Assembly (NCBI RefSeq): GCF_964355755.1
Contig: NC_092676.1
Coordinates: 28,006,288-28,070,287, forward strand
DNA length: 64,000 bases
Direction of reading: 5' to 3'
Source: Antedon mediterranea
Taxonomy: Eukaryota > Echinodermata > Crinoidea > Comatulida > Antedonidae
Shown piece by piece: positions 1 to 64,000 of the stretch. The position numbers and the translations under genes are program-made. The notes under the pieces are model-generated. The model ran no database searches. It saw only the letters and a list, made by a program, of their open reading frames with translations, and was not told the origin of the DNA. Numbering within the stretch: the first letter of the stretch is position 1; every line of letters begins with the position of its first letter.

Positions 1-3000
1 GTGAAAATAAAAATTGTGTGTAAAACTGGTATAATTTTCAACCTATTACATTTACAAATTTCATTTTCATTACAATTTTATTATTTTCCCCATTAACGAA
101 AAACACTTGTTTCAACATCTATTAGGTAAAATGTGTGACAATTTTCTTGAGATATAGGTCTATCGTTATTTTAAAAGTATTACTGCAAGAAATATTTAAA
201 GATTTGTTTCAATTGATGCATTTTAATATAGTAATGTAATATGCATATTTATTATTGATAAAGTAACGGTAAACGTATGGCTTATATACACAGTGTACTG
301 CTACTACATGTATATTGTATAACTCATAATTGTTTATAAATATAATTTTAGGGTGATCTTATAACACTGCAATAATTATACTTTAGAACTATAGGCCTAT
401 CTGTTAAATTTTAGTTTCTTTGTTGTTTTTTAAAGTTATATAATTCGTTAATAGAGTTCTATTGTTGTTGATTTCTATTGAAACGCTTACTTATTTTTTA
501 TTTAGGCCTTAATTATTGTCAAGCGTCTACATTTTGCTCTCTCAGGCGGCCGACTAAACACGCCCAGGCCCGGCAAACAACGCTCTCTCGGGCGGACAAA
601 ACACGCTCAAGCCCGGCAAACAACGCTCTCTCGGGCGGAAGCATCTTTCTTTGCGATTGCCCGCGCGTATTTCTCTGCTAACTTTCATTGAAATGATTTT
701 GATGTTTTTTTTGTTGCATAGTAGAGATAAGGTTTTAACACTAACAGTGGTGAATGTTCAGTCATTGTTTTGTGAACAGCAGTTATTTTCAAGTTAAAAC
801 AGTATGACCAGTAAAACATAATTCATATTCATACTCATGCGGTAAACCATAGAAACAATTTTTATCAAGTTACTTAATCGTAGTTACTTACTTAGCCTTC
901 TACCGGTACTTAAATAATAAAAAAGATGCTGCCCTCTGCCTTTATAGTTACATGTAAGTACACAGTTAATAGTTGAATTATTAATATTATTAATTAAATC
1001 TATTATAAGATGCGACTAGGTATGTCCATGGTTCACTGGAGTAATGAATTAATTACACAGTCTTCTGCTTCTCTAACACACGAGATTTATTAAAGAACCA
1101 GCTGGCATGCCTATATATCTTATTAAACTCGAGGCCTTGTTTGCATATCAACTTCAACAACAATTAACATCAGTCCACTTCTTTGGCTTCGGACATGTTT
1201 AATAATATTGTTTATATTTTCTATATTAATTTTTTCTGGGAGTTTTTTTTTATTTAGCTTTTTGCTCATTTTATTTTGATCCAGCCACTGATACCCACAG
1301 CATTGTCATTTTTTCCCAATAATTTGCCGTTGGATTTATAATATTTTCTATTATTCATTTTCAATGATACCGGCGTACAAGTGAATTATTGCATGGATGC
1401 CTATACACCCTAGGCCTACGGTTCTCGCATTGTTAATTCTGGGATATCAATTTAAAATAAAATGTTTTGAAAATATTTTACAATAGTGATAGGTGGAATC
1501 CTGGAGGTACCAGGATGCCCGAGAACCCCCGTCCATCATTAAAATACATAGATAAATAAATGTTGGTAATAATTCAAGAAAATCGGAAGCAACATTACCT
1601 TTACTTCATAACTCTGCTCTTATCGATACAATCTAAAGCGATTGCCGTAAGGCTTAAAACAATTATCAAAATTAACACGGATCAAAATGAAAACAAAACA
1701 TTTAAAATGTTTTCGTTTCGTCTCATTATCATCCTTCATTAACTGATACTGATCTCAACCGATTAACATTTAATGCATTGTTTTCAAACATTCCACAGCA
1801 TAATTGTAAAGATACAGTATATCAACATTTTTTTCTTCGGTATTTCTTCTCTACTATTTCAATATTATAATATATTCATCATCGCACCATAATGCGACGC
1901 GCAAGTTGACGCACGCGTATAAACGTATTGATTACGCGCGCGTATTATTCATGTTGCTTCGTTGTTCTTGGGTTGTTATAAAGTTGATGTCCCAAGACGT
2001 AGGTAATAATGTGATTAATCGGTTCATTTGCAAACATGGCTCAACAGTGCCGAGGATACAAAATGAATGTCAACAAAAGAAACTTCAATTGCTGTTGGAT
2101 ATTGATACTGGATACTGGAATGTTTTATTTGCATCATCATCATCATAATTATCATCATCATATAATGTTGCCATCTAACAAATAAATATATTTTTCCAAA
2201 AACACTGAATCGAATTGTCGAAAATGTTATAATATGTTCAACTCATTTGCATTACCAAACAAATATTTAAACTATTGTAGAATAGAAAATAATATGGTAT
2301 GATATGAAGACTGGAGGCATACTTTATTTGTATAGAAATGAAATGCAATGAAAATACATACATGTATATATTTTGAATGATTTAATAGACACATCATATT
2401 AGTTTGACATAAGTGAACTTAGGCATACTAAAACAGATTAAATAAATTAACTAGCCTTTCAAAATATAACAGAGTGATTTAAAAGAGTTTAAAGTGATGT
2501 CATCAACTAACTTTGTAACTTAATAAACATGTAATCAATTAATTACACAAGCAGGGCCTAATGAGATAAGTATATAATTAATTACATTATAAATAACATG
2601 ATTAATGGAATATAAGATCACACGTGTTGCGTTATTGAAGCTATACGAAACTTAATAGTGAAATTAATAATCTACCGGTAACAAATTGGTTTGTTTATGA
2701 ATATATGATATTAATTGTATGCAATGTTATTGTAAGTTTTTTACATCAAACCACACGTAACTCGTTAGTATATGAGAACTTATTTCTTCATGGTATAGTA
2801 GTAACATCACGAAACACAAATTTGGCGCGCGCGTTCGAAAGTTGATAATAACCGTACGAATTTGATGCGCGCGTAATATTCATTCCATTTTTAGACTCAT
2901 ACTTAAGTTATTTATAGTAGGCCTACAGAGAGTACAGACTTAAAAAGTGATAATGTAGATTGTTGCGGGAAAGTATTATCAATACCGTACATTGTAACAG

Positions 3001-3100
3001 TCTTTATGATATATAATGCTACAGGTTATAATGAATTTATTTTATTTTAAATTGGTAATATTTAAAAAAATAAAATTATTTAATATTAAAAAACACGTAC
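1..3100. other. Noncoding: first intron of the left-hand Alx-like gene
   Basis: This stretch follows the phase-1 donor of the 3101-3317 exon and continues past the window edge. No homeodomain or OAR coding pattern was found on either strand. It holds a GC-rich tandem repeat (536-639), CG-alternating motifs near 1934, 2824 and 2867, and a short CAT-rich run near 2131-2160. The rest is AT-rich sequence in which nothing further is recognised. Confidence 0.6.
536..639. repeat. GC-rich tandem repeat, about 43-46 bp unit, 2.3 copies
   Basis: Units at 536-581 and 582-624 and a partial one from 625 share GCTCTCTC(A/G)GGCGG and a GCCCGGCAAACAAC block. The G+C content is far above the surrounding sequence. 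Confidence 0.85.
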
Positions 3101-3317
3101 CTTGGGGAGGGCTGTCGACTGCTGTGATTGGAGGAGGTCTTGAGTTGCCTAGTATTCCGTCAATTGAATGTTGCATCCCGTAACTATTTCGATTTCCAGC
3201 GACGGAATTTCCAACATGCTGGTCGTCCGCTGGTAACCCTCCGAAACTCTTTTCAAGAGAAATTCCGCCATAATTTTTGGCACAGATGGTGTCTTCACCA
3301 GTTGTGTTATAGATCAT
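3101..3317 (-). CDS. First coding exon of a second paired-class (probable Alx) homeobox gene; partial
   Basis: This exon encodes 72 residues plus one base, starting at ATG 3317 in context TACCATGA. An in-frame TAG lies eight codons upstream. It contains HSIDGILG (residues 50-57), an octapeptide differing from that of the neighbouring Alx gene only at its first residue. It ends at a strong donor, AAG|GTACGT, also in phase 1. Same strand, same exon architecture, same intron phase and about 22 kb of separation suggest a tandem paralogue; echinoderms are known to have Alx1 and Alx4 in tandem. No homeodomain exon is visible in 1-3100, so the remaining exons must lie left of the window. Pax3/7, homeobrain or another octapeptide-bearing gene is possible. 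Coding status is likely; the exact family is inference. Confidence 0.68.
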
Positions 3318-6300
3318 GGTATTTTTTTTTTGGTATATCTATAATCAAAACACAATTCGAATGTTAGGCCCTAGATGAGATCGAGATGCAAGCAATGACT
3401 GAATGGATGAATGTAGACCGGTTCGATTGTATCAATAATATCTAACAACAACCCTTTTCAAGGTCTGGGTTACCCTAACTGCGTGTTAATGTGACAGAAA
3501 ATAAATGTTGCGTTAGCCAGATTGCTCAGTTTCCCATCCTACCGTGGCGTGACAAGTAACAGAAAAGATCCCGGCAGCTTGTTATCGCTTTATCAAAAAA
3601 ACAGCGTGCCAATTTTTTAAATGACCTTGAGACCGCCCTCACTCTTCCACTATTTACATAGGTCAGGAAGATCTGACCAATCGTATAGGCCTGTTGACAT
3701 TCTTTTCGTTGCATAGCAATAACAATCTTTCATCTTACCGCGTTTGCAGCCTCTTTCTGTACAGCAGTGAGCTGCCTACTGCGTTTCGTATGAACTTTAA
3801 ATTAAATTTGTTGAGGGCCTAGCCTCGGGGTCCGCGACGGAACGTAACAGCAAAAAGCAAGTGTTACTGAATGAAAAGTTAGATGAGTATCGGGTTGTGT
3901 TCTCCAACCAGGTAATCCGTGATCTTTCAAATTGACTTCTAAAAATGAATACGGATTGTAGCCATGAACCAATAATGTACTTTTCTTCCCACCCAGGCTT
4001 GCGGTTCAGAGACGAATTTGTCGGGGTGAACAAGAGCTTGCACTTCCCAACCCAGCAGACAATCTTAAGCTGTCAGCGTTGATTTGAAGCGATGACTTTT
4101 CGCACGTCACACTCCCCCAACATAATACACACTTGGGCTTTAACTGATTACCAACTGTAACGCTGCATCCTTCTAACCGGGATTCAATACTATAAATTAC
4201 CGCCGTCGCTTTAACAAATTTTAACCCTTTACTTTATAACATCTAATTCAATTGATTATTATTCATAGTTGATAGTATCATTCAATTCTAGTTAAATTTA
4301 ATAACACGACATGGTGTGTTGGCTTGGTTTGGTATCGCGTGGTTACAATAAACAAAACTGTAATTGACGGCACGGTGCAACCAAAAAAAAAACAAAAAAA
4401 ACAAACAAACTCAAGTCCTCGAATTAGGTAATCTTAAATTTACTCTCCATATAAAAAATAACAAAAGAGGAAAGCACATTATTAGTGAGAGTGAGAAAAC
4501 AACAAAAAAGCCTGCAAAATGGTAAAATATTCGAAGTTAACGCAACATTATATTATTTTAGTTTATAACAATTGGTAATTCAAACTTTCTTAACACAGTA
4601 AGGCCAACTCAAATCAGACATACTTTTATACTTTTCTAGTTACAAATCCACCCAATGTTGATACAGTATCTTGTTACAGATCATTCTAAAGAAAAGAGGT
4701 AAATAATTGTAAAAATATTTAACCATCTGCAATTTATAACGAAATGCAAGTTAGTCCTATTTATTTTGTGGCATTTTGCCGATCAGCTTATGTAGTAACT
4801 TTTAATGTATACAATCTAGGCCTAGTTAATGTCAATAACGTCAAATTAATATTTGTAAATGCTAAGTATAATGTTATTAATATTATGTTGTGAATTGTTT
4901 TGTTAAGTTTGTCCCATGATAATTTGTCGAATTAAAACAGTTAAAAGTGCGTTACCCTTATTTGATGTAATTAATTCGCTAGATGGTCATCATGATAGGG
5001 CAAAGAACAAGCTCCTAATCAAGTGATTTATACTGTTATGTAAATCTAATTACGGTATTTTACAAGTAAATGTCTTTTTTTTTTGTGCAACATTAACGAT
5101 AGAAATGTTTGTTTAGAATACAACTTAAGAAAGCTGACAAAAAGTTAACACAGCGGATGTTTGACAGTTTGCACCAAGGACGATTTACTCTTCCGTGATA
5201 TCGACTAAAAGGTTAATGCGCGCGTACTGAAACAAGCACAATTTTCATCAATGTTTGAACGCGTGCGTGCAATAGGACTAAAGTAACGTAATTGATTAAT
5301 TTTAAATCTGGGCATAAACATTACACAACATTTGAAAGAATAACCTGACTTTTAGAAATTATTTCCTATGAGATTTTAGTTAAAAACGAAAGATATTTTT
5401 TAATATATAAAAATGTATTGTAGGAGAGGTAGTGGAACTTGAAAACTCTCTTTTAATATTAAATCAACACGTCATTTTAGGTCTACTGCAGTCAAGTTAA
5501 TATCAATAACAGTGACTTACACAAATTGCTGTGATGTTTTAAAGCAGTTAATTTATTATTCCTTGATTTCTTTTCGCTTGGGAAAACATTTTAATTAGTA
5601 AAGATAAATATTTCAACTGAAGATACAGATATGGTAATTCCTGACGATCCTGAAAATAAATGAATAATAATATGTTAGTTCACCTGATTATTATGAGTAT
5701 TGTCAGTCAGATTGTAGTTCTGTCGGAATTGAATTTTGCTTTTTCTCTAAAGCTTGATTGTTTCTAAATTACTCTTACAAAGTAGTGAACATTACAACGA
5801 ATAATAATCAAAGCAGAACTTGATATTCCAGGCCTACTTACTGTTGGTACATACCGGGAAACACGCCTACTTGTAAATTATTGCTTAGCAAAAAGTCAAG
5901 TCAATGGTTTTACAGAACTCAAAACCTATCGCTTAATATAGGCCTACCAAGTTAAATTATAAAAAAAATAAATGTATAAACTCGACTCCTATTCTTGTTT
6001 AAAGTAACCAGAAATTCTGTTGTGAAAACAGCACTTCTAACGTCATAAATAGAGACAATATATAACGTCAAGTTACAATTTCACCAATACTTGACAAAGC
6101 GTTTAAAATTAAAATGTTTTACAACAGAAATTATAAATATACTTCTTAGAACTTTCTAATATTAAAAGTCAAACTTCAGAAAGTGGCATCAGGCAGCTAA
6201 ACAATGCGACAGATGCTATTAGCAGACGTTTCACTTTCTTCATGTGCATAAAAAGAACGTTTAGCCACATTTCCATCACAAATTAAGTGAAAACAATAGT

Positions 6301-8891
6301 TTTAAATGCCTTATCATTTATTATTTGAAAGGTAAGTTTAAATTGGAATGAGAAGTTGAATTATCACCTATCATCGTAATGCCATTGTTAGTATCATGTT
6401 AAACACCATCTTCACTCAACCATATGCTTCCAAACGCGCCAAGATGATAAAATATAGAATACATTGCACATCAAATTGTTTTAATATCTGTGGCGAGGGA
6501 CCCACCTACTACTTTTGTTTCTATTCCTCAGAGTGAAATTTCGGAACATGTTATTGAAATATCTGTAAATGGAGTTTTTATTTATTTTACGTGTTTCAAC
6601 AAAACGAACCAATTTATGACTTTACTATTGCAAGACACCTTGGTATTGTTTTAGAGTTCTTCTTTCATGGCATCAATTCTAAGTTTTAGTTTTTTATTTA
6701 TTATACGTGTTTGACTAGATGTACATTGATGTCACTTTACGTTACTGAATCACTGGATATGGTAATGTCACAAAACAATCGAATAACTCATTGTATTTCT
6801 GCTATAAATGCAAGCTTTAGTAAACTTGGAAATTATTTATTTTCATTATTTATCTTTTTTAACTTATTTGCATATAAACGAATTTTTACGAATATACAAA
6901 TAAATAAGAGAAAAGCACAGTAGAATTCGAAAGACAAATTGCTAAAACTCAATCACATGTACACGCATGAAACTCAATTGAATTTACAAACAATCTGAAA
7001 TGAAACATTATAAAGGTATTTGAAAACATTCGTATCATCTTGAATGTCCTTATAGTCTGTTAATATTTAGGTTTAACATAGAAAACGTTAGGCTCGTCAG
7101 GTCTACCGGCTGACGCATTTCACACGCCGATAAAACAGCTCTGACGTACGCTGCCTTCAGACATTAGAAACCTCGCCATGGGCTAAGGTTGTTAAGATTA
7201 TGTTCCTTCCATTGTCTCCACCCTAAAAAGGAAGGGATATATTATGTGAATTTCCAGGTATTGCCAACGGTGCTGGATGAATGGATTAAGAAAGCAACAC
7301 CTTATATGAACTAACACTGTTATTAATACATCAACAAACAGACGATCAACCTCAATTTAAAACTATTACAAAAAAAGAAACCTTTAATTATATTTCATCC
7401 ATAAAATAAAAGACATTATACTATAATTAATAATAATAAATAATATGGTATACACATATTTGAAACGATTTATACAGCATTAACACAATGACTATTAATA
7501 CAAACTTTTTTTCCTGGTGAAACTTGTCTTAAAGCTTACCGTATTTGATTTCTCCAGTACGACGCATTAGCTATTAATTTGTTTCATATATGAATTTTGC
7601 TTTGTATAAATAACGAAATGAATAAATGAATTTAAAGTCATGAAAAACAATTAACTTGTAGGTCTACGAACATTATTGTCTTAGTAAAAAAAATTATTTA
7701 AAACATCATCAAAATACAAAGTGTTTCCTTTATGTTTAGGTACACATATTGTTTACACGCACGTGATGTGTTTTCGCGAATGGCTGCTTTAAATATATTT
7801 AATATACATAATATTATGGAGCACCCACCTTAAATGTTACGTGACCCCAGCGATCATTAGCACTTAAAATTGTCCCCTACATTGACCGTAAACCTAATGT
7901 CGAGGTTAAATATGGTTAATGTCAATATCATTTTTGTTCAAACTGTTGAAAGTAAAATGTGTGAACGGTATTCATATTATAACCCTCACGGTCGACACTT
8001 TTAAAAGTTGATAAACCACAGGAACAGTTTGTTTTTAAATTAACAGAAAGGTGATAAATCTGTAAGATGTAGATACGGTGTATTGGCACCAGGTTCATGG
8101 TTAAAAATATCCCCAAGTCACATTCGAATTTTTTTTCGATTTTTTTTGTAATGAATTATATCACCTTATAAACTTCTACAACTTTCATTTAAAACTTAAA
8201 TTTTTGTTATTTTATTTTTACAGTAGTATCAATCAAGAGATAAATGTTACAAAATATAGTAGCCTATAATACAATATTTCACATGCTTATAATTACAAAT
8301 AAAAACTATTAAACCTAATAAATGGATACAAATGATTGGCTAATTAATTACATTAATCTGCATTAATCTGTACGATAATCTTTATAATAATCTACTAATT
8401 ACAAGACCGAATATGAACATTCAAGACCACACCTTTGTGTGAAGTCATTCCATGAAATACGAATGAATTTGATTGGCTAATAGAGACACAAACGATTCTC
8501 AAATAAATATATTATCAGACTTATCTTTCATCTTATTAATTTATTTATTAATTATTACGTAATTGGATCAAGCTATTAAACATTGACTTGACTCGCAGTT
8601 GCGTGCGCGCGCAATTACTAATAATGATACGCGTTTGAGTAAATTCGTGAGGTGTCACTAACTTATAGGCCTAACTAGTACTAAACCAAAATAACTTGTT
8701 CAAGAGCAGGATAATAAATCTGAGATATTTTCTAGTGGTGTCAAAATGGCATTGATCCGCGGTCCAAACCTTTCGCCTGTAATTAGTATTATTCCACCCT
8801 CCATATTGCCCTATGTATGAACCAGAGCGGCGTCTTACAGATTGGAACTTCAGGTTTACGATTTAAACAACCTAGGCCTATACTTTCACTA

Positions 8892-9050
8892 GCCTCTATT
8901 GAAAAATAATTATTTATATTTTACTAAGTCTATATAATAATCTATGATAAAGAAAACTACGAGCCTTTTATAGAAAAATAATTATTCACATTTTGTGTTC
9001 ATTTAGGCCTATTTAAGTGTTTTATATAATATTTTATGATAAAGAAAACT
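8892..9050. repeat. Diverged tandem duplication, AT-rich
   Basis: Two copies (8892-8960 and 8963-9050) share GAAAAATAATTATT near the start and ATGATAAAGAAAACTA near the end. The second copy contains an extra internal segment. Confidence 0.7.
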
Positions 9051-12000
9051 AATATGATTCTTATGACACTTATAACACAACAAAACTATTTAAAAAAAAT
9101 TATTTCTTTAAAATTCTTTAGTAAGGTCAGGAAGGAGTAACATCATTACTGTAATTTACGGTACTCTTGCCAACAAGAGGGTCAGCATAAAATTACTTTA
9201 TTCATACAGTAAAAACTATAACGTTATAATATAAATAACTTGTTAGAATAGGAAGGTTATATATGCCTAATCTTTTACAAAATCACATAATCTCATTATT
9301 CGTTAAAACTGTTTAACGACATTAATAATAATAAAAATTAAAATAGGACTAATAACAATCCAGACTTGTCTATGCAGAAGGCTCAATGAACTTAACAGTA
9401 AAATAAAATGCCAGAAAATTAAGAAAAGTATGGGATAAAAGGGTGAGTTTTTAAAGCTGCTTTAAAATATGCAGTTGAAGTTGTCTGACGGATAATAAAA
9501 TATTGTTAAATACTTTAGAAACAATGTAAAAATAATCATCGATCAATATACCCACAGAAGTCACGCTCAGTAAATAATACATTCTGTCATTTTATCAAAC
9601 AGAAACATATCAGAGATAAACAGAATATGTAATCATTTCCCATTTCGCCGTTGGCCAAGGAAAGATTACACCCTCATATACGGAAAAAGCAAGGTGTTTT
9701 AGAAACTGATATTAGGTTTATGGCAATCAGTTTTACAAAATGGTGGGGCTTCGCTATGCCGTGGGTATGAAGGGCGGTCAGATCAGACGAACAGTCGCGT
9801 ACGGGTGAGGCTAGATTAATAAGCTCCAACCGGGTAAGATAGTCTCTGTTACAAAAGTGCAGAATCAAAATGAAGAGGAAAAAACATATAGTGTAATCTT
9901 TTATTAGAACGAAAAATCGCACGAACGCAAAGTAGGCCTTCTACAATGTGATGTTAACATCTATGGTTCCTACTGCGCAACGCAACGACGTAGTTGCGCA
10001 ACGCAAATGAGTTGAACAATTACAAGCGAAAATTACTTCTGATCCATCGCGTCGTGCATGATAAAATTACGATCTTGCGTTGCGAACAAATATTTAAACG
10101 TTTAAACCAGATTTCTATCACATTTTAGTTTTTCTCGGACGGTATGGTCAATGATGTCTTATCACGCATGTGCACCTTGTACCGGTAGTATGGCTCTTAT
10201 TTACTAGATTTTAAAGGTTAATTTAACTCACAAGTGTCACTGAAGAGAGACGTACGTTAGTCATACCTGATTCAAAGTCCCCGGAAAGAGAGCATGTCAA
10301 CACGACTGAGGAGGCTACAACTAAATCTAAACTAGGGATCGTTCCAACCCAAACGAATTGTAAACTTGAAAATATGCATAATTCATTCCGGAAATTTTGA
10401 AAATTTTAGGGAAATTTACTAAATTCAAAACGATTTCGAGTAAATTGTATGTTTTTATAAGAGTTGATGACGGATTTTAAACTATTTGCATATCAACGTT
10501 CATGGTCGATACACATCATTGCAAAGTGTTAAACAGGTTTACGCAATCGGTTATTTTGGTCGAGCCATCTTCAATTTGTTATGAGGCATGTTAGATATTA
10601 TTCCTGCTCTGACCGAAGTTTTACCACAGTAAGACGTGCTTTTTCTATTTAGTTGTATTTTATGTTACATTAACATTTCTCAACGATAAAACAATCTGTC
10701 AAAATCCAACGAATAATCGTAAATTAAACACAATTTACAGAATATCATTCTATAATATTTAAATGTTAAATATCTCCAAGATATATCAAATGGAAAAAAT
10801 ATATTTTCAAGCAATATTTCGTACAATACGTTTTTATATTGGAAATTAAGTAAATATGCTTACGCCTGTTTTAATAATTAAATAGGCCTAAATAGAATGA
10901 TTTTTTAGACGATACAAGCTTTTTTCCGTACTAAAATAAAGTATTCAATAATTATTATATTGTAGTACGATGTCAATCATTGATCAACAAATCGCTCCAT
11001 GTTATGTTGTTGCTGCAATTTTAATTTCAATTTAATTTTATTTCCACAATATAATAACATACATACAGGATAATAAATGCAATGAAGTAATCATGTGGGG
11101 GGAGAGTCATATAAGTCAGAAAGACTTTAAGTTTGACCCATTCCAAGATATAACATTAAATACGAATACTGCAGTAATAATGCAGTACACTATGTACACT
11201 TTTAACGAATGTCTTCAAATATTAGGACAAGTTATGTTTAAGGTAAAAGTAAGTTTCTAGGTTGATATAATTTTACCACTGGTTTACTTTGATTAACTGC
11301 ACGTCATCAGCAGGTTTGTGGTCCGACTTGTACTTATCTGATTTATTAATACAAAGTACATAATAAAATATAGACACACACTCTCCTGTCAAGGCCTAAG
11401 TTTAAGAAACCGAAAAAAATTATTTATGATCACACTTACTCTATTTACCGATATATTGAAGTGGTTACGAAAGCTATTAAAGGTTAACATCTTAAAGAAC
11501 TACCGTGCTTATAAATATCAGTTTATCAGTTAAATAAAGTTTCATTTATAAGATTTTAACACACTTTTGTATAAGATTTACCATCGAATCGTGGAATTCT
11601 TGATTTGTTTTCGTCTGTGACAAAAATGGTAACACAAGTTTTGGAAAGTTTTTATGTTGATCAAAATGTCACTGTCTTGAGGAAACTTCTGGTTTTGTTA
11701 TCTCGATGTGTATGTTCAGTCTCTAGTTGAAATATAGGCCTTAATAAAAACTTTGCCCCACGAAGTCAGTCCCCGGGGCCTTACAAGCTTCCGCCCTATT
11801 CGCTCTATCAGCTGCTTTATACTTATCCCTAGCGATGACTTAAAACCAAATGAGAACGCTCCACATTTGTCTTATATTTGTAAACTTTCTCGGTGACTCG
11901 TTAATTCTCTTACTGACACCTCGACGAAGTGTTCCGCAATTAATAACACATGATGTTAAAATATCCTTTAGGTTCACTTGATGTGTTATGGAATTATTTT

Positions 12001-13756
12001 TATGTGTGTGTTGTGATTGTATAAATCCACTGTTGATTGGAAATATATCAGTTGATAGGTACCTTTCTTAAAATCAATAGCTAACAATATTATATCTAGA
12101 AAAATTGCCATTAAAATGTGAAGAATTTGAAAATTATTCACTTTTAATTTATGATTCATGATTCAATATGTAAAGTTTTACTTTTGATATAGACTTCATT
12201 CAGTTTTTCCAAAACTAACGTTAAAAAATGTGAATTAACTATTTTGTGTTAATTAATAAAACTATGACTATGTACCTGTAGCAAGTCATCATGCTGCCCT
12301 TTACGGCTAACATGTGTAGAAAGCTATAGTATTGCAATGCTTTAAACGTAACGATGTTAAACTTGTTTTGACGATTTAAAAGTCCCGTATCACTCACATG
12401 TCCTGAGGCGAAAAGCGCGCGGCTTGCATATGACTTCGTCTTGCACACTTCCGAAGGGAAAAAAATCATTTTGAAATAAACTCCCTAGAAAGAAGCTTAT
12501 TCGTGCCCTAAGGCAATGCGAGCGGATATAGCGTTGAGCTCCGGCTCTCGCGGGTTATGCCAAACCTACTTAGTTTTAATCCCACAACTCAAGTCAAAAA
12601 CAGCCAACAACACACGCAATGTATGACGTAATTTACAGTCAGATTTTGAGACGTTTCATCTAATTTTGTTTACACTTCCTATTATTATACTTTAGACTAA
12701 TTAATACGGTTGTAAATACACACAAATAAACAGTTGGATTTATTTATTAAATCTCGACGCCCTCTACTTGAACTTTATAAAGTGTAATTCACACTGACAT
12801 TTCGAAAACAAATGGCGAAATGTGTCGCGCGCGTAATAAGCTGCAGACGACACATTAAAAAATACCTTCTTCACTCTTTATCAAACACAATACATTGTAA
12901 ACTGAATCAACTTTTGGTTGAATTTTAAATGATAAACTTAATTTAAAGAAACTATAGTCTTATATATTTTTTTTAAATAAGATTTAAAAATCTAATAGTT
13001 TCCATTTTTTAAAGCTAAATGATCGTTAAGACTATAACTACTGTATTATCAGGGAGTACAACTCCAAGTAAAAACACTTTTATTTTTTTCTCACGCCTAT
13101 TTTACAATGACTGAACTTGGTGATATATTTAGTATTACACCTGTCTTATTAAAATAAAAAAGTGTCTTTTGTTTGGACAAAAGAATCGAGATTTCCCGTC
13201 AAAACTTCCAATTTTTCAAGGTCAAGTCATGTTCTAGGTTTGACAAGACTACGACTGGTGGACGGAAGGATCGCACTCTGATCCGCCAATAACAGGATAC
13301 GATATCCGAACATTTAACTCTTAATATGCCTACATGTTCCCAAAACCTCTTTGTTTCGTTAACTTTAATGACAAAAGCCTTTGTGTCCCGAAATAAGTAT
13401 TCTGGATGTTATTAAGTGTCTAAATAAAGAAGGTTCTTAATTGATGAGAGAAAAATAGATTTTGAGTACCGTTATGACGTCACTGGCTGTTTGTATCATA
13501 TCTGTTGACTTAAGACCGGAAAAATTAAAACTTGCTTAAATCTTTTACAAGGCGTTTGAAGATGGGTATATGACATCAATAAAACTAATTGAAATTCCTT
13601 ATTTGCTTTAAACATTCATAGCAATTGAAATAGTTTGTGTATAATGTAAATAAGTTATTAATTCATTAATCGAATAGTGGATGTATTGTACTTTAATACA
13701 TCAATTAGTTCATGCATTGTGTTCGTATTGTATATTTTAATTTAAATAAGATATAT

Positions 13757-13777
13757 CATGGAGAATAATTCTCCATG
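13757..13777. repeat. 21-bp near-perfect palindrome
   Basis: CATGGAGAAT and its complement ATTCTCCATG flank a single central base. Intergenic. Confidence 0.8.
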
Positions 13778-16700
13778 GATATACATAGTTGTTTAATCGA
13801 CTTGAAACTAAAATTTATAAATAATTAAGCATAACTATCCGACTTTCTTACAGTCCTACCGTATATATTTAAAATTAATAATTTCGATATATATGGTTAA
13901 GCAATGCAATTCGAATTATTAAAAACAATTATAGGCATATTAATACAGTACATATATACACAGTGATTCAATAAAATATGATATGTATAACGATACATTT
14001 AATCAAAATACATGTTTCATTTTAAATGTGTTAGAACACAATGTTATGAATTTCCTTACAAAGTTTAAATGACATTAAGCGAAAGTAATGATGTCAATAT
14101 TAAATTTCAATTTAAAGTTATGAATCATGTATTTCATAGCTTAAAGTAAAACTTAAATATAATTTATTAACTTTCATATTATTCATAACAAAACATTTGT
14201 TAACATTCCCATGCATCGCCCTATATTTCCTCTGCGTCATCTTATCAACGCGCTTGAGGTTTACGCGCTCGAAGTTTACGCGCATTGGGAGGATTCTGGT
14301 TAATGTTTTAATTAGCATCCCCGGGAAATCCAGGGTTTGTTGTACTTTCATTATGAAATGTGACGTCACCAACATGAATTAGTGTTTATTAGTGGATCGA
14401 TATTCCCACATGGAATGGAAATGTAGGACAAAAGGCATACACAGATGCTTTCTTTTCCCGAAGAAACCTTTGCATACATCTTAGAAATATACGGTGTTAC
14501 TAGCCCTCATTGATATCCGTTTGTTGAGACGAAAACATTTACGTCTGCAGGTGAACTATATATATCTATAGGAGGTTTATAAAGTTGGCATTAGGCCCTA
14601 ATATGCCTATACATTTCTGCTAACTGTTCAAATACGGGACGAACAGAAACTTTATTAATTTACAGTCATACATGGAAACAAGTCAGATAAAAGCAAGAAA
14701 AAGGCGAAACTCCGCCCATGTATGTTATACAGTGATGAACAGAATATTAAAAATAAGATTTAAGTAAGTTTTCTATCTTCATCTTAAGACAGTAAGTCAA
14801 GGATAGCAGACTTTTCATCTGCTTTCTGGCTATAATTTCCGGATTAATTTTAAGTTTGTTTAAAACATTTATTTAAGTTACTTCAGTCTAGTTTTGTAGA
14901 TAAAAATAGTCAAATCTTCAAAACATTTCATTAAATATCTATCGAAATCGAACCGAATATAATACAATTGTATACTATCGGTAATATATTTAAATATTGC
15001 ATTGACTCAATGTCATGTTCTCATAATTTCAGATATCGGTAATAATAAAAAAAAATCTAACAGGATTGACCCCATGAATAATACATTTTTGAAAAATAAC
15101 AGAAGATGAATATGACCGAGAATGAAACAAATATAACTCCTAAGAGACTCGAACCCCGGGCTTGCCTACACGTCTAATGTCATACCATTTTGACATTCAA
15201 GTCTCAATGGAGGCCAACTACTTTGAGATTTACCGGTAAATGACGATATTTATACCCTCTAAAAATATATATAATTTGTGTATAAGTAGGCTTTGGATTA
15301 TTTATAAAAAATTGCCATAAGGCCTAAGTACAGGATTTTGCATAGATCATCGATATTTTCAAAGTTTTAATAAATGTTCCGAGTTTTATATTATGTATAA
15401 ATAATATTTTAATATGTACATTTTCAACGACCCAACATTATTAAGAAAGTAATCTACAACATACTTATTCATTTAATCTATAGGTCTATCTGAATAATGT
15501 TAATTTATTGTGTTTTAATGTGTAAATATAGTTGTATCCTACAATGTTTAAATCGGTCAATACATTTATAGGAAAACTTTATCTATCTTAAAACAAGTTT
15601 ACCTAAAAAAAAATAATTAAGTATTGAATTAAAAATATATGATTCGTCGCATTCATATTTAACTTCTTTTTAAAAACCTTATAAAACGAATCGACTTTCC
15701 TAAAACGTTGTTGAGAAAAAGTATTTTCTGACCTAATGACCAATGTGAGAAAAAAAATATTTTTGTGAGGAGAAAAAAAAAATGTTGCTTTCTGTAAAAG
15801 AAGCACATGCGTGTCGGTCGGAACTGAACAGACACAATTCACTCTTTGCTGTATATCGTTCTTCTGCAAAACATCTAATTCAATTGGGAAATGCTAGTGT
15901 CATCATATTGGAATCGAGCCCAGATTTCAACAACCAGGAAGTTAGAGAGCTACAGATTTCAGCCTCGATGTATCTTTTCATCGCAAAGACAATCAAATAT
16001 GTAAGTTCGAATAATCAAAGTGTATGAATACCATCACGGAATGATTGCCTCCTGTTTGTTGAAATTAATTTTGTCATTGAGAGCGTTTCATATTTGTTAA
16101 GCCTATAAATCTGTATTATAGTTTTGATTCGATGTTCTAATGTTAAGTAAACTTTCATTATGCCATAAACCTATCATTTACAAATTTTAAATTACAGGAA
16201 AAACAGAATAGCATATAAATAGTGCATGATACCCAAATTATTTTGTTTATATTAAATGTTTACAATGAAAAAAACAAGTTTATTTTCCTCAATTCCATAA
16301 AAATAGTAATTATTTCTTTTTCTAATGACAAAAAAATACTTAGTTTCAACATTTGGCATGGTTTACAGATGTTAAACAATTTGCTTAGGAATGTTGTTTT
16401 TGTATACTCATTATTGTTGTCGTGTTTGTGACGACAAGTGTACTGGGGCAACGCCCTTTTTGGTTGCATCACAAACGGTTGAAGGAAATGCAGAATTACC
16501 GTAGATCGTCTTAAATTAATATTACCTTGGTATTCGCAGGTTTTCTCTACTCGTCATGGTAAGATCGTTCGGAGGATGAAACAGTTCTACCGGAATAAGC
16601 ATTGAAAATGCGAGTACTGCGTAACGTTTGTGGTATATCTCATTAGTTTGGCAATTAGCAAGAATCCACAGTTTTGTCGCGGTACTTTTCAATGTGTTGC

Positions 16701-18713
16701 ACTGAGCACGTTAATAGTTCATCATCGCGGTACGCAACGGAAGTTATTGGATACAAATACGGCCAGTGTTCTTTTTCATTTTGCCCTCAGGAAATAAGAA
16801 GCAAGATACATTCTTCACAGATATATTAATGATATTCTATCATTGATCAGAGCATGGAAAAATACGTTAGGAGTTAGAGTGGCTTTCATGATGATGTTGG
16901 AATGTTTCAGCGAGAGATTATTTTTAAAATAGCGAACACATTTGCAAAACATTATGGTGTTGAAATTAAATTGAAGTATCTTTAATTGTTATTGAATATT
17001 AAAACAATTACTGAACAAAAACAACTAATTACTACTAAAACACAATTCTCACTCTAAGAAAATGTTTAACGAATAATCATCATTATTATCAATTACCCTC
17101 AACAGATGTTGTTGTGATAATCTAATTTAAAACAAGATATTTTTAAAGAATAATCAGTGTTCTGTATGAATTACAATGTTTGAAGATGGTAATCGCGTTC
17201 AACATGATATTTTTTTTAATACTTAAAAAAAACCAATCAAATAAAAATGCCTACTAAAGACGCTGTGATTTTATTCTGAAAAACACTTTTCTTTGAGTTT
17301 CTAATTTTAGCCCTATTTGAATTTAATTGATAGCTTGAATTATATTTTAAAACGTGTAGTGACATCACAGTTGATGCGTAAACAAGCACATCAACAGGTG
17401 GCGTGCAACACAAGAAACAGAACTGCGATCAATCCGCAGCAGCTGCTAGGAAGTAAACTTTCCAAAAAGCCCGCCATTTCCTGCTAGCATGGCTTCCCAA
17501 ATCGTCTGCTTGCGTAGTTGTTTTTGCATTTCAAGGATACACGCATCACAATGACTTGACAAACAAAAGTCCATATTGTCATCGGAATCGAGGTCAGAAA
17601 GTTGTTATTTATTAGAATATTGAAATAATTATCTATTCATAGAAACCCATTTTTGTAAATAGTAATAATGCAAATTAGATAAACGATGGATGTTGACCTG
17701 TTGATATTAAAAGTTAAACTGAAATTTTAAGTTATTTTCCCAAAAAATGCTGAATTCATCATCAGCAAAAAAAATCTTTACTTTTTTTCAGTTTAAATTT
17801 TAAAAAAACTCTTACTTTTTTTCTTTAGCATCATTGAAAAGAAAAAATCCACTTGCAATTTTGCTTTGTTTCAATTTATGTTGTTTCGTCTGAAAAAAAT
17901 AAAAAGATATATAATTTAATATAAATAAAAATAAACACATCATGGAAGTAAAGCTCAACTTGGTGACAATTTACACCGTTAAAATTCTATTTTTTTCGGA
18001 ATATTTGTATTTTGGTGTCTTTATTAATTAATTCTGTTAATTTTTTCCTACTTTATTTATTCAAAATACATTCGTTGCAACAAGTTATAACTTGTGGCCA
18101 AATGTCAGATTTACAAGATAGATAAAAAGCAACAAAATAATAATATAATGTTAATAATGATGTTAAGAAGTGTCGTTTTATCTAAGATGTTTTTTTTTAA
18201 CGAAAAGGAAACGATTTGTTAAATTGTATAAATATATTTAGCCTTTAACATTAAGTTAAAACATGACAGTTGTAAACGTTTGACAAAGTTTGGAATCTGA
18301 CAGAAGTATTGTTTATGTTTTGGTAGTACAACTTAGTTCATTGGGAAAGACTTAGAAATAGTTACAAGTTACAAGTATGAGTTCATTAACCTAAGCGTTA
18401 AGTAACTGTGGTAACATATTATTGTATCTTGATAATGATTAACATAGATAGCTTCTTCCCATGTGACACCGCTCCTTGACCTTTGACCTTTCAAAGGAAG
18501 TTCGATTTTTATTGAAAATTTACGAGTTGTGTGTGCAAAGAAAATGCACTGAAAGGAATGCTAAAAGATGATATGCGATGCGATATCTTTCTTATCTTAC
18601 TATAAATTATATTGAGTGTTTTTAAATTCTGAATAATGTATAGTAATTCTTCTACATAGATTGGAAACACTTTTTTGAAGAAAGGTTTTCTATTTCTGTG
18701 CTGTTTATGTATT

Positions 18714-18754
18714 GCACGCCAGGACTTGACACAGTTATGTCCGTCCTGGCGTGC
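18714..18754. repeat. Perfect 12-bp GC-rich inverted repeat
   Basis: GCACGCCAGGAC at 18714-18725 and its exact complement at 18743-18754, separated by a 17-nt loop. Unusually GC-rich for the region. Confidence 0.85.
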
Positions 18755-21700
18755 CATAGTTTGAAGAGTTAGGGTTATAATTAAGAAAAAAATACATTCT
18801 ACAAAGTGAAGCAATAATATTATTTTCCTTTCCATTTTTAGACGATACAATTTTTTGAAGAACTGTTCCGCTGTTTTGAAAAAGAGAATTCGTTATCAGC
18901 CATGGCCTGGCCATTTAAACAAAGAAAGTCAAGCAAGTACGTGACTATAGTTGGACACGTCTAACCGAGCATGGTTCCGCGCAGGCGTTTCATGACTAGA
19001 AACAACTCTGGTTAAGTAAAGTGTTGAGAGATTTTCTTCCGAAACTAGCTAGCTTAATTATGCAAACTCATTCGCTGCATTTGCTACGAACTTCACCTTA
19101 CCACCATAACTGCCAAAACCAGTTAGACTAAATGTTAAACGTATTTGTTTTTCGTCAAGGGAAAAAACTGATAAAAATAAACATCTAAGCAAACAATAAC
19201 GCTTATTTATGGTAGATTCTAAACGAGAATTCTTTAAAAATTCGTTCAAATCCAGACGGAGTACTGATATTACATAAATGTTATATTTAAAATGAAATCA
19301 GAATGAAATAAATGCGTCAAGGTAATGATATTTATGTACTGACAGACGACTAAAATGATCCAATCAAACAATTCCGTTGAGAATTGGTAGATAAAACATG
19401 GCAATTGCTTAAATTAACTTAGGTGACTGCTTGGAATGTAAAGATTAACACAAGTGTGTACAGTAGCTAAGTATTAATCAGTGATAACCGTTGAGGGCGC
19501 TGCTCATATTTATTATAATATTCGTAATTTCATAATTTTTTAATGATGCCGACGTAAAATTACATAGAAATGTAGATATAGTATAATGGTATGTATATAT
19601 TTCAATCCATTTGCATTGATATACTTTTTATTTCAATTTCCAGATTGGAAAAATGAAGTTAATTTGTGAGATCGGTAATTTTAATGTGTCCAACCGAATT
19701 GTCCACAATTAAAATAATTAAATAAAATATAAATATCCTCTGTATTTGTTTTTTCCCTATGCATGTATAAAATTAATTGACTGTTGTTTTTATTATTTCG
19801 CGGTTCAACTGAAGAGACATACTGTGAGGTATTTGTTACCAGATATGGAAGTTAACAACTAAACTACTGGGGCGTGACCAACGCAGACGATTTCTGATCC
19901 CAGTTGATATGTTATTGTTACATAGACCACCTCACTACCTCTTCCTAAGAATCTTTATAAGTGACCACCAGCTGAAGCAAAAAGTCCTTTACTAGAATAC
20001 TATTACTATCGTTTGATCCTTAATAGTAGGTTAGAAAACAGAACTTGAAAGAATCGCCGCAAGTGCAGCACAACAGGGCTCCATCAACTCAATTACGTAG
20101 CGTATGAACTGTTACCACTTTCGCGCCATGCTCTCGATCTTCTGCTCACTGCGCGTAGAAACATAATCGTTTCATAGTAATTTCACCGATGCTTTAGATG
20201 ACAAGAAATAAGGCAGCCGTGCCTCGAATTAACTTACAAAAACACTAAATATTTGGATAGTTTGTGTGCAGATTTCTGATAAACCTACAACTAGAGAAAA
20301 ATGGTATTTTGTCCCTTATATGCATTTCTGTTGCGTACCAGTTGTTTGGTCCCATATGGTTTGAGGTTGATTGTCTTTCGAGAAAGCGGTATCGTGTAAA
20401 TTGGTTGTCAGTCGTCGGAAAGATGATACCTTACAAGCAACAAAAAGCAAAAACATACAGAATTCTTATATGTTAGTTGTCACCCATAATAACAATTTCC
20501 AGTTTGAAGTTACAGAATTCTCGTGCAAGCATTGAATTTCAACAGGATAATGTTTCTATTTCAATCCGTTTATTGTATGACAGCCCGGTGTTGGTATAAA
20601 ATAAATGACGGATAGCAGACCTGTTGATATATAAAGCATAAGTACTTACAAATTGTGGTGGAATATGTCGGCATTAATAATGATCAAAATCAGGTATAAA
20701 AAATGGTCCTGTAAAGTACCTTCTTACCCAACACAACACACAATTCCTACATCTAATATCTATATTTTATTCTATATAATCATGGAGTAAAAAACTGGTT
20801 TAACAAAAAAAGAAACGGCAAAAAGCAACTTCCTGTTAGTTATGGCCTATACTGATGTAACACGGTTCCTTTACCATCATTTGACGTTTTGGCAAATAAC
20901 CATTTTTCTCATTATGACCATAAATATTGTACTATTACTGTACCAGGTACAGGATAAAACTCAAGACTAGTACGGTATGTCAGCAGTAAAATGGGTCAAA
21001 AATGCTTAGTATAAATGCATATATGGTGCGTCAACATTATTACGAAATAATTGAAAACTACCGTAACAAAAAAAAAAAGAAATAAATTATTTTGTGTACA
21101 TTTATACACCACATAACTTATCACATTTATGTATATTTATGTTATGTAATATGCCGTTAAAAAAGTAAATTCAATACAATTTTTAAACGAAAATCAAAAT
21201 TCAACGAAACAACTTTAAATATCAAACCATGATGCTTTCCTTCATCAAAACCAGGTTTTTTTAAAATTAATAATAATAATAATTATTATTTTACAACTCC
21301 ATGATCAAACGTACTGACATAGATCAGAATGATAAGAACAGGAAAAGGCCAAATGTCAATGAAAGAATTTACTAATCATATGGCCTAAGTAAAATAAATA
21401 AATAAAAATTAAAATGTGTAAATCAGTAGTAATACATAACTTTTATTTTTAAAACTATAGCAGATATTGTGCTTAGAAATATTATTATTTTATAAATAAA
21501 TATTTTGTAAATAAAATAATTGATTTGCCTTTATTATTATTTTTTCTAATTATTTGGCCTCATACTTTCAACCGACAGTCACAGGCACTTGAAAAACAAA
21601 TTAAAAAATCTTATCAAGTTGTTGACTGTGTGAAAATGTAGGCCTTTTGTTATCTTTTGTTATTGAATTGCTATTGAATTAACATTTCATTGATTAAGGT

Positions 21701-22366
21701 ACAGTAATAATATGACAAATAATTTATTGTAGTAGGCCTATCCGTTACATAGGAAGTAAAAGTAAGGAAGTCGGGCGGGGAATTCAAACGGTGGCGGCAC
21801 TGGGTCTAAGGGTAATTAGCTCGTCTAACAACTACCGTGTTTCCTTTGTATCTCTAAGTTTTGATATATCAATTTGACCGTTTTATCTTATCATTTGAAT
21901 GAAAAAGCACGACCGGCCTTCCTTCAATTTGTAATATAATTTTGAGGACGATCTTCTCTCAGGAACTTAACGATCTTTAACCCGTGTGAACCAAACCGTA
22001 ATCTTCCTGAGACATATATCTTGTCATTACTGTTTTAAATACAACCATTATTATCTCTTGCTACATACAACCTATGATATTGATTAAACTTTCCAAAATA
22101 TTAGACAACTCACTGGCAGGACCATGTGCTCAAATCTTCTCAGAAATCCGGACGTTTATTTCAATAGCATTCAGCCGGAAGTTTATAGTTGTCAATATAA
22201 TTATGCCATAGGTCTAAAAACATAGCTTCATATTAGAAATAATGTAGCCAAATAACTTGATTTGGATCATAGAGATTTATAGGAGGAGAATATCTCTATG
22301 TTTTAACGTAGGCTATAGCAATAATATTAAAATAGATAATTTAAGTTAGAGCAAAGGTTTTAAAGG

Positions 22367-22684
22367 TTTTACCGTAATTATTCGAATAAACATCCCGCCA
22401 CATGCATTATGCCTATATACAAACTATTTATATTTGTAGTAGAATTCATTGATTAACATGATCTACAATTTATCAAGCATTTTGATACAATTTTTATTAT
22501 AATTTATCGCTCCTTGATATTAATTGTTTTGTGTTTTTTCATATCTAGGGGGAATTTATCATTTTGATTATACTAACATAATTACACCCAAAAAAATAAA
22601 CACCTTTCTCGAATAAAATCCTCTCTAAAAACCATCCTGGACAATAAACTCCACGAGGAGTTTATTCGAATGAATACGGTAAAA
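22367..22684. mobile_element. MITE-like element, family C
   Basis: The element is about 318 bp with terminal inverted repeats: left TTTTACCGTAATTATTCGAA and right complement TTTTACCGTATTCATTCGAA, both followed by TAAAC. An inner hairpin (AATAAACTCC/GGAGTTTATT, 22643-22666) sits at the right end. No coding capacity. Confidence 0.65.
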
Positions 22685-24387
22685 TAATAATAACACCAAA
22701 ATAGGATGTTCTTCTAGTTAGAGGCTATAAGATATACTGCTAAGTACACCTAAAACATAAGTTTCACTATTTTACAAAACATACTGATGGTAGATATCGG
22801 TTGCCCGAGTATTTTCTTTTTCTTAAAATGTGGTGTACTGAAACAAAGTAGATTCTTTAACAATAAATCATTCCCAAACCGGAGATAACCACCAGATTTC
22901 TAGGACATTTTTCTCTGAAAGCCACTAATCTCCAATGTTACCGTACACCGGTTTTAGGAGGGGGTTGTGGGCGGGGGTTTACATCGGTACATGGGACGGT
23001 GTGTCATTCACCCTAGGTCAAGGTTAACTTCTGTTCTTAGAAATATTAAGCCATGTTTATTGTTTGCTTTTTGTGGTTTCTATAAATAATGTTTTGATGT
23101 GACATTATTTCCATCTTTTGATTTCGTTTTATAATGTTAATTAATAAAAAACAAAGTACATGATTAAAATAAATGTGAATCAGTAATATTTGAAATTCAA
23201 ATAATAAACAATAAGAGGCCTATACAACATAACTAATATAAGGACTTTAATATATTTTACGGTATTTCTATCTTGATTTTACCATGCTGCATTTGATTTT
23301 AGCTTTTATCCAATGAATGCAGTTTTGATATTCTAAATCGAAATATTAAATTAAATAATACCACAAATGTAAACATAATTGTTCTCATTGTTTGTCAGTA
23401 CAGTCTCATTTCAAGCCTTTTTAGCTGCTTATGAAGCAAAAATTAAATATTTATGCGTATTATATACATTTGTAATAAACTTTAAATACAGAATATGCGT
23501 AGTGTGTAATATAATATTTTTTTATGAAATTAAATGAATATTGGGTTGATTTAGTTGAAGAGACCACGAGAGTGGAGGAATTTATCTTAAATGATAAAGT
23601 ACAAGTTGAGGTATTTTATTTTGAGGACTTCCAATGAAAATATATCAGGGGTTTAATAAAAACAAACACTTTAATTTAAAATAAGTGTATTCATCTCCAA
23701 TGACACTCTTACAGATATCCAACTGCTTTGGATACGAATGCACACGTTTTACCTTACACCATAACCAAATTCTGTTATTTTGCAATTTTCAGTTAACCTA
23801 ATTTATAAACCAGTCTTCACATATAAGAAAATTTGTATAACATTTCAATTGAAATTGCCAAAAATTAAAAGGGAAATAAGAATAATTCTTATATAAGTTT
23901 AAGCAATCAGATAAATTAATACTAAAGTGTCTCAATTGAATTATTGTATTAAATCAAGCATATAGTGAAAAGGATGTGAAAGAAAAATTATTTTTTACAA
24001 TTATTCGTATCGTAAGTATGTAAGTTCTTGGTTTTATATAATACACTGCAGAAATTTTAATTGTCATTTTATACTGTATGTTACTGAAAGTTTCGAATGA
24101 AATAAAAAGTAGGTTTCCACCAGCGAGGAAAAAGAAGCAAATGAATGAATAAAAAAACAATCTTAATTTTAATCTGTTTGAAACCAGAAAATAAGACAAG
24201 AATATTTAGTAACTTACGCGAGCAGAACAACTCAAGCATGGTAATGTACGAATTCACTGTAATGTTTTGCTAAATATATAACGCAATAAAACTGACAACG
24301 AGATAACAAGTGTTCAGTTATGTCCGAAAGCATCGCCACTGACTTTCCTTGTATTTGCTAAGCAACAACATATCAATTGCTTTGACG

Positions 24388-24433
24388 AATTTAACCAACA
24401 CAAAAAGAATTTAACAAACACAAAGAGAATTTC
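24388..24433. repeat. Short direct repeat, 20 bp x 2.3
   Basis: GAATTTAACCAACACAAAAA and a near copy follow each other, then a third partial GAATTT. Confidence 0.6.
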
Positions 24434-25533
24434 ATTTCAAAAGAAATATTTATTGCTTAATATAAGGTTCAATTGTTTTCTATCTACTTATTTACATGAC
24501 GTAACTTTGTTCACCTTTTCTTACCTAAATACTTACAAGGCACATTTAAAAAACGTTTATATTAAACAACTTATTTTTATTTTTTTCAGTTAAAATCTTC
24601 AGAGCATTTTTAAGATGCACTGTCGCTGTGAAAAATATTTGTACAAGACAATGAATTGAATTTTTCTCATAACGAACAACATAAATTATCAACTTTCAAC
24701 AAGAAAAAAGATCGTAATAAGCAGCTTTGTTGGTATTAAGCATTTAAATATTCAATTTTCAAGATCTATTTTTTCCATTGAAAGTTAACTTATCTATAAA
24801 TACCATATCATTAATTCACATTTGATTGTTTAGTCGTATGAGTGGCACAGTTGTTAAGTAGTACATTATTCTAGACACTGTGTACAACTTGCATGTTAAA
24901 TAAACCTTATTTATTATTTCATTCCCACTATTTTAGTTCGTAGAATTTGACATAAAACATATTTCATTCAAATAATTAAAATAATTATTTTTTCTTTCCC
25001 TTTTCCATTTTACTTTATATCAAAAATGGATGAATTCACAATTTAATTTATATCAACTTGAGCCATATTTAACGGTAGAAACTTAGTCGCATTATCTCTC
25101 AATTTGCATATTCATATCGTAAAATCGTATTGGTCCTTATAGTCTCAACGATCGTTTCAATATTATTTTAGTACATGTATAATTTACTCTCATTTGTTTT
25201 TCTACAAATAACACAAACAAATTAGCATTGTCAACTTGGATTTGACTCAATACAAGACCAAACCAACACGTGTTGATTGCCAAATTACATTTTGGATTTG
25301 ACTCAATACAAGACTAAAACCGATGACGATGATAAACATTACTTATGACTATCCATCACCGGTTTTTTCTTCTGGTCAAGTTGTAAATTAAAAAACCAAG
25401 TAATTATTTTACTTAATATTTCGCACTTAAATCACTGGATGGACTTCTCTACTGAAGGAAACGGAACATTATAGTACATGTGTATCATGTGTACAGTGCT
25501 AATAAATACAATAATTTTACCCGTTCAATCTTG

Positions 25534-25539
25534 TTTATT
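25534..25539 (-). terminator. Candidate polyadenylation signal of the Alx gene (AATAAA)
   Basis: AATAAA on the minus strand lies 33 nt beyond the Alx stop codon. A 3' UTR that short would be unusual for a developmental regulator, so further signals downstream (for example near 24905) may also be used. Weak evidence in AT-rich sequence. Confidence 0.3.
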
Positions 25540-25571
25540 ATTTATACTATGGACACGATGAAACTATAATT

Positions 25572-25991
25572 TTAAGAATAAGCATTTATTAAGCTGATTG
25601 CACTGTGTTCTTTAGCTTTCAGACGAAGTGCTGCGATGCTGTTTGTACGCCTTTCTGATTCACCAGAGAGAATTGGTGCTGGTGCGGCGGGCATTATAAT
25701 GCCCGGATGACCATTAGAGATCATTGGTGAATTACTATATGGTACATGCGCAGACTGACTCGTCATGTTATTGATGTTGCTCATATTCATGTTTGTCATG
25801 TGCGAAATGTTTGACAGATTAGCCATGGAATTCATTCCCATATAGTTCGGTAGGCCATTTTGTGCGACCATACATGACCCGTTTGACATAGACACAGACG
25901 GCGACTGCGCATAACCTCCTTGCATCGGACTCATTGTGTTGATTGAATTTATTCCGGCCATTTGCGGGGACCATCCATTAGATGCAGTGAC
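25572..25991 (-). CDS. Alx: Alx coding exon 4 (low-complexity region and OAR motif)
   Basis: This last coding exon encodes residues 209-347 and a stop. The acceptor is TTTATAG before GTCACTGC, phase 0. It begins [10 protein letters not shown] and then has a Met/Asn/Ser-rich low-complexity stretch with repeated SN, MN and NM pairs (about 219-290). A Pro/Ala-rich bit (PAAPAPI) leads to [16 protein letters not shown], the OAR motif found at the C-terminus of Alx, Arx, Prx, Otp and related proteins. There it modulates activation and DNA binding. Eight or so residues follow the motif. Composition is more G+C-rich than the flanks, as expected of coding sequence. Confidence 0.93.
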   Translation of the reverse strand, partial: VTASNGWSPQMAGINSINTMSPMQGGYAQSPSVSMSNGSCMVAQNGLPNYMGMNSMANLSNISHMTNMNMSNINNMTSQSAHVPYSNSPMISNGHPGIIMPAAPAPILSGESERRTNSIAALRLKAKEHSAISLINAYS

Positions 25992-28900
25992 CTATAAAGA
26001 AATAGAAAATATGTTAAAAAGAAACCTGTCCAATATATTTCATTTATAAACTGAATAGGACTAATGAAAAAGTTTTAAAAACAATTAATTATAGGCCTAG
26101 TCTAGACCAACTATAAAAGTAAGGATATCAGGACTATGGTTCAACCTCTTTGGATGCTTAGCAACACGATTTTGTTTACAGGGGTGGTCTGTCAATAACT
26201 ATCATAACTTACTTGAGAGTAGGCGTCTGGTCTAGGCGCAATTGGCATTTCGTAGTTAGCTCCAGTGGCCATAGCTCGCATGCTGTTCAGCTGCCCGAAC
26301 CTCTCACGCTTCCTCCACTTAGCTCTTCTATTTTGAAACCAAACCTTGAAAACAAAAACGAACAACGTGGGTTTAAATACAGAACGCCAAGCATAATATC
26401 ACGTATCAATATTATTGTATACAGTAGAAGTCCTCAAGCAAAAAAAAAAAAAATAACTATAAAGGTAATTAAAAATATTAGCTACTTGATTGTTTTGAAA
26501 TAAAAATTGAATTACGCCAAATTGTATTTGAAAACGATGGTGGCGCTGTGATGTAAACATTTACGTATGCTTACCAAGGTAACACTGAGGTGTCGGGTAA
26601 AGTATTAAGTTATAAACTATGGGAGCGATTTGTTTTTAAATCAATCAATAAGTTTAACCCCCGTGTACTAGAAGCTGCCCTTTTTCTAGACACCAAGATC
26701 CCGTCAAGGTCGCCTATGAAATACGACCAGGCCTATCGTCAAGGTTCTGGAAATTATAAAAGCCATTTTTAGATAGTTTCTTGTATAGTTCTGTTGTCTT
26801 GGAATCAACTACTCGCATCCCGGGGGATCTGTTCTACAAATATTCGGTTCAAGCCTACCATGAAACGATTTATGGAATGAGCACGTGCAGTTTTGTACTT
26901 TCTTTTTTGACTTGAGGCAATAAAATTGTTTTTAGATACCAGGAAACAAAAATGTTCATATTTTAAGATTATTACATTTGAAATATTATATAACATTGAA
27001 ATACGCCCTAAAGAATGTGGCCAATTGGCTGCCAAAATAAACGCATTCTTAAATTAACCAAAGCACAAAAAGCATCTTTCAATACAGGTTTATGAATAAT
27101 AATATCACTGTATTTACAGCACAAAACTGTCAAAATCAGAATAGGAAGATTTACAATGAAGAAAACCTAAACGTTACGGTTGGAGAATATTAATCACGTG
27201 CTATTTTTTATTTTGCTATATTAGTTTACAAACAATCCATAATGACCTAGCCTACTCACTTGTTGTAACCCAACAATTGTTCTACTGTAAAAATTACTAA
27301 GATCTAGACATTAATAGAAACAGACTGTTATTCTCCTCATGTCATCATAGTATAAATTGGTTATGAATAATACAAGATGATGTCAAATCCTTAGAAATAC
27401 AATTACTTGCACGTGGTTGTCGGCAAGTCTTAGAAATATGATATTGAAATGTAAACGTGTGTATTTCTTGTTAAATGTATCTATGTACACTGATGCAGTT
27501 CGTGCAGAATGTTCAGCCTGAAAGCTTTATCTGTAAGTCTATCATCATCAAAACGAAATAATGTTATGTTTTACATGTTCCAGACTTGCTCTCAAGGATA
27601 TTATCAAATCGTGAGGAGATACAACAAGAGTGCGTACAAAAATTGACGGCGTATAATCAGATTTCGTACGCGCGCGTTTTGTACGTGTCTCTTCACGATG
27701 GTTGTACGCGATACAATTATTATTTAATAATTGGAGATTAAAGTTCAGATGCATTTGACGATTTTTCTGAAGACTTACGAATAAAACATTGGGTACCAAC
27801 CAGATGGAAAAACTACTTTGGTACTAGAGTATGATAAAGTACTAAACGTTCTAAAATGTTTTACTTCCGATCATTTAAACTCGTATTAAGAACCCATTAC
27901 TTGTTTACGTAACACTTCAGGACAGGGTATATTTCATTCACTTGTTGACCACATGTGTCAGAAGGTGTGAATAGAGGAAATGGTCAACAGTTTTTGATGA
28001 GGATTTCTATCTGATGTCCTTGAAAATGGTCTTATCTCCTTCATCGCTGTTACGTTTCTACCCAGATGCACCGAGAAGTGTCGCCAACATGTCTGCACAT
28101 CGCAGAACTCAACCTGCGCAACTTGTAACCGGGCGTTTCTTACCACCTGTGAAAACTAGCCTAACTTTTAAAACGAAGGCTAGAATTATTGTTTTTAAAG
28201 ATTAGACCCGCTGCACACTGAGAAATGACCAATTTAATCTCATTTTAGTATCTTAATTTACAACTTTTAAACTAACCTATAACAATAACTGCGTCGATAA
28301 TTAGTATCGCTTATCTTTATCAATTACAATACGCTGGTTTAAAACAACTTTTGAGATTAAAGAAACATATACTCATATATTATGTTACTGATTCAAACAT
28401 ACGTAATCGGTTCTTTAAATCTAGATTTTGTTTCTATCTATCAACATTGGATTCGTATTAAAATGAACTACGTTTTTAAATACTAAATAACAATTTTTTT
28501 TCAACATTAATTAAATACAATCAATAAAATTAAACATTCATTAAATGTCATCGGGATATAAATATTCAACTTTATTTAGGGCCTAGCTAGTAGAAATTAT
28601 TACATATATATTATATTACATTGAATGAATAATAAAACATAAATATACATGTTTCCGTCAACATGAAACCAACAATTTGTTTTGGATCTCAAAATCGACA
28701 TGGTCTATCTATTAAATGGTTCAATGAAATCCCAAATTAGGTCAAACGCTTTTAAAAACGATGTTTTTACATTTTATGTTTGGTCTCCCATGTAGCAATC
28801 TCTGATGTGATTGTACTTTCGTAGGGAGTTGAATTCTACGACTCTATAGCCTCAAGACGCAATTACAATTGAATGGATCAATTCCCTCAAGATATAGACG

Positions 28901-31900
28901 ATGAGGTTTTCGGTAACTGTTATATCGGAGAGTTAACAAATATCTGGTTATGATGGGTACTACAGTATTTCCGACGGATAGAACACTAAAGTTTCATTAG
29001 CAAACCACGAAGAAATTATTTATCAATGATTATAAATAATATTGTTAACAAAAAACAAAATGTTTAGCAATATATACTTTAAAACTTTCGATTTACTGTA
29101 GGTAAATTAAAAGAACGTTCCTTGTTACAAACATTAATTAAATGGTTACTAGTTGTAAATTACCAATTATACATTGGCACAGACCTTCATTGATAACGCT
29201 CTTGTTAGTTTAACGATATCCAAAAAAGAAATTATTAATTTCATCAATTTAATCTGAACAACTTCAATTCAACAGATTGTTTCGTTGGTAGGTCTACTAC
29301 TACCCGCCGGCGGGGAATTAATGGCTCGTGCGATCTTAATAACATAATGATAATGCCAATTAAAGTTAAATAACATGCATTATGGGTAATTTCATACCAA
29401 TGTCTCTATCATCGCAGCACCAATGGCTTACCAAATTTTTCTCAAAATGCTAAAGAAATTAGATAAAAATATTTGAATTTGAGTACTTTTCAATGAATTA
29501 TTTTTTTGGATTTCAGTGGGATTTGAAATTCTTAGTCTTGCTCTTTTCTCATCATGTATAGTACTTTGTGGGATTTCTAATGCTGCATGTTTCTCACACT
29601 TTTTAAGGATAAAATTGGATAGTTTAGAAGAAGGAATACATTTCAGTGACGTGTTGAAAGTTTATAATCTTCTTATTCAGTATGGCATCGATTGAAATAA
29701 TATTAAAGTGTGTCGCAGTCAACAGATAATTTATAAATGGAGTGGAAACACGATGTGATGTGAAACAAGTTTTTTTGTGTCATCGTTTTAGACGTCTGTG
29801 ATCGAATAATTATTATACAAAAATAAATCGGCTTATTATAATATAAACACTAATAAAACAGAAAGTTTTGTGTAAATTTAAACGTTCTGATTCCAACAAT
29901 TTTATAAACATTTTATAAATAATAATTTGGTTTTTTGGGGGGGGGGGGGGGGTGGGGGAATCTTTTTTTTCGTTTGGTTACTGAACAATCTTACACAATA
30001 CAGAAATCACGTGAGTGTCGTAAATAAAGTTGGACACGGATCTTACAATTTATTTTAAAAGCAATCGTTTGAGAAGGAATCCGAAGGTCAGACTAGAGTA
30101 AATTATGGATAATTCAATTGAGCTATTAAACAGAAGTTTTAAGTACTCATAAATGTTTTCCACTTTAAGTCCATTGTTGTACTATTGCCCCTTATTCATT
30201 AACGATTTTTCAATAATGGGAGTTTCAATAATGATATCCATACAAAGTATATTGTTTTCAAAATTAATCATTTACTTTGAAAAATACTAGTTATCCATGC
30301 TAATAATAACTGATAGATTACAGTAAACAAATGAACTGTACTTTTCTACATCAAGACTGTTTTAGATATAATTTATCTGTAATATGTTATAAATACGTGG
30401 TAAAATCACGTATTTTGAGCAGGTATACTATACCGGATAAAATTATGCGATTATGAGGATTAGGTGCTTCAGTCCTATCAAGGAATTTATTCAATCATCT
30501 TTAAGATGTATTATTTCCAAAGGGAGTGAAAACTCTATGTACTAACCTTCGGTCGGTATCCCTCTACTGCTTTCATGAGAGATGTAATTTATTTGTAAAG
30601 TCGACAGTGGGTGAGATACTTATATAATGATTTTGGCGTTCCATAGTTTAAGTGTATAGATGGAAATATAATAGGAATACTGGAATACTGCACTAGGCGA
30701 ATTACAATTTCTGAGCTGCCGCCGTTTCGCAGCATCAGTCACAAAAAGAGCAGGAAAAGATAGAAGAATGGAAGATAGCAACAATTTTAAGAACAAATTT
30801 TGTATATTTTCGGTACACATCTCCGATTCTAAAATAACTTTCTATGCAAACGTTTACATGTGCTCAAATCGTCAACATACCAAATATCTTCAGTGACTTG
30901 AATTGTAGATGACCTTTCTTTAAGTTTTACCGACATATGGAGAAACCACGAGTATATCAATTCTTACGGAGATATATGAGACCAGGTGCGGACTCTATGC
31001 ACATGTTTCACTTGTTTTTCAACATGACTTTCATCTAAATTTGCCAATATATGAACAATGTCATAAATTTGTTACAGGGTCGAAAAAGACTACAAGGTTT
31101 TGGAAACAATAGTGACAGAGTTTAAACTAATATGTTGCATCTTGGATTTCACCTAATTTTTAGTACATAAATATTAGTGTAGATGATTGATGCACGTGGC
31201 TAACCGCTGTTTGCCTACAATAACTCCTCCATAACGTTTACATTCCAAATGGTTATACTGTATCAATTAAAAGTGAATGACATTTTAAAAGAATTGGCAT
31301 AGGCCTACATCAAAAAGACTTACGGTAGCCTACAAGTAAATAATTCTGTTCTATAAGTTGTATTTAAACCTATTGCTTTAAATAAGCCTACTCTAAGCAC
31401 AACCAAAACTGGTAAAACAAAAATTTTTAACAAAATTAAAGATTAAAATGCCTTGCAGCGGTACTATGCGTACCATTAGAGAATATGCCTACACATTCCA
31501 TTCAGGGGTACAAAAAGGGTCCATTAATAGAGTAACCATCCCTAATTTATTAATTAATAAGTCTGTGTGCGCAACAGATTTGCGAGTCTGAACAGTAATT
31601 AATTTTCTGATTAAGACGAGTGTTAATTCCATTTGTAGCTGTTTGGTCAAACAGGATTCTTTGAATGCCTAACTCAGCGGCGAGTGCCAGTAGCTACATA
31701 CAACAATACCACACTTTTCTTATTATAATATACACATGTTATAATCTAGGTTCACATAATGCAATTATATAGGAGATTAAACATAATTAGTATTATTATT
31801 TAGAATAATAACTCTATGATTTGTACTGAATAAATTTATGGACATAATACTATGATATACTTTTATTTAAATGTCTATATTAATTAAAGTTTTTTTCTCA

Positions 31901-34900
31901 TTTTTGTTTATTGTTATTTAGTTTTCATTATCATCATATTGCTAATTATACAACTATCCAAATAAATTAGCATAAATTAACATAATTTATAAACTTGTTT
32001 CAATTTTATATTATATTATCAAAATGCTTAAATTTCTTATATATTAATTGCTATACAATATTTAGTTAACATTTATTATTTATAATGTTTGGAGTACATG
32101 AATACTCAGGTATTGCGCTATATGTACAGTAGTAAATGAAAACAAAATCTTTAAATCATTAATTAATATTCAATTCAATAATTCTATTTGCAATTGATTT
32201 GTTCCTCCATCAATCAAAATGATCAAATGTAACATTGGATACATCTTATAGTAAGTTGCCATTGTTTTGACATGCATGATAGACTGTTATGTTGATAGAA
32301 TGACATGATGTATGCGACAAAGACAGTGCTCTAGAATCAACATCTAAACTACGAAGGACGAACTCACGGATCTAAATCGATATGTAAACATTACAATTAA
32401 TTTACTATTTACTTAAATTAAAGTTATTAGGAAATATGGATTGTATACTATTTTTCTGATGATTAAATTTTAATGTTAGAAAATGGCCCAATAGTTTACA
32501 GTACTGTATATGATTACAGTTGATTCTAAATAACCTAGACCCGTGACTGTCAATCTTGGTTAACAAGTATTTAATAAGTTTCAATGATACAAAATGTTTA
32601 TGAAATTGTATTATAGAATTGTTCTGAACTAAATTTAGAATCACTAAAAAGGTATAAATACGCAGTATCAATGTATAATCATTATGATATACGCTAAAGT
32701 ACTAGTAGTCGTACTTAGTGTGCATTAATTCTCAAGTACTCCGTTATTATATCAACAAATCGAATGTTTGCCTGGACGTACAATATCTGGTACCCTACTT
32801 GTTAATTCATTAAGCTATTTGATAATATCTTGTAAAGTCAATTGACGTAAGTGGAATATTATATTTGAAGTTTGTTCGAGAACATTAAGAAGGCAGAACC
32901 AGTATCAAAGCACTTGAAACATCCAGGATTTTAACAAACTCTTTCTGTTAAGTGATTTAATAGTACATGCTACCAAAGCCGTCTGTTTGATATAAGGCCA
33001 TTTATACAATTGTCAAGCGTTTGATTTTATATTGTCAAAAATGAACGTTTATTTAATGATGTTAATACTTGTACAGGTTAGACTGAGTAAACTGATTCCT
33101 ATTGTATTGTATGAGTTAAATTGTTGTATTATTAGTGAATCAATTTAAAAAGATAGAATTCATTGATACTGTTGATATGGTAAAAGAAAAAGTTAAAAAT
33201 ATTGAGTGCGAAAAAAGTTAAAATATTGAGTGCGATAAAATATAGGTATTTTTTCGTATAGAATTATTTTTTAAACTGATATAATCATCGGAATAAATTG
33301 TTAATATCAGAAATGTTTGTAAATAACTGTATTATTGTATAAAGGCTAAAGAACAAGCATATTAATCTCTTCATTTTTGGCTCTTTCCCCTGGGTCGCTA
33401 GTATCCAACCCCTAACAGCGTCATGCAACAGCAGCCATAAGGGCTTTTCCCATAGCACCGAAGTGTGATACCCAAAAGTACTGTTTTCTATTACTCGATA
33501 GTGTAGGAAGTCGTGACTATGGCATTTCATCAGGTATTGTCTGAATAACAGGAAGAGAGAATCTACATAGGAAATTCACTCAAATAGCTAATATTGTCAA
33601 AACTACAAAGGAGATCTTATTATTTTACGAACAAAGACTCAAAAGTTTGAAACTTTAAAAGTTACGAATAACTGTCAAAAGCCAAATAATTAATATAAAG
33701 TGCTATATTTAGTACTGTAGTTAAAGGGATTTTTTTATACAATTATTTTTTCAGATAAGACAATTTTCTGAACAAAAATTTGGTCTGATGCGCAACATTT
33801 TGTTTTTAAATATTATAATTAATAATCTTTGAAAAGCTATTTTAAAAAATTCTAAATTAATTACAGTACTTTACTTTATAAACAAATAGAATCACATTAA
33901 AAAATTGTTTAAAAATATTTTTGGTGAATTAAATTGCTTTGCGCATTAGTTAGGCCAAATATATATGCTTAGCTTAAAGTACTTGATTTTTCATTATATT
34001 TAGAAGATTTAGTCTGATAAATAATGTTATATATATAAATAATAAAGAGTATAAAGAGACGATTTAAGTATAGGAGGCCTACTTGAATTATAGTAACGTG
34101 GTAGAAATTTAAATTCTTTGTTGTGTGCATGCTTTTCCCTAAATGTGATGCCCCATACTGGGTCTGTAGCCCCAACCTTGATCTCAACGTATACATAGCA
34201 TTTTTACGCCAAATATGTATTTCTGAACTATATTTTGTAATCACGTTATCGTTAAATGCCTATTATTGAAATACAACACCTATACATAACATTCTCACAG
34301 TATTCTATACATTTATGCTAAATTTACATTATAATTACTGGTATCGTGTGGTGGATAATGAGTGTTATTTATTAAGAAAACAATATAATTTGGTTATGTT
34401 CTCACCTGTACTCTAGCCTCCGTCAAGTCGCAGCGAAGTGCCAATTGCTCTCTGGCATAAACGTCTGGATAATGTGTCTTTTGGAATACTCTTTCCATTT
34501 CTTCAAGTTGGAAACTTGTAAAGGTTGTTCTGTTTCGTCTTTTTTTCCTCTTGGTTCCATCTTCACTCCCTGGAGATTTCCCATTATCCGATGCTGTTTC
34601 TGAATTAATCGAGTCCCCACTTTGAATCTCGTCTAAAGTGTCAGACTTTTCAATCGTTTCTGATGTGTGTAGATCCTCTCCGTTAGCCATTTTATTTTCT
34701 TTAAATTTCGTTTCGATTTTACAGGGTAAGTTAATTAAATCTGACTCTTCTATGAATTCTGAAAGTAAACACCATACTACATGTCAAGCATACGACGTTG
34801 TTTACCAAATCCATATACAATTATTTAGGCTTAAGTGACAAATTGTTTATTCAATATTATTATTTTATTATATACAGTACCTACCTACCGTACCTAACTA

Positions 34901-37900
34901 ACCTAACTAAGCAACTAGTGATTAAGAAGGAATGAAAATAAAAAATATCATACTTCCTTTACCCATTACTCCTCAACCAATGTATAGAGAAAAAAACATA
35001 CTTACCGTAGATCATCCATGACATAAGCTGTCAAAGAATTCCATTATTGAAAACATCAATAATGTCATTATTAATTAGTGACAGTAGTAGCTATATTATA
35101 ATAAGTAGTACAGCAGTGTAACTAATTTAAAAAGATAATGTAACGAATGCTTACGTATAGGGTCAAACTAAAATTCTCAAGCAGGTCAAACGATAGGTCG
35201 AACTTGATGCTACAACTTTTCTAAAACTTCTGTAATGATTACTACTGATCAAAGTAGTTAATTGTCAAGTAACGTTAACAATGAAGACGAGTTTAGAACC
35301 ACACTTCACGACTCCTCACGCTTGTATGAACCAATCGCTGTTAATCCCAGACTATTGGTGGCTTTATCCGTGACGTAGTGTTCACTGGTCCAGTGACGTC
35401 ACACAGTTTTGGTATTGATAAAAAATATGGGACGATAATCTACTAAATGGTGTACACCTCTTTTTATATATCTATAAATACTTTATACGTTATTGTCAAA
35501 TTTTAACAAAGTGATAGAAAAAAAAAGGTGAGGTTTAGGACCAGAAAGTTTTATAAAAATATTACGAATGAAAAAAACATTTTTGTTAGAAATAATTAAG
35601 AGAACTGTAAACTTATCAATCAATGTACATGGTAATATTTTTAAAATAAAAGTATATCAAAGCTGTACTAATAAATATACAATATTCTTAAGAATATTTA
35701 AGGATCAAACCAGTAAAAAAAATGGTGATTTGGCGCCATGGTGAAAATATGTTCTTTCTTTTAGAAATAAATAAATTCAAATTTGTCTAGTCAACAGATG
35801 ATGCATACTCTGTAACCGGTATCTATATGTCTCATTGATTATTAAACCACGGAAATGTGAGATATGTATTTCTTAATCAGATACGTGTGTTTGACATACA
35901 ATATAATATTCTAAAATCCAACAAATTGGTTTTCAAAGTGGCCAATTTACCTTTGCATGAAAAACAAAACTTATGTTCAAGAACTAATTGCCCGAGCGAA
36001 CTTGAGTCACAATAAAAAACAATTCATTCAAAAAACACAATAACAATTTTTAAACAAAAAAATAGCAAATAAATAATATTAAACCAAGTTTTAATCCCTT
36101 TATGAAACCTGTTCAACTTATCAAATTATTTTTAGTCTTCCTGTGTCACTGGTTTACGATATCCTTTCAATCGACTTCTTTGTTGCTTTAAACCGTGAAA
36201 GCAATCGGCTTATACTAGAACAACGAATTATTTACTTAGTATTGTTAGCTCAATCCGTAATTACATACCTAGAAATACGTATAACGTTTCACGAAGATAT
36301 TTATATCAATAGTAATGCACTTTAAGATGACATGCAATAGGTTTACCAAGATGTGTGAAACTTTATTTATTATCTGATACGTTAGGATCTCTCGGAAAAA
36401 ACCAAGAAGAACAGTTTAAACCACGTCATAATAACGTTTTCACAAAATTTTTTGTTATGATAATCATAATTAAAAGAAAACTTAGTTTGGACTAATTGTA
36501 CAATACAAGAAAAATCTTTGGTAAAATAGTCTTACAAAAAAGGAAAAAAAGAAATTTATAAATGGACATCTTCACAGTATATTGTCCTTTTCAACTTGCA
36601 ATCTACTCCTTTAATCTTAGTGTTCAAATATCGATACAATAAAGCTTCTTTATTAACCTTTAAATTAGTTATACTATTCATGAATTACGGCAAACAATGC
36701 AGGTAGGTACATTCACAATATAAAGATGACTATAGATTGACTTGTATCAGAATGAGCGTGTACATCTGCAACCTGCGTGGCTAGGCTGATGCTACGCGCA
36801 TCATGAGGTCATACTATGCTTTTACTCGCGGCTTGACTTGTATTTCTTGGGCAACCCCAGCGCGATCTCAATTAACGGAAACCGTAGGAGAATGACAAAA
36901 AATAGCATTGAGGAACCTATACTGTTTTCCTTACACTGCTACGCCTCTTGGATCAACTAACGTTGGAATCATCAAAATCAACAAATACAGACGTGCAAAG
37001 AAAACAGATCTATTTTCCATGAGAAAAAGTACAGTAAAGGGAGCAAGTATGGCGAGCGAGTTGACTGTACTATTTGTTAATCAAAGTAAAAGATCTGTCG
37101 AACCTTACAATGAAAGTAATAATTATTCGAATGCGTCTAAATTGTCATATTTAGATGCATTAAGCCTATTGTCATAATAAACTGCGTACAACTGGGGATA
37201 TATTTCTTCAAATAAATAAATAAATTAAAAAAACAAAACAATTTCCTCTCTAGATGTAACAAATACATACAAATAATATATAGCCTAACAAATAATATAT
37301 AAACAAATATAAAAAATTATAACAATACAATCTGTGATAAATATTTAGAAATAACCTTTGTTTATTTATTTTGATGATCTAAATTCGATGGTTGATTTAT
37401 TTTTTCTCAGACTTAAAGGTATATTGTATATGTATTTGTTATGTCAAAGGTCTCAATGAAAAAATGAATACATGGGAACATCAAGAGATATAATATTATA
37501 ATAATAATAATATTAATTAAGAACAAAGATGAGACCTAGACAGATACACAAAGACAAAGGATGACACGCACGTCATTCATTAAATTATCCAAAACTTTCA
37601 GAAACGACGCAACTGATAAAACTGACTATTGGAACGTCAAATATCCTCCCGATTGGACAACTCCTTGAAGCCAGACGATTTGTGCTAATCAAATTTACGT
37701 AAAAGTCTAGTCGTGTTAACAATGACCGCGATAAATGCACTGTAATTATGGACTCTAACCAGGCTTAAGTTGCCATTTAATAAGACGGGGCATGATGTGT
37801 TATGTATACCGCCGGGAGATACGCTGTCTTCTTGTTCTTATGTAACAGTATAAGCCAGGGCCAGTATATATTGTGTATTACGTAATGATATGAGGAGCTG

Positions 37901-40900
37901 GGTAAAGCAGGGAGGTATAAAAATATACCCCCTGAACAAAGTAAATAAATGCGTATTTATTTAAACCGGTCCCTATTAATAATGTATAGGTCCATGCATA
38001 CCAAAACAAAACAAGATAAATAAATAAAATGAATATTTTGTTTAAATTATCTTATTTTTTACAATAAAAATAAAATTTACTTATATAGAACAATAGGGTG
38101 TTACAAAGACAAAAGATATGTTTTATCATAATTTTATGATTATTTTTGCAGATTAAAAAATGACTAGAATCAAACGTATGAGGGCTTTTGTGTACTTCCT
38201 TTGTAAATTGTCTTTGTTATAAGTCGTACCCTACACTCAAGGCTGGCCCTCTCAACAACTCCCCCAATATGACCATTCAGCACGAATTTCTCCGTTATCT
38301 GACCGCAAAATCTGCTTTTGCACATCTCAAAAGTTTGTGGAATTGAGGGCGTTGGTATAGAAAATGAACGTGACTTATAGAAGACAATAACAGAAAGGAA
38401 ACAAATCAACAAATCCAGTATTTTTAAACTTCACTTTGAATTATAATTTTAAAAGGCATATCAAGTTTGTTTCGTTTGTTACTATTTGCAAAAAATAATT
38501 CTTCTAGTGAAACTCTGAAGTCACGATTTTCGATGACAAATTCATAACACGTACTGTAGGCCATATGCTTACCCGAAATGCCAAATGGGGACAATTTTAT
38601 GTCAAGGTTTGCCACGAAAACATTGACTTGACTAACGGTAACATTACAAGAAAAACACTGCAATTCTACTATTATGGAATATTCTTTCTTTTAGTTTTAA
38701 CATATTTTACTAATATTTATATTCTTTATTGAAAAACCAAAAGGTTGAACATGTCGAATAAATTTTATAAAACACAATAGGTACGGTAATATTTTAAATA
38801 ACTTCTTTCCTTCATAATACATTCAAATTCGTGAAAAATAAATAAATTGTTAGATAAACAACGAATTTTACGACTCCGAAAGTTGAAAAAAAACCCCCCA
38901 TTTTAACAAACATTAACACCAGAAAATTTAGCATGAAGAAAAAGTTTACTGCAGAAAAAATAACGGAGGCATTACGTTTATATATAGTTAAAATGTACTT
39001 GATAATAGACAAAATATGCCTATTTATGTTTGTTTTTTTCTTATGCCGAGTGGCGGTAAAAAGCCATATTTGTTATGCATGTTGTAATATGTTGTAAGTA
39101 TTTTTAAACTGCAGCCGCGACGAACGAACAATAGATCTGGCGGCAAAGGCTCCAGTCTTTGAGGGAAAAAAATGGTTTAACGAAAAATGTCATAAAAGAT
39201 AATAATTATAGAATTAATGGCAATGTGCATTGTCGGGAAGTTATTTGTGTTGTTCTATTTGTGGTTGTTCGTACGACAACTATCTAATTAGAAGACCCAC
39301 GTTTCATTGTTTTATTCACCGCAATGTAATGTATCCCGCGGTCGTATAAATAGAGCACATTCACATTCAGATCATTGATATCAACTTGTCGTTAAATGCG
39401 ATGTGATATTTATTGGTGATTGCTTTTTAATATGTTTATTTTAATAAGAATAAAAATAATGATTGTTATTACGTTTAAGTAGTTCGTGAATTCGTTGAGT
39501 GAACGAATTTACAAAAATTCTTCCTCGGTTTTTTTTTTCGTTTTTATTTTTTAATACTTGTGCGATTATCTTAAGTATTTAATAATTTATTTATATTTAG
39601 TAAATTAGGCCTACTTCTTTCAGTACTTCACATTCTCAGTAATTTAAAGTTCCAGTATTTTGTCCATATTATTTTTGAAAATTATAAATATAGACCTGCT
39701 TTATTTACCGTATACAGTAAGTTTGATTATTTGAATGAGTCTAATTTATCACAGTTAAAACATTTTTTTTTGTTATGTAGGCCTACATCAATTATTACAT
39801 TAATTATAAGTGTCAATCACGAATACAAAACGATGTATACCACCACCTATGCGAACTCTGATTACTGCTATAGAATATGTTTGTGATTTGATTGGCATTG
39901 CTTGACATGTTCTTCAATTAACTTTAAAGTCTATCAAGTAGTTCTGAAATTGTGTTTTTACTCATACTGTACGGCAGATATTATAGACTTGATTACTCCC
40001 AGCGTGAGCCTAATCAATTAACTATGACTAGAGATTGAATACTATACATATTTTAAATGTTACCGCTGATTTTATGAATTTAGTGGCGGAGGGATTACAC
40101 GGTAGCATGTGAACAGCTACTTGCTACAATTGCTTACCAGACCGAATCTCTGACTTTACTCTAAAGGCCCATTTACACTAGGGCGATAACGATCGACGAT
40201 AAAAAGATAAATAATGTAATTTCCATACCTAAAACAAAAGAATTTTAAACAGTTTTCATCCTAGAACAGATTATCATCCATGCTGCCTTTGATGAAAATG
40301 ACATTTCCACACGTCCAATCAAATGACGTCATGATTAGTAAGAGCCATTATATCATGACAATACAGCGATTTTATTGTTTTTATTGAACATGACGTCATT
40401 TGATTGAATTTATATTATTATATTTTATATATATATTTATTTTATCAAAATACAGTATAAATGATTATCCTATAGTTTCAGAACGAAAATTTTCTTTTGT
40501 TTTATGGAAGAAAAATGTATGTTTATCGTCATCGTTATCGCCCTAGTGTAAATGGGCCTTAATATAGCATTACATCTTATAAAGTAAAACTCTGAGATAC
40601 CTATATTGGGGGACATCCCTATTAGGGGACTTACAGTACAAGGTGTGCCCTTATATAGGTTCTACTGTATTTTGACCACTATCCACATTCCCAAATGTCC
40701 AGTGATGGCTCTTTTGAACTCACATATTGCTAGAATCATCAACATGGTTGAATTGAAATATAGGCCTACAACTATTAAACGAAATAAATACAACAGTGTC
40801 ATAACCAGATCGAACTGATTTTATCGTCAACGATAGGTCTCAATAGCGCCTATAGGTTATTCTATAATTAAATTAAATTATCGTAATGTGTTCTTAATTT

Positions 40901-43900
40901 AATAAAAGGCTTACAATTATATCAATAACATTACGATCGCCCCAAAGGACAATGTTAGTTTTTAAGTACCACTTAAAATAAAGATAGTGTACACAATTGT
41001 TAAATAAACGGCATAGCATTCGTATAAACTCCAACAAAAACAGTAAAAGTCGTAGAGATATGATGGAACTTTGTAGCGATAGCTATAAAACCAAACTAAT
41101 GTCGAGTGTTATTGTTTTACTGAAATATGCTCAATATTGAATTACATAAATCATAATCAACTATAATTAGAAAATATGCGATTATAAAAAACTAACTATC
41201 AAACTTTAAAGTAATAAACAAAACTTCTAGTACAGTATTTGGTTCTGCTGTGAAAATATGCGATTATAAAAAACGAACTATCAAACGTTACGTAATAAAC
41301 AAAACGTTCTGTATGTTGGTTCTGTTGTAACAATACTTTTATCGTGTATACCGTAAGTAACGAAGTTTAGTTTATAGTGTAACAATACATTTTCACTATA
41401 TTTTCAAATATTACCAAGTTAAAACGGTAGGCCATTGTATTGGCTTTTAGTTTTACTGTTTCGTTCTTCTCTTCAATTTTAAGAAATGTAAATACTTTAC
41501 TGAAGAGACATTTTTTTATACATATAACGCGATTATGAGATCTTGTTCCGAATCTGAGCACTGATTCAATAATTTAACAGTATGATTTATATATCCTTTA
41601 CTGAAGTATTGTGTTTTGTGTTTGCATTGTTCTTGTTGCAGTCTACCTGTAGAACAGGTTAATTTACTCATGTTCACAAGGTTGTAGATGTCTACATTGA
41701 GTATTTTAGTTTAGCTAATGCTATTGCTAACACAGCTTTATAATAGGGATAATTATCAGCAGGCGAGATGAATAAAGTGGCCTGTGTTGTCTTAGGTGAT
41801 CTCAATCGCTAGGCAGAATCAATACAAAAATAACATTTTATGAGTTAGCCTCTGTGGGGGTTGACCCTGGGGTAGACATTCAGACTGGATAGGCCTAGGC
41901 TAGGCACACTCTGGGCGGCAGTCAAGGTCCCTGATATAACGGTTGCTCGAAGCGAAATGTACAGAATCGGTACATTAGTAATTGGTTGATTTTTTACCGC
42001 AATATTCTTGGAACCAACATACTGCCTAGCCTAGCGATTTTATATGTGACGTCATATATAGACTTTCTTTTCTCTCAAGGAATGTCATAGTCATAACAAA
42101 TTATTTACAAAATGAATATTCATTGCAGATGGTAAAAATGAATATTCATTGAATATTGATAACTAAGATGAATATTGTCATTGAATATTGGTTACTAAAA
42201 TGAATATTCATTGCATATTGGGTAACTAAAAATGAATATTCATTGAATATTGATAACTAAAATGAATAGCCATTGAATAGTGGGTAACTAAAAATAAATA
42301 TTCATTGAATATTGATAACTAAAATGAATATTTATTGAATATTGATAACCAAAACGAATATTCATTGAATATTGATAACTAAAATGAATATTCATTAAAT
42401 ATTGGTTACTAAAATGAATATGCATTGAATATGGGTAATTAAAATGAATATTCATTGAATGAGCTCCTCTATACTTAGACTTAGTTTAATGAATGTTCGT
42501 ACTTCCGAGTAGAGTTCTTTCCCAAACCCAACTCGGAAGTGATGTGTCAATTATTATGTAACATAGGATGCAGGTAACGGGACACTAATCAATCTTCCAA
42601 TTAGAACTCAATTAAAAAGAAAACAAGTATGTTACAGCAGACTGGCTGATTGCCTTGGGAGTGATCACCGTCTATAGGAACACTGTATGATAACATCATT
42701 ATCAAAATGCCAAACTAAAATTAAAATGAATGCGTCTCCACATGCACGTCATATAGCATAAACTAGGCGTACCATGGGTTACTGAATATTCAATAATCCA
42801 TGGGCGTACCCGTACACAGAAACTAAAGTACCTATGCATACTCAAAGCGAAGAAATAATGCAATAAAACAACACATGAGCCAGTACCAATACAGATTCTA
42901 AAGTAGAGTGTTCGAACACTTCAAACTAGTTCATGGGCCCAGATAATAATAAGAGCAAGGGGCCTAGATAAGAGGAAGGGGCCTAGATATTATGGAGGAA
43001 GGGGCGATATAAACCAATTGATTTGATCGCTATACAAAATGTTCTCCTGGGAAATCTTACTGATGTCAACCCGAGGGTTAGCGAGATATTTTGACGGCAT
43101 CATTCCAGAGCGACATTTACAGTATAATCTCACGGTCAAACCTGTCTAATTTATCTAAATCAAAATAATTATGTTTATATTGTAATCAAATTGAACGATG
43201 ATGTCATCATGTATACAAACTTGTCAATAATAGTATATCCATTTAGAGAACAACTGTCAGGCATATGTGGTTAAAAATCAAAGAGATAGGCCTACAATAT
43301 GTCAATTTGTTCTGGTTTAACATTTTTTTAAATCGTTTATTTCAAGCAAAATTCTTAGAAAAGTAAAAGAAAAGATAACAAACTTATATTATGTTTTCAA
43401 TTCAAGAAATTTTGCATAAATAAATATAAAAACGTCTAAATATTTATAGACATCTTTATCTTTGTATTGATTGTATCTTTAATTTTGACCGGAACACAGG
43501 AAGTATCAGTAAAGTACGCCAGTTCAGTTAATATACAATCGACAAATCACAAAATAGGGTCAAATTGTTTACAGACCTTTCATTACTTTATTAGATCAAT
43601 GAACCAAGGAGGTACTTAAGTTGCAAAATCCAATCAAAAAATCTGTCGAGAGTTTTCACAAAAATTTGGATCGTCAAGTATGGGGTGCCATAAAGCCAAA
43701 ACAGACGAAAAGAAGAATCACTTGGACGAGTTTCAAAATACTACGCGCGACGATATTGATTTTGACTGCAGTAATCGTCTGCCTGATAATCCGTCGCTTG
43801 TGATTTGTTAAATTACTGGAATTGCGCGTACATTCTAGAGGGAGTGATCCAATCTTTACGAAGCAAGCGGATAAAAAAACTCCTCACAACAATCGAGATG

Positions 43901-46900
43901 AGTGGGGGAGGGGGACGACACTTTCGCCTTTAAAATCCTAAACGGAAGACAGATCAATATTGAACTTTCAGATTTTGTATTTGTGATTTTTTAACCTCGA
44001 TAAAAAGTTACGGTAATAGGCCTATCTTTTAATCTTATGCAATCAAATGTAATTAATTTCCCCCAATTAAATATACGTCATCCGTTTTCTGGACGGAAAT
44101 ATACCACCATTCAATCAGGGAGTTGTATTTTACAACTCCCTGATTCAATCATCACAGAATTATTTCTATTTATTTAATTTAAATTAACCTTTAGTTTTAA
44201 ATGAGCACTTGCAATAAAAATGGAAGATTGTTACTACGTTGAACAAGCCTTCAAACGATTTAAAAAATCACAACCATTTGTTGTAAACTTCACCTATTTC
44301 GTATAATCTGAACGCCATTCTCAGGGGAGAAACAGCATTACCAAGCGCATAGGAAACGCCACGTTATAGGCCTAGCACTTTCCTGCCATCCACGAATCAT
44401 ACATTAAACACACCTTGAAGATATTACCATGTTTTCATAGCTAACATTTAAAATTTCCTGTCGAAAATATCTAGTTCTGTGTTTAATAACGATGCTGCTG
44501 TATAGTACGATGCTAGGCCGAGAAGAATTGAGATGATGCTTGATTAACATTGGCATACGAGCATCTTTATCCTATTAAGGCTCATCCTAGATAATCCAAA
44601 ACACGCTTGAATGTTGAGCGGAAGTAATGGATTACACAAGGGTTGGATAATATACTTCCGGTCGCATTTTCAGGTCACCCATTTTCAGAGTTTACCTGAT
44701 CATAAAATGGACCTGTAAATTATACCCTTTTAATGTATTGATTCAGAATATATTTGGTTGACATTTATTTTACCATATATTACGTAATTACATTATGGCC
44801 CACTGCTGTGATTAATTTGGATAACATACTTTTTAGAAACATTCTTAGAAACAAAATATTTTTCCTTTTTTTTGAAATTAGAAATTAAAGCTTATAATAA
44901 TTATAAGAAGACGTCAGCAAATTATAGGTTTAAATAGGAACATAGGTATCTGATACTGCATTGTAATAATCAAATAAACCTTTAATTCTATATATATTTA
45001 TTTGTTTTTTTAATATAAAATGTACAGTATAATATACTGTAGTCAAGATAGTGTTTTTTAAATAATATTTTTATTTGTATAATGTTGAATGAAGTTTCGT
45101 CGATTATTGAGATTTTGATTTCATAAAAACAGAGAATGCAAACTGGTATTCCACTTCCTATAATAATTATTTTATTAAAAATGTTAGTTCTATCATCATT
45201 GACCTATAGTTTTAATGTATAGGACCATGGTTATATGCGTCTTAAACTATATCAATAACTAAGTATGTACTAACAATATCCAAAGACTTTTAGCACACAT
45301 GAAAACAAAAGATTAAAACAACAGAATAATGTTCCAACACTTGAAGGAAATAGGAAATTGAATTAGCCACATAATACTGGCGTTACATGCACAGTAGGAC
45401 AATGGCAGTTAATTAACAGATCACAATTACAAACAACAAACTTGTTAACGAAACAAATCAATGCTAAAATCATCAATCGTTCATCCTAATTACTAATATA
45501 ACATAAGAATTTGTTTACCAGGTTATAACGTACGATTAAGAAAACCACTTGTTGTTTAGCTGGTATAATAATATATCACTCGTCCTGTATACGAGAGGTT
45601 ACAGGTTCGGATATTAACTGAAACAATTTTCAGTTTGTTGACGATTTGTCCGTATATAGGATTGTGACTTTAGATAAAAAAAATCATACTGTATACAATA
45701 TACTTTTAACCTTGTTTTAAACTAAAAAAACAATACTTTTGTAACCATGGTGACAGTAAACTTAAATTGAAATTGGGTAAAACTAAATTCAAAGTAAGTT
45801 GAAAGTTTAAACAAGTTTACCAATTATTTTTACAGTTTTTGACAATATCCATTGTTTTAATTTTGTGTTTACAACAAATATGAAAGACACAAGTGACAAA
45901 CAACCCACAATGCAATTTAGGCACTGAAACAAAGGCGCACTCAGGCGGGAGTGTTAAAGTGCATAAGGTCTGTCCCTCAGAGGATGTCTAGAACAGGTGT
46001 AAGCTAAATGAAAATGCGGTCAGAAAATCCAAAAAAGCTACAATCGAAAAGGAATAGTCATCGGCTGTACACACCTGTTAAGTGAGACTGCATAGGCTCT
46101 TTTGGCACTTCCTGTTCTGAGGATGTTAGAGTCTCTAGCCTAACAGAACAAGGCCTAGGGAGAGTTTTACCCCTAACGTATTGTGCTAACAAAGGGTTAA
46201 TATCTACAGAAACAATGGCATGTGTAGACTGGATTAAAACAATTAACCATTGCGCTATGACATTTCATTTCCAAAATCAATTTTTTTCAACTTTATTGTT
46301 TCCTACTGCTAAGTTCTACAAAACATTTACAAAGCTTTTCTGATTCAGTACGACATTTCTTTAATTTAAATCGAAAATGTTGATACTAAAAAATGGTGGA
46401 CAATATAGGGTCTTAACACTTAGTAAAGTGTGGGTATGAAAGTCTAATACAACTGAAGACGAAATTGTGAATCATTTAAAAAATGTATTTCAGTATCTAC
46501 TATATTAGTTAAGTCCATTTTGTTTAAATTTTGTATTCCAACCAGTTAAGCAACTAAATAGTTACATATTGTTTGAAGGTTTGCATGGCGAAATAAATTA
46601 AATATGTTGATATAAGGTTTGCGGTACACACCACATATAGAATAGAAAAGAACTGTTGAGTTTCTCGACGTTTCGATCAATATACTTTGATCGTCCTTAG
46701 GAGTAAGAATGCAGAAAGTCCAAGATACTAAATAGTTGTTAGTCCAAATGGTTACACAAAGTCAAAATGTGTGCCTATGGTATCAAAACGCTTAAAAACA
46801 TTACACCTGGTGTAGATATGTCGTTAGCGGTCGTGGGAAGGTTCGGCAACTTGAAAGAAATTATATTAAGGAAAAAATTATAGGGCTAAACCATTATGAA

Positions 46901-49623
46901 AATTTACTTAAAAAAACACTCCATAAAATATAGGTCTACTTGAAAAACATTGACGAATAATGATGAACACAAATGCAAGCAAAATTGTGCGTAAGCATTG
47001 AATTGTCAACTTGGGATATTATCGTCTTCGAAAAACGGTATTAAATATTTAAAACGCAATAACGTCATTCGATTTTCTCTTTAAAACAATGAGTTTTAAA
47101 TAGGGTAAAACCTGTAGGCCTAGTTTAGTTAGAACTTTAGTTCGCAACAAAAATGTGATGAAATTCGCTAGTTTTAAGTACAGTGAATTCATTTTTTAAA
47201 TAAAAAGTTCCCCATTAATTTAATATTTAAGACATTTAGATTTCCACGAAAGCCACTGTGGATTACAAACCTTTTAATAAACCCCATTTCTAATCATAAC
47301 TTTCAACAATTATCATTACAAAAAAACACAAGATTTTAAGAACATGGACCTAGGATCCCCTATGATTATAAATTTAATCACTACATGCATAAGGTTGGCG
47401 TTTAAAAATTGATAAAAAAAATGTAAAGTTTGGCAGCACCCACCCGGGTTATTGTGTGTTTTAATTTATTTTGCATATGAACTGACGACAACCATTGTCA
47501 ATTCATGGAGTAATAATTAGATGGTCAAATGTACCAAATTTGTGACAGTTCAACTTGAGCCGTATAATATGATTTCTATGTGTATATTAAATACAGGGAA
47601 TCAAACACTTGTTGATGACATCACAGTGCAGTATATTATTAGTTTACAGAATTAGATTACTTGTAATAATTGAAATAATCATTATTAATGTTATTTAATC
47701 ACACTTAATGTTTTATTGAACGCATTCAAGCGGTATTCTTAATTTGAGTCGGTGTTTCCGCCCCTCTGGGCCAAATCTTGTCCATCATAGGCCACCCCAT
47801 GAGTGTAACAACATATACCAGACATTACTTCGCCGTAACATGCTAAGCATGCCTCAAGAGTTACTTTATTTCTCTGGACTTGACGGATTAAAACCTTCAG
47901 AAAACTGAAAGATTTGAAATTGGGCACCACGATAAGCTGACAATCATGAGCAAAAGCTTTAAACGCTCGCGGGACGAACGCCGCTGCGCCCGCCGGATTA
48001 ACACCGATCACAGATATCTTCCCCAAATTAATTCCCAAAAGGGTTAATTGTTCCACGAATACATTTTTATCGTGTTTTACTAACATTTAACTGTTTTATA
48101 TATACATCTAAAAGCAAGACAAAATAACAAACAACAACGGTGAGTAGTTACAGTAATAGTATATAGATGATTGAAAAATAAGCAGAAAAGTAGTCAAATT
48201 CAAATAATATATTTAACACGAGAGAGAGAAATTTTAAACTTTTCGAAATACTGTAATTCTTTCAAAAGGTTTAAATGATATTTACTGGTATGAATGTCGA
48301 CACGCACGTGTTTACTACCTACACTGTCTTTATTGCAATTGCAAACACAATACGAAGACAAATAACAGAACAAGATAAAAAACAAGCTATTCTTTCATGG
48401 GGTCTTCTCTATTCAGCACAGGTTAATTAATTGTGTATCGGCAACTTCCTGTTTGAAATTCTATACGATTAATGAACTATCAGAGCATCCATGCATTTAG
48501 ATGAGGAATCACTATTTCAGCTTCAATTCCTCTTCAAAACATTCTTCAACACAGTTTTGTAAATGAATTTATTTACCAACGGAGGAGGAATCACTATACA
48601 GCTTCAATTCCTCTTCAAAAATTCTTCAACACATTAAAATACATTCTATAACAATCAACGATGTTGAAGTTTTGTATATGAATTTATTTACCAATGGAGG
48701 AGGCATCACTATAGCCTTAATTAGATCTCCCCTTGATTAGGACAATTTAAAGTTTTAAACATGGGTGTAAACGAGTTTTTATTTGACATGGAAACTCCTT
48801 ATTAAAATACATACCTTCTATCTTGGCAGCAAATCGTGACAACAAGCTAATAATGATTTATACTTACCTACTTTTCTATTGTTTTTAGTAAAACATTATA
48901 GGCCTACATAAAATGTCGAGCACGTGGGGGTTATTACATTGTATTGTTATTATATTGTTATCTTACACAATCTCGTATGATTTGATGAACCGGCTATAAT
49001 AGTATTAGTAATATTCAATTATGAGTTCTTTTTGGTTCACTGAGTACTTAACTTTAGGTTATCCCCAAAGTATGGATTACATTTCCTAATTCCTGTCCTT
49101 ATTAGAGACAGCATACCCATATTTGATCTACTAACATTGGACCTATAAAACGAAACAATCCAGTGGCAGAATGCTGCGAGTGTAGCAATGGCTGGATAAA
49201 TTTAAGTATAATGTAAACAAACCTATACTAGGCTAGTTGGATCAGGGAGATCTCTGGTTGGATCGATCCGGCTAGTTAAGTAAAAGTTACAAACAAGGTT
49301 GAAAACAGCTTCGACATGGCTCATGAATGATTGTCCTATCGTTTCATTGAGATCATACCTCTGTCATATTAATTTAATTTACATTATTCTTCTATGTTAT
49401 AATTCAATTATGCAATTTTTCTACAATTATTACAGATAGAAGAATAAAACAATATCTTAATACTGTATTATGAGGATTACTCACCATGCTTAATAACAGG
49501 TTGTTCCCGCTCGACTTGTCCCTCTTCTAAGCCAAATTTCTTTCCCAGAATACCATCGATAGAATAAATATTGGCTGGCACATCAGAAAAGTATCGATGA
49601 CGATCCATGTTCTTAGCGTCCAT
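25572..49623 (-). CDS. Alx: Alx-family paired-class homeobox transcription factor, complete four-exon coding region
   Basis: This gene encodes a sequence-specific nuclear transcription factor. Four exons join with GT/AG ends: 49485-49623, 34406-34758, 26213-26344 and 25572-25991. They total 1044 nt and 347 residues, and junction phases 1, 0 and 0 all match. Visible parts in order are an octapeptide YSIDGILG (20-27), an acidic/Ser-rich linker, a basic run before the homeodomain (about 115-121), a homeodomain (119-178) with Gln at position 50, the Alx-typical KRERFGQ just after it, a Met/Asn/Ser-rich segment, and an OAR motif (about 322-337). The homeodomain intron lies between residues 46 and 47, a known paired-class site. 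Vertebrate relatives are ALX1/3/4. In echinoderms, Alx1 is known to drive skeletal cell fate and has a tandem paralogue, Alx4. Which of the two this is cannot be settled here. Family assignment is very secure. Confidence 0.93.
26213..26344 (-). CDS. Alx: Alx coding exon 3 (homeodomain recognition helix)
   Basis: This exon encodes residues 165-208 in 132 nt, phase 0 at both ends, with acceptor TTTTCAAG and donor CAA|GTAAGT. It starts with [18 protein letters not shown], the C-terminal part of recognition helix 3 and the Alx-type tail, with Gln50 and Asn51. It then runs through a conserved-looking segment, [14 protein letters not shown]. Vertebrate ALX proteins carry a similar segment at this place (remembered pattern: Y-E-x-P, then R-x-x-x-Y-x-Q). 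The next intron is only 221 bp, so there is no room for a sizeable extra exon between the homeodomain and the C-terminal region. Confidence 0.95.
29937..29958 (+). repeat. Long G tract
   Basis: A run of about 16 G, one T and five G follows a T run. It could form a G-quadruplex, and its length is prone to sequencing error. Located in Alx intron 2. Confidence 0.8.
33190..33238. repeat. Tandem repeat, about 25 bp x 2
   Basis: The unit AAAGTTAAAAATATTGAGTG, followed by CGA, occurs twice with a one-base length difference. Confidence 0.7.
34406..34758 (-). CDS. Alx: Alx coding exon 2 (linker and first 46 homeodomain residues)
   Basis: This exon encodes residues 47-164. Its acceptor (CTTTCAG, 34765-34759) joins in phase with exon 1. 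The first 23 codons, upstream of the Met at 34690, are open and read sensibly (acidic, then Lys-rich), which supports splicing rather than translation starting at that Met. That Met is nonetheless in a good context (AAAATGG) and could be an alternative start. The exon holds an acidic/Ser-Thr segment, a basic run (KRKKRRNR) and homeodomain residues 1-46, including the Alx-like stretches [20 protein letters not shown] and [11 protein letters not shown]. It ends CAG|GTGAGA at 34406, phase 0, at the classic paired-class intron site. Confidence 0.95.
40164..40560. mobile_element. MITE-like foldback element, family B
   Basis: The element is 397 bp. Left end AAGGCCCATTTACACTAGGG and right end are inverted copies over about 30 bp (both include GGGCGATAACGAT). 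An inner perfect inverted repeat of 18 bp (CAATCAAATGACGTCATG at 40316-40333 and its complement at 40389-40406) lets much of the element fold on itself. No ORF. It lies in Alx intron 1. Confidence 0.82.
41171..41332. repeat. Tandem duplication, about 82 bp unit
   Basis: Two copies (from 41171 and 41253) begin AAAATATGCGATTATAAAAA, followed by AC, and end with GGTTCTG. They differ by scattered substitutions. Confidence 0.8.
42107..42470. repeat. AT-rich minisatellite, about 31 bp unit, roughly 11 copies
   Basis: The core of the unit is AATGAATATTCATTGAATAT, followed by TGATAACTAA or a variant. The palindrome AATGAATATTCATT recurs in most copies. The array lies in Alx intron 1. Confidence 0.9.
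42501..42540. repeat. Perfect 10-bp inverted repeat next to the minisatellite
   Basis: ACTTCCGAGT and its complement ACTCGGAAGT are separated by 20 nt. Each arm contains an ETS-type core (GGAA on one strand). Confidence 0.75.
44113..44145. repeat. Perfect 15-bp hairpin with 3-nt loop
   Basis: AATCAGGGAGTTGTA, TTT, then its exact reverse complement. It is located in Alx intron 1. Confidence 0.9.
47739..48086 (-). CDS. Unidentified 115-residue ORF inside the first Alx intron
   Basis: The ORF has an ATG at 48086 and a TAA at 47739, with no recognised family. It is clearly richer in G+C (a little under half) than the flanking intron, and its codons look coding-like. The predicted protein is patterned like a folded domain: a hydrophobic stretch [20 protein letters not shown], then [20 protein letters not shown], then a Cys-rich piece with [15 protein letters not shown]. 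There is no signal peptide or clear membrane helix. It is transcribed, if at all, in the same direction as Alx. It could be a nested gene, a retrocopy or transposon fragment, or chance. No splice partner was seen. Confidence 0.35.
   Translation of the reverse strand: MLVKHDKNVFVEQLTLLGINLGKISVIGVNPAGAAAFVPRAFKAFAHDCQLIVVPNFKSFSFLKVLIRQVQRNKVTLEACLACYGEVMSGICCYTHGVAYDGQDLAQRGGNTDSN
48503..48716. repeat. Direct-repeat block, 2.2 copies
   Basis: Units start at 48503, 48585 and 48700 with GAGG(A/C)ATCACTAT. The first two share CAGCTTCAATTCCTCTTCAA and ATGAATTTATTTACCAA. The second has an extra segment of about 33 bp. Confidence 0.8.
49485..49623 (-). CDS. Alx: Alx coding exon 1 (N-terminus with octapeptide)
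   Basis: This short exon encodes residues 1-46 plus one base. The ATG at 49623 has a good context (A at -3, G at +4), and an in-frame TAA lies five codons upstream, so the start is well fixed. The exon contains the octapeptide YSIDGILG, a motif that in Pax and related proteins recruits Groucho/TLE corepressors. It ends at a GTGAGT donor (intron begins at 49484) in phase 1, leaving a G that pairs with AA at the start of exon 2 to give Glu. It lies about 14.7 kb from the next exon and is too small to be obvious as an ORF. Without it the protein would wrongly be started at an internal Met in exon 2. Confidence 0.85.
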
Positions 49624-50004
49624 GTTTCTTATTAATTAGCAATTAATAAAATGTTCGATTAAAATACACTTAAATTGACGAGAGCGTAAGAGTACAACTT
49701 GCTGAACAAGCGCGGGTTGTGATTGATCGCGTCGTCGTCGAATATGCTTACTGCGGTGGCCGCTGGCAGTCACCGGTCTGTTTACAACTTCAAATTAGTA
49801 GAGTTCTCTGTTAATACACGCTGTGACTGATATAATCTTAAAACAGTCTCCAAATTAGAAATAATTCAAACTAATGCTTCATGACAACATACACCACTGT
49901 TGATAATCGTTGCTGGTTGGTTCGTTCAAGCAATAATTTGGCAAAAGCTAATAAAACATTTGTCTTCCAAAGAGACAGTGAAATAAAACAATCAAAGTAC
50001 CCGT

Positions 50005-50012
50005 CAATTTAT
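50005..50012 (-). promoter_or_regulatory. Candidate TATA box of the Alx gene (TATAAATT)
   Basis: TATAAATT on the minus strand lies 382 bp upstream of the Alx start codon. If used, transcription would start near 49975 and give a leader of about 350 nt. The interval between it and the ATG contains a CpG-rich patch (about 49680-49790), unusual for this window and consistent with a promoter-proximal region. This is inference from position only. Confidence 0.33.
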
Positions 50013-50360
50013 ACGAGTGTATGAACTAGTACCAATGCGGGATGACGACAGAAGCGTTTGTAATCTTTTATTAACCTAAGTTATTGCAATAGTACACAGA
50101 ATCTAATGTTAATTGTCATTGTGCAATATCTTTTGTTTTAATAACCTATTGTTATTGGCTATGTAAAAAGGGTGTGTTTTTAAAGTCACTTCTATGGAAT
50201 CACGAATGCCTAAAACGCCCTTTTTATTGTTAAACCTTGATGATTACTGTAATGGTATTTTGCTTGAAATATTTAATTTAATTTCTTTTTTCCACTGTTT
50301 TAACATATTGTTTTATTTTTACGTTTTGCCTTCTGTTTCTTGTATGTTCCTGTTACTAGA

Positions 50361-50636
50361 ATCCAACTAACTATAGGCCCTACTAACTTTTCCACTATTG
50401 TTAATTGTAGGCCTAATGTGTACTATCATTCAGTTATTCATTTTTATTGCCATAAAAAATAAATCCAACTAACTACTAACTTTTCCACTACTGTTAATTG
50501 TAGGCCTAATGTGTACTATCATTCAGTTATTCATTTTTATTGCCATAAAAAATAAATCCAACTAACTACTAACTTTCCCACTATTGTTAATTGTAGTCCT
50601 AATGTGTACTATCATTTATTTATTCACTTTTATTTA
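50361..50636. repeat. Tandem repeat, 93-102 bp unit, 2.8 copies
   Basis: Units at 50361-50462, 50463-50555 and 50556-50636 (partial) begin ATCCAACTAACTA and share TGTACTATCATT and TTATTGCCATAAAAAATAA. The first two are nearly identical, which indicates recent duplication. Confidence 0.9.
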
Positions 50637-53481
50637 ATCGAATTTTTTCCCCTAACATTATAGCTTATCTAAATAAATTATGGTATAACTATGAGTAAAG
50701 AATACTCCATGGTATAAGCTAGCCTATAATCATCCAACTGGATATATGCCTATTATATCGATCTTCTACCTAAATCATTAACTACACAAATTTGAACCTC
50801 TTTACGGGCAATTATCTCCTTGTCAACATGCATCAAGTTATCCACCTTTGCGAAAAAACCACCAATTGAGTGGATTCTACGCACCACGGGTACGAACAAT
50901 CTATTTAGGGTTAATCATTGAGATATTGTAGTGAATAGGTTAATTATACTCAATGGTTTGCTTCATTCTCAGCGTAAGCAGGTCTATTAGGTTGATTGAT
51001 TTAATTGGTATAAACACAGGGGCTAGGAAATATTATCACCAGCGAGTATTTCAAGTTAATAACAAGGAGTTTGCCTTTTCTTTTAGTTAAGTTCCAGCAG
51101 CTAAATTTAATTAATTCATTATTAGTTAATTTTAATAGGTGCTACAATATAGATGGATTTTGACAAACTTATTAGTTAAATAAAAACTGCAGCAACTTTA
51201 ATCAAGTCTATGACAAATCCTAACTCAGTTTTAAGAATAAGACATCGAGCACACTAATCTATATAAAAGATAGGATTTGAATAAACTGTTGGTTATCAGG
51301 ACAAAAATGACTGCATAACGGATTAATGTGTTTTCTTCTTTAAATCGAGATCAAACAATCCTAAATGAATATCTATTGTTTTACATTAATTTAATGGTGT
51401 AATTATTTGTAGTAGCCTACTCACAAACATTTTCTTATATTTGATTTTTTAATATTGTTATTAAAAATACAAAGTGTAACAATGACATTTAAGATAAAAT
51501 ACATTTAAATATTTCAGGATAATCCAAAAAAGCTTATAGGTTATTTCCATTGAAAATAATCCATTTTTTGTCTACTCAACAGAAATAACATAAACTGAAT
51601 TTCATTTTTAGGATATTAATAGTATGTTTATTAATGATAGTATTACATTTTTTTTTTTAATTTTAATATTTACGAGTTTTATAATTTTAGGTGAACCTCT
51701 GTTCATTGTCAACATGACGGTAACAACCCATTGAGGGCGCAGTCTTTCAAAAATATTTGACATACAAATTAGAAATACAAAACGCTATTACTGTATTACG
51801 TCATTTGGTCAGGAACTGATATTTCGTTGTCTCATCAACTAAAATGTTGTTGTTCAATCTTTAGAAATAAAAACAAACCCAACCTATCCTCTGTAGTTTT
51901 TTGTATTTAATTTGTTTGAAAAAAGGAAATTCTGTCTGAAGATGAGTGGAAACACTCAAAATATCAAGTCATGTTTTAGTAGAAGGTACTTTAATACGGG
52001 TATGTTAGGACAAGAAATTGCAATGGGAGGTGCTATCATAATATTAGTAGACTAGGCTATTGTCATCATCCTTGTTATGATACAATGAAGAACCAACAAA
52101 CATGTAAAAACAAAATGCATGATTTGTCAACTGTTGTTATTTCGTAATCATGAATAAATGTTTATTTTAGTGATGTTTTTGGGAAAGTAAAATGCTCCGA
52201 GGTACGTTCAGAAGTGCATCTGAAAGGTCACCTGAAAGGGAAACCTCTACAAACTGGTAACACAAGATGGCCACCTAGCAACTAACACAACAACAGTAGG
52301 AAATATTCAAAGTATCATACTGGTTTTATCGGTGAAATGTAGAACAGAAGAAAAAGCATGTTATTTCAGAACTTTAGAGACTTGCTACCATGCACAGATT
52401 GACAATAAAAACACTTGTCGTTCACTAGTTTGGTTTACCAGTCGATTTCTTGAACCAAGAAATGAAGATGCATCAATAAGGAGATGAAAATGTTAAGGTT
52501 TCCATTTTGTTGGTGTATTCCAGATGCCGAAACAATAAAGCCCATTGGTGCGTCACGGATGAGCGATGATGATAATGAAATTGAAATAAATAATATAATG
52601 AAATAATAATTGAAAATGATGATGAGATTGATGATGACCAATAATGATATTGATTACCGTTGTTGTCTATGACAAACATTAATGATTAATGATAATGACT
52701 TTGTTCTTGTTTTAAATGCAGTGTTTCAAGAGCATAGGCATAAGTCTGTTTGTCTGTTATTTCGACTGCATTCCACTTTTTTGAGTTGTCATTTATACTT
52801 AATCATGTAGAAGAACTTAGCTTAAAACTGAGGTCGGATTAGTTATGGTCAGATAAATTGACATGACGCAAAATCATTTCCAAAACATTAACTTTTTTAT
52901 GTTATTCGCACGGTATAATTCTGTACGATTAGATTATTAGAAAATGGAAGATACTGTAGTATGCAAATATGTAGTTTTATGATTAATATGCTGAATTAGT
53001 CCATTTTAAACGATTATTCTATCTGTTTTTCTCATTCTTTTTTTTAATCTGTCCGCGACAATAGTTTTTTTTAATGATTTTTCTGGTTTGTTTTCTATTT
53101 AAAAAAAATCATAATTTTGATAACTATTCAACGTCAAATATGGATTGTATCTGTAATTTCACCTTAAAAGGTGTACCCATCGATGATTGACACAACTGTA
53201 CTCGTCTGACTGATGTTACAAGGTCAGCTGTCAATTCGGCCCTAACCAAATCACCTGTCAACCAAAAATCATATTTTCAAATAAACTTCAAGTTCCCTCC
53301 ATAATAATATTTATTAATAGTCCGATTTGTCTGACTATTTTAATGTAATATAATTTATACCACCTTCCCCGTGTTATTAAACCGTCAGTATTGGTATATA
53401 CGATAGTTTGTATAGTACCGTATAGTATAATACATGTGTTCGACAAATTCAAGGTCACGTCAGAAGTGAAAGGGTCATTCA

Positions 53482-53528
53482 ATCAATGTCAGGTGTCATC
53501 AACGGTACACGTGACACCTGAGATTGAT
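53482..53528. repeat. 17-bp inverted repeat with one mismatch
   Basis: ATCAATGTCAGGTGTCA at 53482-53498 pairs with 53512-53528 with a single mismatch and a 13-nt loop. Confidence 0.8.
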
Positions 53529-54692
53529 AGCGGTCTTTTATGCTCCGGTTTGTATGGTAAATCAAGTAGGCCTACACATGAAAAAAAGAGAACAAAATCA
53601 ACAGAAATGAATTTTTTCTGTGCTAGGTTGGGAAACGTCCAATACAGGGGAAATAAATGTCCAGGGGAAAATACTGAAGGGAAAAATGTCCAAGACGGAA
53701 ATATTGAGGTAAAATGACCAAAAGGCTAGATTATAGATCCAAACTATTACCGTAATATCATTACCTAATAGGCCTATACTATAAATAATAAAGGAAAATA
53801 TTTAATTAGGCCTAAAGTGGTTTATAATAATCATCCTCTCGTCTTATCCATCTTTTGTGTATAATGTAAAGAGTGAGAGGTTTTGATGACACGATCTACA
53901 AAACTAACATAGAAGTCTTTTGATATAAAAAAAAATCACATTTTCAATTTACGGGCAATTAATACCCATTGTACTAATCTACCGATTACCAAGATGCTGA
54001 AATTGATACCGAGGGAATTTTGCAAGTTAAAAACATTTAACCGCTTCGGCATTCATGATTCAACATTCTGTCGCACTTTAAAAAAAAATGACTTTGACCT
54101 GAGACAAGGTCAAGGTCGCGCATGCGTCAAGGGACCGCGAATTTTGCCATGCGATTTTCCATTACCAGGCAATAATTACCGATCCATTCCGCCGATAGCA
54201 ATACGTCGTCGTCGAGTATACGTTGAGTTTGTCTTGATATCAATGATAACGTCCCGTGAATAGATTTTCACATTAGGGAATATTTCAAAGCAGCTGCCAC
54301 GATGCACTTTCGTACGCCATAAGCTGACCCTAGCGATGACTTTATAATCAAACAAAAACATGATAAGGCACGAAACGAGACGTAATATCGTTAAGTAGCG
54401 CGTAGTGGCCCGCTGAAAGTACACTCACGTGGCTCAGCGTAAATGGTATGTAAATATAAACACACGAGTAATTGCAAAGGTATAAAAATAATAACATTTA
54501 AACATTAATAATATTTCTGGAAGTATTCAATCTCAGACCTCGTCTATATTTCGGGAAATGGAATTCAAATTGCAGTGATTTGAAAGAATGTCTTAGTTCT
54601 GCAGAATTGTCATGTGAAATATTACAATCTCATTTATTCATTATGGATTAACATGGGTGTTGCGTAATAGAAATAGTGATATATATCCCCAG

Positions 54693-54732
54693 CATCCAAC
54701 CCCCTCATCCAACCCCCTCATCCAACCCCCTC
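54693..54732. repeat. 13-bp tandem repeat CATCCAACCCCCT x 3
   Basis: Three units, the last slightly altered. Strong strand asymmetry (pyrimidine/C-rich on the plus strand). Confidence 0.85.
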
Positions 54733-57700
54733 CTCCATCCCATCAATAATCACAACACTTACTTGTTTAATATTGATTGCCAACACTTCCCCATCCGTAA
54801 TGTGTCTTGTAAAGAGGGTGGTATGGAATGTGGTCTGTTGGTAAAAATAAAAATCTTAATTGCATCTTTGGTATCGTTTTGAACATTTTTTATACTTAAA
54901 TCTTAGCCTATAATGTGAAATCTAGTTCCATGAAAGTGGAACCGCTAATTAGCCTATTTCACGAGAAAGGTTTTAAGCGAGGCGCGTTTCAAAGAATAGA
55001 TTATGAAAACCGTTAAAGGGACACGGTATTCTCAATCAGTTTGCCGATATCAATGAAAACACTATTAATTTACGTATTTCATTGGTTCTGCATTGTCGGT
55101 CAGTAACTACGCACAAACAGCAAATATTTTCACACGCGCGTGTCATGACGTCACGTCTACGCGTACTCTGTGTGCGCATTTTAAGCCGTCACATGGCACG
55201 CCTACCTTAACACAGGTCGGGTGTACTTTTAAACAATGTTTTTACACAGTAATTTCTGAATATATTGCAGTTTTCAACACTTGAACATAAATATATCGGC
55301 TTCGTTTCCTAATTGATCAAACACATCCGACACACAATTGGAATATTGTGCCGTGTTAACATTTCAGAATGCCTTGTTTCTCTCAGGGTTATTGTAAATG
55401 TTTAAAAGATAACACTGGATCCAATGTAGATCTGGGCCATGAATGTTAGAGTAACCTGGGGATAAATATGGCGTTGGAGCCTGTACGGATTACTCATCTA
55501 GGACTAGTACAGTTTTAGACGAGACCCAGTACTTTGTGGCTGTTTGATGTACCCGTACCCTTTGGCTTGGCCCTTTATTGGTTAAAAGGATACAATATAG
55601 TACTATATGTATGTGTGGCAGAAACATTTCCTTCGGCCTATAGCTAAAATGTAAAATAATAGTTTGTTCTAACGAATTTATGAAAAAAAACAGGAACTCT
55701 CATACCGGTGTTGCTTCTGTTTGTATACTATTAAACATTGTAAATGTAAAAAAAAGCCAAAAAGTACAATATGTTGTACTCTGTAGAATCCGCATTAAAT
55801 TGGAATGTCATTCAATTTAAATTACACAATTTAAACTGCAAAATAAAGACACTGAGCATCATCCATACGTAACCATTCGTGTACGTTTAGGAATTATGGA
55901 AGCGTAACATTTAAAACGTGCGCGCTTCTAACAAGCAATGTGTATTAGTCCAAGGTTCTAAGATGTTAACAATTCCATTCCATTATATTTCAATTATTTC
56001 ATCAATGTGAGTGTGCAATATTATATTATTGTTGATGTTTGAACTTTTGATTTATGCGTGGACATGAACTTGAAAATGTATAATTCGATTTAAATATACA
56101 GTGAGGTAAGAATTGAATAGCGTAGTAAATAATATTATTTATTTGGCATGTTATATTAAGCACACGATATCGTACCAGGAGCAAGCAATAGGCGTAGGCC
56201 TGAACAGAATTAACTGCTCTTTGCTCCAACACAACGGTAGCGCTTAGGCTATACAAAGAAACCGATGATGCAGAGTTGCAATCATTTTAGTATTATAATA
56301 AAACAAAATAATTTAATATATAAACATATTTGAAAACTACAGTGCTTCAGGAAGACATTATTTTCAAATATTTATTCAGTTTAACAATTATATTGTTAAA
56401 ATTATAGTTATACAAGGCAATATGGAAAATATTACGTTGATAGAACTATTGCGCAAAAGCGTACAAAACAAAAAGGAATCTAAATTGTGATATCATTCTA
56501 CTAGCCATCTGGATTATAATTACAATATTATACTTAAAGAGGAAAACAGCGAATACTCATCCCAAGACAGCAGCTAATAAACAACTGTCGGAGGGATAGT
56601 TAAAGTTGGACACCTTTTGGAACGGGCTAAATTACTCAACGGACCTTTCATTAAATATTATTCGGCAACTGTTACAATTATTTGGTCTCTCAAAAAGCCA
56701 TGCGAGTCAAAAATTACATCTTGGTAAATTGCCCTGCTAATAATTCAGACATCGCCTAGGAATTCCTCAAGCACACTCAGCGATATAGTCTGTAACATTT
56801 TAATACTGTAATAAGTAATCATATTTATTAGCGTAATTGTACAAGGGTAGTTGAGAAGGATCTAGGCCCCTAGTGCAACCCAATTAAGGTCTCTACTGGC
56901 CATCTAGCGCCTGCTGTTAGCCCGCAGATCAGATGTGAAAATTTAATCAAAATATCTCCCCTTGACGCACATTCCTAGGCTATCTCGCGACGCATGGTGC
57001 GTTTTGTGTGACGACGCTACAGCCTTCCGTGCACACACACTAGAATACCAGTGTAATACAAAAACAAGTTTTGAACACCAATATACAAAAAAACAAAATT
57101 ACACCTAAATACAATTTGCATATTTCTATACTTTTTTCACGGGATATTGATACGGTAATCCGGTTGTGCGAATAAACTGTAGTCTCTTCATTTTATAATT
57201 TGTTTCTCCAAAGGATAGAGTACAAAAAACATACTCGACGTTTAGAATAGATTTAGTAGAAAATAAGAACATGGCTTAAGTTATAAAGATATTTAAATTT
57301 AGAAGCATATAGGCCTACCAACTTTTCAATGTGGCGTTATTTTTTTTTTATAATATTGGGAACACAGGCCACGTGTTTAGTAAACGAGTTATAAAATACC
57401 ACGAAATAACATCTTAAAAACAAACTCAACACTTTAATTCTCACTGTTAGAAAGTATTTACTTAATTTCTATGACAAAACTTTACGTCAACAAAGTTTAA
57501 CACTAAATGAAACAATAGAGGGCGCTGTTAACATTATGAAACGTTTATACAGTACAGTACCTAAAGTGAATGACGTAATATTGGACTTTTATTATTTTTG
57601 ATTTCTTCATTATCCTTATTTAATCCTAATTAGTGCTTTATTATTTCATGATTCTATTGTAAACAAATTAAATCAAAATAGTAAAACATGATTTTTCCAT

Positions 57701-58171
57701 GATTACATTTGGTGTAAAAGGAATATAGTTATCACAGTTTGTAGTTATTTGTGTGACAAAAATGACTAACTACATTTAGATTTAAACCATTTTCGTTTTG
57801 GGACTTTTTTCATTTTCATTTTTCTTTGAAGCATCTCATTATTTTTTGGTCTAAATAAAAACAAACGCACCTTACAAAACTTACAAAATGTGATGTTACT
57901 TTCAAAGTAATATAGAACTTTACCATTTAGTTTACCCTCAATTACACACTATTTTACAGACAGCTGTATATGCATTTCAACTGTTTAAATGCATATGCAA
58001 TACATGGTCACTGGTCTCTGCATGTTCAAGTTCAAGTTCAATTCACATTTATGTTTTCATAGCCTTCTTTTTTTTCTAGTTTAGTACATCTTTTAAAAAT
58101 AAATAACCAAAAAATATAAAAGTTCTTATGCTTTATACTGAGTTTTACAAATGTTAAACTTTCACAAACAT

Positions 58172-58177
58172 TTTAAT
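58172..58177 (-). terminator. Candidate polyadenylation signal of the RING ligase gene (ATTAAA)
   Basis: ATTAAA on the minus strand lies about 57 nt beyond the stop codon. It is the common variant of the poly(A) hexamer. In AT-rich DNA such hexamers are frequent by chance, so this is only a candidate. Confidence 0.3.
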
Positions 58178-58233
58178 AAATTGGTATCCTATGGTACTTC
58201 TTGGTTCCCAAAATTTCAAAACTTTGTTAATAT

Positions 58234-58278
58234 TTAGATCTGAACTTCTACCCTGCAAATTGGACAGGCAGGATTTTT
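58234..58278 (-). CDS. RING ligase terminal exon (last two RING cysteines)
   Basis: The exon is 45 nt and encodes KNPACPICRVEVQI and a TAA. The acceptor is a long pyrimidine tract ending TTCAACAG. The two Cys lie ten residues after the previous ligand, the exact spacing of RING-H2 domains (C-x10-C-x2-C), so the exon completes the domain. The protein ends almost directly after the RING, as in several RNF-type ligases. Confidence 0.9.
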   Translation of the reverse strand, partial: KNPACPICRVEVQI

Positions 58279-61200
58279 CTGTTGAAAAAAAAAATTAGAA
58301 GTTAAGATTACAAAGTAGACACTCTGCAAACTGAAAACTCTTCAAAAATCATACCTTTTTTGAGACACTTGGAATACCAGAAATTCAAGAAGAGTGTTCG
58401 TTATTGGGAGAGTTGACTGTATAATATTAAACATAAAGCTCTGTCTACACTATCAACTACTTTACCAAATATGGTAGTGATATACCTAAATATGCTAGTG
58501 CTATGACATCATCACATAAAGTTTGATAGTGTAGACAGAGCTTAAGACATGAACAAAATAAGGAAGACGAGACAAGCAGAATGAAAAAATGTCAGATAAT
58601 AATGAATGAACAAAAACAATATATTTACCTCTAGAGTATTACTATAAAAATATTGTATTGATTTTATTAGAAATAAATATTTCAAACTCACCACTAGCCA
58701 TTGGTCAACACACGTATCGTGGTAGTCATGGAAACACGGTAGCTTACGTAGATTATCGCCCGTCTCGTAGTCAGCCATGCATATACTACAGGCTTTGTTT
58801 TGTATCTTACAGTCAGGTGTGTATATAAACGTGGGTAGCTGGCTAATCTCTATAGCGCTTAATCCCTTCTCAATGGCAGGGCCTAGTCTTTCAGCTAGTG
58901 CCATCAATGTCTACAATTTAAATTAGTCTTTTTAAATTGCACTCCATTACTATTTTCAACTTCATTACATAGTTTATACTATTATAATACATGCACCCGA
59001 TTCCCAGTGCTGTATCTCCACATACTCTCTTTTTCTGAAGTATCATTGGAATATTTGGTAATACAGCATATCATTTATATCACATGTGGTGCCTGTATCA
59101 TGTAAGGTTAACGGTTAGGCTACTAATAAGATACATGTAAATACATGTGATGTTGTATTACCAAATGTCCCTATCATACTTCGGAAATAGATACAATACC
59201 GAGAATCGGCTGATACATCGGCGCATTTGTTTATACAAAATAAAATCCTCATTTTTAAAAAAATCTCTACCTTCCTAGAAATTAAGTGTAAGGATGCAAT
59301 ATTTGTGAATCTGTACAAATATGACCCAGACACCTTAATAAGGATGTGCTCAGTTTTGTCTAGAGATAAATAAGACTTCTGTAACTAATCAAATAAACAC
59401 ACAGGGCGTTGCCATCTTAGAGCATGTCAGTAAACCTTTGGCTGAGCCCTCTAGAGATACTCTAAATCAACTTCTGTAAAGCTCTGTTTACACTATCAAA
59501 CTTTATGTGACAACAAAATGTGATGTCATATCACTAACATGTTTGGGCACATCACAGTTTTTTGTTTGTTTTGTCAAACTAGTTTGATAGTGTAGACAGA
59601 GCTTAGAGTAAAGTGAGATTAAATAGAGTAAATATACCTCATAGTTATTGCCATCGTCATTTTCATCTTCTACAAATCTATGATGATGATGATGATGATG
59701 GTCTTGTCTTCTCCTTCTGCCTCTTGGTCGCCGTGGTGGTGTTGGCGTATTTATCTGCAAGAAAAAGGAAAAAAATGGAAAAACAAACTTATGATAGTAA
59801 GTTGTCAACTTCCAAAATTACGTGTTGATTACTAGTTTAGTTGAGCTACTTTCAGCTGGGGTTGAGATACAGATTCAGTTCATAGATTTGTATTAATTTG
59901 TAACATAAATCAATAAATAATAAATGAATTCATTTTTTCCAAACAATAGCAAAAGCCAGACAGCAAACATTTAAGTAATTGCGACATCAGTTGACAAATT
60001 AAAAAAATTGTTTTATATACCAAGTTGGACATTTTCAGAAAATAGACAAATTATTGATACTTCAGAATATATCATGTCAAAGATTGAAAATGCATATTTT
60101 ATGTTACAGACATTATACTTAAATATTGACTATATTTTTATACAAAAAACCCAAACAATTTTAGTTAGATATGTTATTAGATGTACGTTTTACGATTTGT
60201 GAAGGGTTTTAGAAAATTTCCTTTATAGACAAAACAAATACATCTGTAATCTAGTTTCAGTACTATAAACATATCATGGTTATTTCTTGTTTTCTATTTA
60301 AATAAATTGACATTAATCAATTTACTTTATTTTGACATAGAAATAAATTTGATTTCAGGCCATATGACTCGGCTATGCCGGCAATCGGGTCCCACAATGA
60401 CTCGTGAGTCTCGGTCAAGGCCGAAGAGTAACGTCACCTGACGGAAAAATGTCAGGTGACAGATTCAGAATTTTATCACATGACTCATAATATTATGTTA
60501 AACATTGGCATAAGTCAGGGGCTAATAACATAATGTAAAACAGCTATGTTTGTGTATGTCGTAGGAAGGGACAGATGCGCGGAATTAAAAGATCTGTAGG
60601 CCTTGACGCATTAAATAGTAATTTCATAACATGTAACAATTTGTCCTTCTTAATAGGGTTATGTTTGTATCACCATGTACAAGCAGATAATTGTTGTGAA
60701 AATTAAAAATGAGATGTTCCCTGTGACAACATGTTAAACAAATCCGGCCTACTAATAATATCTGTGTCAGTTTGTATAAAATGTAAAAAATAGGGATAGG
60801 TTGAATTATCATGTATGAAAAAGGACGTTATAGAAGAAATAGGGACACAGAGACAGAATAAGTATATCGTGGTGCTCAAAATAAACTACATAGAATTAAG
60901 AATGTGATTAACCAGTCTAAAATTTAAAATAATTTATAATATTAAATATAATAGCCAATACACTATTTTTTACTTTTGACTCTGACTACAGTACTACTTA
61001 AATTTTACAAAATGGTTACAAAATGAGAACTGAAACCAGCAAAAACCTCAATAATATCAGGAATAAATTAACACCTTGGTTAAAAACCCAAAATCAATTA
61101 TTGAAATTACCCTTACTTTAATAAAAGAGGTCTTTAATTGTGTGGACAAAGGCTGTGCATTAAGCTCTGTCTACACTATCAAACTTTATGTGACAACAAA

Positions 61201-62701
61201 ATGTGATGTGCCCATATATGGACATGATGATGTCATAACTACCATCACATCACATTTTTGTAGTTTGAAAGTGTAGACAGAGCTTTACAATATTAAAGTT
61301 TAAAAACAATACAGGTATTACTAATCATACTTACCATGTTTAAGTAATTTTCTAAAAATGGTTGAATCATGTTAAAGTCATCAAATGTTGGGCCAGTATT
61401 AAGGTGGACTGGGGACCACGTACCGGCCCCATAAGCGGTAGCTTGAGTAGGCTGCAGTATAGGGTATCTTTGGTTTCTAGGCGTTGGTCTGTGTATATAA
61501 TGCTGCTGTGGTTCAAATCTTGGTAGAATTGGTTGTTCTTGAGGTATTGGTGCTAGGCTGTTGGCAATTTCTTCTGCATCAAATTCTTCCTACAAAATAA
61601 AGTATCTTTACAATTATTTTTAAACCTGGGAAATTATTTTGCTACTACCTCATGGGCTCAGCAGAAAGTCTCTCTGAAACACTTTTTGTACGTATCAAAG
61701 AGGTTTACAAACACAACTAAATTCATTTAATTATGAACTTTAGAGACGGATACTAGTAGGTATGTAGAGAGAGGAACTAGCTGTCACAATGGCAGATAGA
61801 AAGTTATGGAGGAATCTAGTTTATATAAGTTTGGGTGTGTCCCGGACCAAGTAAGTAATTATACCTGTAATCGCTTAGCCATCATCTCGTCATCTTCCAG
61901 TTGCTTTACCAGTACCATGGTTGCTGGAGAAGCAGGCCGTCCAAATGCACTCATCGGCGATGCCATCACTAATGGTGACGGTATTGGTTGAGGAAGTTGT
62001 TTGGACCTCTTAGAGCGTCTACTATGAGACGAACCACGCTTGTGTGGTTTTCGTTTTTTAGGATTATCAACATGTTCACAAATCTCAATGACGTCATCTT
62101 CTGAACTCGATTCAATTCTCTGTGAAGAAACTAATCTTTTTGGAAGATGGATTTCTTCTTCTTTATCCTTAGTGTCAATATGCTGCCTTTTGTGCCCACT
62201 TTTTATCTTATTTTTTCTACCATGTTTTGTAAATACAGGTGATGTAGACTTTTCGTCATCCTCCACTTTGCATTTTTCTTTCTCCTCCACTTTTTTACGA
62301 CCCCGATGATGATCATTAACACTATGAAAAACATTTTTACGTTTGTCTTCTTTTTTTGCATTATTTTTTTTTCTTTCCCTTTTAGAAAATACTGGAGATT
62401 TGCTTGCAGCGTTCACAGTTGTATTACTGTTATTTTCTTTTTCATATTTTTGTGAAAGCCAGACATTCAAAGCATCTAAGGCTTCATCGCTAGGTATATT
62501 TGATCGTCTGCATTTGTCTGGTTCTGTTTCATTTTTAGATTTCTTCTTTCCATTTTTTAATTTAACTTTTTGTGTTAATCTCTGTGCCAATGGCATTTCT
62601 AAGTACACAGTGGCATCATCCTCATTATTGTCATTTGACTCCAGTTCTTTACCATTATTCAATTCCATTTTTGAATGTTTGGAAAAATCAAGATAAATTC
62701 C
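58234..62701 (-). CDS. RING-H2 E3 ubiquitin ligase, five coding exons
   Basis: Five exons (61865-62701, 61335-61589, 59638-59754, 58692-58910, 58234-58278) join with every junction in phase 0. With the start at ATG 62668 (AAAAATGG context) the protein has 479 residues. In order: a highly charged Lys/Glu/Ser-rich N-terminal half (likely nuclear), a segment KQLEDDEMMAKRLQ (255-268) running into EEFDAEE that resembles ubiquitin-binding MIU/UIM helices, a Pro/Gln-rich part, an Arg-rich patch and seven His (372-378), a helix ALAERLGPAIEKGLS (396-410), and a C-terminal C3H2C3 RING-H2 (Cys433, 436, 451; His453, 456; Cys459, 470, 473). The LAERLG...GLS...I..LP segment before the RING resembles RNF38/RNF44. 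The RING should recruit an E2 enzyme and transfer ubiquitin. The orthologue is not identified. Confidence 0.88.
58436..58543. mobile_element. MITE-like foldback element, family A copy 1
   Basis: The element is 108 bp with terminal inverted repeats beginning AAGCTCTGTCTACACTATCA; the right arm is its reverse complement. It lies in the RING gene intron 148 nt past a donor. No coding capacity. The target-site duplication is not clear. Confidence 0.8.
58692..58910 (-). CDS. RING ligase exon: pre-RING helix and first six RING ligands
   Basis: The exon has 73 codons, phase 0 at both ends, with acceptor AAATTGTAG and donor GTG|GTGAGT. It encodes TLMALAERLGPAIEKGLS, then EISQLPTFIY, then the RING from Cys433 through CVDQWLV. 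Ligands seen are C-x2-C, C-x-H, H-x2-C in RING-H2 order. The intron falls between WLV and the final Cys pair. Reading through the donor gives a run of hydrophobic codons, which are intronic. This exon alone identifies the gene as a RING-H2 protein. Confidence 0.92.
59479..59604. mobile_element. MITE-like foldback element, family A copy 2
   Basis: The element is 126 bp with the same termini as copy 1 (one T for C change at the left) and continues into CTTTATGTGACAACAAAATG, shared with copy 3. It lies in a RING gene intron 33 nt past the donor at 59637. Confidence 0.82.
59638..59754 (-). CDS. RING ligase exon: Arg-rich patch and polyhistidine run
   Basis: The exon has 39 codons, phase 0 at both ends. 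The acceptor is TTTTTCTTGCAG; the donor is GAG|GTATAT. It encodes TPTPPRRPRGRRRR, then seven consecutive His from a CAT/CAC-type trinucleotide run, then an acidic Asp/Glu/Asn segment. The basic patch could be a nuclear localisation signal. The His codons form a small in-frame microsatellite that may vary in length among individuals. Confidence 0.8.
60433..60460. repeat. Perfect 10-bp inverted repeat
   Basis: GTCACCTGAC and its complement are separated by 8 nt, in a RING gene intron. Each arm contains an E-box (CACCTG). Confidence 0.75.
61162..61285. mobile_element. MITE-like foldback element, family A copy 3
   Basis: The element is 124 bp, with the same terminal inverted repeats and the same subterminal stretch as copy 2. 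It lies in the next RING gene intron, 49 nt past the donor at 61334. Confidence 0.82.
61335..61589 (-). CDS. RING ligase exon: Pro/Gln-rich linker
   Basis: The exon has 85 codons, phase 0 at both ends, with acceptor TTTTGTAG and donor ATG|GTAAGT. It begins EEFDAEEIANSL, which continues the acidic helix from the previous exon. It then becomes Pro/Gln/Tyr-rich with an aromatic patch (RFEPQQHYIHRPTPRNQRY) and ends FDDFNMIQPFLENYLNM. No known domain is recognised. It probably acts as a flexible substrate-binding or spacer region, which is inference. A foldback element (61162-61285) begins 50 nt inside the intron after this exon. Confidence 0.8.
61865..62701 (-). CDS. RING ligase exon: charged N-terminal region ending in a MIU-like helix
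   Basis: The exon is 837 nt and open throughout. The acceptor is CTTGTTGCAG; the donor is CAG|GTATAA at 61864. The first eleven codons precede the probable start ATG at 62668 and could be 5' UTR, or coding if an upstream exon adds sequence. The protein is rich in Lys, Glu, Asp and Ser with many KKRK-type basic clusters (candidate nuclear signals). It also has a Pro/Met-rich stretch near its end and the KQLEDDEMMAKRLQ segment at the junction. No domain is recognised in the first 240 residues, which look disordered. Strong A-richness of the coding strand reflects the Lys/Asn/Glu content. Confidence 0.85.
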
Positions 62702-63824
62702 CTGCAACAAGAAGTGAAAAGATAATATTTTAGAAACAAGAAGTAGGCCTAGCCTCTAATAAGATAGGCCTAACTAAAATTGAAACAACAAATAAAAAAA
62801 AGTATTTCTTTTAATTTTTTATGAATTTTATTTATAGATTGTTATTAAAAGTAAAGTATAGGCCAATGATATATTATTATGGCCCACACCGACCATAATA
62901 ATAATATAGAGCTAGGCCTAGGCTACACAATACCTAGTCAAGACTTGAATTCCCGTGCAGCCGGCCATCGGTGGGTCAAATACTCTCCTTTTTTAGGAAA
63001 TGATTTGGCCTTGGCCTAGCTAGCCTACCCTTACCATCAACACCACTTTTAGTTATTTTATCTGTTGTTATATTGTATATCCATTGCCTAATGTAATATA
63101 GGGTATACACTACTACTTTTATTATTAGTTAATAAGCCTTACTAATCATCTTATGTACAGCAATACAAGGATTTCACAGGAAATATTATTGGCGGGATGG
63201 AAAATGATTTTTCCGAGCAAATGGCAAAATTCAGATTCAGACGGTACCATTATTAGTCAAGGTGAAAAAAATATCATTTATTACAATACTGTACATAATT
63301 TAATGTAATAAAGTGATTATAGAATAAAAAACTAACCCAATAATTGTATAAATTATATTTATATATTCAATATTTAACTTACGCATTCTGAAAAATATTT
63401 GTTTTATAATATATTGAACAAATATCACTTTTCAAGAGTAGTAGAACTAAACTACTAAATACTGTAGGTCATGTCATGTCATCACATGTCAAATGATCAT
63501 CTTCGATTCGTGTATTTTTGATATTATTGCAGTTGAGTGTAGTGTCTTCTGAACGTTGTTTAAAGTTATAGTTATGACACTTAATAAAAAATCATAGTCT
63601 TAGTCGATCTCATAAATTGTAGGTGTACTTGTTTATAAAATACATTCCGCCATGTATATTTTTGTACTGGACTTTAATGGTTTAAGGCTAGCCATACATA
63701 GCTGTGTAGTTAGCTAGGCCTGCTTACGTTAATAATAATACTACTACTACTAGGCCTAGGGCTACTACTAGACTACTATAAACAGTACTAAACTAGCCTA
63801 CTACTACTTACGAATCCTACTTAC
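62702..63824 (-). other. Noncoding: probable first intron of the RING ligase gene
   Basis: This AT-rich stretch lies between the candidate leader donor (63824) and the acceptor before 62701. It has several TAGGCCTA-type motifs and a CTA/ACT-rich patch (about 63739-63810). No coding pattern was seen. Confidence 0.45.
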
Positions 63825-63959
63825 TAGGCCTAGCCTAACTTCTTTATATGACAAACTTGGGGCAGGTTTCGTGCCCTCTGTTTGGCCTTTTAGTGATGGA
63901 GGAGGTGTTCGATGCAGAACTCCATGCTGTGGCACACTAGGCCTAGCTAGTACAATAGC
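63825..63959 (-). other. Possible 5' leader exon of the RING ligase gene
   Basis: On the minus strand a strong donor CTA|GTAAGT occurs at 63824. Upstream of it lies a more G+C-rich stretch open in the frame that would join in phase 0 to the first clear exon. There is no ATG in that frame before an in-frame TAA at about 63963, so it is more likely an untranslated leader or an internal exon than the coding start. The left boundary of 63959 is approximate. Only the donor and the open frame support it. Confidence 0.35.
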
Positions 63960-64000
63960 ACTGTACTGTTATTAGAGTAGGTATATAATTATTTAATTTA

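Follow-up and report, generated by a model that had tools for sequence, protein, structure and literature searches.

The locus of Antedon mediterranea analyzed here raises the question of whether this crinoid carries the tandem Alx1/Alx4 pair known from echinoderms and, if so, whether its alx1 gene contains Domain 2, a region of 41 amino acids that separates Domain 1 from the C-terminal part of the protein. Domain 2 is known from eleutherozoans and has been reported as the source of skeletogenic power in sea urchin Alx1 and in modified Alx4, while its status in crinoids was left open, with one sequence at hand and crinoid genomic data lacking (PMC5758115).

The analyzed stretch of DNA (64 kb of a 354-Mb genome, C7:28006288-28070287, hereafter the window) was initially annotated as containing a complete Alx gene followed by the first exon of a second one. 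The complete gene, here gene A (probable alx4), was recovered as four minus-strand exons spanning positions 49623-25572, with GT/AG splice sites and in-frame joins, encoding 347 amino acids (Table 1). The second, gene B (probable alx1), consists of four minus-strand exons encoding 335 amino acids. Exon joins of both genes were deduced from phase, splice sites and homology, leading to a predicted count of four coding exons in each. The two genes are arranged head-to-tail on the same contig and strand, gene A preceding gene B in minus-strand order, and their coding regions are 22.3 kb apart. Gene A is entirely included in the window, but gene B is represented by exon 1 only, with exons 2-4 extending up to 16.9 kb to the left; thus, the early suggestion that one window might capture the pair and all the DNA between them held for the intervening DNA, which is complete, and not for the second gene. 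The likeness that had been pointed out between the two first exons was borne out for octapeptide, strand and phase-1 donor, whereas their size class agrees only roughly (217 vs. 139 nt from the ATG). Exon 1 of gene B comprises 72 codons plus 1 nt ahead of the donor. A relaxed octapeptide-core pattern occurred twice in the six frames of the window, whereas 200 first-order Markov sequences gave a mean of 0.02 occurrences per 64 kb.

Table 1. Coordinates of the predicted exons and related features of the two Alx genes (window positions, or contig C7 positions where indicated).
Feature	Position	Strand	Description
Gene A exon 1 (from ATG)	49485..49623	-	Octapeptide core YSIDGIL, phase-1 GTGAGT donor, 139 nt
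Gene A exon 2	34406..34758	-	Acidic region and homeodomain up to TEARVQ
Gene A exon 3	26213..26344	-	Homeodomain end (VWFQNRR...) and Domain 1 (last residues RPDAYSQ), donor GTAAGT
Gene A intron 3	25992..26212	-	221 nt; frame closed 6 codons past donor
Gene A exon 4	25572..25991	-	C-terminal region, OAR motif, stop codon
Gene A/gene B coding interval	3318..25571		Downstream of gene A and upstream of gene B
Gene B exon 1 (from ATG)	3101..3317	-	Octapeptide core HSIDGIL, phase-1 GTACGT donor, 217 nt
Gene B exon 2	C7:28001150-28000840	-	Homeodomain exon, left of window
Gene B exon 3	C7:27990478-27990347	-	End of homeodomain, left of window
Gene B exon 4	C7:27989778-27989431	-	OAR exon, left of window

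To the left of position 1, where the initial annotation proposed to look for a homeodomain exon, a paired-type homeodomain match was found on the minus strand (C7:28000837-28000974, 5.3 kb from the window), followed by an exon with the homeodomain end and then by an OAR exon. The Pfam homeodomain is present in both proteins, as is the OAR motif (PF03826, 37.1 bits in gene A and 32.8 bits in gene B, cut-off 20.1). The shared sequence VWFQNRR assigns them to the Q50 paired-class homeodomains in standard homeodomain numbering, and both genes are thus predicted to encode transcription factors of this class with octapeptide and OAR motifs. In a PDB search with the homeodomain and Domain 1 of gene A, the best match was aristaless-like 4 (E 4.8e-36), followed by Aristaless. 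The assignment of gene B to Alx is supported by its predicted homeodomain and OAR motif, its agreement with gene A at 58 of 60 homeodomain residues, and the four-exon structure common to both genes. When the genome was searched with the homeodomain block, the four exon matches of genes A and B ranked first among at least 66 matches (counts being lower bounds, with some stretches of the genome read as N), followed by matches of 67% over 49 aa and 74% over 46 aa; no third Alx gene was found in this search, only genes A and B exceeding 74% among those matches. OAR matches amounted to six genome-wide, including genes A and B. Exact matches to a calcitonin-type peptide motif and to a published A. 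mediterranea primer (PMC9793003) identify the genome as that of a crinoid, Antedon or very close to it. This identification relies on a nuclear neuropeptide gene, as no COX1 match was obtained in the assembly; the forward A. mediterranea primer for that gene did not occur within its 3,029-nt locus, where an intron may set it apart. In a crinoid echinoderm, the tandem genes fit the known Alx1/Alx4 pair, in support of what had been proposed for this locus.

Regarding the identity of each copy, gene B most likely corresponds to alx1 and gene A to alx4, as judged from their deduced proteins. Echinoderm Alx1 has been described as carrying a D/K-rich "charged domain" before the homeodomain (PMC5758115), and such a region was found in gene B, where 22 of the 45 residues preceding RRNRT are D or K, vs. 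11 of 45 in gene A. Fragments of sea urchin Alx1 also scored higher with gene B, both for Domain 1 (132 vs. 105) and for the C-terminus (254 vs. 149), these queries being approximate and possibly contaminated by the sequence of gene B. Alx1 protein starts obtained by translating published morpholinos (MLFYPSMP, MLFYPNSM and MIISDFVS) appear slightly nearer to the start of gene B (MIYN) than to that of gene A (MDAK), a weak indication in the same direction. All of these observations speak against the same tandem pair with exchanged roles (gene A as alx1, gene B as alx4), which we regard as rather unlikely, even though exon 4 of gene B starts with QN..W.GN, similar to human ALX4. The exchange would also agree with the peptide used to raise a sea urchin Alx4 antibody, TGGVEPIETDRRSHS, which, as printed in PMC8319359, aligned better with gene B (7/8 residues, score 35) than with gene A (4/8 residues, score 24); this likeness points against gene B being alx1, although gene B may simply have kept an ancestral motif. 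Across all clades covered by genomic data, the exon number of alx1 is reported to exceed that of alx4 (PMC5758115), a difference that does not appear between the genes predicted here, with four exons in each. If the roles were exchanged, the exon-3/4 intron of alx1 would be only 221 nt long, making the conclusion on Domain 2 presented below firmer still.

With gene B taken as the probable alx1, Domain 2 would be expected between its homeodomain and OAR exons, where neither a Domain 2 exon nor a convincing exon extension was found from reading frames, repeat content and comparison with an approximate Domain 2 sequence. It could be argued that crinoid alx1 does have Domain 2, encoded by a lengthened exon 3 or by a cassette within intron 3, either diverged beyond recognition or alternatively used, in line with the alternative splicing described for Domain 2 of sea star and sea urchin Alx1 (PMC5758115). 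Indeed, within the 568 nt of the exon-3/4 intron of gene B, the frame does not close until 62 codons after the exon-3 donor, a stretch that contains six in-frame GT sites and that, in terms of frame alone, would allow an extension of the asterozoan kind; 12 candidate cassette frames of at least 10 codons were also detected, including a phase-0 frame of 40 codons. However, intron positions 44-176 match dispersed repeats, with a core 19-mer present in 5,221 exact copies, so that only about 14 codons of open extension precede the repeat; being mostly repeat, the 62-codon frame was not retained as a candidate Domain 2 extension, and the 40-codon cassette frame (positions 37-157) overlaps the repeat as well. 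Furthermore, the approximate Domain 2 sequence matched neither intron better than shuffled sequences, its observed score being reached by 200 of 200 shuffles for gene A and 131 of 200 for gene B. Likewise, the only crinoid Alx1 sequence available at the time was reported without Domain 2 (PMC5758115). A hidden Domain 2 is therefore considered quite unlikely, and its absence from gene B is the favored inference. A genome-wide search with the approximate probe gave no match, a result that carries no weight by itself because the search had no positive control. Gene B does present a donor close to the full consensus (CAA/GTAAGT) 12 nt downstream of the ancestral end of exon 3, which would add VGLQ in frame.

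As for the age of the pair, the homeodomains of genes A and B differ at only 2 of 60 residues and their homeodomain blocks are identical at 87 of 95, yet fourfold sites within the block match at only 8 of 26, so that the duplication looks old. Same-strand DNA comparison of the two loci gave five hits, corresponding to exons 2, 3 and 4 and to two dispersed repeats, and no same-strand similarity to the gene A locus was found in the 22.3-kb interval. A recent tandem duplication restricted to crinoids and independent of the echinoderm Alx1/Alx4 duplication, although compatible with the identical four-exon structure of both genes, is thus very improbable given the low identity of fourfold sites and the lack of duplicated noncoding DNA, intronic or intergenic, besides dispersed repeats in that same-strand comparison.

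Several features of the Antedon pair are shared with other Alx systems. Adjacent alx1 and alx4 (Calx) genes are also found in the sea urchins Strongylocentrotus purpuratus and Lytechinus variegatus, and in both sea urchins and Antedon one copy has a D/K-rich charged region before the homeodomain. An identity of 97% is reported for sea urchin Alx1 and Alx4 (PMC8319359), comparable with the two of 60 homeodomain residues that differ in Antedon. In contrast, additional exons are present in sea urchin alx1, among them one for Domains 2 and 3 (PMC5758115), while four exons explain each Antedon copy and no additional exon of this type was found at the pair. The sea lily Metacrinus rotundus is another crinoid with Alx1 and Alx4 (PMC5758115; PMC4750990), represented by sequences without genomic data and with splice sites stated as unknown, whereas gene structure can be read in Antedon. 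Hemichordates (Ptychodera flava, Saccoglossus) have a single alx gene instead of two, with a structure close to that of echinoderm alx4 and without Domain 2 (PMC5758115), and both Antedon genes resemble this simple form, as far as its description allows the comparison. Branchiostoma also has two nearby alx genes with similar exon structures, yet these are reported to derive from a separate, lineage-specific duplication (PMC7719703), unlike the Antedon pair.

Taken as a crinoid alx4-alx1 pair, the locus is probably best explained by a duplication and early divergence of Alx1 that would pre-date the split between crinoids and eleutherozoans, Domain 2 having been added afterwards, on the eleutherozoan stem. 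With roughly even chances, crinoid alx1 may further represent the state prior to Domain 2, in which the charged domain was acquired first, the skeleton is formed without Domain 2, and the latter was exonized on the eleutherozoan stem; had it arisen by exon extension, the first step would be a donor shift such as the one 12 nt downstream in gene B. The locus shows how the two crinoid alx genes are linked, ordered, oriented and spaced, together with their predicted exon-intron structure, and a four-exon probable alx1 without visible Domain 2 at chromosome scale allows the order of events to be tested. Two possibilities are suggested, namely that Alx1 had its skeletal role before Domain 2 arose or that the wiring of skeleton formation differs in crinoids, any role of the pair in this process being, like the order of events, inferred.

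By analogy with their family, both proteins would be predicted to recognize TAAT half sites as well as palindromes. Palindromes of the form TAATNNNATTA amounted to 14 in the window vs. 10.85 ± 3.03 expected, a number reached by 21 of 100 shuffles and hence not indicative of enrichment, and a regulatory reading of the window based on them was rejected. In a Pfam scan of 8 of the 14 ORFs of the window and three ORFs of its left flank, one showed hits, corresponding to a RING finger at positions 58542-58910.

The window (G000:C7:28006288-28070287, on contig C7 of the whole assembly G000) was analyzed together with 30 kb of left and 10 kb of right flank, a stretch of approximately 104 kb in which the window and both flanking pieces contained 0 N bases. 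The assembly consists of 18 contigs and 354,431,138 bases; Antedon has 11 chromosome pairs, a number that would be compatible with it. The initial annotation had placed an Alx gene at 25572-49623, and this gene (gene A, probable alx4) was recovered as four minus-strand exons with introns of 14,726, 8,061 and 221 nt, all ending in GT/AG, and an in-frame conceptual protein of 347 aa. It had also read the exon at 3101-3317 as the start of a second, tandem Alx gene (gene B, probable alx1), and this exon did resemble the first exon of gene A in strand, octapeptide core and phase-1 end. A relaxed pattern of the octapeptide core occurred twice in the window, whereas first-order Markov sequences (n = 200) averaged 0.02 occurrences. 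The homeodomain exon sought to the left of position 1 was found on the minus strand, 5.3 kb from the window (match at C7:28000837-28000974). Its acceptor (TTCGGTAG) was followed by two bases completing the codon split at the end of exon 3317-3101; this fit and exons 2-4 identified left of the window complete gene B as an Alx gene encoding a conceptual protein of 335 aa, its introns measuring 8,237, 10,361 and 568 nt. Genes A and B were thus confirmed as a same-strand tandem pair, arranged head to tail with 22.3 kb between them; an Alx pair as such is expected for an echinoderm. Two in-frame donors were present at the end of gene B exon 3: the model was built on the first (CAA/GTAGGC), which sits homologous to the gene A donor, while the second (CAA/GTAAGT), 12 nt further, looked stronger and its use would add VGLQ.

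Exons of the Alx genes and of the calcitonin-type peptide gene (plain positions, window numbering; C7, contig numbering; L005, sub-stretch with its own numbering)
Feature	Position	Strand	Evidence
Gene A exon 1	49623-49485	minus	phase-1 end, octapeptide core YSIDGIL
Gene A exon 2	34758-34406	minus	splice-site and frame joining
Gene A exon 3	26344-26213	minus	splice-site and frame joining
Gene A exon 4	25991-25572	minus	splice-site and frame joining
Gene B exon 1	3317-3101	minus	72 codons + 1 base, then GTACGT donor; phase-1 end; octapeptide core HSIDGIL
Gene B exon 2	C7:28001150-28000840	minus	homeodomain match, read from sequence left of window
Gene B exon 3	C7:27990478-27990347	minus	read from sequence left of window
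Gene B exon 4	C7:27989778-27989431	minus	OAR motif + stop
Calcitonin-type neuropeptide precursor exon	L005:1458-1685, around C7:21171259	minus	back-translated motif + reading frame

In both conceptual proteins, homeodomain and OAR matches exceeded the curated Pfam cut-offs, and the best PDB match to the homeodomain and Domain 1 (a further Alx segment) of gene A was aristaless-like 4, followed by Aristaless and PHOX2B. The Pfam homeodomain search of the whole genome gave at least 104 matches (150 of 163 candidates scored). When the homeodomain and Domain 1 block was searched against the genome, four exons of genes A and B ranked first among 66 matches, the next-ranked homeodomains being 67% (49 residues) and 74% (46 residues) identical, and the OAR motif had at least six matches genome-wide, two of them in genes A and B. 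This ranking and the OAR counts suggest that the genome has apparently two Alx genes, without a third, the counts being lower bounds.

Counted from RRNRT, the homeodomains of A and B were identical at 58 of 60 residues, differing at residues 29 (A/C) and 58 (R/K); an identity of 97% is given for sea urchin Alx1 and Alx4 (PMC8319359). Over 95 codons, 87 residues were identical, yet only 8 of 26 fourfold sites were, a divergence close to saturation. Same-strand DNA comparison of window positions 25572-60000 with -20000 to 25571 (negative positions lying left of position 1) yielded five matches, three of them corresponding to exons 2-4 and the other two to dispersed repeats.

Alx1 and Alx4 are described as not separable from the homeodomain alone (PMC3482387). 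Gene B is very probably alx1. The charged domain of Alx1 is characterized by several aspartate and lysine residues directly N-terminal to the homeodomain (PMC5758115), and D or K accounted for 22 of the 45 residues preceding RRNRT in gene B and for 11 in gene A. Sea urchin Alx1 fragments, written out only after gene B had been read, also fitted gene B better than A. The N-termini (MIYN in gene B, MDAK in gene A) were a weak pointer to alx1, printed morpholinos translating to MLFYPSMP (L. variegatus), MLFYPNSM (sea urchin of PMC10322840) and MIISDFVS (PpAlx1, sea cucumber). Against this assignment, the antibody peptide published for sea urchin Alx4 scored 35 with gene B vs. 24 with gene A.

By analogy with the family, both proteins would recognize half sites as well as palindromes, in monomeric and dimeric form; no enrichment of palindromic sites was detected within the window. 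From the roles described in other echinoderms (PMC4750990; PMC7719703), gene B would be expected to function in the mesenchyme that forms the skeleton, and gene A in the mesoderm of the coelom.

In sea urchins, Alx1 cannot exert its skeletogenic activity without Domain 2 (41 aa), which also confers that activity on Alx4; the source for this (PMC5758115) further reports a single crinoid Alx1 sequence without Domain 2, states that crinoid genomic data were nonexistent at that time, and gives more exons for alx1 than for alx4 in every clade examinable. Four exons sufficed for gene B, with a gap of 568 nt between exons 3 and 4. Past the exon 3 donor, the frame was shut after 6 codons in gene A (221-nt intron) and open for 62 codons (186 nt) in gene B. 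Positions 44-176 of gene B intron 3 consisted of dispersed-repeat matches (12 BLAST pieces at 7 further sites within the 104 kb), and the repeat core 19-mer (CATATTTGGGCACATCACA) occurred 5,221 times without mismatch across 354 Mb (2,596 + 2,625). Among the best six of 12 candidate phase-0 cassette frames in this intron, the longest had 40 codons and overlapped the repeat, and the longest repeat-free one had 25. The score of a provisional Domain 2 query against the introns was reached by 131 of 200 shuffles for gene B and by 200 of 200 for gene A; the same query had no match in the whole genome, an empty answer that, without a positive control, carries no weight. On these results, the absence of Domain 2 from gene B is likely, not proven. 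As a separate observation, the repeat, at window -15984 to -16116 and genome-wide, was short, palindromic and MITE-like.

Two crinoid Alx genes, as transcripts, and echinoderm Alx adjacency, with sea urchin as example, are already in print. The literature searches turned up no description of how crinoid alx genes are linked or divided into exons, a weak negative given that subscription papers were mostly outside their reach, and a word search of the main text of the feather-star genome paper (PMC7351957) did not return "alx". The value of the present data lies in a complete crinoid Alx locus, bearing on the timing of Domain 2 origin.

The calcitonin-type peptide of A. mediterranea has 35 residues, with C-terminus GGMFGSSGP-NH2 and two cysteines in the N-terminal region, and its cloning primers are printed (PMC9793003). 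The back-translated GGMFGSSGPG pattern had one genome match, vs. 0 for the reversed-pattern control, in a frame reading KR-GCDVFGGCAQLKVGRELAIDTLQKGSGGMFGSSGP-GRKRR (35 residues and two cysteines by our own count). The published reverse primer matched at 22 of 22 bases near the motif, while the forward primer was not found within this locus. These matches identify the genome as that of a crinoid, either Antedon or a very near relative.

Other genes were also observed. A RING-finger ORF (PF13639, E 2e-9) was located upstream of gene A (window 58542-58910, minus), and just right of the window an ORF on the plus strand (L004:1415-1651 in sub-stretch numbering, C7:28071702-28071938) was presumably RNF141-like. 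Two further paired-type homeodomain exons lie 12 kb from each other (C7:28975243-28975380 and 28987087-28987224, minus), and both are followed downstream by a similar exon (at 28974952-28975038 and at 28986767-28986853, respectively); this pair is probably another tandem homeobox duplication. Thirteen homeodomain matches within about 0.41 Mb (C2:7793581-8206132) formed a group that we take to be, probably, the crinoid Hox cluster, and four more in one 3,044-aa open frame (C8:12532856-12535357, minus) belonged to what we assume to be a ZFHX-like gene.
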